Positions 1 to 64,000 of a DNA stretch of 64,000 nt are shown piece after piece (the first letter of the stretch is position 1; each line of letters begins with the position of its first letter). This DNA comes from Acanthornis magna. Taxonomy: Eukaryota; Chordata; Aves; Passeriformes; Acanthizidae. The stretch lies in the NCBI GenBank assembly GCA_036785705.1, contig JAWUZG010000029.1:17836501-17900500 (forward strand), read 5' to 3'. The notes beneath the pieces were generated by a model. The model saw nothing but the letters and a program-made list of their open reading frames with translations. It was not told the origin of the DNA and ran no database searches. A program made the position numbers and the translations under genes.

Positions 1-3000
1 ATAGATGTTAGAGCATTTGGGGAAGAAAGGATAGAGGAAGGAAAGAGGAAAGAATTGCGTGACTTAGCTAAATTTATGCCACGAGCACTTGTGGCCCTGT
101 AGTTTTTTGCTCAGCACTGGAGGAGGGAGGTGTGTTAGCCTGGTGTGGGGAGGAGCTTCTCTGCTGCCCATCCCATCCCTTCCTCCACCAGGACACAGCT
201 CTCCTCGATTGGATGACCAGAGCAGTGTGAGTGAAAAGAAGCTGCCCTAATATTACGTTCACTTTTGGAGTGGCACTACCACCAGGTTCCATGGTCCTGG
301 CCTGTGCCCAGCACAGCCAAAGGAATCACACAGTTCCCCTCCTTTTTGCTGTTCCCTTTCTGATACAAAAGTAACGCTCTTTCCCATGAACCACTTTGGG
401 ATGGAGATGGGATTTGGACATTTCCTTGGACAACAGAAGTGGGCCATCTAGACAAGCCAGCATAAAATTTGCACACACATGACTGCCAGCAGGGACATTT
501 TTCTTCTGTTGGATGAGGTGTGGCTGCAGGGCTGCTCATGCTCCTGGTGATGTTCCCTTTATTTTCAGGCATTAAGGTCATGAAAGACAGCATTGTTTAC
601 TGAGCTCACTGTTTGGGTACATCTTTCTCCACCGTAGGATTCATGGTTTGTTTGCAGAAAGTGTGCCTGCAACCTGCCAGCTGCAAGAAGGATTTCTGTT
701 CCTAGCAGGATGAAATTTTGGTGCCACCAATTTTTTTAAGTAAAGTGATCTAGGCTTATATTTCCAACACTGCTGCTACCTTTTAAATCACCTTCTGCAG
801 CTGACTTCATCACAACACAGCGTGACTTATGCATTTCCAGTTGCAGTATTAAAATATTCTCCCATTTAACACAGTATATCCACAAATAGTTAATTTTGGA
901 AGCTATCTCCACAAATAGTCAAATGAAAGTTTCAAAATCTTACTCTAATCTAGAAGTATAATTCCCAGTGTGTGTTTGCACTGCTCATCTCTTCAAATTT
1001 CCCTCCACAGCTGAAGCCTCACTGTCATTAACATGCTGTATTATCATGTTACCTGATCATGGCTGGAGTAGGTATAAATCAATATTGATGAATCTGTACC
1101 CCATGGAATACTCTGAAAAGATTTGGCTGATGGTAATTCCCTGATTTTTAAGTCTACTCTCTCAGTCTGTTGAAGTTTACCACAGAGTCTCGTGTGTCCC
1201 ACCAGAAAAATTTTAAGAGACATTCCAGTGTCCTTAATAACTTGTAGGATGCTATAAAACCTGGGTGCTGTTTTACACTGATGAGTCCCAGAGTTGATAA
1301 AATTGTAGGTCTGCGTTGTGAGTAGACAGGGAGTGGGTCAGAGATTTGTACCAGAAAGTTGTACGTGGGTAAGATCTTCTAAAGAAGAATTACAGGCATG
1401 GAAAACTGATTTACTCCCTTCAATGCTGTGCCACAACTCATGCACTAATTACAAAGGAAGAGGAACTAATTTTTATGTGAAATATTTCAGGAACTGGATG
1501 GTCTTTGCAGAGGAGGTGTTTCTTTTCCTAAATCACTACATAGTGCAAACATATTTGAGTAAGGCTCCATGAAAATCAAGGTCAGCCAAAAAAGATTAAA
1601 AATGTAAAAAAATCATTGGTGATTTAAGATAGTTGGCTGATGTGCTTCCTGGGCTAATGCCAATTGCAGAGTTATGGAGATTTTGAGGAAGGATCTGAAA
1701 ATTATAAAAAAGGAGTATCATTCTTTGATTTTTTTTCTAAAGTAGAGAAAACTTTCCTCTTAATGATTAGCTTCTGCTTTCAGTCTCCTATGGAGCAAAG
1801 GAAAAGGAGGGTGCAACAAGTATAACTGGATATACATATATCTTTATTTTGAGCAGATCATGCAAGTGTGTAAACTGTGTGCATTTGTCTTGGGAGTCGT
1901 AAGTTTTTTCTCATGGATGGAATGGAACAATGTGCAGTAAGGAGGAAGGTAATCCATGGGATTAAATCCCCATACTTTTGCAGGAACAAGCCATACTCTG
2001 GTTAATCCCTTAGAGATAAAAAAATAAGGATCTTTTTACTGTGATGAAAGGCAGAGAGCATTGAGAGTAAGAGAGGCAAAAGCAAATATCTCCTGTATTG
2101 TTACCTTGCTGGCATGTTATTCTGCAGCAAGGAAGGTTGTAAGGCAGAAGATTATTCCAAATAGCTCAATTAGCTATGTGTAATGAAAATACAGTATGTA
2201 CCACTAACTTAAATGTACTGTTGTATAACACTGCAGTACCACTACATTTGTGTTTTATGTAGCAGTTGTGAATAATATCTCCCCTGAAACCCTTATAGCA
2301 GATGTCTGTAACACGGGAATAAAGGAGCTGTCACTCGTGGGTCTGGCAAACTGTCATTTTGTTCTTCTTGTACATATTTGTAACCAAAACCTCTAAATGG
2401 TTTAAGAAAATCCTAACAAAATCTTTGTGATGAGAAGTGTATGTTTCACCAGAGACTATATCTATTAAGATGGTACGAATTGCCCAGGCGCTTGCCAGGA
2501 AGAAGTAAAGTGCAGAACTTTTCATGGGCTTGAGAGTGACTGTCCAGAAGACCTGTTCTTACAGAGTAAACCCCACTGAAGCAAAGCCTTGTGCCCTGGC
2601 TGGGGAGCCTCTGTCACCTCTCCAAGCTGCTGACTGGAGTTCATTATTATCTCACTTCAGAAATTACCTAAAAAGATTGACAGTTGTGGTCATGTTTATT
2701 AAGGGAGGGGAGGAAGTTACTTTTATTTTATTTGCATTAACATGCTGAAACACTGCTTTCAAAAATAAATGAAAAGCAAAAATAAATTTTGAGACAAGTC
2801 AATAACTAACCCCCTGCTTTTATTGCTGAAAAATAACTTGTCTACAAGGAAGACAAGTCAGGACAAAATTAACGAAGCTGTCAAAAGACAAGTGTTCATA
2901 AAGGAGGCATCAGGATAATCTGATTAAATTAATTCAGTTATTTTGTATAGCATTTCTCCTCAGGATTTGTATTCTTGATAGTGAATGGCATCCGGAGGAT

Positions 3001-6000
3001 TTGAAAGGATTGAATTTTCTTTCTTCAGATTAGTTTGAGATATTTATGAAGGATTTAGGCAAACTACTGGTTCTTTTAGCACAATGTTACTAATGAGAGG
3101 CAAACACCAAAACAAGAGCAAGTATTTTCTGATCCTCAGAGAGATTTCTAATACGCTATGCCTCTGTAAGCCACACATCCATGTATGGTGTTTATCCTTC
3201 CAAGAATACCTCATTGAAGGCCAGGTATACCTCACACTTGCTTCGTAAGACAAGGAGATAAATTTCATTGGCTTGTATTGAAAAAACAAGTACTTTCTGT
3301 TAGCCATGGAGTTCACTGTCTTCAAATGCTCTTTCCTCACATTCCAGTTATGCCATCTTATTCCCTGTGGCCTGTCAGGAGCCATGGGACACTTACAGTG
3401 TCTGTGTTGCCCCTTCTGCGTCCCGCACTCACTTCCCTGGGAGGGAAGATCAGATACAGTTTGCACTTTCTCCTTACCTTGTCAGTAATTTTGATTTTTC
3501 AGCTTTCTCCTTATGTTGATACTTTTTCATATACTTTTTTTAAGATTTAATTGCCTTGAAAACACCGTTCCTCTGGGCTGACAGTTCAGAGGCTGATAAT
3601 GAGGAATGGATACTGTTGGCAAAACCTGAATGCCTGCCGACTGTTGACTATCACCTAGAAGATAATCTTTGTCTGACAGGGATGTGGAGGGTGTTAAATT
3701 GGCAGAGCATTGTAACACCTGATGTTGAGAACTACAGGGATGAAACTCTCAGTCCATCTGCTTCTTTGTGCAGAGTGGAGCATAATAGAATTTATTCTAC
3801 ATGAGCCCTCATAGAAAAATAACTCAGAAGCATCTTTAATTTAAGCCTCCTGGACATGTTTGGTTGGGGATCAGCATCTTCTTCAAGTTGAGGAATTGCC
3901 CAAAGAGATCTGGAAATTGTGTTACTGAGCTCCATTTTCTGAAAATTTGAAATATTTATTTTTCTTATATGCTACCCATGGAGTGTGAGGGTTTTGTTTA
4001 AATCTGGTCTGTCCTTAAAGCATCTGTACCCTCAAGCTTCTATCTGATGCATTTTGTTGGATTATGTCTTTATTAAAATCTCAAATGCTCTGAAGGGAAC
4101 AAACAGTGACAGCAAGGTCGTATTGTGTAAAGTTGCTCAAAATGAGTACAAAATAGGGTAAAAAACTCATAACATGAATAAACTTCGGACAAAATAGGCT
4201 ACAAGTTAGGTGGTCCCAGAGTTTCTAGAGTGATGATGTGGGGCCTAAAAATGGCATAAGGTTTTTGTCTTTTTTTCGCATGAAAGTACCAGAGTATTCA
4301 GGGATGAAGAAATCAAACATCCTTGAACCCAAGCTGCAGTAAAATACACTGCGCTCCTGGCAAAAGTCATCGTATGTCAGCCGTATGTCTGCAGATTGTG
4401 TGCATGACCACACATTCTGGTTTTAAAATATGAGTTGTCTGGCCCTTTTTTTCAGGAATCATCACAACTGGAAGGGGAATTCTCTTGCACTGGAAAAATT
4501 ATGGGCTTGTTATGTAAGTAGATCAGCTGGAGTGAAACTTGTATATAAATGTAATATGAAAGGTTCCTAATTCTCACAAATTGAGAGAGAGTAGTTTTAA
4601 TGGGCTGGACCTATCATTGCAATAAATCATTTGATCAAGCTTCAGCAAAACGTTGTGCTGTGGCTGAAATGATGGAGTTTGCAGAAAGAGTTTCAATAAT
4701 AATCACATTTCTCAACCTTCAGATCAAGAGCCTTCAGTAGACTCCATGCCACCAAGTATGAATGAAACAATTGTCTGTCTAAGAAGTAACATGTAAGAAG
4801 GGCTTGTGGAGTGAGAAGTGTAGTTACAGAACCGTTGATATGCGGTGAGAAAAGTGGTTCAGTGACTTCTCCAATGCAAGTTTTGTGGTTGGTTGGTTTT
4901 GCTATTAAAGTGCCAGGGGGAAAACTTCTTAAAAAGGCACAGCAACCTGAAATATAAGTGGCATATGGAGTCTCAGTGGACATACTGGGCATATCATGCC
5001 TGAAAGTGGTGCTGAAAGATGAAAAAGTGAGCTACAACTCCAGATACAATAAATCTTTACAATGATCAGTGCTCAGCAGGGGCTTGCATTGCGGTTCTGT
5101 TGCCACTTCTTTACAGTAAAATTATCAGTATGGTAAGAAAAATGTGCATATTCCTAAGAGTTTTTATTACCATAACACCTAGAAATCAAGACGAGGGACT
5201 TTTTAAATTTAGCTCTCCATATATAATGTAAGATAGCCTTTTTTCTCTAATAATTTACCATATGAACATAGTAGACCTTGAAAATGGAAGGAACATAGCT
5301 GCAGAGTCTTAATGTGCTATCAAAGCATTATCTGTTAGGGTCACAATAAACTGCTGATACTGTAGCAAAACCAGACCCAAATCATGCTCTGTGAGGATGC
5401 TGCAGGCATTTCCTCCAGCTGCAGTAATCCTGACTCCTGGAGCAGGGAAGTGAGATTTGCTAGGAGGTGGCACATCCTTCACTGTCCCTGAAAATCCATC
5501 CAAACTCAGTTAAATTATGAGCAATGGAAATCCAATGACTTTTTTGAGTCCTAACCTCTCATTGCCATTTCCATTAGCTCCAGTTTCAGTGCAGTTTCTT
5601 GTCCAACCTCCTTCCCCTCTCTCCACTAAACAGCAGCAGCCACACAGCTCTGCCATGCTTTCTGGACTAAGCCTGTGTGACCCTGCACAGTCCAGTTTTG
5701 TCTGCTGCTTCCAACAGTGATTTCTCTTTCCCAGCCTTCACTTAACTCCATATTTTAGTGCACTCCTCCCCTTCCCACCTGAGTTGGTTTATTAACTGCA
5801 TTTGGAGCAGATGGCTCCCTCCTCCAGCCCCTGAGAGAGGCACCATGCCCAGGCTCTGCTCCTCTGCTGGCCTCCGCACTGATGGGGGCTTTTGGGAAAG
5901 ACCAGCCTTGCCTTGGTAATCATCTAGGAGGATGACACTCAGGCAGCTAGGCAGTGTGCTGGGGCATGCGTGCCTAGTCAGGAGTGCAATTTTTAGCCAT

Positions 6001-9000
6001 CTGAATTTCTGAAATGTTGTTTTCTCTTTGTCTGAAACCTGTCTAGGTTCTCTTCTTTGCCTGACTGGAAAGCCATTTCTGACAAACTTCAATTTTCTCT
6101 TTCAAAGTAGCAAGTCACCTTAGCATTTCAAAGAAAGGAATAAATTCTTCTATTGTGTCCAAACCAGGATTTTTTCTAGTATTTTATTTAGAAAGACTTG
6201 AACCATTTTCACTGATTTTTTTTTTTTAATTAAAGATAATTGGCCTGAGGCAAACGTTCAGCAGAGGCAGTATTAGTCCAACGGATAATGTTTGGCAAGG
6301 CCAAAAGGAAACCATGTCCTATAATGCAAGTGTCAATCAACCTTTCTGGGCAATGCTAGAAGCTTTTTATAAAAGAACAGGCTTGAAGAAATGTAAATTT
6401 CCATGTCATACAGTTCAGGGTTTTAGGGGATTGTACAAAGAAGGAGAGATGAACATTATGCCTGATGAACTGAAAAAATAAATTAAAAGCTGCAAAACTG
6501 TGGTGCTTTATGTATGCTTTGTTCTTATTTTATAGAGGCAGCTTGAAATTTCAAAGCTGTCCTGTCTGAGACTTTTTTAAAACTTTTTATTTCCTGAGGC
6601 AATTTAGCTACTGAAACTGAGTATGAGGTGCTGTGAGTGCTCATGACTTTCAAGAGAATAAAAAGTTGTCCAGTTTCAGGTTTTAATTAGATAAATTGCT
6701 TTGTTCCCTTTACTTAGCTGCTTGTATGAAACCTCACATGTTAGGTTAGCAGGTTAATCACGCTTCCAGTGTTTACAACATGATCCTTAATGACGTGTAG
6801 CTTTTGTGATTTCATTCTCTCCTCCCTTCATTTTATAAGAAACCTTGCAAGAGGAGCAGGCGATTGGCGCATCATACCTTTCAATCTATTAGAAATTTTT
6901 CAAAACACAGCTGTGTTTAAAAAGACCCTTCCTAGCCCCAATGGGGATAATTCATCTTTCCCCCACCTGAAATATTCTTCTCACCTGGATCATCCACACC
7001 AACCTTAGTAATTTCAATGATGGAGGTGTTTACTGAATACAAACACAAGACGCTGATAATCTAATTAGAGATGGTGCATTTTACTAGATCAGTTTTGTGC
7101 ACAGATACTAAACTCATTGCAAAGTCATTATTTGCTTCAATAGAGCCTCTCCTCCCCCAGTCCCATCCCCCAGTGCATCATTCCCCGTTACAGAGGCCAA
7201 ATTTAACAATTCCCACCAATTTGGGCCATGCCCTTTTAAAAAAATGACCAGATCCTTGGTCGGTCCTGACCAGCTGTCCTATATTTTGCTGCTGTGGCCA
7301 TAAAGCTGTAATCTGTGTGTGGCCATAAAGCTGCATAATATTAACAGCCCTGAGGACTCTGGTGTGGTGGCCTTTGCCATGGACTTTAGTGTTCAGAAGT
7401 TTGTCTGGTTTTTGCTCCTCCCACAACTGTACCCATTGGACTAATAATGTGACCTCCTCCTTTAAACCCCACCTCTTTTATATCTTTAGACCATCAGTTT
7501 TGCCATCATGGGTGCTATGACAATACATGTGATACTACTGCTTCCTTCCCCTGTGCCACCGCTTAGTGACACAGTGTCAAAACACAAATGATTTGGAGAA
7601 CATGGTCTAAAAGCATCTTGGCCCATCTTTGCTCTATCATAGTCCCAGAGACTCATAAACGGCTTTTCATCTTCATCTACTCCTCCCCAAAGCAGTTCAT
7701 TCTGGTTCAGCACTGGCAGTTGAAATCACAGATGGTGTTTTTAAACCACCTGTTTAAATACAGCTCTGGCAAGCCTCCTCCTTTTCCTGGAAGCCATGTC
7801 ATTTTTGTACAGTGTGGTGTCAAATTCCCTCTCCCCAACGCCAGTCATGTAAGCTCAAACCTGCCAGTAGCTCTCTCCTGGCTCCTTCTCCCTGGGGCTT
7901 TAGTTCCAATGTGTGCAAAAACTCCAGTCCTCTTCCCCAAAAAGTGAAATGGGGAAGTGGCATACTTCTTGTACAGGTGTGGTAGCTCACATCTGGCTTA
8001 TCCAAGTACACGCAGAAAATCTACGGGTCAAGAGCTGTCCTAGGCCAAGTCCCAGGCCAGTGGCACATTTACAAAGGTGAACTTTCTATGTTTCTGTGAA
8101 TCTGCAATAATTTCCATTTAGATAAATGCAGCACCAGTACTGATATTTTGCTATGTTGGGTCTGCCTTCACTCTAATTTGCATCCTTATTTTAAAGCCTG
8201 ACACTATTGGCTTAAACTGGACCTGATGCACAGCTTCCTTCTCACCCAGCTGGTATTTCTGGACACTTGGTTTCACAGCAATTCTTAGTTTAAACCACAA
8301 CAAAGACTCTCCAAAATTAGCATCTTTTTTAGGACCTATTCCAGCAATCAGTTGCTACCAGGTGTTCTGCTTAATACATTGACAAGTTTCATTTCAGGGA
8401 AAAAACCCCACCACCTGCAAATGTCTCTTAATTCCACTTTTTCTGGACACTCAAAGTGTCACTCCTCTTTGAGTGTACAGTCACTAATAAGAAATGTTTT
8501 CCTTTTAAAGCGCCTGAAATCCATTATTGACTCATTTCTGGTTGGAAGGTGGGCTGCTGAGAACTGCTGTCAGCTCTCATTTTTTAGACTGTAAAACTGG
8601 TGAAATGAAGCACAGTTTTGCAAATGCACTTGCAACAAAGATACCTTGCCTGGTATATTTATTGCATCCCTGTGCACGGATAGGTATTCATGCCCAGTCC
8701 ATCCCTTCAAGCCCTATGCATCATGTGAAATGAAAGCCTATGTTGCCAAAATAACCTGCTATAAATACAGACCATGTGACAGCAGCCAGTTTGGAGATGT
8801 GAGTATGGCCTTTCTGTTGCTTTCTCACCAGTTCTGTCCCTGCAATGCTTTTCATGTAAACTGTGCTCTTATCCGTCACAGTCTGCACATCACTTTTCTG
8901 TTCAGAAATTCTGCGTGGGTGGCTTCTCTGCTAATGAGAATTCATGTTTATGCACCAAAGTAGTGCCAGTGGTCAAACGCATGGATGTTGAGATGTGTCT

Positions 9001-12000
9001 GAGTGCATTCTCAGAAAATGAGCTGGATGTAACTCAAGAGCATGTATGGTACAACATGTTTCTGCTTAGTGTCCGCCAGCACAGTTAAGGAAACCACTTG
9101 GCCAGCGTGTACAATTCCAAAGCGTAAAGCCAAACTCCTCCTCTCCTTTAGCTTGTGAGTCACCGTCTGGTAAGGACCAGCAGGGTTTTGCAGTAGACCC
9201 TTAAGTCCCCAGGGCTGTAGACTGGCATCTGGAGCTGCTCCAGGGGAACAACCTGCTATCCCAACCTCCTGCCACAGCTCCAGTGACCTCTGCCAGGGCA
9301 TGCTGCTTGTTCAGGTCATAAGGATGCAGCCTAGAAAATGCAGCTCATGGTCTTAACAGCCCCTGTAGCAACAGACAGAAAAATGGTTTTTTCCTCAAAG
9401 CTTTTCTCTCAGACAGAAATCATTCTTCATCAGCTTTTGTTAAGCTTCCCCCCCCCCCCATTCCAGTTGTTCCTCACACAGAAATTTAGTAGTCAAAGCA
9501 GTTGCGTGTGTTTAACAGTAATCTCAAATGAAAGGAATTTTTTGCGTTTCATACCTGTGCAAGAAATAGATGTGGGGACTCTTCCACATTCCTTATGTCA
9601 GCCTCTTTCCCAATTTTTCTTGCCTTTTGCATGGTATGAACTATGAGAGACAAAAGGGGAAAAAATATCTTCAAAATGCTTTATTAGTAGTACCTGCAGC
9701 TACAAAATTGAAATTTTGACTTAATGAGCTTTAAACATGATAACGGAATATAAAGGTTGGTCTTTGAGGATGCCATTTTAAAAGGAGCACATGATGTCAT
9801 GAGTTTAAAAAATGTGATATCTGATCAGTCCAGGTGGAATTGAAGGCTTCTGGTTTCTGGTGGCAAAATGCTCCTTCTCCAAAATGTGCATTGCAAGAAT
9901 TTTGTATGTAGCAGCCTTGTAGGACAGGAATTGGCAGGGAATGAAGACAATTTTTATGGATAGCCTAGTAAGATTCATGTTTGTGAGATGTGACTGACCA
10001 TGCTTTACTTTACATGGGGAGTAATTGAGTAACCTCTGGTCTGTAGGAATGTCAACATATTGCTTTTTGTGGGCATTCTGATCACTCGCAGGAGAGAAAG
10101 ATGGAAACGAACCTGGCATTTTGATTTTAAAAAAAGCAACATGAAAATCCTTGGCATTCAGAGGACACTGCTGGGTGGTTTTGTCTTTACCCTTATCACT
10201 CAGGCTCTGTGGGGGGCACAACTTTTTCAGCAGAGTGAAGGATAAAAGCACAGGCCATGAATTGTAGGTGGCAGCTCAAAAGCACACAGACACTTTTGCA
10301 GGTATGTGTGCCTCAGTGTACTGCTGATGGCTGAAAACAAGCTCACTCCAGCTTTATGGGAGACAAGGCAGGAGAAGTCCCTCTCTGCTTTTGCACAAAA
10401 CTGGCAATGTTCCCACTGATTATATTTATACAGAAATCGCCTTCCAGACTCTGGAGAACAGCACAGACACTTCCTTCACACCTTTCTTTCTGGCAGTTTT
10501 CCTGACAACCTCTGCCTCAGCATGAAGGCAAATACAAATACACAGCAACTCCATGTGAACTGATGGAAATCCCCTTCGAAGTGTATTGGTCACCAAATAA
10601 AACACTGTGTGAGGCATTTTACTCCTACCTGGAAAACTGTTGAGCTGCTGAAGAGGGAATGTGAGACTTTTACAGGGTCATTTATTGGAGGAAATGACTA
10701 ACACTCTACACCTTGGAATTTACCGATTCCATATGTATCTGTATATTTCTGCATGGTATTTAATAAATAATAAGAATGTAATTATCTTATTCCCATATAC
10801 CATTACTGATGACACAGTCTCCAGTATTAAATGCATGTATTCATGTACATGCACACACATTCTTGTTTTCCTGGTGAATACACTTGTTCTCACAGCCAGT
10901 TGCCATGGTATTGCATGCCTATATTAATAATTTATGTTAATGGTTGAGGAATGTAACTGCACGTGCTCACAGCTACAAATAAAATGTTTATACATTGTAC
11001 TTCAACTGAAAACAATAATTTACCATTTTCTGGCCTTTTATCAGAGAACTTAAAAACCTTTGTGTTTTTTAGATAAGGTCCAATAAGCACAAAAAAATCA
11101 CCCTACAGTGAGGATTGCAGTGGCACCTTCGGATAGGAAGATGCAGGTGTAGTTATATATTAGTGGGGTAGGAGATGAAGGCAGGGTTTAGGTGATTTTC
11201 TTGGAATTCCATTTGCTTGGAATTCCATAGGAATCTTTATTTTGGAGGTGAAAATAGAAGACAAATATCTGCCATCCAGACTGAAAATTGCAAGTCCATC
11301 TCTTTTTTCTGAATTAAATATGCTACTAATTTATCCCCAAGCTAGGATGTTTCTTTCTTTAGTTGAAACAGCGCTACAGAAAGTGGAAAACTGTCTTCAT
11401 TGTTTCCCTCGAAGGCTGAAGAGAAACAGGTTCACTTAATAAGCATAAATACACTTCTGTGGCTGATTCATAAAGTCTTGTGCTACAAATTGCTTTGATC
11501 TTGAAAAGCAAAGGGTAAACCTGCAAGTATTTGTGCTGTAATTAATGAGGCTGAATTAAAGATGAATTGGTTGGGCCAAAATAACTTATTGGACCACAAA
11601 GTATCCAAAAATGTCTTATCTGTATATTTGACTTTTAAATCCTGAGGCTTGTTTACTTTTTGTAACTTTCAGAGGCAGGTGTCATTCCAATCTTGAGAAG
11701 TTCGAAGGAATTACATGCAATTTCTTCTAAGCATTAGGCAAATATTTACTGGTCATTGGATATCTTTAGCCAGCTTGAGAAGTTAGATACTTTTAGAACA
11801 ATCTTATGCGGGTTAGTTTGGATTTCTACATTGAAGTCAGCTCTAGATCTAAACATGTTTAATTAGAAAGCATTAAAACACTATTTTTATTTTATTTTGC
11901 TATGTGTTACAAGCAGCAAACTTTAGTTTTGGATCCAAGGTTATCCACAGCTTTATTGTGACACCCTTGATGGACAGTTTTCATGACATTTTCCATCCCA

Positions 12001-13653
12001 CAGGCATAAAGTGTGCTCTTTTTCCTGAAGTGCCATCTCCTTCACTCCCCAAAATAACTACCTGGGAGAAATTTAGAGAGGACAGTGGTGATAATGAATG
12101 TGCTCAGTATGTCTTAGAACATTTGCCTTGCAGGATTGTGTTCATAATAAAGAAACAGCAGCCTTGGTTTGAAGGAGTAAAGTCTCTCAGCAGCTTGGAC
12201 AGTTTCTATGCCATTAGTTTTCTCTCCTGATCCTGGCCCACAGAACCACCCCTGTCTCTAACTCTGTAGCTATTAAACAGCTTTTCAACTGATTATAGCC
12301 CTAATTTAGCATGATTTGATGGCTTCTGCAGGTGCTTATGTTGCAAATGAACAAATTTTCTCACATCACTAGTTTTATGAAATATCAGTTTAATAAATGC
12401 AGTTGTCAAAAACGAGACAACCAAAAAAATACCTCCTCCCTCTTTCATTTTAAGCAGAAGACTGTTTTGACTTGGCATGGCTCAGAGCGTCAGAGGGTTG
12501 TATTTCTGGCAGCTTACTCATAAATGCACAACAGATGAGCATGAGCTGTCAGTGAAATAACCACCTGGTTGGTTGTTCAGAGATAAGTTTTGAGGGTTAA
12601 TATCTGCTGCCCAGGCACCTGTCATGGAGGACATTAAGCTCCACAGGGATGGTACAACCTTACTGGTTTGGAGTAAATAAAGAAGACTCTCCTAAACTTC
12701 TCATTCCTTTGTACTCACCCATCCTGCAACTCAACTAAACCTGCAGCAGTAATGGTAGCTACTTTCTCCAAGTTTTTTTTGAAAGGTTTTTTAAACTTCA
12801 GGCAGTTTACGAAAAAGAAAAATTTAATTTTAAATACCTAAGGCATTTTTGAGAATAAATTCTTTTAAAATGTTTTCTATTGAAAGCAACCAATTTGTAT
12901 AGCATAGTGCTCTTTCAAGAGATGTAAAGAGATAATGTGAAGATTGTTTAGATGGGAGATACTTAATTTAATTGGTATGTGTTGTAAAACTTCAAAAAAT
13001 GAAAATACATTAATAAAAGATATTGGAGATTGAGATTATATAAAATTTATTGATCCTGAAGCAGCTTTTCAAAGAGAGTAAAGAAATCCTGCTGTCTGAC
13101 CATATGCACTATGAAAACAAAAATCAACATTGCCAGGATTGGGAAAGAGATGACAAATAAAGAGAGATTTCTGTGATTATTTGTTGAAGAAACGAACTGT
13201 CAGATGATCTTCATAATACTTCAGGAGTATACCAACTGAGAGCTAGGAGAGTAGGAGAATATTAACTTTCTCTTTTTTCGGCCTATGACTTCTTGAGTCT
13301 TTTCATTCTGTGTCTCTTCATGTTATGAACTTAAATTTCCAGCACTTGGGTAGGGTCTTCTGAGAAGGATGGTTATGGGTGATGTAGAAAAACTGCTTTC
13401 TGTCTGCATGTGTAAGATCTGCTTATGCTTTTCTCTTGGCTGTTCTCACCAGATGTAAAAGTGTCATTATTTTGGGCTTTGAACTTCTAATGCACTAGAC
13501 ATGAGTGAAAAAAACACTTCTCATACCTGTTAGGTCTTTGTATGCCTGGGCTTAGCTGCTGATAGCCACACCAATGTATGAAGCTTTACAATTCTGCAGT
13601 GCTATTAATAATTTTCTGCAGTGGCTTTCCTAGAGAAGACCCCAGTAACTGGG
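1..13653. other. Unique sequence, no recognisable gene
   Basis: This is AT-rich sequence without a reading frame I can relate to a known protein. Frames of up to about 148 codons occur on both strands, but they lack a consistent coding signal and look like chance. A run of 12 cytosines lies at about 9448-9459. Short duplications are visible at about 7279-7337 (GGCCATAAAGCTG twice) and 11210-11229 (TTGGAATTCCAT twice). Exons of a gene spanning the window could still be present below what I can recognise by eye. Confidence 0.6.
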
Positions 13654-14599
13654 TGTTGAACGCTGAGGGGGGGAGTGGAATTTTTAACCATTCTGTTGCT
13701 AGGCAACTAACGACTGGATACTTAAGGGCCATCTACTCTTACAAAAGAAACAAAGACTTTTGGCTAGGTGACCACGGGGAACAAGAGATTGGGAGATTTG
13801 ATAACGGACACACTCGCTCACAAGTCTTGGAGGAGAGAGCAGTGGGAAAGGAGCGGCTCTCTGCTTTATGGCTGCGACTGCGGAGGAAGTCCAGCTTTGC
13901 ATTGGTTCTCTACCTGGTAGGTGAGTTCTCACTTTGGGAGAAAAGGCACAGGACTCCGGTTCTCTCCTCCCCTCCGGGAGGGTGCATCTCCCAGCTGCGC
14001 TGCAGCAGAATGGGACCCCCACCTGCCGCCGCCCCGCACCCTGACTGCCGCCGCCCCGCACCCTGCCTGCCACAACTGTGGAGTTTTTGCCGCCTCCTCT
14101 GCTGGCTGGAATGGGTGGGCTGACCTGGCCGCTCCACCTTCCTGCTTTGAGCTCCCAGCTGTGCGCCATTCATCTCCATACCAGCCTTGTCCAGCCCGTC
14201 TGCCATTACGCACATGACACAGATCCAACCTCGCGCCACAGCGCCATCTGCAGCTTTCTGGGGGTCATTGCACCTGCCCTGCTGGTCTAGAAGCCCAACA
14301 GCGCCCCTGCTGGCTGTGATCGTGACTGCACCAAATGGAAAGTGCCTGGCAGCCCAGGGACATCTGCCACCGGGTTTTGCTTTTGTTTACTGTTTTTTAC
14401 CTTGTTTACTGTTTTTGTTACTGATTGTTTACCTCATTCTAGATACTAGTAAAGAACTCTTATTCCTTTTCCCATACCTTTGCCTGAGAGCCCTTGATTC
14501 CAAAGTTATAATAATTCGGAGGGAAGGGGAGAACACATTCTCTGTTCTAAGGAAGGTTCCCACCTTCCTTAGCAGACACCTGTCTATCAAACCAAGACA
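13654..14599 (+). repeat. Solo LTR of the LTR_A family
   Basis: The 946-bp block starts TGTTGAA and ends AAGACA. It matches the LTRs at 28120-29591 and 49283-50231 along its length. It contains a GC-rich tandem section near 14020-14070, three TGTTTAC motifs at 14384-14432, an AGTAAA variant polyadenylation signal near 14448, and a 10-bp perfect stem at 14547-14572. No internal retroviral sequence adjoins it, so it is a solo LTR. The flanks (CTGGG on the left, CCAGG on the right) do not form a clean duplication, so the target repeat has mutated or one end was altered. Reading frames across the GC-rich part on both strands are compositional and not genes. Confidence 0.88.
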
Positions 14600-15959
14600 C
14601 CAGGAAAGACAATAAAGTCAGAAGCTTGTGTGAGACTTCTTGTAAGGAAGGAGTATTCCCTTTTGCGTAGGGATAAGTGTTGGGGAGAAGCAAGGAGTGT
14701 AACATATTTTGTCTGTTGCTTCATGGTGCGTTTGACCGCAAATTGTAAATTACACGGTTTGGGCTCCAGTCTGCACTCCAGTTGAAGACTGCATGTCCTC
14801 AGCGGGGCAAGCATTTTGCAACATGTGGTGAAAAGGGAAGCATTCAGCAGACTGTTTGCTGGGACTGAGGTGGAAAATGGCTGACCCAGGCAAAAAGATG
14901 AAAATCTAAGAAGCCCAATAGCAAGTGAGAGCTGTGGGGGAATGGAAGGATTTGTTCTTTCTCTTGTGACTGCCTTCAAAGAGATGGGAAAGCCATGGAG
15001 GGATCATAATCACTTCTAAAATAGCACTGAAGAAGACTGGAGTCCTGCAGGGGCAACAGAAATGGCTGGGAGCTGGTGCTGTAGGTGTTTCATTGCTTTT
15101 GAAGGGGGCTATCTGTGGATTAAATCCTCAACTGGAAGAGACATGAAAGCTGGGAGGCCTTGTGCATTCACACTGATAACCTGGAGGAGAGGGTGAGCTG
15201 CCTACACAAGCCAAAACTGGTAAATGCCTGCTAAATAACACAGGTAAGAGAGTGATCCATGGAAACAAGGATTGTATGAAATAGGCAAAGGCAGAGAAAG
15301 TTTTGTGACTGAGAATGAGAGATGTAGTACAGGCTTTCTCCAGGGCAAAGCCTAAAGCTAAAGTTAAAGTTTTCAAGTAAGGAAGTATGATGTATGCATG
15401 TATGTATTGCATCCTGGGAATTGCATGGCCTGCAAACTTCTCTCTTCCTTTGCTGCAGGAAAATTGCTGCTGGAATAGAGATTAAGAGCAACAGTTCCTT
15501 AGACTGTGCTACATATAGCAGAGCCAAAAAATGTCTCCTTCCTACACCTCTGCCTGCCAGCAGACACATAATTTCCACCAAAATGGTGACAATACAGAGA
15601 TGGATTAGCATGGTAAGGAGGAAAGATACTATGGCCTTTCAGTGTGCTCCAGTCTGATCTGTTCTCTGCCACATCATTCCTGTCCCTCTTGCATCCCTTG
15701 CTGCCCGACCCACAGCGTGTTGGGGTCCCACAGATCCTGATGTGGGGCTAGGAGTAAGGTCTGCTGCTAGTGGAGGCTTCTTGCAACCATCCTGCCAGAC
15801 GTGTTTACCATGAGGTCCGTCCCAGTCTGAAAGGCAGATCTATCCCGTGGTCAGAAAATGGAAATGGATAGCCAGGAGCCCATTTTGTCAAAGATCTTCA
15901 ATTAGCCAAGGAAGTGGAGGGCTAGCTAGGAAGACAGACTGAAAGACCTCAAATTGCTC
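14600..15959. other. Unique sequence, nothing recognised
   Basis: I see no gene, LTR or LINE signature in this stretch between the solo LTR and the old CR1 fragment. Confidence 0.5.
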
Positions 15960-16440
15960 TCCAGCTCAGCAATGAAAGGCAGAGGAAATTCAATACAAAT
16001 GAGAGGAAAACAATCGTAACTTTGTGCATTAAAAAAAAGGGTCCAAGATTTTTATTATTCTAGATATTGGTGTGATTTCAAAAGACAGCCTTACCAAAAT
16101 AAAAGCTCAGTGCTCAGTAGTGACTAAAGCAGCAAAATCCAAATGTTTTTGAATTACCAATAAAGCTTGGAGAACAAAACACCAAGTAATAATTATGTTC
16201 TGCAGAAATTTGTAGTATCTGTCTCTAGAATATTATGTGGAGTTCTGCTCTCCTTCCTCCACCCCAGGAGGATATAGAATTGGAGAGATCAGTGAGAAAG
16301 ACAATCACACAGTTTCCATAGGAAGAACAATTAAGTAGACTAGGAGTCTTTAGTAATTAGTGGAAATTACAACAAAGATCTATACTCTAACAAGAAGAAG
16401 CAAAACACAGAAAAAGCAAATTAGGTCTGACTGTAGGTGA
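15960..16440 (+). repeat. Old CR1/L3-type LINE fragment
   Basis: The text around 16225-16350 (ATTATGTGGAGTTCTGCTCT, then a purine-rich stretch with GGATATAGAATTGGAGAG and a block ending AGACTAGGAGTCTTT) has the order of blocks seen at the 3' end of the reverse transcriptase region of amniote CR1/L3 LINEs. The section before it (16090-16200) also follows that order. Many indels suggest great age. The ends are approximate. The assignment rests on recognition of the family pattern, not on an alignment. Confidence 0.5.
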
Positions 16441-19400
16441 GGCCCTGAAGGCACCAATTAGTGTTAATGGTCTGGAGAGCCCCACTGTGAGCTTCCCATA
16501 CATGCTCTGTCCATTGGCCCAGGAGCTCTGTTTAAGCCTGGGGGAGGGATTATTTGTCCCTGCTTTGAGGGTGGTGTTTCTAGGTGGAGGCTGTCTCCAT
16601 ACTCCTGGTAGCTTGTCTGCAGTCCTGTCTTTGGTCCTCTGTTCTGGACAGATCTAGGACCTACATGGAAGCCTGGCTTTCTGCTTCTCCTGGATGCTGG
16701 ACCTGGCTCATTATTTTTACCTTGTTTTTTCTGTTGGTAGACCTGTCACCAGCCTGTCTTTCCTCACTGTGCTTGTCCTAAGTTCCAGGCTCATTTTCCT
16801 GTATGAAACAACCCTATTCTTGCTGCTCACTGGACATGGGAATTTGGTTTAGTAGTCTGGAGATATGTGACTGCTTACTTACCTGGTCTTTGGGTTTATC
16901 CATGGCTGTGTACACCTGTGAGCTGTTAGTCAGGTTGCTGGCTGAGATGAATTCTTAGTGTGGACATCTCAGCAACCACTTGGTCAAGAAATCTTGCATT
17001 TTGAAACTTTCTAAGCTTTACCTCAAGTCTATATTTAAGTAAGTAAATAGTATGCATTTTAATTTCTGTGTTTTGGTGCAGTGCTATCAGCTTCTTTGAG
17101 AAAATGATACTTCTTATTTATGGAAGAAAAAATCCTCTGAAGTCTTACTTAGCTTCTGACTTTGGACTGGTTTTTGAAGTACATAGTTTTTCAAGTTGTT
17201 TATCTCTTCTCCACTTAGCTCTTCCTGAAATACTGAAGAAATATCTGACCAATGTAACCAAACTTAGCAGACAAATAACAATTTCAGAAGCAAGTTCCTA
17301 CAAGCTCTTTGTGAATTACCAAACCTAGGCAAGGGGCAGGCCAGATGAAATGGGTTTTGAAAGAGAATTATGTGGGGCAGAACTGCACAAATGCACTGCT
17401 GTCTTCTGGTCCCTCTTTGATCTGCTTCTAAGCATGTGGAAATGCTGGTTTGTGTAACTTTGCTGGAGCTGCTTGTTAAGAGAAATGTCTTGTTTATTGC
17501 TAGACTAGAATAAATACAGATGCAAGTATTTTAAATACAGTAACAATAAGGTAGTAAGTTCTAATGTTTAATGTGAAGTACTTAGCCGATAGTGAATACC
17601 CATTAATTGGTTTTATATCTTTTAACTTCCTGATGTTATATTTTTGAGATATCACAGTCAAATTTTATTTCTGTACATTTTAATTGCACTTTAACTTCCT
17701 GCAGAAATAGATTTTTTTTGTCTTCCTTGGGTACAAAGGCAGGGAGGACGGAGTTTATCAACTTTAAGCATTCTCTTTCAATGTAACAAAATGGTGAAAA
17801 TGCTCCATTTTCTTGTTTTTATTCAGAAGTCAAGTGTCTCTCAAGAAATAAAAGCTTTCTTGAACAGGATAATGAAATGTGATTCCAATCATGGGCAGAG
17901 TAAGTGCACCAGGATGGGTGTTGTGCACTAGGATGACTGAATCTCCCAAGCTATTGACCAGTGTCAAGTAGAAAGAGCAGCTACAATAATGATTGCTTCA
18001 GGATCATTAGGAGAAAAAAGCCTTTGTTTTCAGAACTGTGATAATCTACATAAGCATCTCAGTTGAGTTGTATAACCTCCACTTTTTGTGTTCTAAGCTG
18101 CTTTGGATATTTAGCATCTATTTAGTAGCTTTCTAATATATTCTATTTTGAAAAGTCTTAGAAGACTTTTGAGTGATTGCTTTGCCTTCTTTGAACCTAC
18201 AGACTGCATTTTAAAGTAGGAGAGTGAAAATGTGGTGTGTGGTTTTTTAACTCCCCAATTTAACCCAAATGAAATTAAAAGTTTGCCTTATTAAAAGGAT
18301 GCAGAGTTAGACATTCCTGAAAGAGTGTGTATGGTTTTGTTCTTGGGGTTTTAAAAGTTGAATTCTTGAGGGACGGAACACTGCATTCAAGTTCATTTCC
18401 CAAGAGACCAAATGATGCTGTATCTTATGCCTCTTTCTTAAGATTTTAAAGCACCAGCTGTCTTCTTTTTTTTTTATTTTTTTTTTTTTGCCAGTTGAGC
18501 TAATGATACGTAGTTTAACTAAAGTGATGAATAATTCATGCTGTTTTTCAGAAAGCCTAAGTTATTTCATGAATTTCTGGAGTTATTAATTTCATAATTG
18601 CTTCTTCTGCTACAAATACTAATTTAAAAGAACTACAATTAAATTGGGACTCTGAGCTAGCCTGCTGTCTTTGGAATTCAGTTGAGAAACCTGTCATCTT
18701 TAAGAATAAACTTGGGAAATAACTATGGTAAAAGATAATTCAATGCAAGATTTTCCCAATATAATGCAATGAAAGAAGATATAAATAAAAATTAATTAGA
18801 AGAATCAGTCTTGAGTACTTGTACAAAATCACTTTACCACTTCAAAATTCTTTCCACTTCATATGTCAGAAGCAGGCAACAGTGCTTCTTGCATTGATGT
18901 CCGTTTCTGAAGAGACTACAAAACACTAAAAGTGTCTCTAGATCATCTTTTCTCAAAGACCAAGCACTGATCAGGCTGTAGTGAACTACATAATTTGAAT
19001 ACTGAAATGGAATCTGAAACCTTTTAAGGATCTAGTCTGATAACCTTGAGACATATGGGAACTCCGTCAGGGACCTCACTACAGGCAGGGCAGGCCTACA
19101 AAAATTGTACAATTGTTTTCCCATCTTATAAGCCTTATTTTGTAACCTTTCATGAGTGATTTATCCCTTTCTTGCAAGGAGGGAAAAATGAGTTCCTTGT
19201 CCCATTGTAAAAGCTGAATTTTGTCAAAGAGTTGCAAGTATTAAGATGCTTTTTAACTTGACATACAATAAGGGAGTGGCTCTGCTCATAGAGTTTTAGT
19301 AGGCATTTTCTGAGCTTTTGTTTTATAACTATTACTGTTGCTCAGTACTTTCTAGGGGTACATGGTTCTGTCCTTCTTAGAAAGGGATTTCAAATCAAAT

Positions 19401-19762
19401 CTCACTTTACTCATGAGTGTAGTTGGGCATGGAAAGACATCCTTGAGCTGTCTGAGGTCATGCAGAAAGTCTGATGGCCAAGAACAGCTCTGACTTCAGT
19501 CTTCTGTCCCAATATGAATAGTTTGTTCTTTCTCCACAGAAACAAGAAACAGATCGCTTAGATCACTGAGAAACAGGGGCAAGTCCAGGAATTTTTCTCT
19601 GCCCCTGTTTTCCTAAAAGTAGTAGAAGTGGATTGTGGAGATGCATTTCCTCTGCAACATAACAATTGTAGTCTAATCCTGTAAACGCTCACTGACATGA
19701 GCAGGCCACAATCACATCATTCAAATACTGTCTATAAATGAGGAGATTTGTATTTTTTAAAT
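16441..19762. other. Unique sequence, nothing recognised
   Basis: AT-rich sequence without a supported gene. An interrupted poly-T run lies at about 18464-18490. The part around 16440-16960 is less AT-rich and may be another old repeat, but I cannot name it. Confidence 0.5.
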
Positions 19763-20316
19763 AACATAGAATGGCCTTGGATGAAAGGAACCTTGAAGAT
19801 CATCTAGTTCTAACACCCCTGCCATGGGCTGGGGCACCTTCCACTAGGCCAGGTTGCTCAAAGCCCCATCCAACTTGGCCTTGAACACTAGCAAGGATAG
19901 AGCATCTACAACTTCTCTGGGAAACCTGTTCCTGTTCCTCACCACCCTCACAGGGAAGAATTTCTTCCTATTAGCTAATCTAAACCTATTCTCTTCTAGT
20001 TTGAATCCTTTCCCTCCCTGTCCTGTCACTATATGCTCTTGTAAAATGTCTCTCTCTATCTTTCTTGCAGGGTCCCTTCAGGTACTGGAAGGCAGCAAAT
20101 AGGTGACTGCCAAGCCTTCTCTTCTCCAGGCTGAACAAATCCAATTCTCTCAGCCTTTGTGCCCAGGAGAGATGTTCCATCCCTCTGATCATCTTGGTGG
20201 CCTACTCTGGGCTCGCTCCAGCAGGTTGCTGTTCTTCCTGTGCTGGGGACCCCAGAGCTGATGCAGCACTGCAAGCGGGTCTCACCAGAGCAGAGCAGAG
20301 GGGCAGACCTCACCCT
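19763..20316 (-). repeat. CR1 LINE, 3' part (minus strand)
   Basis: The plus strand begins with the complement of the CR1 3' end (CATAGAATGGCC). It continues through the usual reverse-complement blocks: CTTCCACTAGGCCAGGTTGC, GAAGAATTTCTTCCTA, CTTCTCTTCCAGGCTGAA-like text at about 20118, and GCTGATGCAGCACTGC. This is the untranslated 3' end and the end of ORF2 of a bird CR1. The copy is broken at 20317 by an LTR insertion and resumes at 20885. Confidence 0.92.
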
Positions 20317-20884
20317 GTCACTGAAACTACAGGGAAAACAAAAAACCTCCGACAACTTTTTTAATGTTAGAGAGTCAAGGCTTTACTTTATTATCTGGCC
20401 CGGATGTACCACGGAAATCATCTCATCCACACATAGCCTGGGTGTGCAGAGAGAATCATTCCATGACACATCAGGGTTTTACAGGATTTTTCCCCAAACT
20501 TTGAACAGTCAAAACCCATAGAGATGCACTGTTTCAAAGTTCATAAGTCCAGAGCTGAGCAACCCCCAGTGTTCAGTTTCCCATTGCATCCGAATCTCCT
20601 TGCCTCTGATGTTAATTAGGTCTTCTTTCTTATCTCTGTTTTCCCAGACCAGGTGTCTCTGACCAGCCAGGGGTGAGGTTTGGAGCTGATGTTCCATTAA
20701 TGGCTGCTGATGGCCCTTTATCTTTTGGGCTACTCCCAGTCTGTTGATACCCTGAGTTCATCAGACCTCACCTGGCAGAACAATGTCTTGGAAAGAAACT
20801 TGAAATTCTTTTTCCAAGGATAAAGACAAACAAAGCCTTTGAATAAAGTTATACAAATTTTTTAAACTGGTATATTTTCCAACA
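20317..20884 (-). repeat. Solo LTR (minus strand) inserted in the CR1
   Basis: The 568-bp insert splits the CR1. The target sequence ACCCT is repeated at 20312-20316 and 20885-20889; a sixth base G also matches if the insert is taken to start at 20318. Read on the minus strand it starts TGTTGGAAAA and has an AATAAA signal at 20387-20392, about 70 bp from its 3' end, as expected for an R-U5 region. It has no internal coding sequence. The 3' terminus does not end in the canonical CA, so the exact boundary may be off by a few bases. Confidence 0.8.
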
Positions 20885-21190
20885 ACCCTGCTGCCCACGC
20901 TGCTTTGGGTGCAGCCCAGGACACATTTGGCTCACTGGGCTGTGAGTGCATATGGCTGGGTCATGTCCAGCCTCTGGTCCACCAACACCCCCAGGGCCTT
21001 CTTGGCAGGGCTGCTCTTGATCTGCTCATCCCTGTTGATACTGCGCTGATACTGGGAGATGCCCCAAACCAAGGTGCAGCACCTTGCACTCGCTCTTGTT
21101 AAACCTCACAAGATTCTCATGGGCCTACTTAGGAGCCTGTTCAGATCCCTCTGGGTGGCATCCTGTCATTCAGATGTGTCAAATGAAATC
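20885..21190 (-). repeat. CR1 LINE, continuation after the LTR insertion
   Basis: This is the 5' part of the same minus-strand CR1. The plus strand reads through typical reverse-complement CR1 blocks, including ACCAACACCCCCAGGGCCTT and CCCTCTGGGTGGCATCCTGT. It fades after about 21190, giving a 5'-truncated copy of roughly 860 bp once the LTR is removed. Confidence 0.88.
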
Positions 21191-22412
21191 GTGACCAAGT
21201 GTAGATGTTGCTCTTCTTTTAGCATGTTGGGGACACTGTGGATCTGAAAATAAGAGATAGTAGCACCTAGGTTGTACAGCAGGAATGATTTGAACAAGGA
21301 ACTGATTTATATTTATATTAAGGTCAGGATTTTGTATTTGGTAGTGATAGGACCATGGTGGTGCAGCTGGGGAGGCTGCTGCAGGACTTCCCTAGATCTC
21401 TGTGCAGCTTTTTCTTTTCCCACTGCTTTTCCTTTTCAAGTGATTGCTGCTCCTCTCCAGGAGGGTCTTTTTCTGTCAAGTGAAAAGGAGCTCCAGGGAG
21501 CGCAGTCTGGTTGTATCAGGTAAAGGGCTTCACATGATGGGCCTCCAGTGCCTGAAACTGAGCTCCTGTTGAATTAAACCAGGCACAAGCACCCCTAGTA
21601 ACCTGGCACTTGATATGTCACTGGCTGATAAATGGTACAAGATGTGCTTCTCCCCCTCTATCTTCATTTAGGACAAATAAGTTTTAGGTGTATAATTTCT
21701 AAAAGAGCCTTTGAAAACTTATGTGGACTTTATGATGATGAACTGGGCAGGAGTCATGGGCTAACTGGGTCTGTGCTTTCTTTTTTTTCTGATAAAAGAC
21801 AAGTATAATGCCTAGAGTTGAGAAGGAAGGGGAACATTTACAAGAAATATAATTAACACCAAAAGTCTCACCAGCAGTAGTTTCTCCATATTCCTTTCAG
21901 ATAGTACTTTGATAATCATATTTCAATTTCACTTCTAAATGAAGCATTTGTGAAAACTGAGTCAGCCACAAATTGTGAGTGAGTTTAAAAATACACATCC
22001 CCCATTTTTGTTTGATTTTGGTTTTCAGACCAAATAATGTTCATTTGGCTTTTCCTGCCTTCTCTTCCTTGCAAATAAGGGCAAAACAATTCCCTTAAAT
22101 TAAAAAAAAAAAGCAACCAAAACACCAAACAAACAAAAAACCAAAAACCAGCTGATATTTTCACAGCAAGAGCTGAAGTTTTAAGAAAATCCACAAATAT
22201 GAGAGACTGAAAAATGTGAGGGCTGGGAACACCTCTCAACTGCCCGTCTAAGTTAGCATCTACTGATTCAAGTCTAGGATGAGAAAGCTGTGCAGGTTAG
22301 TCAGCATTGACATTAACTGCATGATTCAGGGCAGGACTATACTTTCCTAGACTTCTGTGTCTGCAAAATTCCACAGAAATGTAGAAGTCTCTTATCTGGG
22401 CTGAAAGAAGTC
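21191..22412. other. Unique sequence, nothing recognised
   Basis: No gene or repeat could be identified here, apart from an A-rich run at about 22100-22145. Confidence 0.5.
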
Positions 22413-22765
22413 TGTTAGAAGACAAAATAGATTGACGGGAGCCAAGCCAATTAAGATAATTTGGTTTATTAAGCAAGCGACAGCAAGCAAAACAGCGCTG
22501 GGTGACCAGGGAGTCTCCGCTCCACCAATGGCTCGCAACCACCCCTTCTAATGTCTCTGGTTTTATACCCTTCTTGTTCCAGTACATATGTATCTTCTGG
22601 GAGAACTCTGCGTCTGTGCAGCTTGTTGCTAGGGGGTCTTTTTCTGCCTGCTGGTGGTCGTGAGGCTGAAGGCTGTAGTCTTCCTCTGACGTCCTTTCTG
22701 TGGCTTTCTTACAATTGGTGGGGGGGGGAGACCCATACATTGTGGTTTTCCAAGGCTTCCTAACA
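22413..22765 (-). repeat. Retroviral-type LTR, minus strand
   Basis: Read on the minus strand, the 353-bp block starts TGTTAGGAAG and ends CTTCTAACA, so its termini form an imperfect inverted repeat with TG...CA ends. It has a TATA box (complement of 22561-22567) and an AATAAA signal (complement of 22465-22470) about 100 bp further on, in the right order for U3-R-U5. The flanks (GAAGTC left, TTCCTG right) show no target duplication, so one side may have changed. A second possible terminus, TGTTAATC, lies at 22913 on the complement. The 147-codon minus-strand frame across the block is incidental. Confidence 0.7.
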
Positions 22766-23738
22766 TTCCTGGCATTGCCTCCTAGCTTTGCTATCTGTTC
22801 CCTCTGGCCTTGCTTCAGCTATCTGTTCTTTTACTTAGACAAGGTTAGATTTGTGAGCTCCCTGACACAGTTTTAGCTATTTATTCTCTCACTTGAGCAA
22901 GATTTGATTAACAAATACAAGGTTATTTATTACAAATGCAGTGTATTATTTTCAGCTGCCTTTGAAATACATATGTAGGAGTTGCACTTGGTAGGCTTTT
23001 TAAATAAATGTTAAATCTACTTAAATGCAAGCTGCAAGGAGGTTTAGAAGCTATTTTTATAATAAGCCTTTTAATTAACATCTTATGAGCTGTCTGCCAT
23101 CCAGCCACATACAGTTGTGGAGCATGGGAGAGGCTTTGAAGCTGCTGGCACTCTTGACACATCTGCCTCTGCTGGGCCATGGGAGACACTGTTGCCTGGA
23201 TGGATAGTTAAGCTTTAAGAAGTGATGATTCAAATGCCTCTGGTGCTTCATGTACCTAAATACCTCTGCTCCTTTTCTTTTAGTTGTTCATTCAGATATT
23301 TCCAAAGATTATGCTGTGTTCCAAGGGCCTAAGTTTTATTCTTAGAGACTTCTGTCCATCATTTGTGCCTGCTATACTTGCAGTTAAAAATTACCCTAAA
23401 ATAAATTCGTGTGCATGGATAATTCATAATTATCTCGATTTTCAGAATTAGCTTAATAATTCTTAAATCTTGACAGTATTTGTGAGTGTTTCATTTGGAA
23501 ATACTTTGATCTTCTATTTTATTTAAATAGGCAGTAATCCCCACTCTTTTTCTGTAAGCCCTTTGATATCTGACTAAACTTTCTGGACTTCTTTTGAATC
23601 AAAATGTACACTTTTATTCTCTAAAATGCAGCAAGCTACACAAATGTATTTGTTTTTCTTCTCCCACTTTTTCCAGTGAGCAACCTGGCCTCATGCCCCG
23701 AAGTAAATAGGGATGCAGTCTGCACATTTGTTACACAC
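22766..23738. other. Unique sequence, nothing recognised
   Basis: AT-rich sequence. The first 150 bp might belong to the preceding LTR insertion if the alternative terminus at 22913 is the true one. Confidence 0.45.
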
Positions 23739-24321
23739 TGTCCTGGGGTGATGTAATGATAATCCTGTATCCCATATCGTTTGCATGCCTGCCTAAAATG
23801 TTAACTGTGCTCAGCAGCCAGGAAAAGCTCTGCCAATGCGGGATGTTTTGAAACTCTCCCCCGCTCAGCCGTTCTGGGAGGAAGGGACGTCGCTTAGTCG
23901 GGTTGCTGCTGCTGCTGCTGCTGTGACTGCTGCTTTTTTCCCTCCTCCCCTGGGATTGCTTCTTCATCGTCTTTTTTTGGACCCTTTTTTCCTCGACCTT
24001 TTTGTCAGAGAACCCTGGGAGCCCCGGAGGACGGTGGACAGGAAATCCTTGGGGGGGAAACCCCTGGAAAGGAGTCGCTACACCTGAGGAAAAGGACACT
24101 AAAGTTCATCAACTGTTCATTCGGGTTTGGTGATTCCTTTTTTCCCCTTTCCCCTTCCCCTGTGCCTGTGGGGAGGGGTGTGCTGAATAAACAGTTTTTT
24201 CCACTTTCGTTCCAGAGCCTCTGCTGTAGTGGGGGAGGGGGTGCCGGAGGCCTTTGCTGTGGGGGGAGGTGTTCTGTTCAGAGCACTTTCCACCCAGGAA
24301 GATTGTCTCTAACCCAAGACA
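23739..24321 (+). repeat. Solo LTR with 5-bp target duplication
   Basis: The 583-bp block starts TGTCCTGGGG and ends CCAAGACA. It is flanked by a perfect 5-bp direct repeat, CACAC, at 23734-23738 and 24322-24326. It carries an AATAAA signal at 24186-24191. A short (GCT)n run at about 23901-23922 sits inside it. A 5-bp duplication is usual for ERVL-type elements. The first eight bases match LTR_B, but the rest does not, so it is a different family. The flank is itself CA-rich, which slightly weakens the duplication evidence. Confidence 0.88.
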
Positions 24322-24739
24322 CACACGCACTGTTACGACAATTGGAAGGCTTTGGTCATTATTTTATGAGATCTTTTTCAGTAAGTTAGATGAATCCTAT
24401 TTTTTTTTCACGGAAGAAATAAAACCCAGAGGATATTAAGCTTGATCTTTAATTCATATGACTTTAAAAGGGAAAAGGAACATCTTTCCTCCTCCTGAAC
24501 ACAAAAGCTTTTGCTAGCCTGGTAGGCTGGATGGTGATTTACAGTGACAGACTGAGGTTTACTGTCTGTGCAAGGCAGGCAGATTGCCACCTCCTGTTTG
24601 CGTGTTGGCCACAAAGATGAACAGTAGGAGATTGTCCATCTTTGACTTCCAGCTTGTAGGATTTAGCCACCAGAATCGCCGTCTGTGGTGTAGGTGCAGT
24701 TCAGATGGCTAGGACAGAGATGAGAGACTTCTGGATTTT
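24322..24739. other. Unique sequence, nothing recognised
   Basis: No gene or repeat could be supported in this short interval. Confidence 0.45.
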
Positions 24740-25027
24740 AGTCTTAGAGCATGGGGTTTGTTGTGAAAAAGAGTGTGAGGGTGAGAGGCCTGCCAGGAGC
24801 TGCAAGATGCAGCCCGAAGCAAGTCACAGAGGTGAGAGAGAGAGAGAAGTACAGGATACAGGATATGGGAATGCAGGAAAGGGGGTAAGGATACCGTAGT
24901 TGCAGTTTGCAATACAATAAATCATATTCTGTGCTGAATATTCTAATTTTCACTAACCAATCTAGGACAAGATACAAATTCTATAGCATTTACATACAGC
25001 CTATGAGCATCCTTGTATTACCATGTG
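24740..25027 (-). repeat. LTR-like interspersed repeat (minus strand)
   Basis: On the minus strand, the part from 25027 down to about 24890 matches 46137-46260 nearly base for base. Shared words include GAATTTGTATCTTG, CTAGATTGGTTAGT and AAATTAGAATATTCA. A pyrimidine-rich section follows in both copies, including (GA)7 on the plus strand at 24834-24847. The 46-kb copy has an AATAAA signal in the expected place, so I read both as copies of one retroviral LTR. The match beyond 24890 is weaker and the ends are uncertain. Confidence 0.6.
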
Positions 25028-28000
25028 GCATTATATTTTAAACCCTTAAAACTGCTTTTTTGGACCTTATGCTAAGTTGGTAGGGTCTGCTCTGCCCTTT
25101 GGACCTGCCAGCAAGCAGAGGCTATTGTCTAATCAAGGGGTGGTATTGTTCAATCAGAGAGGGAGATTATCTTCAGTGGCCATTCCATTGTTTTTCCAGT
25201 TATTTAGTAACTGGGGTTTGGTATCTCAAAGCTTGTCTTCATTTCAATCTAGCTTATAGTTTCTATATTCTCATCATCTTTTGCCAGGTAATCATATTTA
25301 TAAGACTTTCCTATTTCATCCTCCCCAACACAGCTTGATAATTACGCACCATATTGTTTTCCTTTGGCCAGGGATTAAGGACTAGTCTCAGGAATGCTCC
25401 TGGCTGGGAAGCAACATGTGTTAGGCAAGCAAAGAAGCAGTTTTTCATGAAGTTTCTTATTAGAATTGCCATTCTGATGGCAAAAACAAGTAAATACTCC
25501 ATGTGTTGACAGCATATGTACAGTGCACATCTCAAAGAAAGGCTTGAGAAGACTCCATAAGAAGCAGGAGTAAGGAGGAACAGTACCCTGAGGCTTCCAA
25601 CAAGATCTCATTCCTTTTGTCTGCTGTGGGTAAGTGGCATGCATTGTAGGAGGGGAGTCACAAAATACTGGAGTGCATTTTAAAGCCCTGAAATGGGACC
25701 TGACACATGTCAGGCACAGGAAACGTTGTACTGCAGAAGGAGTTCATGGCTGCCTCCATGGTCAGTAGCTGGGACTACTGAAAATCAAAATGCACCAGTC
25801 TGCAGGTACCCAGTAGGATATGTCAAGTGTACAGCTGAGCCTTGAGTCCTGCATCTTTGGGACCTTCTCGTTCTGACTGGTTGACATTCCTTGGGTAATC
25901 ACAGTCACAAGTCTCTCTAAAAACTGCTTCCTCCCCCCCGCCCCTTATGAAGGGTAGAGAGAAGTACTTGTAGTAGGGAAATACAAATGAGAAGTCCTGA
26001 CTAATTTCTTGGATATGACACCCACTGAGAAGGAAGTTTGGGTTCCCATCCCTGTTCCCAGTGCTACTACTTGGCACAAAAATATTAATTGACTAAAGCA
26101 TGATCCTGGCTGAGGTTACAGCACAGGTCTCTTCAAGATCAGTGCTCTCACTGCATTGTTGCTGGCTCCTTACTGGACCAGTGACTGTGCTCTCCTCTGC
26201 ATGACTGGCCAGTTTTGGCTTTGGCTGCTGAGCATCTGATGTGCTTTGTTTGATTGGGTCCTAAATGTTTTCTATTGCCAGGAAACCTCACAGTTCCCAT
26301 TGCCTGTAATCCAGTGCTAGCACTGTAGAGTTTTTGCTGTACCCTGTTTCTACAGGTAAAGCAGCATCACAGCCAGTGTCTATAAGTACAACTACACTGA
26401 AGTGAAGGGACTACCGTGAGTCATAGCCATGCAAGTTCTGCTGAGATCTGGCTTTAAAGTAGATATCTATCATGGGTGTGCATTTAAAAAAAATTCCTTT
26501 TTTAACCTTGACCAGCCTTAACTGCAACATGTAAATAAGGCAGTAGTAAATGAGTAAGGTGTAAATCTGAGTTAGCCCTTAGTCCTAGGAGGCATCAGAA
26601 GGAATTTGCTGATAAAGGGCAGCAGTACTTCCACCTTCCTGCTGAGCTGTGTTTTGGTTTACAGTCTGAGTTGCCAAGACCTCTTGTTGACCTGTAGGCT
26701 CCAGCTGTTCTGACTTGAATCATTTAAATTATTCATGTATGAATTATGAAGAAAACACCCAAATCTGAAACTCTGACCTCATTTAAATATTTAATTAGAA
26801 AAAAATTACAGGTAGAAGAGAAATAGCACTTGAAATGTATCACACTAAAATGCTTTTGGGAAGGCATTACCAATGTCTTGCAAGCAATAGACCTACAGAG
26901 AAGCTAGTACCACTTGCCAAACCTGGTAATACCTGGTAATGTCTGCACTGGAGTGGTTACTATTAATGTTTCTTGCCAGGGTTCATAAAGAGGTTGCATG
27001 CTGCAAATTGCTCAATTTGACTTTTTAAAATCTCATGTTATTTGGGTAGGGTTAAATGAAAACCAAATGTTGTAAATGTACTGGTGGGGCAGGGGGCTTA
27101 CATTTATTTCCTTGAGGACGAATCCCTGGAGCTTCTGGGTTATATTTGCTATTTGAAAGAAAAATATTTTCTGATAAGGAAGTAATTAGATGACTTCCTA
27201 GGTTACTCCTCTTTGGATGAAGGGATGAGGACTGCAATGAATGAGCTAAAATAACTTAAAATCTACAAATTTTCATTTACTTCCTTTTTTATAAGAAAAA
27301 AAATATTTGGCTTACCTCTTTACATTCTGAAAGACACCATTACCACTGCCAGCTTCTCAGGCCCTCAAAATTAATAACCACACTGAGGGAAAGACTGAGT
27401 TTTACTCGGTTTGTAATGTTTTGCATCTATAGGTTTCTTTCCAATAGCAAGAACTCATATTCTCTTTAAGTGAGTAAGGTGTTTCCTACTATCTCATGAC
27501 TCCAGGAACCAAACTTGTGGAAGGGCCAAAACTCTTGAGTCATGTGAAAAATATAGGCAATTGGGAAAGGATAGTAACTAGTAGAAGCAGTAATGAAGAA
27601 CCTCACCCTGAAACTCATGTTAAAGTCACTAGGACTTGGAAAAAGAACCTCCCCTGCTGGGGTTTGCTGCTGCCTTGGAGGCAGGAGCTCTGGCGGCAGC
27701 CTTTAGCTCTAGGAGGTCATTAATTCATGTCTTTCTCGTCTAGTGCTGCCTGTTCTCATGAAACCTGTGACAATATAACATCCTCAAAATTGGCCAATAC
27801 TTCTTATTTTTCAGCTGTTGTTTTCATTTGGGTTTAATTTTCTAATTATTGATTCAAAACTAGAATAGTAGATAAGGCTTTCTGATAGAAACCAGCATGC
27901 TCTTTTGAACTGGAGACAGTCACAAGGTCCTAAATAATGTATATTAAGAGCTACACTTGGTAAATCTCTATAGAGGGCTCTTTCAGATACCCATTCTCTT

Positions 28001-28114
28001 AAATAAAACAGATGGTATTTCTGAATACTGATTGCCAATAATGTAACCCTTAGAATAATTCTGCTTTCAGGTTGAGGTCACACAGCAAGCTTAGAGATAT
28101 TGTAAGTTGGGATA
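25028..28114. other. Unique sequence, nothing recognised
   Basis: No gene could be supported. The sequence immediately left of 28115 is the left flank of element A. Its last five bases (28115-28119, CTTTC) are the element's target duplication. Confidence 0.5.
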
Positions 28115-28119
28115 CTTTC

Positions 28120-29591
28120 TGTTGAAGGTTGAGGCGGGGGGAGTGGAATTTTTCCCATTCTGTTGCTAGGTAACTAATGACCGGTACTTAAGGGCCATCT
28201 GCTCTTACAAAAGAGACAAAGATTTTTGGCTAGGTTGAGCACAGGAACAAGAGATTGGGGGATTTGATAATGGAGGCACTGGCTAGCAGGTTTTTGGAGG
28301 AGAGAGCAGTGGGAAAAGGCAGCTGTCTGCTTTTTGGATGTGACTGCATAGGGGGCCTGTCTTTGCACTGTTTTTTCTCTGCCTGGTGGGTGATTTGTCC
28401 CAAGCAGGCCCAGAGACACTTCAGAGACAAAGTCAAAGAAGTGGGTATTTGCTTTATTCGGCGCCCGGGTCTGGGGGGATCGCTCCTCCAAACACACACA
28501 CCCCGGCACTTCCAACACACCATGTTATGGGTAAAATTCATGAAAATTCATCACATTCCCTGCAATAGGAGTGGTTATAAAAATCATTTCTTGGAAATCA
28601 TTAATATCATTAGCACGTGTGCCACCCATGCACTGTGTGTCCTGGTGGTCTTTGGGGGTCTTTTAATGATTAAGATCTGGTAGTCTTCATCACAATGCAC
28701 TTTTCACCTTTCTCTCTGGAGCATGTGCAGTCCTTGGTGGGATGATTCAGGGTTTCTGTACTGGCCTCAAACAGATTCTTGTCCCTCTTATCTTGACAAG
28801 ATTAAGGGACCTGGTATTTTTGAATTAGAATACACATACTCTGTCTCACAATAGTTAACTTGAGTTACCTATTGACTACCCGTTTCTCATGGGTGAGTTC
28901 TCACTTGGGGAAAGGGGGCACAGGATTCCGGCCCCTTCTACCCTCCGGGAGGGCGCATTTTCCCAGCTGCGCTGCAGCAGGGCGGGACCCGCCTGCCACC
29001 ACCCCCCGCCCTGCCTGCCGCCACCCCATGTCCTGCCTGTCGCCGCTCCACGCCCTGCCTGCCACAACTGTGGAGTTCTTGCCGCCTCCTCTGCTGGCTG
29101 GCACGGGTGGGCTGGCCCGGCCGCTCGATCTTCCTGCTTTGAGCTCCCGGCTGCGCCCCATCCATCTGCGCGCCACCCTGGTCCAGCCCATCTGCCATTA
29201 CGCATGTGAACACGGATCCAACCTTGCTCCACAGCGCCATCTGCAGCTGCGCAGGATCATTGCACCTGTCCTGCCGGTCTAGGAGCCCAACAGCGCCCCT
29301 GCTGGCTGTGATCATGACTGCACGAAACGGAAAGTGCCTGACAGCCCAGGGACATCTGCCACCAAGTTTTTTGTTTTGTTTACTGTTTTTTACCTTGTTT
29401 ACTGTTTTTGTTACTGATTGTTTACCTCATTCTAGATACTAGTAAAGAACTCTTATTCCTTTTCCCATACCTTTGCCTGAGAGCCCTTGAGTCCAAAGTT
29501 ACAATAATTCGGAGGGAAAGGGGTTCACATTCTCTGTTCTATGGAAGGTTCCCACCTTCCTTAGCAGATACCTGTCTATCAGAACAAGACA
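28120..29591 (+). repeat. Element A 5' LTR (LTR_A), with a nested LTR
   Basis: It starts TGTTGAAGG, ends AACAAGACA, and matches the solo LTR at 13654 and the minus-strand LTR at 49283. Its 1472-bp length is explained by a 496-bp insertion at 28394-28889; without it the LTR is about 976 bp. It is flanked on the left by CTTTC (28115-28119), which reappears beyond the minus-strand LTR_A at 49278-49282. A primer binding site follows it at 29597. It therefore is the 5' LTR of a provirus, not a solo LTR. The GC-rich repeats at about 28980-29065 are longer than in the solo copy. Confidence 0.92.
28394..28889 (-). repeat. Antisense solo LTR nested in the element A 5' LTR
   Basis: The 496-bp insert interrupts LTR_A; the other two copies read straight across this point. 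TGGGTGA occurs on both sides (28387-28393 and 28890-28896). Read on the minus strand it starts TGAGAAACGGG, has AATAAA (complement of 28453-28458) about 60 bp before its end, and ends GCTTGGGACA followed by AA. It has no coding content. It belongs to a family not otherwise seen in this window. The repeat length (7 bp by eye) suggests that the boundary is uncertain by one or two bases. Confidence 0.8.
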
Positions 29592-29596
29592 GATCT

Positions 29597-29614
29597 TGGT
29601 GCCCAATGTGAGGC
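29597..29614 (+). other. Primer binding site of element A
   Basis: TGGTGCCCAATGTGAGGC lies five bases after the end of LTR_A. It resembles primer sites complementary to the 3' end of a lysine tRNA (TGGCGCCCAACGTG type), with two differences that look like CpG transitions. The primer class is inferred from resemblance only. Confidence 0.75.
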
Positions 29615-29711
29615 TTGAGGGCATTGAGAGAAAAAAGGTGAAAAAGGAATAACAGTTTTTGAGAGACCCATTTTTAGTGTGCTGAACATAGAAACCTCAT
29701 TAAGCAGCACC

Positions 29712-31692
29712 ATGAGGTCTAGCATACCTTGGTTCGGCTGGCACATGCTCGTGGCCACGGTTTTCCCATTTGCAGCTCCCTATATAAACATGGGTCCTAT
29801 AACTAAGGCTATGGTGGTTGTTATCCAGTTCTCACAATGGGTCAATAAGGTGAGGAGTTCATGGATTTTTCGCGTCCTTTGAACGGCGGACACATGGTTA
29901 CACGGCTTTAACACCGTGAGTACATGTTTTTGGAGTCTGTTTGGTAATGGTACCTTTTGTGAGGAGATGACACCAGGGGGAGTTTTTTCTCAACCCTTCA
30001 CCCCTTTCTTTGGGCCTAACCTACCAGAGCTCGGAAGGTTCATATACTCTCTAAATGCTAATGACGTCGTATAGTGGTTGGCGTTGCTGATAGGTCTGCT
30101 CAACTTTGCATTCTGAGAAACGGGGAGACTGCCCTGGGTAACCACTCTAACAGCTGCCCCAGGGAATAAGAATGCCGCCCCAGAGACTAGGGATGTTGCC
30201 ACAGAGACTAGGGATGTTGCCACAGAAACGGGATGTTGCCACAGAAACTAGGGATGCTGCCACAGAGACTAGGGGTGCAGTTCCAGAGACTAGGGATGCT
30301 GCTACCGAGCCTGAGGTTGTCCCAGAGCCTGAGAGTACCCCCAAACCTGACCCTGTCCCTGAGCCTGACCCTGCCCCACGGCCTGACCCTGTCCAACAGC
30401 CTGCCCCAGAAATGAACCAACCAAATTGGATGGAGGTAATGGAGGAAAAGATGCATCAGGTGTTGAGGGAATACACTTCCTCAGCTGGTGGGAAACCCTC
30501 TCCTTGCCCCACAGGGGAAGAGTTGGATGGTACAGCAGAGGAATCCACGGACGTTACAACCATCCAGATTCCAGCTGGACCACAAGGGCAGTCACAGCCA
30601 GCAGCAGTTGCCCCTGTGCAGCGGAGGAAGTATAAGACCAAATCGGTATGCCCAGAACTGATGGGGAACCATGGACCTTCACAACCAGCAGGGGAGCCTA
30701 AGCCTATAATCATCACCGAGTCCCTACAGTACAAAACTATCCATAATCTGTGAAATGACATTGTGCGACGGGGGCGCGAGGCTTTCTCAACCTGGTTACT
30801 TCGGGTTTGGGACCTTATGGGCCCAGGTATGCAGCTAGATGGTGGTGAGGCCAGGAATTTGGGAGCCTTGGCCCAGGATGTAGGTGTTGACAAGGTGTTC
30901 ATGAGGGAGACAGGACCCCTTTCTCTCTGGGAAAGGCTTTTAATGAGTGTAAGAGAGGGGTTTGTTCACAAAGACAGAATGCAGGAGAACTACTGCAGAC
31001 TGCCCTGGAAGACTGTTGAGGAAGGGATCCAACGGCTGAGAGAAGTGGCAATGCTGGAGGTGCTTTTTGGGAGGGACGGACAGCACGAAAATGATCCTGA
31101 CAAGGTCAGGTGCACAAGGCAAATGTTGTGGAACCTGGCAAGTCTAGGGCCAACCCAATATGCCACCTACATTGCAACGATTAATGCCAATGACAACCGT
31201 GAGACAGTAAGCTCTGTAGCTGACAAGCTCAGGTATTACGCAAGTGTGATCAATGGCCCAATGTAGGCTCAGGTCTCTGCTGTGGTTAAGGAGTTGAAGG
31301 AGGAGATGAGGGAGATGAGGAAGGAGATGAGGGAGGAGATGGAGGAGATGAAGAAAAACAGTGTGGCACCAATGAAAGTCACAGGCCCTAACACCAGAGC
31401 CCGACATCCCCCAGCTAGAGAAAGAGGGTACACCCCACGAGCTGAGTTGTGGTTCTTTCTGCATGACCATGGGGAAGACAGTAAAAGGTGGGATGGGAAG
31501 CCCACTTCTGTCCTGGAAGCACAGGTGCATCAGCTTAAGGAGGACAACACTAGCTGAGGGAGTTCTGCCAAAACCAAGGTAGCCTCAGCTTCCCGTAGCC
31601 GACCTGCTGAGTACAACAGGAGGGAAGATGATGTGTCAGATTCCCTTGATGGAGGAATGTATGCCCAAGAAGGGAATGATAACCAGGGTTAG
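29712..31692 (+). pseudogene. gag: Element A gag (degenerate)
   Basis: The reading frame appears to start at the ATG at 29712 (context AGCACCATG) and stays in one register until a 2-bp loss inside a 21-bp tandem repeat near 30225. From there it runs in a second register through to the TAG at 31690-31692. In-frame stops lie at 29880, near 30073 and 30110, and at 30751, 31264 and 31555. The middle part (30600-31260) and the C-terminal part share blocks with element B gag, including RGYTPRAELWFFL and a KTKS motif. A charged, coiled-coil-like segment lies at about 31275-31350. I see no CCHC zinc knuckle. The N-terminal half differs from that of element B: here it is hydrophobic and then repeat- and proline-rich. 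Gag would form the particle core. This copy cannot be translated whole. Confidence 0.8.
30177..30305 (+). repeat. 21-bp tandem repeat in element A gag
   Basis: About six units of roughly GCCACAGAGACTAGGGATGTT encode a seven-residue period (ATETRDV and variants). The third unit is 19 bp long, which shifts the frame. The following 100 bp encode a Pro-Glu/Asp-rich run. Element B gag has no such repeat at the corresponding place. Confidence 0.9.
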
Positions 31693-31717
31693 AGGGGCCC
31701 TACCTCTAGCCAGGTAG
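31690..31717 (+). promoter_or_regulatory. Candidate gag-pro stop-readthrough signal, element A
   Basis: A TAG (31690-31692) ends gag, and pro follows in the same frame. After a 7-base spacer, CTACCT (31700-31705) and AGGTAG (31712-31717) form a perfect 6-bp stem with a 6-base loop. Element B has the same stop, spacer and stem at 35671-35698 with one G-U pair. Some retroviruses express pro-pol by reading through such a UAG. Function here is inference. Confidence 0.5.
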
Positions 31718-32130
31718 AGGCATGGGAAAACCGTGTCTTTTGGACTGTGTGGATTCGATGGCCTGGTACATCAGAGCCACAAAAATATGAAGCATTGGTT
31801 GATACAGGTGCGCAGTGTACCCTAATGCCATCGGGACATGTTGGGGCGGAGCCCATTTCTATTGCTGGGGTGACAGGGGGATCACAAGGGATGACTCTGG
31901 TGGAAGCCGAGGTGAGCTTGACTGGGAAGGAGTGGCAGAAACATCCCGTTGTGACTGGTCCAAAGGCCTCGTGTATTCTGGGCATAGATTTCCTCTGGAA
32001 TGGCTATTTCAAAGACCCGAAAAAACTCAGGTGGGCTTTTGGAATAGCTGCTGTTGAGGCAGAGGGCATTAGGCAATTGAACACCTTGCCTGGACTATCA
32101 GAGAACCCTTCTGCTGCTGGACTTTTGAAA
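31693..32130 (+). pseudogene. pro: Element A aspartic protease (pro)
   Basis: This follows the gag TAG in the same frame. It contains the retroviral aspartic protease active-site motif as VDTGAQCTLMPS (31798-31833) and further on GIDFLWNGYF, where a second conserved block of the family is expected. No stop lies within the domain, so this is the best preserved part of the element. The protease would cleave Gag-Pol. The lead-in from 31693 to about 31746 contains the candidate readthrough hairpin. It continues without a break into the reverse transcriptase. The boundary at 32130 is approximate. Confidence 0.85.
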
Positions 32131-33190
32131 GTGGAGGAACAACGGGTACCAATTGCTACCTCGACAGTGCACCACCGGCAGTATCGAATGAATCGAGATG
32201 CTGTAATTCCCATTCACAAAATGATCCGTGAGCTGGAGAGCCAAGGGGTGGTCAGCAAGGCCCACTCACCCTTCAACAGCCCCATCTGGCCTGTGCGCAG
32301 ATCTGATGGAGATTGGAGATTGTCTGTGGACTATTGTGCTTTGAATGAGGTGACTTCACCGCTGAGCGCTGCTGTGCCAGACATGCTGGAGCTCCAGTAT
32401 GACCTGGAGTCCAAGGCAGCAAAGTGGTACGCCACTATTGACATCGCGACTGCATTTTTCTCTATTCCTCTGGCAGCAGAGTGCAGGCCTCAGTTTGCTT
32501 TTACCTGGGGGGGCGTGCAGTACATCTGGAACTGATTGCCCCAGGGGTGGAAACACAGTCCCACCATCTGCCATGGACTGGTCCAGGCTGCACTGGAAAA
32601 GGGTGAGGCTCTGGAACATCTGCAGTACATCAATGACATCATTGTGTGGGGGGACACAGCAGAAGAAGTGTTCGAGAAAGGAGAGAAAATCATCCAGATT
32701 CTTCTGGAAACCAGTTTCACCATCAAAAGGAGCAAAGTCAAGAGGCCTGCCAGAGAGATCCAGTTCCTGGGGGTGAAGTGGCAAGATGGACGGTGTCAGA
32801 TTCCCACCGAGGTCATCAATAAGATCACAGCGATGTCCCCACCAACCAACAAGAAGGAGACACAAGCTTTCCTAGGCATCATAGGTTCCTGGAGGATACA
32901 CATCCCTGAGTGCAGCCAGATTGTCATCCCTCTTTACCTGGTGACATGGAAGAAGAATGATTTCCACTGGGGCCCTGAACAACAACAAGCCTTCGCCCAG
33001 ATCAAGCAAGAGATTGCTCATGCGGTAGCCCTTGGCCCAGTCGGGACAGGAGCAGAAATGAAGAATATGCTCTACTCTGCAGCTGGGGGCAATGGTCTGT
33101 CCTGGAGCCTTTGGGAGAAGGTGCCTGGCGAGACTCGGGGTCGTCCACTGGGATTCTGGAGCTGAAGTTACAGAGGGTCCGAATCCAAAA
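32131..33190 (+). pseudogene. pol: Element A reverse transcriptase, truncated by LTR_B
   Basis: It is in the same frame as pro. Conserved RT blocks are present: an SPFNSPIWPV block near 32270, WRLSVDY (about 32314), and IDIATAFFSIPLA (about 32440). The catalytic YxDD block near 32626 reads YIND, so the first aspartate is replaced. In-frame TGA stops lie at 32533 and 33163. The connection region follows to 33165, and 25 further bases continue in frame before LTR_B begins at 33191. The RNase H and integrase portions are missing here; they are found on the minus strand at 52057-50368. RT would copy the RNA genome into DNA. This copy is dead. Confidence 0.9.
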
Positions 33191-33804
33191 TGTCCTGGAG
33201 TGACAGCATGAAGCCACTATTCCTTAACTGTTTGCTTAATGTCCAGGGTGGCGGCACCTTTAAGGTGAGCCCAGGGGGTGGGGCTGGAGCTGTGGCAGTT
33301 CAACAGACCAGACGGGCTCGAGCAGCAGCTGACAACGGCTGGGTCCAATGGCCTGAGGGAGCCTGGGGAGAAGGTGCTGCGCTGGTGCTCTTCTGCTCTC
33401 CTGCTTTCCTGCCCTTCTGCCCTGTTGCTCTTCTGCCCTGCTCTCCCCCAAGTGCTTGAAGGACGTGTTTTTGCTGGTTTGGTTGTTTTTCCCTCCCTTG
33501 GTCTCACTGTCCCCTTACCCTCCTCTCCAGCCCCAGCGGGGGGCCTTTGGAGTGGCTCTGTTGGCCCCGGTCCCATCTTGGGGAAAACCTGCAGCCCCTA
33601 GCATGCACCCGTTTTTCCTTTTCCCCTCTCTGTTTTTTTTCTTTTGTGGCTGTTGTTTGTGTTAACCAATAGTTTAATTTTGTTGTGTTAATAAATATTT
33701 CCGGGTTTTTGTCACTTTCATTTGCTGCCTTTTCTTCTTCTCAAGAGGAGGTGCCCTATCCCAGAGTGCCTCCTCCTGAGACCTTTGGCTTCGAAACTGG
33801 GACA
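33191..33804 (+). repeat. LTR_B, 5' LTR of element B
   Basis: The 614-bp LTR starts TGTCCTGGAG and ends AACTGGGACA. It has a pyrimidine-rich repeat section at about 33388-33450 and an AATAAA signal at 33690-33695. It is closer to the minus-strand LTR_B at 52058-52675 than to the 3' LTR at 38992-39576: it shares with the former a 35-40-bp pyrimidine segment and a GGAGTGG block that the 3' LTR lacks. Confidence 0.93.
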
Positions 33805-33811
33805 AAGAATT

Positions 33812-33830
33812 TGGCGCCCAACGTGAGACA
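33812..33830 (+). other. Primer binding site of element B
   Basis: TGGCGCCCAACGTGAGACA lies seven bases after the LTR. Its first 14 bases match the lysine-tRNA type of primer site. It is better preserved than the element A site. Confidence 0.8.
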
Positions 33831-33887
33831 CATGAAAGTGAGAAAAAAACCCACTCTGTATTGAAGAAACAGCAATAGGAAGCCACC

Positions 33888-35673
33888 ATGCTGTTGGATA
33901 CAATAACTTTTTTCTGTAATCTGGCTATAAGCTTATGTCCACAGCTATTGACAGTCGGGTCCCTGGCTTATACCTTTTACAAGTCACTAATAAGAATCAG
34001 GTCCACCATCTTAATGTGCCTGATGTTACAGTTTTTTGGAGTGTAATGGATGTGATGGAAGTGATTGAGAATACATATGCTATGTTGGTTTCCCATTCTG
34101 GCCTGGGTAAGTTCCTTCTGGAATGTATCAGCAATTACACCCAGTTTGTTAGGGGAAAATCAGGGGATGATAGCTCCCAGCCCTTCATTTCCTTCTTCCC
34201 CTTCAGGTCTGGCCCATCACCTTTCCAAAATGTTCAATTCCCTCTGGATATCAAAGACACCATCTTTTTTTATCCTATCTATATGTAGTTTCCAGCTTGT
34301 CCAAACTAAGGGCTGAGATTTCCAGAGGGGTTGCACAGATACTTGCCCCAGTTAGGGAAAATCTTAAGTGATGTGGGGTATGGGAGGAAATAGACCAGAC
34401 CTTAAAGCAGTTTTCAGACCCAGTAGCTAGGGACTTCCCTGTTGACCAGATTAAGAATCCAGCCAAGGTAGGGAAGTACTTAAAGGAAAACTGCATTAAC
34501 AACACTGATGAAAAGAAGAGGCTCATTGCACTGTGTTGGGCCCTGGCTAATGCATATCGTGTGCTGCTCAATACCGTAGGGCAGGAGAACAAGTCTGTTA
34601 ACACCCCAGTCATTTCAGCTGGAGCGAAGACAGGTGGAGAGCCTAAACCAGTAACAGTCACCCCTGTCCAGAGAAGAAAGTGTAAGACCAAATCCATTTG
34701 CCCAGCGGATGATGAGGGGAAGCCAGGACCTTTGCATCCAACACCGGAATCTGAGCCAGAAATAATCACTGAGTCCCTCTCCATAGAAAGCCTTCATACA
34801 TTGAGAAAAGACTATACCTGGAGGCTTGATGAGATGATACTGAGTTGGCTGGTACGAATCTGGGATGCTGCAGGTGATGGTATGATTCTGGATGGCACTG
34901 AAGCGAGGCATTTGGGATCCCTGTCACGCGATTCAAGTGTTGATCAAGGGATGACAAGGGGGCCCGAAGCTCTCAGCCTCTGGACAAGACTCTTAAGAAG
35001 TGTGAAGGATAGATACCTCTGCTGAGAAGATCTCCAGCTGCAGCTAAACCCCTGGAAGACCACGGAGCAAGGGATTCAGTGCCTGAGAGAACTGGTGGTG
35101 ATAGAGATCATATTCTCAGAAGACCAGACTGTTAGGAGCCCTGACATGGTGAAATGTACACCTGTAATGTGGCTGAAACTTGCAAGACATGCACCACCAG
35201 AGTACACCCCTGCTCTTGCAATGATGTCATGGAATTACAGGGAAGAGACAGTGAGTGCCATGGTGAGGAGGCTCTGGGCATATGCAGACACTGTGCACGG
35301 ACCAACACACACCAGAATCGCAGTTGTGGAAAAGAATCTGTCTGAAACCATATAGAAGATGGAAGATAGGATGGAGAAGACTCACCAGAAACTCAGGAAG
35401 GAGTTGAAGGAGGGCTTTCTTCAAGTGACATTAGTACAGACCAGAGGCCCTATTACTAGAAGCAGACGTCCTGCAGCTAGAGAGAGAGGATACACCCCAA
35501 GAGCTGAACTATGGTTCTTCCTGTGTGACCATGGGGAAGACATGAGGAGGTGGGATGGAAAACCAACTTCTGTCCTCGCAGCACGGGTGCGTGAATTGAA
35601 AGATGGTAATGCTCAGAGAGGGAGTTCCACCAGAAGGGAAGTAGCTCGAGTTTCAAATGACAACCAGAATTAG
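33888..35673 (+). pseudogene. gag: Element B gag (degenerate)
   Basis: The ATG at 33888 has a strong context (GCCACCATG) and opens a hydrophobic frame that stops after about 52 codons. The recognisable gag part runs from about 34285 to the TAG at 35671-35673 in one register. It has stops near 34368, at 35023 and at 35353. Shared blocks with element A gag include RRKCKTKS near 34670, a tryptophan-rich block near 34840, and RGYTPRAELWFFL near 35490. The segment 34380-34600 encodes a helical, charged stretch with no counterpart in element A. No zinc knuckle is seen. The product would be the particle core. The copy is inactive. Confidence 0.8.
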
Positions 35674-35698
35674 AGGAGCCCTGCCTCTAGCCAGGTAG
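35671..35698 (+). promoter_or_regulatory. Candidate gag-pro stop-readthrough signal, element B
   Basis: The TAG is followed by a 7-base spacer and a stem CTGCCT (35681-35686) / AGGTAG (35693-35698) with loop CTAGCC. One A-U pair of element A is a G-U pair here. An alternative overlapping stem, GCCTCT/AGAGGC, is also possible. The position matches element A exactly. Confidence 0.5.
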
Positions 35699-36130
35699 AG
35701 GCCAGGGAAAATCGTGTCTTTTGGACGTCTGATGGCCTGGCACATCAGAACCACAAAAATACAGAGCTTTGGTTGACACGGGTGCACAGTGCACCTTGAT
35801 CCCATCAAGACACATGGGGGCAGAACCAGTTTCTGTTTCTGGAGTGACGGGGGGATCTCAGCAGTTGACCCTGCTGGAGGCCAAGGTGAGCCTAACTGGA
35901 AACAAGTGGAAGAAACATCTTATTGTGACTGGTCCAGAAGCCCCGTGTATTCTGGGTATAGACTTCCTCCGGAGAGGGTATTTCAAAGACCCAAAAGGAC
36001 TCAGGTGGGCCTTTGGAATAGCTGCTGTGGAGGCAGAGGGCATTAGGCAATTGAACACCTTGCCTGGACTGTCTGAAAATCCTTCTGCAGTTGGGCTTCT
36101 GAAGGGAGAAGAGCAGCGAGTGCCGATTGC
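35674..36130 (+). pseudogene. pro: Element B aspartic protease (pro), frameshifted at its start
   Basis: A loss of about 7 bp near 35729 relative to element A moves the protease out of the gag frame. From 35769 the domain is open, with the motif VDTGAQCTLIPS at its start and a GIDFLRRGYF block near 35960. The domain then runs into RT without a break until a TGA at 36168. The catalytic Asp-Thr-Gly is intact, but the frameshift separates it from gag. Confidence 0.85.
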
Positions 36131-37139
36131 TACCTTGACAGTGCACCGCCGGCAGTACTGGACAAACTGAGATGCTGTGATTCCCATTCACAAGATGATC
36201 CGTGAGCTGGAGAGTCAAGGGGTGGTGAGCAAAACCCACTCACCCTTCAACAGCCCCATCTGGCCTGTGCGCAAGTCTGAAGGGGAATGGAGTTTGACAG
36301 TGGACTATCAAGCCTTGAATGAGGTGACTCCACCGCTGAGCGCTGCTGTGCCAGACATGCTGGAGCTCCAGTATGACCTGGAGTCCAAGGCAGCAAAGTG
36401 GTACGCCACTATTGACATCGCGACTGCATTTTTCTCTATTCCTCTGGCAGCAGAGTGCAGGCCTCAGTTTGCTTTTACCTGGGGGGGCGTGCAGTACGTC
36501 TGGAACTGATTGCCCCAGGGGTGGAAACACAGTCCCACCATCTGCCATGGACTGGTCCAGGCTGCACTGGAAAAGGGTGAGGCCCCAGAACATCTCCAGT
36601 ACATCAATGATATCATCGTGTGGGGGAACACAGCATCGGACGTATTTGGAAAAGGAAAGGAGATCATCCAGATTCTCCTGGAAGCTGGCTTTGCCATAAA
36701 AAAGACCAAAGTCAAGGGACCTGCCAGAGAGATCCAGTTCCTGGGGGTGAAGTGGCAAGATGGACGGCACCAGATTCCCATGGAGGTCATCAATAAGATC
36801 ACTGTGATGTCCCCACCAACCAACAAAAAGGAAACCCAAGCTTTCCTAGGTGCCATAGGCTTTTGAAGGATGCATATACCTGAGTATAGTCAAATTGTGA
36901 GTCCGCTCTACCAGGTTACCCGCAAGAAGAACGATTTCCACTGGGGCCCTGAACAACAACAAGCCTTCACCCTGATCAAACAGGAAATTGCTCATGCAAT
37001 AGCCCTTGGCCCAGTTAGGACAGGAGCAGAGGTGAAAAACATGCTCTACTCTGCAGCCGGGAACAATGGCTTGTCCTGGAGCCTTTGGCAGAAGGTGCCT
37101 GGGGAGACTCAGGGTCATCCACTGGGATTCTGGAGCTGA
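36131..37139 (+). pseudogene. pol: Element B reverse transcriptase (degenerate)
   Basis: This is homologous to element A 32131-33165 at a constant offset of 3974 bp. In-frame TGA stops lie at 36168, 36507, 36864 and 37137; those at 36507 and 37137 are shared with element A. The catalytic block reads YIND (36600-36611), as in A. A 253-bp section (36331-36583) differs from A at one base only, whereas the neighbouring sequence differs at roughly 15 percent of positions by eye. The protein is dead through both stops and the catalytic substitution. Confidence 0.9.
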
Positions 37140-37960
37140 AGTTACAGAGGGTCCAAAGACAACTACACTCCAACAGAAAAGGAAATTCTGGCAGCCCATG
37201 AAGGAATCCAAGCCGCCTCAGAGGTCATTGGCACTGAATCACAACTCCTCCTGGCACCCCGACTACCTTTGCTGGGGTGGATGTTCAAAGCAAAGGTACC
37301 CTCTACCCACCATGCCACCGATGCCACATGGAGTAAATGGATTGCCCTCATAACACAACGTGCCCGTATTGGAAACCCGAACTGCCCTGGGATTTTAGAA
37401 ATAATCACGAATTGGCCTGAAGGTGAAAACTTTGGTCTCACTGATGAAGAAGAACAAGAGCAAGTGGACACATGCTGAGGAGGCTCCACCATACAACCAA
37501 CTGCCATCAGAAGAAACACGTTATGCTCTTTCCACTGATGGTTCCTGTCGCATCGTAGGGATGAACCGGAAGTGGAAAGCAGCTGTATGGAGCCCCACAC
37601 AACAGGTTGCAGCAGCCACTGAGGGAGAAGGTGGATCAAGCTAACTGGCTGAACTCAAAGCCATCCAGTTGGCCCTGGACATTGCAGAGAGAGAGAAGTG
37701 GCCAAAGCTATACCTGTACACCGGTTCATGGATGGTAGACAATGCTCTGTGGGGGTGGCTGGAGAGGTGGAAAAAGGCCAGCTGGAAGCGTAAGGGAAAA
37801 CCAATCTGGGCTGCTGAGGAGTGGAAAGACATCGCCACTCTGGTAGAGAAGATACCCGTAAAAGTCCATCACGCAGATGCCCATGTCCCCAAGAATCGGG
37901 CTAATGAGGAACACCAAAACAATGAACACGTAGATCAGGCTGCAAAGATAGAGGTGTCGA
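37140..37960 (+). pseudogene. pol: Element B RNase H (degenerate)
   Basis: It starts with a YTPTEKE block near 37162 that is typical of the RT-RNase H tether. A frameshift near 37470 moves it to another register, and a TAA lies at 37642. The RNase H acidic residues can be followed: Asp in TDGSC (about 37537), Glu in ELKAIQLAL (about 37653), then the third site, where the codon at 37723 gives Gly in TGSW; the minus-strand copy has Asp there. The C-terminal Asp lies in HVDQAA near 37930. RNase H would remove RNA from RNA-DNA hybrids. This copy lacks a catalytic residue. Confidence 0.85.
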
Positions 37961-38849
37961 AGGTCGATCTGGACCGGCAGCACAAGGGAGAATTGTTCCT
38001 AGCTCGATGGGCCCATGATGCCTCAGGCCATCAGGGCAGAGATACCACCTATAAGTGGGCACGAGACCGAGGAGTGGATCTGACTATGGACAGCATCTCC
38101 CAGGTGATCCACGATTGTGAGACGTGCGCTGCCATCAAGCAAGCCAAACAGGTAAAGTCCCTATGGTATGGTGGGAGGTGGTCCAAATACAAGTATGGGG
38201 AGGCCTGGCAGATTGACTATATCACACTGCCTCAGACCTGCCAAGGCAAGCGCTACATTCTCACAATGGTAGAAGCCACCACTGGATGGTTGGAAACCTA
38301 CCCTATGCCTCATGCCACTGTCCATAACACCATCTTGGGCCTTGAAGAGCAGGTCCTTTGGAGGCATGGTACACCCGAGAGAATTGAGTCTGACAATGGG
38401 ACTCATTCAAGAATAGCCTTATAAACACCTGGGCTAGGGAACATGGTATTGAATGGGTGTACCATATCCCTTATCATGCACCAGCAGCGGGGAAAGTGGA
38501 ACAGTGCAATGGCCTGCTCAAAACCACCTTGAAGGCACTGTGTGGGGGAACTTTTAAAAACTGGGAGAGGCACTTAGCTAAGACAACATGGCTAGTTAAC
38601 ACCCGAGGCTCCACCAACCGAGCAGGCCCTGCCCACTCCGAACTTCTGCAGACAGTATATGGAGACAAGGTCCCAGCAGTGCATGCCTGGGCACTTTTGG
38701 GGAAGACTCTGCATCAAGTAAAGACAAACCCATCCGCGGGGTTGTCTTTGCTCAGGGTCCAGGGCTGTACCTGGTGGATTATGCAGAGAGACGGAGAGAC
38801 ATGTTGCATACCCCAAGGAGAGTTGATGTTGGGTGAAAACCCCTTGTGA
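37961..38849 (+). pseudogene. pol: Element B integrase (frameshifted)
   Basis: The HHCC zinc-binding domain is visible (WAHDASGHQG near 38008, then CETCAA near 38117). The core follows with Asp in WQIDY (about 38210) and Asp in ESDNGTH (about 38390). A 1-bp loss near 38406 shifts the frame. The third catalytic residue, Glu in GKVEQCNG, follows near 38497 in the new frame. The frame ends at 38847-38849. A local double shift disturbs the C-terminal domain near 38710-38760. Integrase joins the DNA copy to the host chromosome. The residues are present, but the frame is broken. Confidence 0.9.
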
Positions 38850-38991
38850 TGTTGCAATAACTGTATCTGTATGTATTGAATGTTGTTGCCACTGTTGTAT
38901 ATAATTGTGTATATATGTATATATGTTGGTGTTTAGAGTTGGAATGTATAGATTTGGGTATTAAGCTGACAGTAAGGAACAAGGGGTGGAA
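38850..38991 (+). other. Element B 3' noncoding tract and polypurine tract
   Basis: About 140 AT-rich bases with TATA-type runs (38899-38930) separate the integrase stop from the LTR. The polypurine tract AAGGAACAAGGGGTGGAA ends at 38991, directly before LTR_B. No env gene is present. Confidence 0.85.
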
Positions 38992-39576
38992 TGTCCTGGA
39001 GTGACAGCATGAAGCCACTATTCCTTAACTGTTTGCTTAATGTCCAGGGTGGTGGCACCTTTAAGGTGAGCCTGGGGGGAGGGGCCGGAGCTGTGGCAGT
39101 TCAACAGACCAACTCAAGCAGCAGCCGATAACGGCTGGGTCCAACGGCCTGAGGGAGCCGAAGGAGAAGGCGCTGTGCTGCGGCTCTTCTGCTCTTCTGC
39201 CCTGCTCTCCCCCAAGTGCTTGAAGGACGGGTTTTTGCTGGTTTGGGTTTTTTTTCCTCCCATAGTCTCGCTGCCCCCCTCCCCTCCTCTCCAGCCCCGA
39301 GAGGCCCCGGTCCCATCTTGGGGAAACCTGCAGCCCCTGGCGACCACCCTTTTCCTTTTCCCCTCTCTGTTTTTTTTCTTTACTGGTTATTGTTTGTGTT
39401 AACCAATAGTTTAATTTGTTCTGTTAAGAAATATTTCCGGTTTTTTGTCACTTTCATTTGCTGCCTTCGATTTGTTCCTTGTGGAGGGAAGAGGGGATAC
39501 CCTTGCTTCCTCTCGGGAGGAGGTGCCCTATCCCAGAGTGCCTCCCCCTGAGATCTTTGTCTCCAAAACCGGGACA
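38992..39576 (+). repeat. LTR_B at the right end of element B (different subtype)
   Basis: The 585-bp LTR starts TGTCCTGGAG and ends AACCGGGACA. Its first 75 or so bases equal those of the other two LTR_B copies. After that it lacks part of the pyrimidine-rich section and the GGAGTGG block, and it has an extra 30-bp purine-rich segment near 39480. AATAAA is replaced by AAGAAA at the corresponding site. This is not the expected near-identical partner of the 5' LTR. I infer a hybrid formed by crossover near its 5' end. Confidence 0.9.
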
Positions 39577-42500
39577 CTTCCCTTCCTTGAAGTGTTAGCT
39601 CTCTTCAGCTATGTTATATCCACAGGTGTCCTAGATTCAGGGAAAAAGGAAGAGCAAAAAGACTACTACAAGGAAAACAAATTAAAAAATCATGTCCTTT
39701 CACAATTTTCTTGAATCTATCTCTCAATTAGGAGATATGCCTCAGAGGGATATGAGCAAGAATCTGTCACAATTTATTACCTTCCTGGGAACATGGATAT
39801 GTAAACCCCAATAGGAACAAACAAATGGGGAAATAACCTGTTAACACCATTGTAGAATTTAATAGTTCTAACTCTTGGTCATTAGATTGACATTTCAGGA
39901 TGAGGGTTGAGGGTAAGGGAGAATAAACGTGCTTGGGAGCATCTGCTATTATCTTGTCAGCTAGTTAGCTGGGGTTGGACTTTAAGAAGCCAGTCAGTCA
40001 CATCAGGAACCTCTGTTTTCCTGCCAGAATGCAGTTAGAGCAATATGCAGGCAGGTGACTTGAGCCCTGCACACGACACAAGTCTGACTACAGGAAGCAT
40101 TGTCTCCCCAGCATCATGTTCTGCCATTCTTCAAACCGAGTAAAACTTTGTCACAATGCTGTCTGACTTGTGCTGATGCAGGAGTAAGATTTTCTAATCA
40201 CTTAGACCTTCCTGACACTCTCACAAGTCTTTAGCCCTTTTCTTATCACAAAATTCCCAGACTGGGTATCCTTTAGGTTCAAAACTTTCCTATTGTTACT
40301 TTCGTACCTGTTATCCTAAACTAAATGCCCCCAAAACGTAATGGTAGTATTTTAATATTTCAGTAGCTATTTAGGGCAAAGTAAGTGAGCATTTTTTTAA
40401 TGCAAAGTTACAAGTTTGTTCCAACTGTATAAGCAGGACCAGAAATTGAGAACAGTGTGCTAGCCAACCCACAGAGCCTTAAGATAATAGATAGCTGTGA
40501 AGTGAGGGCAAACAACGATGGTGTGATGATTGGTTCACATCTCAGTTCTGTATCCTTCCTGTAAGTGACTACTGGGGTACATACAATAGCCCAGGCCATA
40601 CCAAAAATTGGCAAAGTTGGAAAAAGAGCCAAGTAATTCTAATTCCTCTGAGAGAGATTTAATTTCCCTCAGATAGCATTTTTAAGTCAGACAACTGAAA
40701 ATTGGTGAAAACATTTCCTCTTCTTTTCGAGGTACAAAAAAGGCGGACATAAGAACATTTCTTTCTCCTCTTCCTTCAGAATGTTCTTTCTGCACCTCTA
40801 AATTTGGAGATTTGTTGTTTAATTCTAGCTTGCAACATAGTATTGCAAGATGCCATAACATTTTGAAAACAAAGCAAATCCTTTACCAGTTTAGTGGGGC
40901 AAGTCCTTCCTGGACATCAGTGGTATTTCTGGTGTTCAATTAAAGTGAGCAGGATTTATCCCATATATATTCACTGAACTACAGTAGCTGTAACTGGAAA
41001 TGCAATAGAAATGGATAACATACTGGAAAAAACTATTTCAGGTTTGCATTTGTTTTTCAGGTATATATATTTATATATATTTAAGAGGAAAGCCCCTTTA
41101 GAAGTTTTTAAGTTGTCCTAATGACTGTCCATGTGAATCAATTATAATTAGAATCCTTTAACTCTGCTAGTGAAGGATGTGTATCAGATTCCCATCAGTA
41201 TTTGTAGCTGTCTCACTAGATTATCCAAGGCATAACAAGGTATTTTTGCCCTTCCATTGCTTTATTTGATGGAAATGCAATTCCCTTCCACCAGTCACAG
41301 TACTGACATGTAACAATAATGGCTCATAAGACTGCTTTGTAATATATTTGTCATAAGCTATATAATAGGTCACTCAGTTCATTTACACTGACAATTTAAA
41401 ACCGTTCAGTAGTCTCTGTGATTATCAGCTAGGAAAAAAACCCTCAAGATTTATTTTTCAAATATTTTCCATGAGTGTCTTTCCATGTCATTCCCAAAGA
41501 CTTAACATTTAATCTGAAGAAGATGGGATTAAATTTTCGGTGGCGGGGGGGACAGGAAGAAAAAGGAAAACCAACAGAATTTTCTTTTATTTTGTCCTTC
41601 CCCCTTTAAAAGGAGACAAGAATGCTTGGCAGTACAGTCTGGCACATGCTTGGCCTTACAGAGTTTGGGGACACAGAGAGAGCCCTCACGGCCAGTACTT
41701 CATATGCAAGCTAAGCAACCAAGGATAGCAGTAGCTGCTTTGAAAAACCACAGAAGATAGAGTATCTCTCTGGAACACAGAGCACTGATTTGGGTTCACC
41801 ATTCCCCTGCTCAATTTTGCCCTTCTTAAAGTGTGGCAGGGTGCTCATCAGAGGAGCAGGGCTGCCCAGACCTGGGCATCCCAACTCCAAGCCAGAACAA
41901 TGCAAGCTCTGCCAAAGCAATGCAAAGAGCCTTTGGGATCACAGCAACTTTGCATCAGTTTGGTGTGTCCAGGTGGTTTAGAGCTCTGGTAAAGCAGATC
42001 TGTCTGTCTGTAGAGGACTAAGCAGATGGATTGTCCTATAGTATAATCTAGTTTAAGCATAAACTTCATTCAGACATTAGAGTCAAGCATTTGGGGCCCG
42101 ATGTTGTTAAGGATGCTCAGTCACAGCACTGTCTGGTATGAATGCAGCAGGTAACTTTTCCCCATACCTCAAACTGAGGCATTCCAGATTTGGGCAATAG
42201 TTTTGGTATGCTTGTGTTACTCTCTTCAAACACTTTCATATTCCACAAAAAACACCTATATTTGTATGCACCAAAAGTATTATAACAATGCTACTTGAGT
42301 ATCTCCCCATCCTTCTGGTGTCCTGAAATATTTTTCAAAGGCTAAAACAAATTTCAATTAAAAATAATTTATGCCAGCATAACTCACAGGATGCATGAGA
42401 AGGTAAAGCATATTCCAGGATACAGCACAACTGTAGCTAGCCTATGTGTAGCAGCTACTGTAGATACAGGGTTGAAAGAAAAGTGTTATTTGTGAGCCAA

Positions 42501-45500
42501 ACTCTCTCTTCTCAAATTCTTATGGGAAGGAATAATGAGAAGCCAAATATTTCAACAGTTACAGCCTTCCATTTCTGATCTATTTATTCCATCATCAGAA
42601 GTGTCTTGATAATGTGACAAACTTGATTCCCTTTGCCCATATAATCTCAAAATGAACTGCTGCAAACAAAAGTCTGGGGTGTAAAGGGACATGGGTTACT
42701 TCAATCAGTAAGACCTAGAAGCACAGAGCTTCTACCACCACATTCAGAGTGCAGGAAGCCTGAAAGGCCCCGGTCTTTGTCAGAACCTTTACATGAAATG
42801 CCACAGCTCATCCCCAGCAGTGACACATTAGACACCAGGCTTCTGCACAAGCCCTCCCCTGGACTGACGAGCATGGAAACCACACTGTGGAAAGGCTCTC
42901 TCTGAATCATCATAAAACAAAATATATACAGCCTTCTTGAAAATGGGAATGGGATTGTGGGCTCCATACCACTGCATTAAGTGAAGAATTGATAGAGACC
43001 TGAACAGGCAACAGCTTTTGAGGCTCTGCTCTAGTTTATGCCTGAATAAATCTGGATGCAGGTTTGTTCCCTACAGCAGCTCAAGTGAATTTTGCCCACT
43101 CACTGCCTACAGAAGGTGTACCAACACGAAAGAGCCACAAGTAATCTACTTTGACAAGAGCTGCTGTAACGAGTCACAAGTTCTTATCACACCTTTGAGC
43201 CACACCATTAGCTCCAGGATACACTGTTTTCAGAGCAGTAAAATGCAGCCTGCCCCTCTGCAGTCTTAGCTATCTTTCAGAAATAGAGGATGCTTCCCAT
43301 CCCTTTCTGGAAAGATGATTATTTTAGAAACTCTGTTTAGACCTCCTCATAGTCAACTACATGAGTAAGATGTGCAATCTGTAAAACTGACACTGCACCT
43401 CCCTTGGATACATCTATACTTACAGTAGGTAGGTATTCTGTTGAACTGACAATAAAAAGCAATGTGTGGTGCTCTAACTCTTTGGACTGTTCCTGTAGAA
43501 ACTCAGCTCCAGCTTCTTGTTAGATGAGGCACATCTTGACTTTGATGGAATTGGCATTGCATGCTTTTGAATGGCATTAACTAGCTGAAGAACAATATTT
43601 TGTCATTGCAACATAATTTACAAAGAGTTTGTGTGTTGCTTTGGTTTGGATTTTTTTTTTTTAAATCCTGTCAAATCATGGTACATTAAGCCAAGACACT
43701 GCTTTTCAACTATTACTAGTGTTTTTGAATGCTCTCTGTGAGGACTTCAAAGGATCCGATACACTGATAGAAAAATACAGAAGCCTAAAACAGAAGTAAT
43801 CTGGGAGGACCACCCACCATCTTAATCACTTGGTGATGATACATCATATGATTTCCTTCTTTAGACAACTTTTATTCTTATCATTCAGCTTTACTGCTAT
43901 ATATTACTGATAGCTTTGCAATGCTACTCCATTGCCTCTAACAAGTCTTGCAGATATCTCTGTAACCACACTGCTGGTACTAAAAAAATCATTCCTCTAA
44001 TTTAGCTGCATAGAAAGGTGGGATTAGGCAGTTTCTTTGTTGACATCACATACAGAGCTTGGGTGGAAAAGTGTGGTTTAGATAATTAGATCAAATTCTC
44101 ACAACCATTAGCCTACCATTACCTTACATTACCTATGGCAAATTTGTAGCAGCTAAGGACCAGCCCAATGAATTTAAACAAAACATTTAATTAACCTGGG
44201 ATAAATTCATAGACCTACATTCCACCACTGATTAAAAATATGTAGCAGCAGCTAACTGTTGTGTTTAATGAGCATAAAAATGCAAGGTTAAATAAGCACA
44301 TTGGTTTGACTACCATTTTGTCACTCATTACATCAATCTTGTTTCATTTCTGATGATGTCTAAATAGATGCAGCCCCAAAAGCATTGTTTTCTGGAGGAG
44401 CAGTACAACTATGCAAACCAGTGACCTTTTTTGTGGCTTTCACAGCAATGACAGTAGCTGTGAGCTTCCCTGTCTTTTTTTTCTTAGTTGGTCAAGAACT
44501 CTAATTCAGCTTTTAAGTACAAGAGGTTGATTAATAAAAAGAGAGGGTTTTCATGGACATTTATGCAATTGGTTCCTGGAACTTTATGCCAGAAGTTGTT
44601 TCATGTGAAAGGAAAAGTGATTTAGTCTGACATTTGCTGTCATGAGGGGGAACTAAGTAATGGGAAAGACTGCTTCAGATATCATTTTTGCAGGAAGTCT
44701 TGTCTTTTCCTAGCATGTAGAGGGACTTAATGACCAGACCAAGCAGAATAGAAAGCCCCTTTTTGGGGCAGGAACAGACAGCTTCTTTCTCTACAACATG
44801 AACACAGCATAACGAGAATTTAAACTGCTCCTTACAAAAACAAAATCCCTTCAAGTTTATTTCTCCACCCTCCCAGGTGCATTTTCCTGTCCTAGGAATA
44901 ACTTCCTTCATTTTAAACATCAAAATAATAATGTAAATTTACAGAGGAGCGGCTATTTAGAACAGCAATGATGGGGAATGACTAGACTGACCCAGTCATG
45001 TGAGGAAAAGAAAGGGAGCTGCCAATACTATCAGAGGAAAAAGGAAATTTCAAAATTTCAAATTTCAAAACCAGGAGAAATTTGGTAAGGTAAGAAACCT
45101 TAGCAAGAAATCTAGACAATTCACATAGAAATCTACTGTGACAGTCTGTGCGTTTTGGAGCAGTTCTGCAATTGGTTTATTAATGGAATTAATTATCATT
45201 ATTAGCCAAGGATCCGTCCTTTTGCGTTCTTTATTTACATGGAAGGATATAAAGGAAGGGGATTTCAGTTTAGATGGAGACTGTGAATGCATAATCTGCA
45301 TACACAGCATTAGAGGTGATGCAAATCAAATCAATTTTCTAGAACAATTTCATTTGTAAGTGACACTTGAAAAGAAAAACCCCAAACTTCTTCAGGAGGT
45401 GGTTTGTATTATCAGAAGAAATACTTGAAAAATATGTATCCCATTTGTACATGAGGGTTTCTAGATCTCACACTTTTGCTGAAATAATTCCTACTGCATC

Positions 45501-46127
45501 TCTAGGCGAGTGGTCCACTGCAGCTTCTTCCACTGGTAGAAGCTATTCTACATGTCTGGCATCACCCAGGCATGCTGGGAGCCCATTTGTGCTGTTAAGA
45601 TCCTGAGGACAGTCAGACTGGGTCAAACCTCTACCTGTGTCCTGTTTTTCCAGCAGTGGCAGATGCTCAGCATGGCCACAGATAACAGCTTGCTGTGAGG
45701 CCTAGAGGAAGTATCTTCCACTGCTTTCCCTGTGCCCTGATAATCATGTTACCTCCCCTATCTCCCATCACTTTATCGTGCTACCCTTCCCCATGTTTTT
45801 ACTTCTCCCAACAGATTTCTTTTAATTTCTCTCTGGAAGTTAGCAAGAGTGGTATAGGGGGTTCTTTCTCCCCATTACCTGCCTCTTAATACTCGTGCTT
45901 AGGTGTTGGGGAAGAAGAAATAGGAAGGTCTTATGGAAATTATTGCCTGGCAAAAGATGCTCAGAATATTGAAACCTCAAGAGAGATCGAGATGAAGACA
46001 AGTTTTGAAGTACCAACCAGTGAATAGCTGGAGGGAAGGCATTCCAACCCAATGGTGCCACAATAGAAAGATACATTCCTCTGAGGTGGATCCAAAACCT
46101 GAAGAACCGGTTTCTAGAATTTAAATA
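39577..46127. other. Non-viral sequence inside the inferred inversion
   Basis: No gene was recognised. It contains an AT microsatellite at about 41061-41083 and a short TTTCAAAA-type tandem at about 45048-45070. The AT-rich part at 44000-44350 has composition and motif density like conserved non-coding elements, but I cannot test conservation. In the inversion model this whole segment is reversed relative to the ancestral order. Confidence 0.5.
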
Positions 46128-46443
46128 TGTAACAGCTATGGTAATACAGGGACTCTCATAGGCTATATGTAGATGATGTAGAATTTGTATCTTGACCTAG
46201 ATTGGTTAGTAGAAATTAGAATATTCAACATAGAATGTGATTTATGTGGTTGCAAGAGTCAGTTTCGCTCTCTCGCAACTTCCTCCCTGTACCTGCCTGA
46301 CTCCCTCTCCCCTGACCTGCCACGGGGCAACCACATGGTCGGTCTCCCTCTTCCTAACCTCTCTCAAAATAAACTAGCACGCTTTGAAACTGTATCCAGA
46401 GGACTCTGTCTAAACCGTCTGTTACCGCAGAGATATCCACAGC
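46128..46443 (+). repeat. LTR-like interspersed repeat (plus strand)
   Basis: It is related to the minus-strand copy at 24740-25027 (shared GAATTTGTATCTTG and AGATTGGTTAGT words). It begins near TGTAACAGC, has a pyrimidine-rich centre, an AATAAA signal at 46368-46373, and may end at TATCCACA near 46443. No target duplication is evident. It is probably an old solo LTR of an avian retrovirus family. Confidence 0.65.
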
Positions 46444-47651
46444 AGCACCAAGACCCTCCATCCACACTTAGGGAAAAATTAAAAGAAACATGTCAAATAC
46501 AGAGCAATCCCTTCCCTAGTGTGTTCCCGAGGGAGTAAAGAGTTGAAGGACTTCTGGAGATAAAACACATATCTGTCTTGACACTATTATGTTCAATATC
46601 TGCAGCTGGCCTTTTACTCTTTTTCCTTGGTCTTTCTGTACTTCTGGACTCTATAACATCCTCTGCTAATGAGTTCTGCCGCTTCCCTATGCCCTCCCTG
46701 GAAAAGTATTTTTCTTTTTGAAGCCACTCTCCAACAGAAGAGGCTGATGATCAGATATTCACTACTGACTCTCCAACCCATCTAAAACTTTCTTCTAAAA
46801 TTTTCTTCTTCTAAAACCTGACTAAAACTTTCTTCAGCTTGAGGGAAAATCGAAGATTTTCAAATTGTACCTCCCTTGAATCAAAACAATCCTGCAGCAG
46901 GATATTCTGAGGAGACTTCCCCCCACCTTTTTCAACAACTGTCTCCTCAGAGGAATAGTGAGATCTGCCCACAGCCTGTGGGCATACCACAGTTTATCTA
47001 ATGGCATGAGGACATTTGCTGGATTGGCTCACAACTCCTTTCCTACAGATTTCTAACACTTCATTTGATTTTTGTAACCACTCCTGACACTCCCAGAGAA
47101 GTCTCCAGAGTAATACCTGAGCCGTAATTACTGGGATCTTACTTTTCTTGCATTATATACACTATAGGGATTTCTTGCTCTTACCCATTATCTTTCCTAT
47201 CCCAATAAGTCAAATATTGACAGCTATCAGTATTTTTATGCCTGATCATAATCCCCAGCCTGTTTACCTTCAAACCACTGTACTCTACTGTGGTGTCATT
47301 TTGGTGTACCATCATAGCATAGGAGGAACCATGAAAAGGGGGCTCAGTAGGAGCTCCAGCTTCCACTGCAAGCTGAGTCTGAGTTGCTGCCACTGTGCAG
47401 CATAGGTAAGCCAGACAGACAAGAAGGCTAATATCCTTTCAGACTGCTTTCAGCTGCTCTGAGTAGTACCAGTTCCTTGTCCATCTTCCATCAATAGTGC
47501 TGAAGGCAGCTTAAAATAATTCCATTTACAAAGCAGGTGGACTATTCATGTTGTCAGTCAAGACTACATGTGCAGAGCTGTGCCTCTACATAGATTGTAG
47601 CATGTCATCTTCTGCATAACAGGCCATGGGACTTCACTGAATTTTTTCATG
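46444..47651. other. Unique sequence, nothing recognised
   Basis: A degenerate CTAAAACTTTCTT-type repetition is visible at about 46782-46835. No gene could be supported. Confidence 0.45.
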
Positions 47652-48080
47652 CTCATAAAATCTTTAAGGGTGGAAAAGACCTTTAAGATCATCAAATCCA
47701 ACTCTCATTCCAGCACCACCATGTTCACCATTAAACCACGACAAGTACCATATCCACATGTTTTTTTAGCAATTCCAGGTATAGTGGCTCCATAGCTTCC
47801 CTGAGCAGTCTATTCCAATGCTTTACAATCCTTTCCATGAAAAAAATTTTCCTAATATCCAATCTAAACCTCTCTGGTGCAACTTGACACCATTTCCTCT
47901 CATCTTGTCACTTGTTACCTGGGAGAAAAGACTGACAGCCAACTTGCTACAACCTCCTTTCAGGAACTTGCAGAAAGTGATAAGGTCTCTCCTGAGCCTT
48001 CTTTTCTCCAGGCTAAACAACCCCAGTTCCCTCAGCCACTCTTTGTCAGACTCCAGCCCCTTCACAGCTTTGTTACCCTT
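47652..48080 (-). repeat. CR1 LINE fragment (minus strand in the present orientation)
   Basis: The plus strand reads through reverse-complement CR1 3'-end blocks in order: CATAAAATCTTTAAGG, GACCTTTAAGATCATC, CCTAATATCCAATCTAAACC, and TCTCCAGGCTAAACAACCCC, ending near CACAGCTTTGTTACCCTTCT. It is more diverged than the CR1 at 19763 and is 5'-truncated. Confidence 0.92.
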
Positions 48081-49277
48081 CTATTCAAATTAGAGTTTAA
48101 TCCTTCAGACAAGCATTCTTGCCTGGCTTAACAACGCCAAACAGATTTCACAACAGGTTAGTATCAATATTCAGAATCAGAATTCATGTAGCTTTACTGT
48201 TACTGCTGACATTTCTTACGGTCCTTTTTGCTAGACATGAATCCTCTAAATCTAGTTTTGGTCCCCTGATAACCTTTGCTAATCTCAAGAGGCAAAGTTC
48301 CAAGACTCTCACTATAAATCTTAACTTTCTAGCCCTTCTGTCACTCTCATTGCTCTTTTCCCATCTCCTGGTTTCTCAGCATCCTTTGGAAGGACATCCT
48401 ATATTTTGACATGCTTGAATGGCAGAACCACCCTTGCCAACACAGCAGCTGCTCTGGCCTCACTGAGAAATCCTTGAAAAACAGGGGTCAAAGAAAAAAG
48501 CAGAAGCTCTTGTAATAACAGCAGCCAGAGCTTGCATTCAGCTTATCGAACTTTCCTCATACCCTGCACAGCACCTGTTCTTGGGTCTCCACTACTTTCA
48601 TCAGTTTGTTGAGACAGGTCCCCTGGTCAGCACCTGCTCTCTCAGGTTGGATCAGGGTCATCTAATCCAATAACCACCCTTTGATGACTGGTAACTGATT
48701 CCTGCCAAGAAGTCAGAGACCCTGGCAGGAACACAGCCATACCTTCCTAGGATAATCTCTTCACTTCCACCAACTTCCACTTTAGAGGCTGCCAGAGCCA
48801 GTGCCTTCTCCTGCCATCTCTGATGAACTACATGGCCAAGAGGCCAAGTTTTACCTTTTTCACTGGACAAATCCAGATTTTTATTTTCCTCATTTTAAGA
48901 CTAATTTACATACCTCTAAGTGACGTTTTAAGCAATAAGAAGAAATTAATACATATACTCTAGAGTGATATAGCAAAAATAAAAAAAAAAAATTAAATTC
49001 TCTTGAGGACAACTCTGCAGCCTTCAAAAAGCAGTTAGATTAACCACAGGAGAACAATCTTCGTAAGAGTGCTACTAAATATGATTAAGTTGCCAATTTC
49101 TTCTAATACAAGTCTTACCGTTTAGAAAGACTACTTCAAAATGTAGCAAAACTTGAACTGGATTTACTATGTAAATTATATTGAAGCATCTGAATAAGCT
49201 TTGGATGTTTCAGCATTACATTCCCTTCAGTCTTGGACATATATGAAGTCCTAAAGTGGTCCAGTGCTAGGGATAAA
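48081..49277. other. Unique sequence flanking element A (inverted side)
   Basis: No gene was recognised. The last five bases before the LTR (49278-49282, GAAAG) are the complement of the element A target duplication. Confidence 0.5.
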
Positions 49278-49282
49278 GAAAG

Positions 49283-50231
49283 TGTCTTGGTTTGATAGAA
49301 GGAAGAAAGGTGCTAAGGAAGGTGGGAACCTTCCTTAGAACAGAGAATGTGAACCCCCTTCCCTCTGAATTATTATAACTTTGGAATCAAGGGCTCTCAG
49401 GCAATGATATGGGAAAAGGAATAAGAGTTCTTTACTAGTATCTAGAATGAGGTAAACAATCAGTAACAAAAACAGTAAACAAGGTTAAAAAACAGTAAAC
49501 AAAACCAAAAACTCGGTGGTAAATGTCCCTGGGCTGCCAGGCACTTTCCCGTTTGGTGCAGTCACGATCACAGTCAGCAGGGGCGCTGTTGGGCTCCTAG
49601 ACCGGCAGGACAGGTGCAATGACTCCCGGAAAGCTGCAGATGGTGTTGTGGCACGAGGTTGGATCCCTGTCATGCGCATAATGGCAGACGGGCTGGACCA
49701 GGGTGGCGCGCAGATGGATGGGGCGCAGCCGGGAGCTCAAAGCCGGAATATGGAGCGGCCAGGTCAGCCCACCCGTGCCAGCCAGCAGAGGAGGCGGCAA
49801 GAACTCCACAGTTGTGGCAGGCAGGGCGTGGGGCGGCGGCAGGCAGGGCGCGGGGCAGCGGCAGGCGGGTCCCGCCCTGCTGCAGCGCAGCTGGGAAAAT
49901 GCGCCCTCCTGGAGGGTAGAAGGGGCTGGAATTCCATGCCCCCTCTCCCCAAGCGAGAACTCACCCACCAGGCAGAGAAAAACTAGTGCAAAGACAGGCT
50001 TCCTCCACAGTCACAGCCAAAAAGCAGTCAGCCACCTTTTCCCACTGCTCTCTCCTCCAAAAACCTGCAAGCCAGTGCCTCTGTTATCAAATCCCCCAGT
50101 CTATTGTTCCCGTGCTTCGCCTAGCCAAACGTCTTTGTTTCTTTTGTAAGACTAGATGGCCCTTAAGTACCGGTCGTTAGTTACCTAGCAACAGAGTGGG
50201 AAAAATTCCACTCCCCCCTCAACCTTCAACA
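49283..50231 (-). repeat. Element A 3' LTR (LTR_A), now inverted
   Basis: On the minus strand it starts TGTTGAAGG at 50231 and ends CCAAGACA at 49283, 949 bp in all. Upstream of it (in its own orientation) lie a polypurine tract and integrase, so it is a 3' LTR. The bases after it, read in its own orientation, are CTTTC, which equals the five bases before the plus-strand LTR_A at 28120. It carries the same 10-bp stem (49313-49338) and TGTTTAC motifs as the other copies. Confidence 0.95.
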
Positions 50232-50367
50232 TTATCCACCCCAAATTTTTTCCATTCCAACATATTACATTGAACTTAGAGTTTTAAACTATATACATAC
50301 ATGCATTACTCTGATTATATACATATATACATACAGCTATAGATACAGGCACAGTGTTATGGGCAGT
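50232..50367 (-). other. Polypurine tract and 3' noncoding tract of element A (inverted half)
   Basis: Read on the minus strand, AAAAAATTTGGGGTGGATAA ends at 50232, immediately before the LTR. The rest of the tract is AT-rich with TATA-type runs, as in element B. No env gene is present. Confidence 0.8.
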
Positions 50368-51270
50368 TCAACCCCAACTGAGGTCCCCCTGAGGTATGCA
50401 TCGTGTCTCTCCATCCTCTTGCATCACCCACCAGGTGCACCCTGGTCCCTCAGTGAAGACAACCCCATGGGTGGGTCTATCTTTGCTCAAGGCAGAATTA
50501 ATCCAAACAGTTTTTCCCAGCATGCCTCTCATTTGCACCACTGGAACCTTATCCCCATCTGCTATTTGCAAGGCTTCAGATCGGGGAGGGCCAGCCCTGT
50601 TGGTGGAGCTTCAGGTGTTAACTAGCCAGGTGGCCTTGGCTAAATGCTGTTCCCAATTTTTGAAAGTCCCCCCACCTAGAGCCTTCAAGGTGGTTTTTAG
50701 CAGGCCACTGCATCGCCCCACTTTACCAGCAGCAGGTGCGTGATAAGGAATGTGGTACACCCACTCAATGGCATGTTCCCTAGCCCAGGTGTTTATGAGG
50801 CTATTTTTGAAATGAGTCCCGTTGTCTGACTCAATTCTCTCAGGCGTACCATGCCTCCAAAGGACTTGCCTTTCAAGGTCCAGGATGGTGTTACGGGCAG
50901 TGGCGTGAGGCACAGGGTAGATCTCCAGCCACCCAGTGGTGGCTTCTACCACTGTGAATACGTAGCGGTTGCCGTGGCAGGTTTGAGGGAGTGTGATGTA
51001 ATCGATCTGCCAGGCCTCCCCATACTTATATTTGGACCACCTTCCCCCACACCACAGGGGTTTCACCCGCTTGGCTTGCTTGATGGCAGCACACATCTCA
51101 CAGTTATGGATCACCTGGGAGATACAGTCCATGGTCAGATCCACCCCTCGGTCTCGTGCCCACTTATAGGTGGCATCTCTGCCCTGATGGCCTGAGGCAT
51201 CATGGGCCCATCGAGCAAGGAACAACTCTCCCTTGTGCTGCCAATCTAAATCTACCTGTGACACCTTTAT
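50368..51270 (-). pseudogene. pol: Element A integrase (inverted half)
   Basis: This is one open register on the minus strand apart from a TGA at 50611-50613, where element B has a CGA codon. The HHCC domain (WAHDASGHQG, then CEMCAA) and the core aspartates (WQIDY, ESDNGTHF) are present. The third catalytic residue is altered: element B has Glu in GKVEQCNG, and here the motif reads GKVGRCSG. The C-terminal domain is better preserved than in B and ends at the TAG at 50368-50370. Integrase would insert viral DNA into chromosomes. This copy lacks a catalytic residue. Confidence 0.9.
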
Positions 51271-52057
51271 CTTTGCAGCCTGATCCACCTGTTTGTTGTT
51301 TCGGTGTTCCTCATTAGCTTGACTCTTGGGGACATGGGCATCCACATGGCGGACTTTCACAGGTAGCTTCTCTACCTGAGTGGCAATGTCTCGCCACTCG
51401 TCTGCAGACCAGGTTGGTCTTCCTCTACGTTGCCAGTTAGCCTTTTTCCTCCTTTCCAACCAACCCCACAGAGCATTGGCTACCGTCCATGAATCAGTTT
51501 ACAGGTATAGCTTTGGCCACTTCTCTCTTTCAGCAATGTCCAGGGCCAGCTGAACAGCTTTGAGTTCGGCAAGTTGGCTTGATCCACCTTCTCCTTCTGT
51601 AGCCTCTGCGACCGGCCGTGTGGGGCTCCATACAGCTGCTTTCCATTTTCGGTTTGCCCCCACAATGTGACAGGAACCATCAGTGAAGAGAGAGTAGCGT
51701 GTTTCATCTTGTGGCAGTTGGTTGTACGGTGGAGCTTCCTCTGTGCGAGTCACCTGTTCCTGCTCCTCTTCGTCAGTGAGACCAAAGTTTTCACTTTTGG
51801 GCCAATTTGTAATTATTTCTAAGATCCCAGGGCAATTTAGGTTTCCAATATGGGCGCGCTGTGTGATTAGGGCAATCCATTTACTCCACATGGCGTTGGT
51901 GGCTTGGTGGGTAGAGGGAACCTTTCCCTTGAACATCCACCCCAGCACCGGTAGTCAGGGTGCGAGGAGAAGTTGTGCTTCCGTGCCAATAACTTCTGAG
52001 GCAGCTTGGACACCTTCATAGGCTGCCAGAAATTCCTTCTCTGTGGGAGTGTAGTTG
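51271..52057 (-). pseudogene. pol: Element A RNase H (inverted half), starting at LTR_B
   Basis: The register begins directly at the end of LTR_B with a NYTPTEKE block, which is the sequence expected just after the point where the plus-strand half of element A stops at 33190. In-frame stops are a TGA at 51955-51957 and a TAA at 51499-51501. Acidic positions can be followed in TDGSC, ELKAVQLAL and TDSW, all intact here. The upstream part of pol (RT, protease, gag) is absent on this strand, which fits a split element. Confidence 0.9.
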
Positions 52058-52675
52058 TGTCCTGGTTTCAGAGACAAGGGTCTGAGGAGGAGGCACTCTG
52101 GGATAGGGCACCTCCTCCCGAGAGGAAGAAAAGGCAGCAAATGAAAGTGACAAAAAATCGGAAATATTTAGTAACACAAAGAAATTAAACTGTTGGTTAA
52201 CACAAACAACAGCCATGAAAGAAAAAAAAAAAACAGAGATGGGAAAAGGAAAAAAGGGTGAGTGCTAGGGGCTGCAGGTTTTCCCCAAGATGGGACCGGG
52301 GCCCACTGGGGCCACTCCACGGGCCCCCCCCGTGGCTGGAGAGGAGAGGAAGGGGACAGTGAGACCAAGGGAGGGAAAAACAACCAAACCAGAAAAACAC
52401 GTCCTTCAAGCACTTGGGGGAGAGCAGGGCAGAAGAGCAACAGGGCAGAAGGGCAGGAAAGCAGGAGAGCAGAAGAGCACCAGCGCAGCACCTTCTCCTC
52501 AGGCTCTCTCGGGCCGTTGGACCCAGCCGTTATCGGCTGCTGCTCGAGCCCGTCTGGTCTGTTGAACTGCCACAGCTCCGGCCCCACCCCCCCCGGCTCA
52601 CCTTAAAGGTGCCGCCACCCTGGACATTAAGCAAACAGTTAAGGAATAGTGGCTTCATGCTGTCACTCCAGGACA
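52058..52675 (-). repeat. LTR_B at the right inversion breakpoint (minus strand)
   Basis: This 618-bp LTR starts TGTCCTGGAG at 52675 and ends CCAGGACA at 52058. No element B internal sequence adjoins it. One side is element A pol and the other is non-viral sequence. It shares the pyrimidine-rich segment and the GGAGTGG block with the LTR at 33191, making these two the likely original LTR pair of element B. The polyadenylation site reads ACTAAA. Confidence 0.93.
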
Positions 52676-55600
52676 TGAATTTTGAGTCTCTTCCATTATT
52701 CAGTCTTTATAAAGACTGAAGTGTGGAACAGACCTTTGTAGAGAAGATGTTTTGAAGTGGCCAAGTAAAAAAAATGCTACTTCAGAAGCAGACCAAAGGT
52801 GGTACAAACGCAAAGGTAATGGGAAAGGGATTGTAGGGCTTTCCTGTGTGAGGATGTTCACCTTGAGGTATTGTAAAGAAAGGAGATTCTTGTTAAGTTT
52901 GCACTTTAAGAAAGTCAGTAATTTTAAGCATTTTCAGGAAAGCCTACTGAAAGGCTGGTTGCTTGCAGCAATCCTGAGACTTTGGAAGTTCTTAGATTCA
53001 AGGTTTTACTTCTGGCATATTTATACAAATCTGTGACACAAATGTAAGTATAAAGGAAATTGGGACAGGTACATAACTTCCACTGCCTTAACAGAGAGCT
53101 TGTTGTTATTGGCGACAGAGCCCCACGGCTCTGCCACACGCTTTCACTATACCAGCACTCTGCAAATGCTCCAGTGGATTTTAAAGCATAACCACCTATT
53201 TGTGGGATATACTGTTTCTGTCCTACCAGACATCAGATTGATCAAATTGTTGACTGTTGTTGTATCTGGATATGCCTCTAAGTAATACATGGTCTGAAAA
53301 CAAGTGGAGTGTACAGCACCTGGGATTTGCTGTGATCTGCAGTTATAAGGCCTCTGCTCATATCACATATGTGCAGCTGAGTACAATTTGTTTGAAAGTT
53401 GCTTCTTGCAGAACTCAAGGCCATTTAAAATGTGATTAAATCGGGGCATGGACTAACATGCTTTTTTCTGTATTAGGTTCCTGGACTGGTTTTGAACAAG
53501 ATCTCATATTTTGCTTTTGGTTTTCCATTTAAATTTTATGCATATTTGAAAGGCTGATACCTTTCAGTGCTAATAGACCATCCCCATTTCCCACCTGAGT
53601 TTCCAAACTCTTTTGGCATTCCAGAACTCTTCCAATTTCTCATTTTCATGTGGTAATTTTTCCTACACTACAGCTACGAAATGTTCACTTGGGGCAGTCT
53701 GAACATGCATGCTGTTTACGGGGAACGGATCTGCAGAGAAATTGCTCAGGAGGGAAACTGAGTAGATGCAGGACTGCATCAAAGCTGTTACTTTGCTCAA
53801 ATTGAGTCCCAGTGACACTCATTCAGTATTTCACAACAAATGCATTTATGCACTAAGATACCAGAGGAAACTCTAGTGCACCCAGCAGTGTGTTTCACTG
53901 CTGAGTCAGAGGACTCGATGACAGTAATATCCACTATTTATTTCAGTGTACTTTTATTTTTTGACAGATTGCTTTTTCACCCTACCTAAGGTTGGTATAA
54001 TAGTATGCTGGATTTCCAGGCAGTGAATAGGGTCCCTTGAGACTTTCTCATGCAGCCTGAGCTGTGGCTGTTGCTGATCTGTAGCTATGACTTTCAAAGT
54101 CTGGGGAAAGACTATGAACACTGTATTTTTTTCTAAATACCCTTTCCTTGCTCACACAAATTGATTGGCTCTTGAGTCAGTGATAAACAAGATTGCCAAA
54201 ACAGAACAAATTTTTTAAACAAAAGGGTTGCTCTGAACTTTGAAGAATGACATCCAATTTTTGTTATTAGACATCATCTGTTTCCAAAGTTATCCTACTG
54301 TCACTGACTTTGCACAATAGCCATATCTCAAGCCATTATCTCTTTCTACAAAGAGAAAAACTAGTTTGGTTAAATTTCAGTTTTCTAGACCAGCTCAAGT
54401 GCAAGAATTGTATGCATATGAAAGTAGGAAATGTCAGTGACATCCTCCACTATGATCTGGAATTTGTCAGTAAATGAAATATCAAGAAAGGAATCAAGCC
54501 AATTGAAATAAACACTGTAGCCATGATGTGACATAATGAAGGAAATAATACAAAGAGGATCAATGATCAGGAAAATGTTAATAATCAATAAATATCAACA
54601 TTTTCTATTTTGCTTTAACAGCATATGTTTAGATGTAATACTTCTGGCCTGGCTATTTGCATGCACTTAAAAAAACCTTTTGTAAAAATTGTAAAAATTG
54701 TAAAATTGAGCCATTGAACAATAAGCTTAACCCAAACTTTCATATTCTCTTCAGGGTCAAAGAAAGTTTTCAAATTGTTTAAATACTTCCAACTTCCTTA
54801 CTTTATTACCACATCTCTTTATAATGGATTGAGTTGTGAAACAAGTGTTAAAATAATCCAAAATGTACACCCTAACCCAAAGTAGAACTAGTGTTGAGCC
54901 ATGAAAAAGTTAACCTTGTAAAAGCTAGTCTTGAATCTAAAGCTTGGTCACTTCCATATCTTTATTTTATTATATACTTTAAAAAACATTTTTAAGAAAG
55001 GATTAGAAAAAATGTACTTCAGAGAAAACACTTCCAAATATCTCCTGTGGATTAATCATAAAATAGGACACTTACAGATTAGGAAAGTATTATGAGACAT
55101 AACAGATTGGGTAGTAATGACAACAATGAATTAAACAGAATGGCTCTGTTTGGGAAGAACATGTACATAAAATAATTCCTGTGTAATAAACAGCACTTCC
55201 AAGTATTTTAGATATCTGTGGATGTATTCCAAATGATCCCTGGAAGTCTGGGTCTATCATATCTCTGCTGCAAAGCTTGTCCTGTTAGGAATTCTTTGGG
55301 ATTTTGTCTGAGACAGGGATTCAGCTGTGAAAAGAAAGGCAAGAATCTGATTTTTATTTTTTTATTTTTTTTTTTTATTTTAGCTATTCTGTTTTAAAAT
55401 GTTTTCTTCTGTGCACTTTTAGAGGAATATGAGGAAAGCATCCCTGGGTAGGTCCTTGGATTTCTTTTGTATATTCTCCATGAAACCTTGTAAGAATGTC
55501 TAAAGGAAGAAGAGAATTATGGCAATCCCCTTGTACACACAGGATGCAAATGCTTGCAGAGACTGGCTTGAAGGGGAATAAGCACACCTATGGTACAGAC

Positions 55601-58600
55601 CAGCACCTTTATACAAGCACAAATGATCTATGAAATTGCATCACTGGGTCATGAACTGCAATGATCTGCATTGCATGTGGCATTTACCCTGTTTGCTTGG
55701 TTCATTTTGGTTATCTGCTCCTGACAATAGTCAGAAAGCTAATACTTGACTAGCTGTCCTTTGTTCTGTTCCTCTCTTTTCCAAATGGATGATAATGACA
55801 ACTGCTGAGCAGAAGTGTCAACATCATGACTTTAAAAAAAAGAAACATGAAAACCTTCAAAGTTCAAAGGGAGTGAATGTTCTGTCACTGATCTGTTGCT
55901 TTTTTATAAGTCACGCTTCCGATTCCTTTCTGGTAATTATACACACAGCAAAATTCTCCCATTATTTCACTTGCCTACTTTAGTGAAGTTGCACTAGTTG
56001 TCCCCTCTGTCCAATATAAAACCACTCTGGAAACTTTTAGAATGAAGCTCTCTACATCAGTGACTCTCATGCTTGCCAGATTAGAGTTTTTTTAGATTTG
56101 TAGATCTCTGTCATTTGAAGGAGCACAAATACTACAATAAAAACCAGGGATTTCCTAGCTCAGTCTCTATTCTTCACCTCTCCCTGAAGAATTTTTATTT
56201 CCTCTCTTTTCTTGTTGTCTAATATAGCTGGGCATATGTGGGATAACTCAAGAGGGTTTAAGCTAGTGAAATCAGAATTACTGAGTTAACTGACAAGGGG
56301 TCTGCCATTGGAGGACTGAGAAATTCAGTAATGGTTATTTTTCAATTGCAATTCTGCAGCTTGTGCCTTGTTTTCTTCTTCAAGATATTTGGAAGTCTTA
56401 TAGGCCATGAAGCAATCTTGCTGTTGTATTTCATGAATTTTTACCTTAAGAATACTGCAAATTAAAATCTTCAGTATATAATAATCTGCTTCTCTAGTAT
56501 GTCAACACTGATTTAATAATAAAGAATTAGACTTAAATTTGGCTTCAGTCTGCAGATAATTTATTATTTTCACACCTTGAAAAGCAAGGTCTGCCGCAGA
56601 AAACTAAATATGCTAGTTACTTTAATACCCTTGGAAAAAAGTTAATTTCCTATGCTCTTGTGCACTTCAGTCTGCCCTGCCTGTCCAAACACTTTCATGA
56701 TCCCTGCTGTTCATAACATGTATCTGACCTGACATTCTCACAATCCTTTTTTTTTTTATTGCTTAGTGACATTTCCCTGGATAAAGCAATGTTTTCCTTT
56801 TACACCTAAGGAACAGACACAGCAGGTAAACTGATTTACCCAAGGCTGTATGGGAAGTTTGACAGAGCCAGGACCTGGCTCCAAGTACCTGGAGTTGTTG
56901 CATTATCTTGTTGTGTATTCCAGCAATGGGTGAAATGATCACTTTTCCTATGGGACCAAAAGTATAGTGTTGTAGAAAGCAAATTCTATTACTGATTCAG
57001 GGTACTGGCAAAAATCAGTATGGGATTTTGCAAGAATGCGTCTTTCCCTTTCTGTACTTCTGATTGTATTTAGCTTGCTTGCTTTGACTTGTATTAGGTA
57101 TTGTAATTCATATTTTGGACTAAAGCTGAAAGTTGTGATTCCTCATAATTTTTTTTAAACAGTTTTAGCAAATGATAAACCTGAGAGAAGGATAATTGGA
57201 TGCACAGTTTATGTTGTATAAAGCATCAGATTTATACAAATATTGAGTGTGAAAGTTTAACTCAATTTTCTTTCCACAGCATGGAACCTTGTACTGCAGA
57301 AGCTATTTTAAAATAATACAATTGTAAACCTTATGAGTACAGTAAAACTAAAAGTATCACCATACTATTTAAAGTAGCTGTATGAAAAAAATAACTCCTG
57401 TCCTGAGGCTCTTGCACAATTGCCCAAAAATGCCTGAACATCAGGCAGGGTGTCTCAGCTAGGTTTAGGAGTAAAAGGGATGTTGCATTATTAATTTTAT
57501 TTTTGGTAGTGTGCTATTTTGGTAGGAATAATTTTCAAACAGAAATGTTGCAGCTTTCTGTAGGTCACCCAGACTTAATACTTGATCAGTTCTGCAAAAA
57601 GAAAAAAAGAAAGAAAAAAATAATTGCCAGTGACATATAGTTTATCAGGACAAATTGTATTCCATTAGCTGCCGCAGACATCCCAGGAGTGGAAATTTGC
57701 ACTAGCAGCCCAGAATGTGAAAGCTTATAAACTGATGAATATTTCTGTGGAAAATTAGTGCTCTAGGCCAACAGGATGCAGCTGAATAATTGTTGTAGGA
57801 TAAATTCTTGCCATATTAAACCACAGCTGAGAACATGTGTGCCACCTGATGCCCTGGAGGGTTTTGACATGGAAGGAAGGTTAATGAGTCTTTGAAGTCC
57901 ATAAAGAATTCTGGCCTACAGAGTTATCCAGACAGCTCTGACTAATGGTGGTGGAGACTATACTTGTTCTGGTCTTTAAATACTTTGATTATATCTATAA
58001 CAGTATCCATCTGTGGCCAGATGTGTACAAGTTCCATTGAAAATCATTGGTTTATAGTGAAGCCAAACACCCTCCTTTCAACTACTTCCTTAGACCAGCT
58101 CTGAAGTATGAAGCCTCAGAGATATTAATCACACGGAAATTGAATTTTTGTAGACTTTTAAAAAAGCATTTAAAACATTTAAGAAATGTTACAGTTACTT
58201 TATCTCAAATATTAAAACTCAAACCAGCAAGTTTACTACTTGGGTGGGAAGTGCAAGAGCACTGGAATGGTTGCTTATGTAGGAATTAAGAATCTATTCA
58301 TTTGGGTGTATCTCAAACGATGTAATGCTGAACTTTGATAATGATACTTTTTTCACAATAATAAGGGACAGATTCTGGTCTCAGTAATGAATTATTCTGG
58401 ATATAAAGCAGTGTGATATACCTGATTTTAACCCTACCGGAATAATGGCTTTTTCAACTGCAGTTTAAAATGCTTTAAAAATTGGAAGATATCAAAGGCA
58501 GAACACTGTCATGAATGTGTATATAGTGAGGGTGTTCAGTGCCTCTTATAGTGTTCTTCCTGCTCATGTGTCAATTGTCTTCTACCACAGCTGGATCAAG

Positions 58601-61600
58601 CCTTCTTTTCCCACCAGATGTCATTTTCATCATGGATTCAGACCCTGCTCCTAGCACTCCCTCTTGTCCGTTCTGTGAAGACTCTGATGTTGGCAGGAAA
58701 AGGCAAGCACTCTCTATCATTAGTCTTACAGAAAAAATCACTGCAATGCAATTTCCTCCTTGCACAAAAATGAACTGTAATGGGGAAGATGGGATGCAAT
58801 ATAGACTATTCCTTCCCTTTAGGCAACGAAACGAAGAGGGAATCAAGGGACAGGAGAACCTGGGAACAGCCCCCTTAAAACTGCACAGCACGAATGACCA
58901 CTATTTTATAGTGTCTGATGACTCCTCACAGGTGTCTTGGTAGTTTGTGGAGACATGGTACACCACTAGTACTGATTTACAGGGCTCAGAAATCAATCCT
59001 AAGTGTTTGCCCTGTACACATGGCTCACGAGGGACTTCAGCTGCTGCTCTGCTGAAGTCCATAATTCTATCCCTGTTTCTTCTATATCACACTGCGTACG
59101 GATAAGCTCTACGATGTAACATGTGCAACTCCGACTTTCTCAACAAAACAGTGAGTTGTCATTCACATTGGCTAACATTGTCAAGACAGTTTTTATTGCT
59201 TTTTACTCCTGTTAAGCTTTGCAGAGACAATACAGCTCAACTGCAAGGCTGGTGCATTATTAACAGTACATTCGCTGAGTTCCCCATAGAGAATAGTCTC
59301 TGCTAGTAGTGTGTGAGCCAGATATGCGCCCTTGCTTATTCCCTAATGCTGCATTGAATGTAGGGCTGCTGGGCAAGGAGGAGCTCTTGGAGTTTACCTT
59401 AAAGCTGAACTGGAGCCATGAATGTGGACTTTCACAATGTCCTGCTTCAGAGAACAGATAGCATTAAAGATGCTCAGCATAAATACAGAAGGAAATCCCA
59501 GGTGTGACTCAAGTTACACAGAACTGCTGAGGCCTAAATTTTGCTGCTGCTTCACATGTACTCATGAGAAGACAGGATTTATTCTGCATTTGTGTACATG
59601 GAGCAGACCTGATGCGTCTCTCATATTGATGTATTTTTCAGTAGTACATAACATAAATGTTTATTTTATGTAGGGATATAACTTTGCTATGTTTTCTAGT
59701 CATTAGCTGAGACAGCTAATGGTAATGTCTTTTTAAGACAGGACAAACTGTTGAAAGCAAAGGATTTAGCTGTACTTCTCACTGAGCATAAAAGCATTGC
59801 TTGTGGGTTTTTTTCAGGCTGGCTTTAACTTTAAAATGGCTGAAATGATTATTAGGGCTGATGAACATTCCTGGTGTAATTAATACAACTTACATGAAAA
59901 GGGAGATATGCATGAAAACTTCAAGGACTTCTCTGCAGTGAGAATTCCTTGAATATGTATGACTTGGTTGTAACTAGAGACCAGAAATTGTGTGAGCGCT
60001 TAAAGGCAGAGAAAGGTGCTCTGTAAAGCAGATGCCAAAGAGCCCCTGCAAGCTGATATATCCAAGTTTTGTAAACCTGGCCCTCAGTCTTCCTAGCTGA
60101 GTGCTGTCACTTGTACCACCAAAGGCAGAGGTAAGGCAAATTATGCATATGGAGTTGTCATTTCTCAGTATCCAGCAGGTAGAGATATGGTGGCATAAAT
60201 TCAAATTTGTGAACATGATTTTAGGTGGAGTTGAGGACCAAGAGGATTCACAATGTCTGCAGAGACCTTGGTAGGGAGACCTTGGAGCTGAAATGTTGAT
60301 AAGAAAGAGAAGCATCCACAAGCAAAGCTTTCATGATGAGCTAGAAGAACTGGCAGAGCAAGGGCAAGAGCCAGATGTGCAAGGGCAGAGCTGGAGGAGC
60401 AAGCAGGGCTCAAACAAGGGTGCAAGGTTCAACCAGGAGAAAAGGTAGCACTGGTGGCCAGAAGCAGCAGCTAATGCTGTAGGGCCAGCAACAGCTTTGA
60501 TAAAGCCTTGTTATCCTCCTCTGCAGGTGACAAAGCCCTGGGACCTGCTGACTGCTAACTGAAAAGGGATTGAAAGTACAGAAGATGAGAAAACAGCCTA
60601 CACCAAGGTGCTACAGAAGAAAGTTGTAATCTATTATAATGCAACTTTGTCTTATTTCTGTGGTTTTTTTCTCCCATTCATTAAAGTAATTTATTAAGAA
60701 AATTTATATAGTTTTAGGTGTGGAAAAATTAGATATTTAAACACAAAAACTCAGTTTAATTTTTCCCAGCTTTGGGGTGGGAATTCAAGCTGATGTTTTA
60801 TTACTGGTCACTGAAGTTTAATGGCATTGCTGATATCAACCAAAGGCTGTCAGAAATGTTGTAGAAGGCTGTGTATAATCTCAGGACATCTGTCCTGAAT
60901 GATTATGACATGTCATAGTCAGTTCTTTTGGCTGCAATTGGAAGAGATATGCTATTCAAGTGAATATCCACTTCTTTTCCCTTCTACTAGTAGGATATAC
61001 TGACAAATGAGGAAAGACAGTGGCAACTGAACCCATGCCAGACTTATCTCTACAGTATTTGCATGGGGAAGTGGATCTGGAGTTACAGAATGACTGAGGG
61101 TGGCTGTGAATCTGTGCTTACTATGGATGTATTCATATCATTTCGATTTTATAGATTTGTAAAAATAAAACAGGTCTTCATGCCACATGAAATGAAGTGT
61201 GCATGCTGTTGGTTGTTCAGACTCTTAAGTAGCATTTCCTGCAAAAAACTCCAAAAAACAAAAAAACCTGAAAATCTCAGAACAAAACAACTGATAGATG
61301 TGAAGCATTGTGACAATCAAACAAGAGCAGAAAAAAATGTTTAGAAGAGGCATATGGCTTACCATGCTGGCCCATTTTTGGTTGATCTTTTTCCAATCCT
61401 TCTGCTCTCTCAATATAACCTCTCTCTCAGTCCCTCCTTTATTCCATAAGCCCATCTGCCTTCATCTGTTAATTCAGCCCTCTGTTACTACTGAATTGTT
61501 TACCAGCCAAATGAATGTGGACGATGAGCTCTTCTATTCACTCCAACCTAGTTAAAACACGCCTGCCACTCAAGTGGTGGGCCAGTGTTAAGAAAAATGT

Positions 61601-64000
61601 AAATAATTAATGATTTGTCTGGAAACCTTTGAGACCGAGGCCAAAACAACTGAGCATTTGGCATCTTCAAAAAAATTTTCAAGGCCTAGATGCAGGCAGG
61701 AATAATCTCATCTTCACCACCCTACTGAGTACACAGTGATTTTTGGTTTAGTGTGTTTTCACAAGGTAAGAGGAATATCCCTGCTTTTCTTGGGCTTGAT
61801 CCTCTTCCAGTTCAGTCTGGGAGAGATCTCATGAGATGTCTGAACTGATCCAACAGGCTTAACTACTCATGAAAGGTGACATTTCAATTTTTTTCTCCTC
61901 CTTGGAAAGCACTGCTTGTCCATGTGCTTTCACCTCTCTGTAGTGTACCAGTGGTAGCTGTTGGTCTGACTCTTGTTCAGCTAGTGGAAAACTAACCCAG
62001 CGAAGCAGTGGGTACTGAAGGACCAAGGGAAAGTTTCAGCAAGAAGGTGTGGGACCAGCAGATCAGAAATTGGGTGCAGAGCAAAATTAGAAACATCCCC
62101 TTTCCACAAGGATTCGTTCATCTCTTTTGAATACCCACTCTCATCAGAAGAAAGACCTCTCTGGTTGCATTCTATTACAATGTCAGGGCATGTATCTAAA
62201 CACATTAATAGTTGCTGGTCTGTAATTTAGCAGTGCTGCCTGTTTGAAAGGTGAATTTGGCGAGCTTTATCAAAACTAGTCCTCTTTGGGGGAGTACCTG
62301 CAAAACCTATTCCTGTAACTAGAGATTTTCTCCATTTGCCCCTTCAGAGAAGGTCTCCATTTGAGATTAAAACTAAATATATGTTAATTAAGCTAAATCA
62401 ATATGGTGCTGTGACTTTCCAGGGGTCTCTTGTTCTCTTCTCGTTTACTTGCTGTAGCTACGATGTAGGACCAACTTTTTTCATAGACAATGAGGCAACT
62501 TTCCCCCTCTTCTAACAGGGATTCCTAAGAAGCTAAGACTTGCATATATACTCTGAATGTCCAACTTTATGCCATCCATTCAATCTTCAAACTGGTTGAG
62601 ACCCCTCATACATATTGGATGAGGGTGTCTCAAATATACTGAGTTCTTTTAAGTTTTATGACAGCCCGGTAGAGGAGATGAGACTCTGATAAAGGGTATT
62701 CCCACCCCCACTTTCCTGGTGTGACAGAAGAAGATGTAATGTGAACTCACCATTCATTGAGGACATATCAAAGAAGCTACAGGAACACTCATCAAAATAA
62801 TTTCACCGGTGGCAGAACAACATGTGGGCTCAATCTTTGTGTCACTGAACATGCTTTATGAATTTTTTTGTTAAGTAGAACCTTAGTTGTAAAAATAATT
62901 GGTCTCTTAGTAGCATTACCATAGGCTTTATGCAGGAAAAGTATGCAGTGTGTTTGCCCACATAGAATAATGTTTCATAATCACTGATTCTCTTCTGTCA
63001 GGGATGCTAATATTTAACCTCCTTCTGTTTTGAAGCTGGTAATCATTTGGTCCAGAAAGATAATCAAGGTAGAGGAATATGAACTTAACGGGGCAAACGT
63101 CAAACCAGTGTACATCTACATGTTAAACAATTAGGTGAAACTGCAAAAATCAGGTCATGCAAATGATTGTAGCTGAGGGGCTAGAATTCTTTTGATCAAG
63201 TTATTTAAACACTCCAGTAACTCAGTCCCTCTGTAAAGAAACTTCTCTGTACACCCAGGATAAAAGAGGGATAGAGTTAGAGCTGTTGTACAGCATGCTT
63301 TCTGCTCCTGTCAGGAAGAATGTTGATAGGGGGTGCAGTCCTGCTAGGACAGAAATCACTTTTACAGCTGCCCCATATCATTCCGTGACAATTATAATCT
63401 TTGGTCAATTGTTCCAGGAGAGTGTCCATCATGGCCTCCCCAAATGTTCAGATCTGGGCTGCCAGAAAAGAAGGAAGGTTACAGTAACTAAGAAAAAGGC
63501 AACTCCTGCCCAAGAGCTGCTAAAAGAAAGCACTCTGTTAGGGCCTGAAGTCTGAGCACCTACACCAGACAAGTACCTACTGCTATGCATAAGCGTGCCA
63601 TCCAGTTAAGATATAAGCAATCCCATCCATATAAGCCAAAATACAGTAGAAGACATTAGACAGCATTGGCCAAGTGTCTCTTTAAAGACAGTCTTTCTGT
63701 GTCAATAACAGAGTTCTGAGTTCCAACAGACCAAAGTCAGAAGCCGCAGAAGACAGGTCTGAGAATATGACTCGGACAAAATGAGCCTAGGATCTAGAAA
63801 TGTTGCAATAGATCATCCGAGTGGCAGTCTCTTTACTGGGCAAAAACCATGTTCATTGGTAAAATTTAGTGAATTCTAAGATGCAGAAAAGAGATGTACT
63901 TACATGGTATCTAGCTCAGCTGGAGATGAATCCAGCAAAAAAACTTAGGATATGTTCAAGTGTTCATGTGAACTGTTAAATTATCCTATTCTGCCAAGGT
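52676..64000. other. Unique sequence, no recognisable gene
   Basis: AT-rich sequence. A 9-bp tandem (TTGTAAAAA, about three units) lies at 54680-54706. An interrupted poly-T run lies at about 55351-55380 and an A/G-rich run at about 57598-57621. The longest frame, at 58539-58943, has no internal support as a gene: it opens on GTG, and I recognise no domain. No LTR or CR1 copy was recognised. Confidence 0.55.

Follow-up and report, generated by a model that had tools for sequence, protein, structure and literature searches.

Anatomy of an ERVL-like provirus in Acanthornis magna suggests that it was split by an LTR-associated inversion

Results

Organisation of the locus

The window, meaning the whole 64,000-nt stretch of DNA that was analysed (C29:17836501-17900500), lies on a 19.1-Mb contig of a genome assembly of 1,482 Mb in 1,515 contigs, and it contains no N. 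Along the window we found the plus half of a retroviral element (A), a second provirus (B), a host stretch, the minus half of A and a third LTR_B, in that order (Table 1). The start of LTR_B (25 nt, at most 3 mismatches) was matched three times in the window and not once in 100 shuffles. As the preliminary description had reported, homologous LTR_B repeats in opposite orientation, named B39 and B52 here, were located at the two junctions, and another copy, B5, was found as well. When 39577-40500 was used in a genome search, the single match was the query itself. The window contained no tRNA, a comparison with Rfam gave no hits at gathering scores, and the search for orientation-showing exons among the 136 stop-free stretches of at least 70 residues outside the elements recognised only pieces that we take to be CR1-like.

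Table 1. Retroviral and host features of the locus (window coordinates)
Feature	Position	Strand	Remark
Left target-site repeat of element A, CTTTC	28115-28119	+	5/5 to the complement of 49278-49282
Element A 5' LTR (A5)	28120-29591	+	Sister of 49283-50231 (100/99, 22 rows)
Element A 5' part	29592-33190	+	One RT piece passes the Pfam cut-off, a protease match does not; gag not matched
Target repeat to the left of B, within A, CAAAA	33186-33190	+	Homologous to B 37160-37164; 3/5 against CAACT
Provirus B 5' LTR (B5)	33191-33804	+	Top-ranking other row, of 43, in the search with 52058-52675
Provirus B internal region	33805-38991	+	Primer-site-like stretch at start, purine stretch at end
LTR_B now at the 3' end of B (B39)	38992-39576	+	Start probably from B, bulk probably from a former solo LTR_B
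Host stretch, putatively reversed	39577-49282	.	Reversal proposed from proviral anatomy
Right target repeat of element A	49278-49282	-	Complement is CTTTC
Element A 3' LTR (A3)	49283-50231	-	Sister of 28120-29591
Element A 3' part	50232-52057	-	Integrase and RNase H pieces
LTR_B (B52)	52058-52675	-	Bulk probably the original 3' LTR of B; outer start near 52675 probably from the former solo LTR

The two halves of element A

The preliminary description had presented the halves of A as complementary in content, with gag, protease and RT on the plus half and RNase H and integrase on the minus half. The halves were indeed complementary when set against the internal region of B (see below). Pfam matches were obtained for all of these domains except gag, for which no family match was found on the element. 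In the plus half, one RT piece was above the curated cut-off while a second RT piece and the protease were below it; in the minus half, the integrase core was above the cut-off, and RNase H and a zinc-binding domain were below it. The two LTRs of A were identical at 862 of 943 aligned positions (91.4%). The plus copy is 1472 bp long because it contains roughly 490-500 nt of apparently foreign sequence, at approximately 28390-28889.

The outer 5-bp repeat reported earlier on both LTR_A copies was confirmed, CTTTC and its complement agreeing at 5/5 positions, and among the six boundary pairings that were tested the others reached at most 3/5. A 5/5 target repeat was present in 7 of the 20 LTR_A copies fetched from the genome. 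In a maximum-likelihood tree of 22 rows, consisting of A5, A3 and 20 of the 39 further rows that had been scored against A3 (including the third LTR_A of the window, 13654-14599), A5 and A3 were sisters with support of 100/99. The best of those 39 other rows had 88% identity to A3, and A5 was absent from the 40 rows scored with it. The LTR_A family is large (2264 first-look candidates in the genome), and pairs from different loci (L068/L074, L066/L070 and L061/L062) were also joined with a bootstrap of at least 99 in the same tree, so that the support for A5 and A3 does not decide the matter by itself.

A provirus nested in the pol region of A

When the end of the left half of A and the start of the right half were compared with the internal region of B, each one matched 53 of 60 positions at offset 0, against 9-19 of 60 at each of the remaining eight offsets between -4 and +4. 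Position 33190 corresponded to B 37164 and position 52057 to B 37160, so that a homologous overlap of 5 bp was found at the break, the length of the target repeat of the LTR_B family. Both CAAAA (33186-33190) and the complement of 52053-52057 (CAACT) were homologous to B 37160-37164; the three bases CAA noted earlier on both sides of the break therefore stand as the identical part of an overlap that is longer by two bases. The break ends do adjoin LTR_B boundaries (33190/33191 and 52057/52058), as had been stated. Since the halves of A match the pol region of B at one offset with an overlap of 5 bp, B integrated into the pol region of A: the segment 33191-39576 represents an entire B-type provirus lying within A, and the break in A is one interrupted integration site. 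The sequence that once followed the right LTR of B in A is now 12.5 kb away and reversed.

Kinship of the LTR_B copies across the breakpoints

If no rearrangement had taken place, B5 and B39 would be expected to be the LTR pair of one provirus. When the genome was searched with B52, B5 ranked best among the other rows (92%) and B39 came only 19th of 43 (76%), a low rank that was largely due to indels. Considering ungapped identity, B5 and B52 were mutually closest (92.7%), and B39 was third to fourth closest among the neighbours (90.7% with B5 and 90.4% with B52). Because a clock likelihood on the three copies was weak by itself, exceeding a star by only 4.3 log units, genome copies of LTR_B were fetched. 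In the resulting tree of 40 rows, which included 37 other genomic copies representing every other locus of the B52 search, B5 and B52 were sisters with support of 100/98.

B5 and B52 had 15 family-minority states in common, all at positions with a different state in B39, compared with one such shared state for B5/B39 and none for B39/B52. They also had in common a 5-nt stretch that was missing, position by position, from 33 to 35 of the 37 copies. In 5000 column bootstraps, B5 had B52 as its nearest row in 4317 replicates and was closer to B52 than to B39 in 4677; conversely, B52 had B5 as its nearest row in 3864 and was closer to B5 than to B39 in 4768. AU tests with a free backbone did not reject the B5+B39 grouping (p 0.0998, 0.183, 0.155 and 0.248), which we attribute to shifts in the poorly resolved backbone. 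On a fixed backbone that grouping was worse by a delta lnL of 39.2 (KH p 0.0002), this test being biased towards the starting tree.

The LTRs of a control B-type provirus (C401, rows L024 and L013; n=1) were sisters with support of 100/99 and had TGGGT on both sides. Nevertheless, sisterhood alone is no proof of one provirus, because equally supported pairs join unlinked loci, L017 and L023 of different contigs being also sisters at 100/99 in the LTR_B tree. The K2P divergence was 0.092 for the LTR_A pair and 0.081 for B5/B52, which is the expected order, although the difference is small.

Target repeats of LTR_B

In the present arrangement, the repeats bordering the LTR_B elements agreed at 1/5 positions in both pairings (CAAAA/CTTCC and ATTCA/CAACT), and across the inversion they agreed at 3/5 in both (CAAAA/CAACT and ATTCA/CTTCC). 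Out of the 37 fetched copies, 19 were set aside (9 LTRs of proviruses and 10 copies with unclear or partial ends); the 18 single copies with clear ends showed at least 3/5 in 16 cases and 1/5 in two. A 5/5 repeat was found in 7 of the 37. For this family, then, the pairings seen today are unusual, and the inverted ones fit within its decayed range, which is not strong evidence.

Classification of A and B

ERVL elements have a 5-bp target-site duplication, and the class III assignment is based on a pol close to those of foamy viruses and ERVL together with a tRNA-Leu primer site. The target-site duplication of A was of 5 bp and matched at 5/5. Of the 672 relatives of its integrase piece, 120 were listed, and the named ones among these were avian, including Hirundo, Turdus, Columba, Grus, Manacus and Apus, which points to a bird host; the best listed one was from Hirundo (87% identity). 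Among 12 solved relatives of this one piece, the best four were named PFV integrase (best E 2.5e-13). The 5-bp target repeats and the foamy virus integrase relatives, judged by these criteria, suggest that A and B are ERVL-like elements. The primer-site-like stretch that follows LTR_B, TGGCGCCCAACGTG, presumably resembles tRNA-Lys use, and because it looks Lys-like we call the elements ERVL-like only and do not file them as ERV-L. A pattern search for relatives in viral contigs gave two pattern matches, neither of which was confirmed, and no match to the LTR_B pattern.

The avian ERVL-type LTR elements described in the cited portion of PMC6523648 (TguERVL2, in zebra finch and cordon-bleu) also have TG...CA ends, and the length of the target repeat was used there for classification. 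In contrast to TguERVL2 as it appears in that portion of PMC6523648, the elements found here are given no family name and have a primer-site-like stretch that we take to be Lys-like.

Discussion

Proposed origin of the arrangement

The exact target repeat of A, the 5-bp overlap at its break, the sister LTR_A copies and the LTR_B ancestry that crosses the breakpoints together support a reading in which one A provirus would have been cut by an inversion ending in LTR_B copies. We consider it highly likely that recombination took place between the 3' LTR of B and a solo LTR_B lying close by in inverted orientation, and that the segment 39577-52057 (12,481 bp) was flipped, cutting provirus A. According to this proposal, the ERVL-like provirus A would have integrated in the plus direction at CTTTC, and the related provirus B, with a different LTR, would have entered the pol region of A later, also in the plus direction and with a 5-bp duplication. 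An LTR_B in the opposite direction, presumably solo, would have been located about 12.5 kb downstream. Non-allelic homologous recombination between these inverted repeats, near the start of the LTR, would then have reversed the 3' part of A, its 3' LTR and 9.7 kb of host DNA, leaving a hybrid LTR_B at each junction. We infer the order of these events, the solo partner, the exchange and its place from the anatomy of the proviruses, and the reversal of the host stretch 39577-49282 likewise. The preliminary description had proposed one provirus split by an LTR-mediated inversion of about 12.5 kb, an interpretation that is largely right, being supported by the target repeat, the 5-bp overlap and the kinship of LTR_A and LTR_B. 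The nested provirus B at 33191-39576 and the sisterhood of B5 with the far, inverted B52 and not with B39 are observations that go beyond it.

The start of LTR_B is nearly invariant, and a tract of 61 nt there was identical in B5, B39 and B52. The first uncommon state common to B5 and B52 was at position 89, and both the identical tract and the place where their sharing begins are compatible with an exchange close to the beginning of the LTR. By the three-copy likelihood the exchange point ranged from 0 to column 175, with its best value at 0, and no site showed the reciprocal half. A minimal efficient segment of 300-500 bp for homologous recombination in humans is given in the cited part of PMC4195946, and an identical tract of 61 nt, being shorter, is a difficulty for a reading by homologous recombination. 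The LTR_B copies may have been more alike at the time of the exchange.

Alternative explanations

An exchange through the 5' LTR of B, in which a solo LTR_B was in A, a whole reversed B lay downstream and 33805-52057 (about 18.3 kb) was flipped, would give a locus with identical order of its parts, identical pairing of target sites and reversal of the same host DNA. This would, however, make B39 the sister of B5 or B52 on one side of the crossover, and the counts of minority states that B39 has in common with them (1 and 0, against 15 for B5/B52), as well as a crossover model that did not improve on a star when the likelihood of the three copies was compared, make such an exchange very unlikely. 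A misassembly at the LTR_B repeats, with B in an uninterrupted A on the true chromosome, could have been favoured by the initial 61 nt that all three copies have in common; given that numerous substitutions and indels of 5, 32, 24 and 36 nt distinguish the copies, that the contig is 19.1 Mb long, that the window is free of N and that 39577-40500 has no second copy in the genome, we regard it as very unlikely.

Broken pieces of two unrelated A elements might happen to face in opposite directions without any inversion, the family being numerous and unlinked loci in it also forming well-supported sister pairs. The exact outer target repeat and the complementary 5-bp overlap at the break make such a coincidence highly improbable. 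Gene conversion among LTRs has been described for human ERVs (PMC4921805, in the portion cited), and if it had overwritten the 3' LTR of B the kinship of the LTRs would be silent on the inversion; it would leave the split of A and its target repeats unexplained, being possible only as an addition, and as the explanation of the locus it is extremely improbable. Two independent A elements, the 18.3-kb inversion through the 5' LTR of B and gene conversion alone were thus rejected or ranked low.

Relation to known cases

ERV-mediated ectopic recombination in human HERVs was reportedly described by Hughes and Coffin in 2001 and 2005. The process is already known, and this locus is a documented new and well-marked case of it. 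HERV-mediated recombination in humans is also described in the cited part of PMC4195946, and the present locus resembles it in having homologous ERV sequence at both junctions. The events given in that part of PMC4195946 were deletions and duplications between pairs at least 94% identical over at least 2 kb, whereas here we propose an inversion of 12.5 kb between LTRs of about 600 bp with approximately 90% ungapped identity. The logic of using the kinship of LTRs within an element as a test for recombination is stated in the cited portion of PMC2672092. In finches, LTR elements have been associated with inversions (PMC6523648, in the portion cited); LTR elements and breakpoints of birds are involved in both cases, there as an association and here as one event proposed from anatomy. 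Solo LTRs in birds and HERV-K are treated in the cited parts of PMC11009239 and PMC3625200, respectively.

Internal markers such as target repeats, a nested insertion and the kinship of LTRs would be enough to propose a small inversion and its likely mechanism from one genome. With cases of this kind one can ask at what frequency recombination between avian LTRs yields inversions in addition to solo LTRs, and how short the shared sequence may be. Two LTR_B copies are still present in inverted orientation and could recombine again, and it is conceivable, though quite unlikely, that the 12.5-kb segment is a recurrent, polymorphic flip. LTR_B is unusually dense in this region, 9 of the 43 matched rows being located within 1.84 Mb of one contig.

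Further LTR copies and repeats

The window contained a third copy of LTR_A, the LTR family of the split ERVL-like provirus (element A), which was apparently solo and had a decayed target repeat (CTGGG/CCAGG, 3/5 matching). Within the 5' LTR of element A, about 490-500 nt appeared to be foreign sequence; this stretch was flanked on either side by TGGGTGA and was absent from the 3' LTR of the element. Two pieces of a dispersed repeat were found in inverted relative orientation, with 82-88% identity.

Additional features of the window
Feature	Position	Strand
Third LTR_A copy	13654-14599	+
Dispersed repeat, piece 1	24917-25331	
Stretch in 5' LTR of element A	about 28390-28889	
Dispersed repeat, piece 2	45903-46245	

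LTR_B, the LTR family of the nested provirus, was clustered around the window: 9 of the 43 genome matches to the copy at 52058-52675 lay within 1.84 Mb of contig C29, which carries the window (17.08-18.92 Mb), three of them in the window itself. Elsewhere, two identical LTR_B copies (L044 and L045) lay about 16 kb from each other on contig C53, on opposite strands and with the same short flanks; they perhaps represent an inverted duplication. Three other identical copies sharing short flanks (L018, L019 and L020) were located on contigs C334 (once) and C141 (twice), suggesting either a recent segmental duplication or assembly redundancy.
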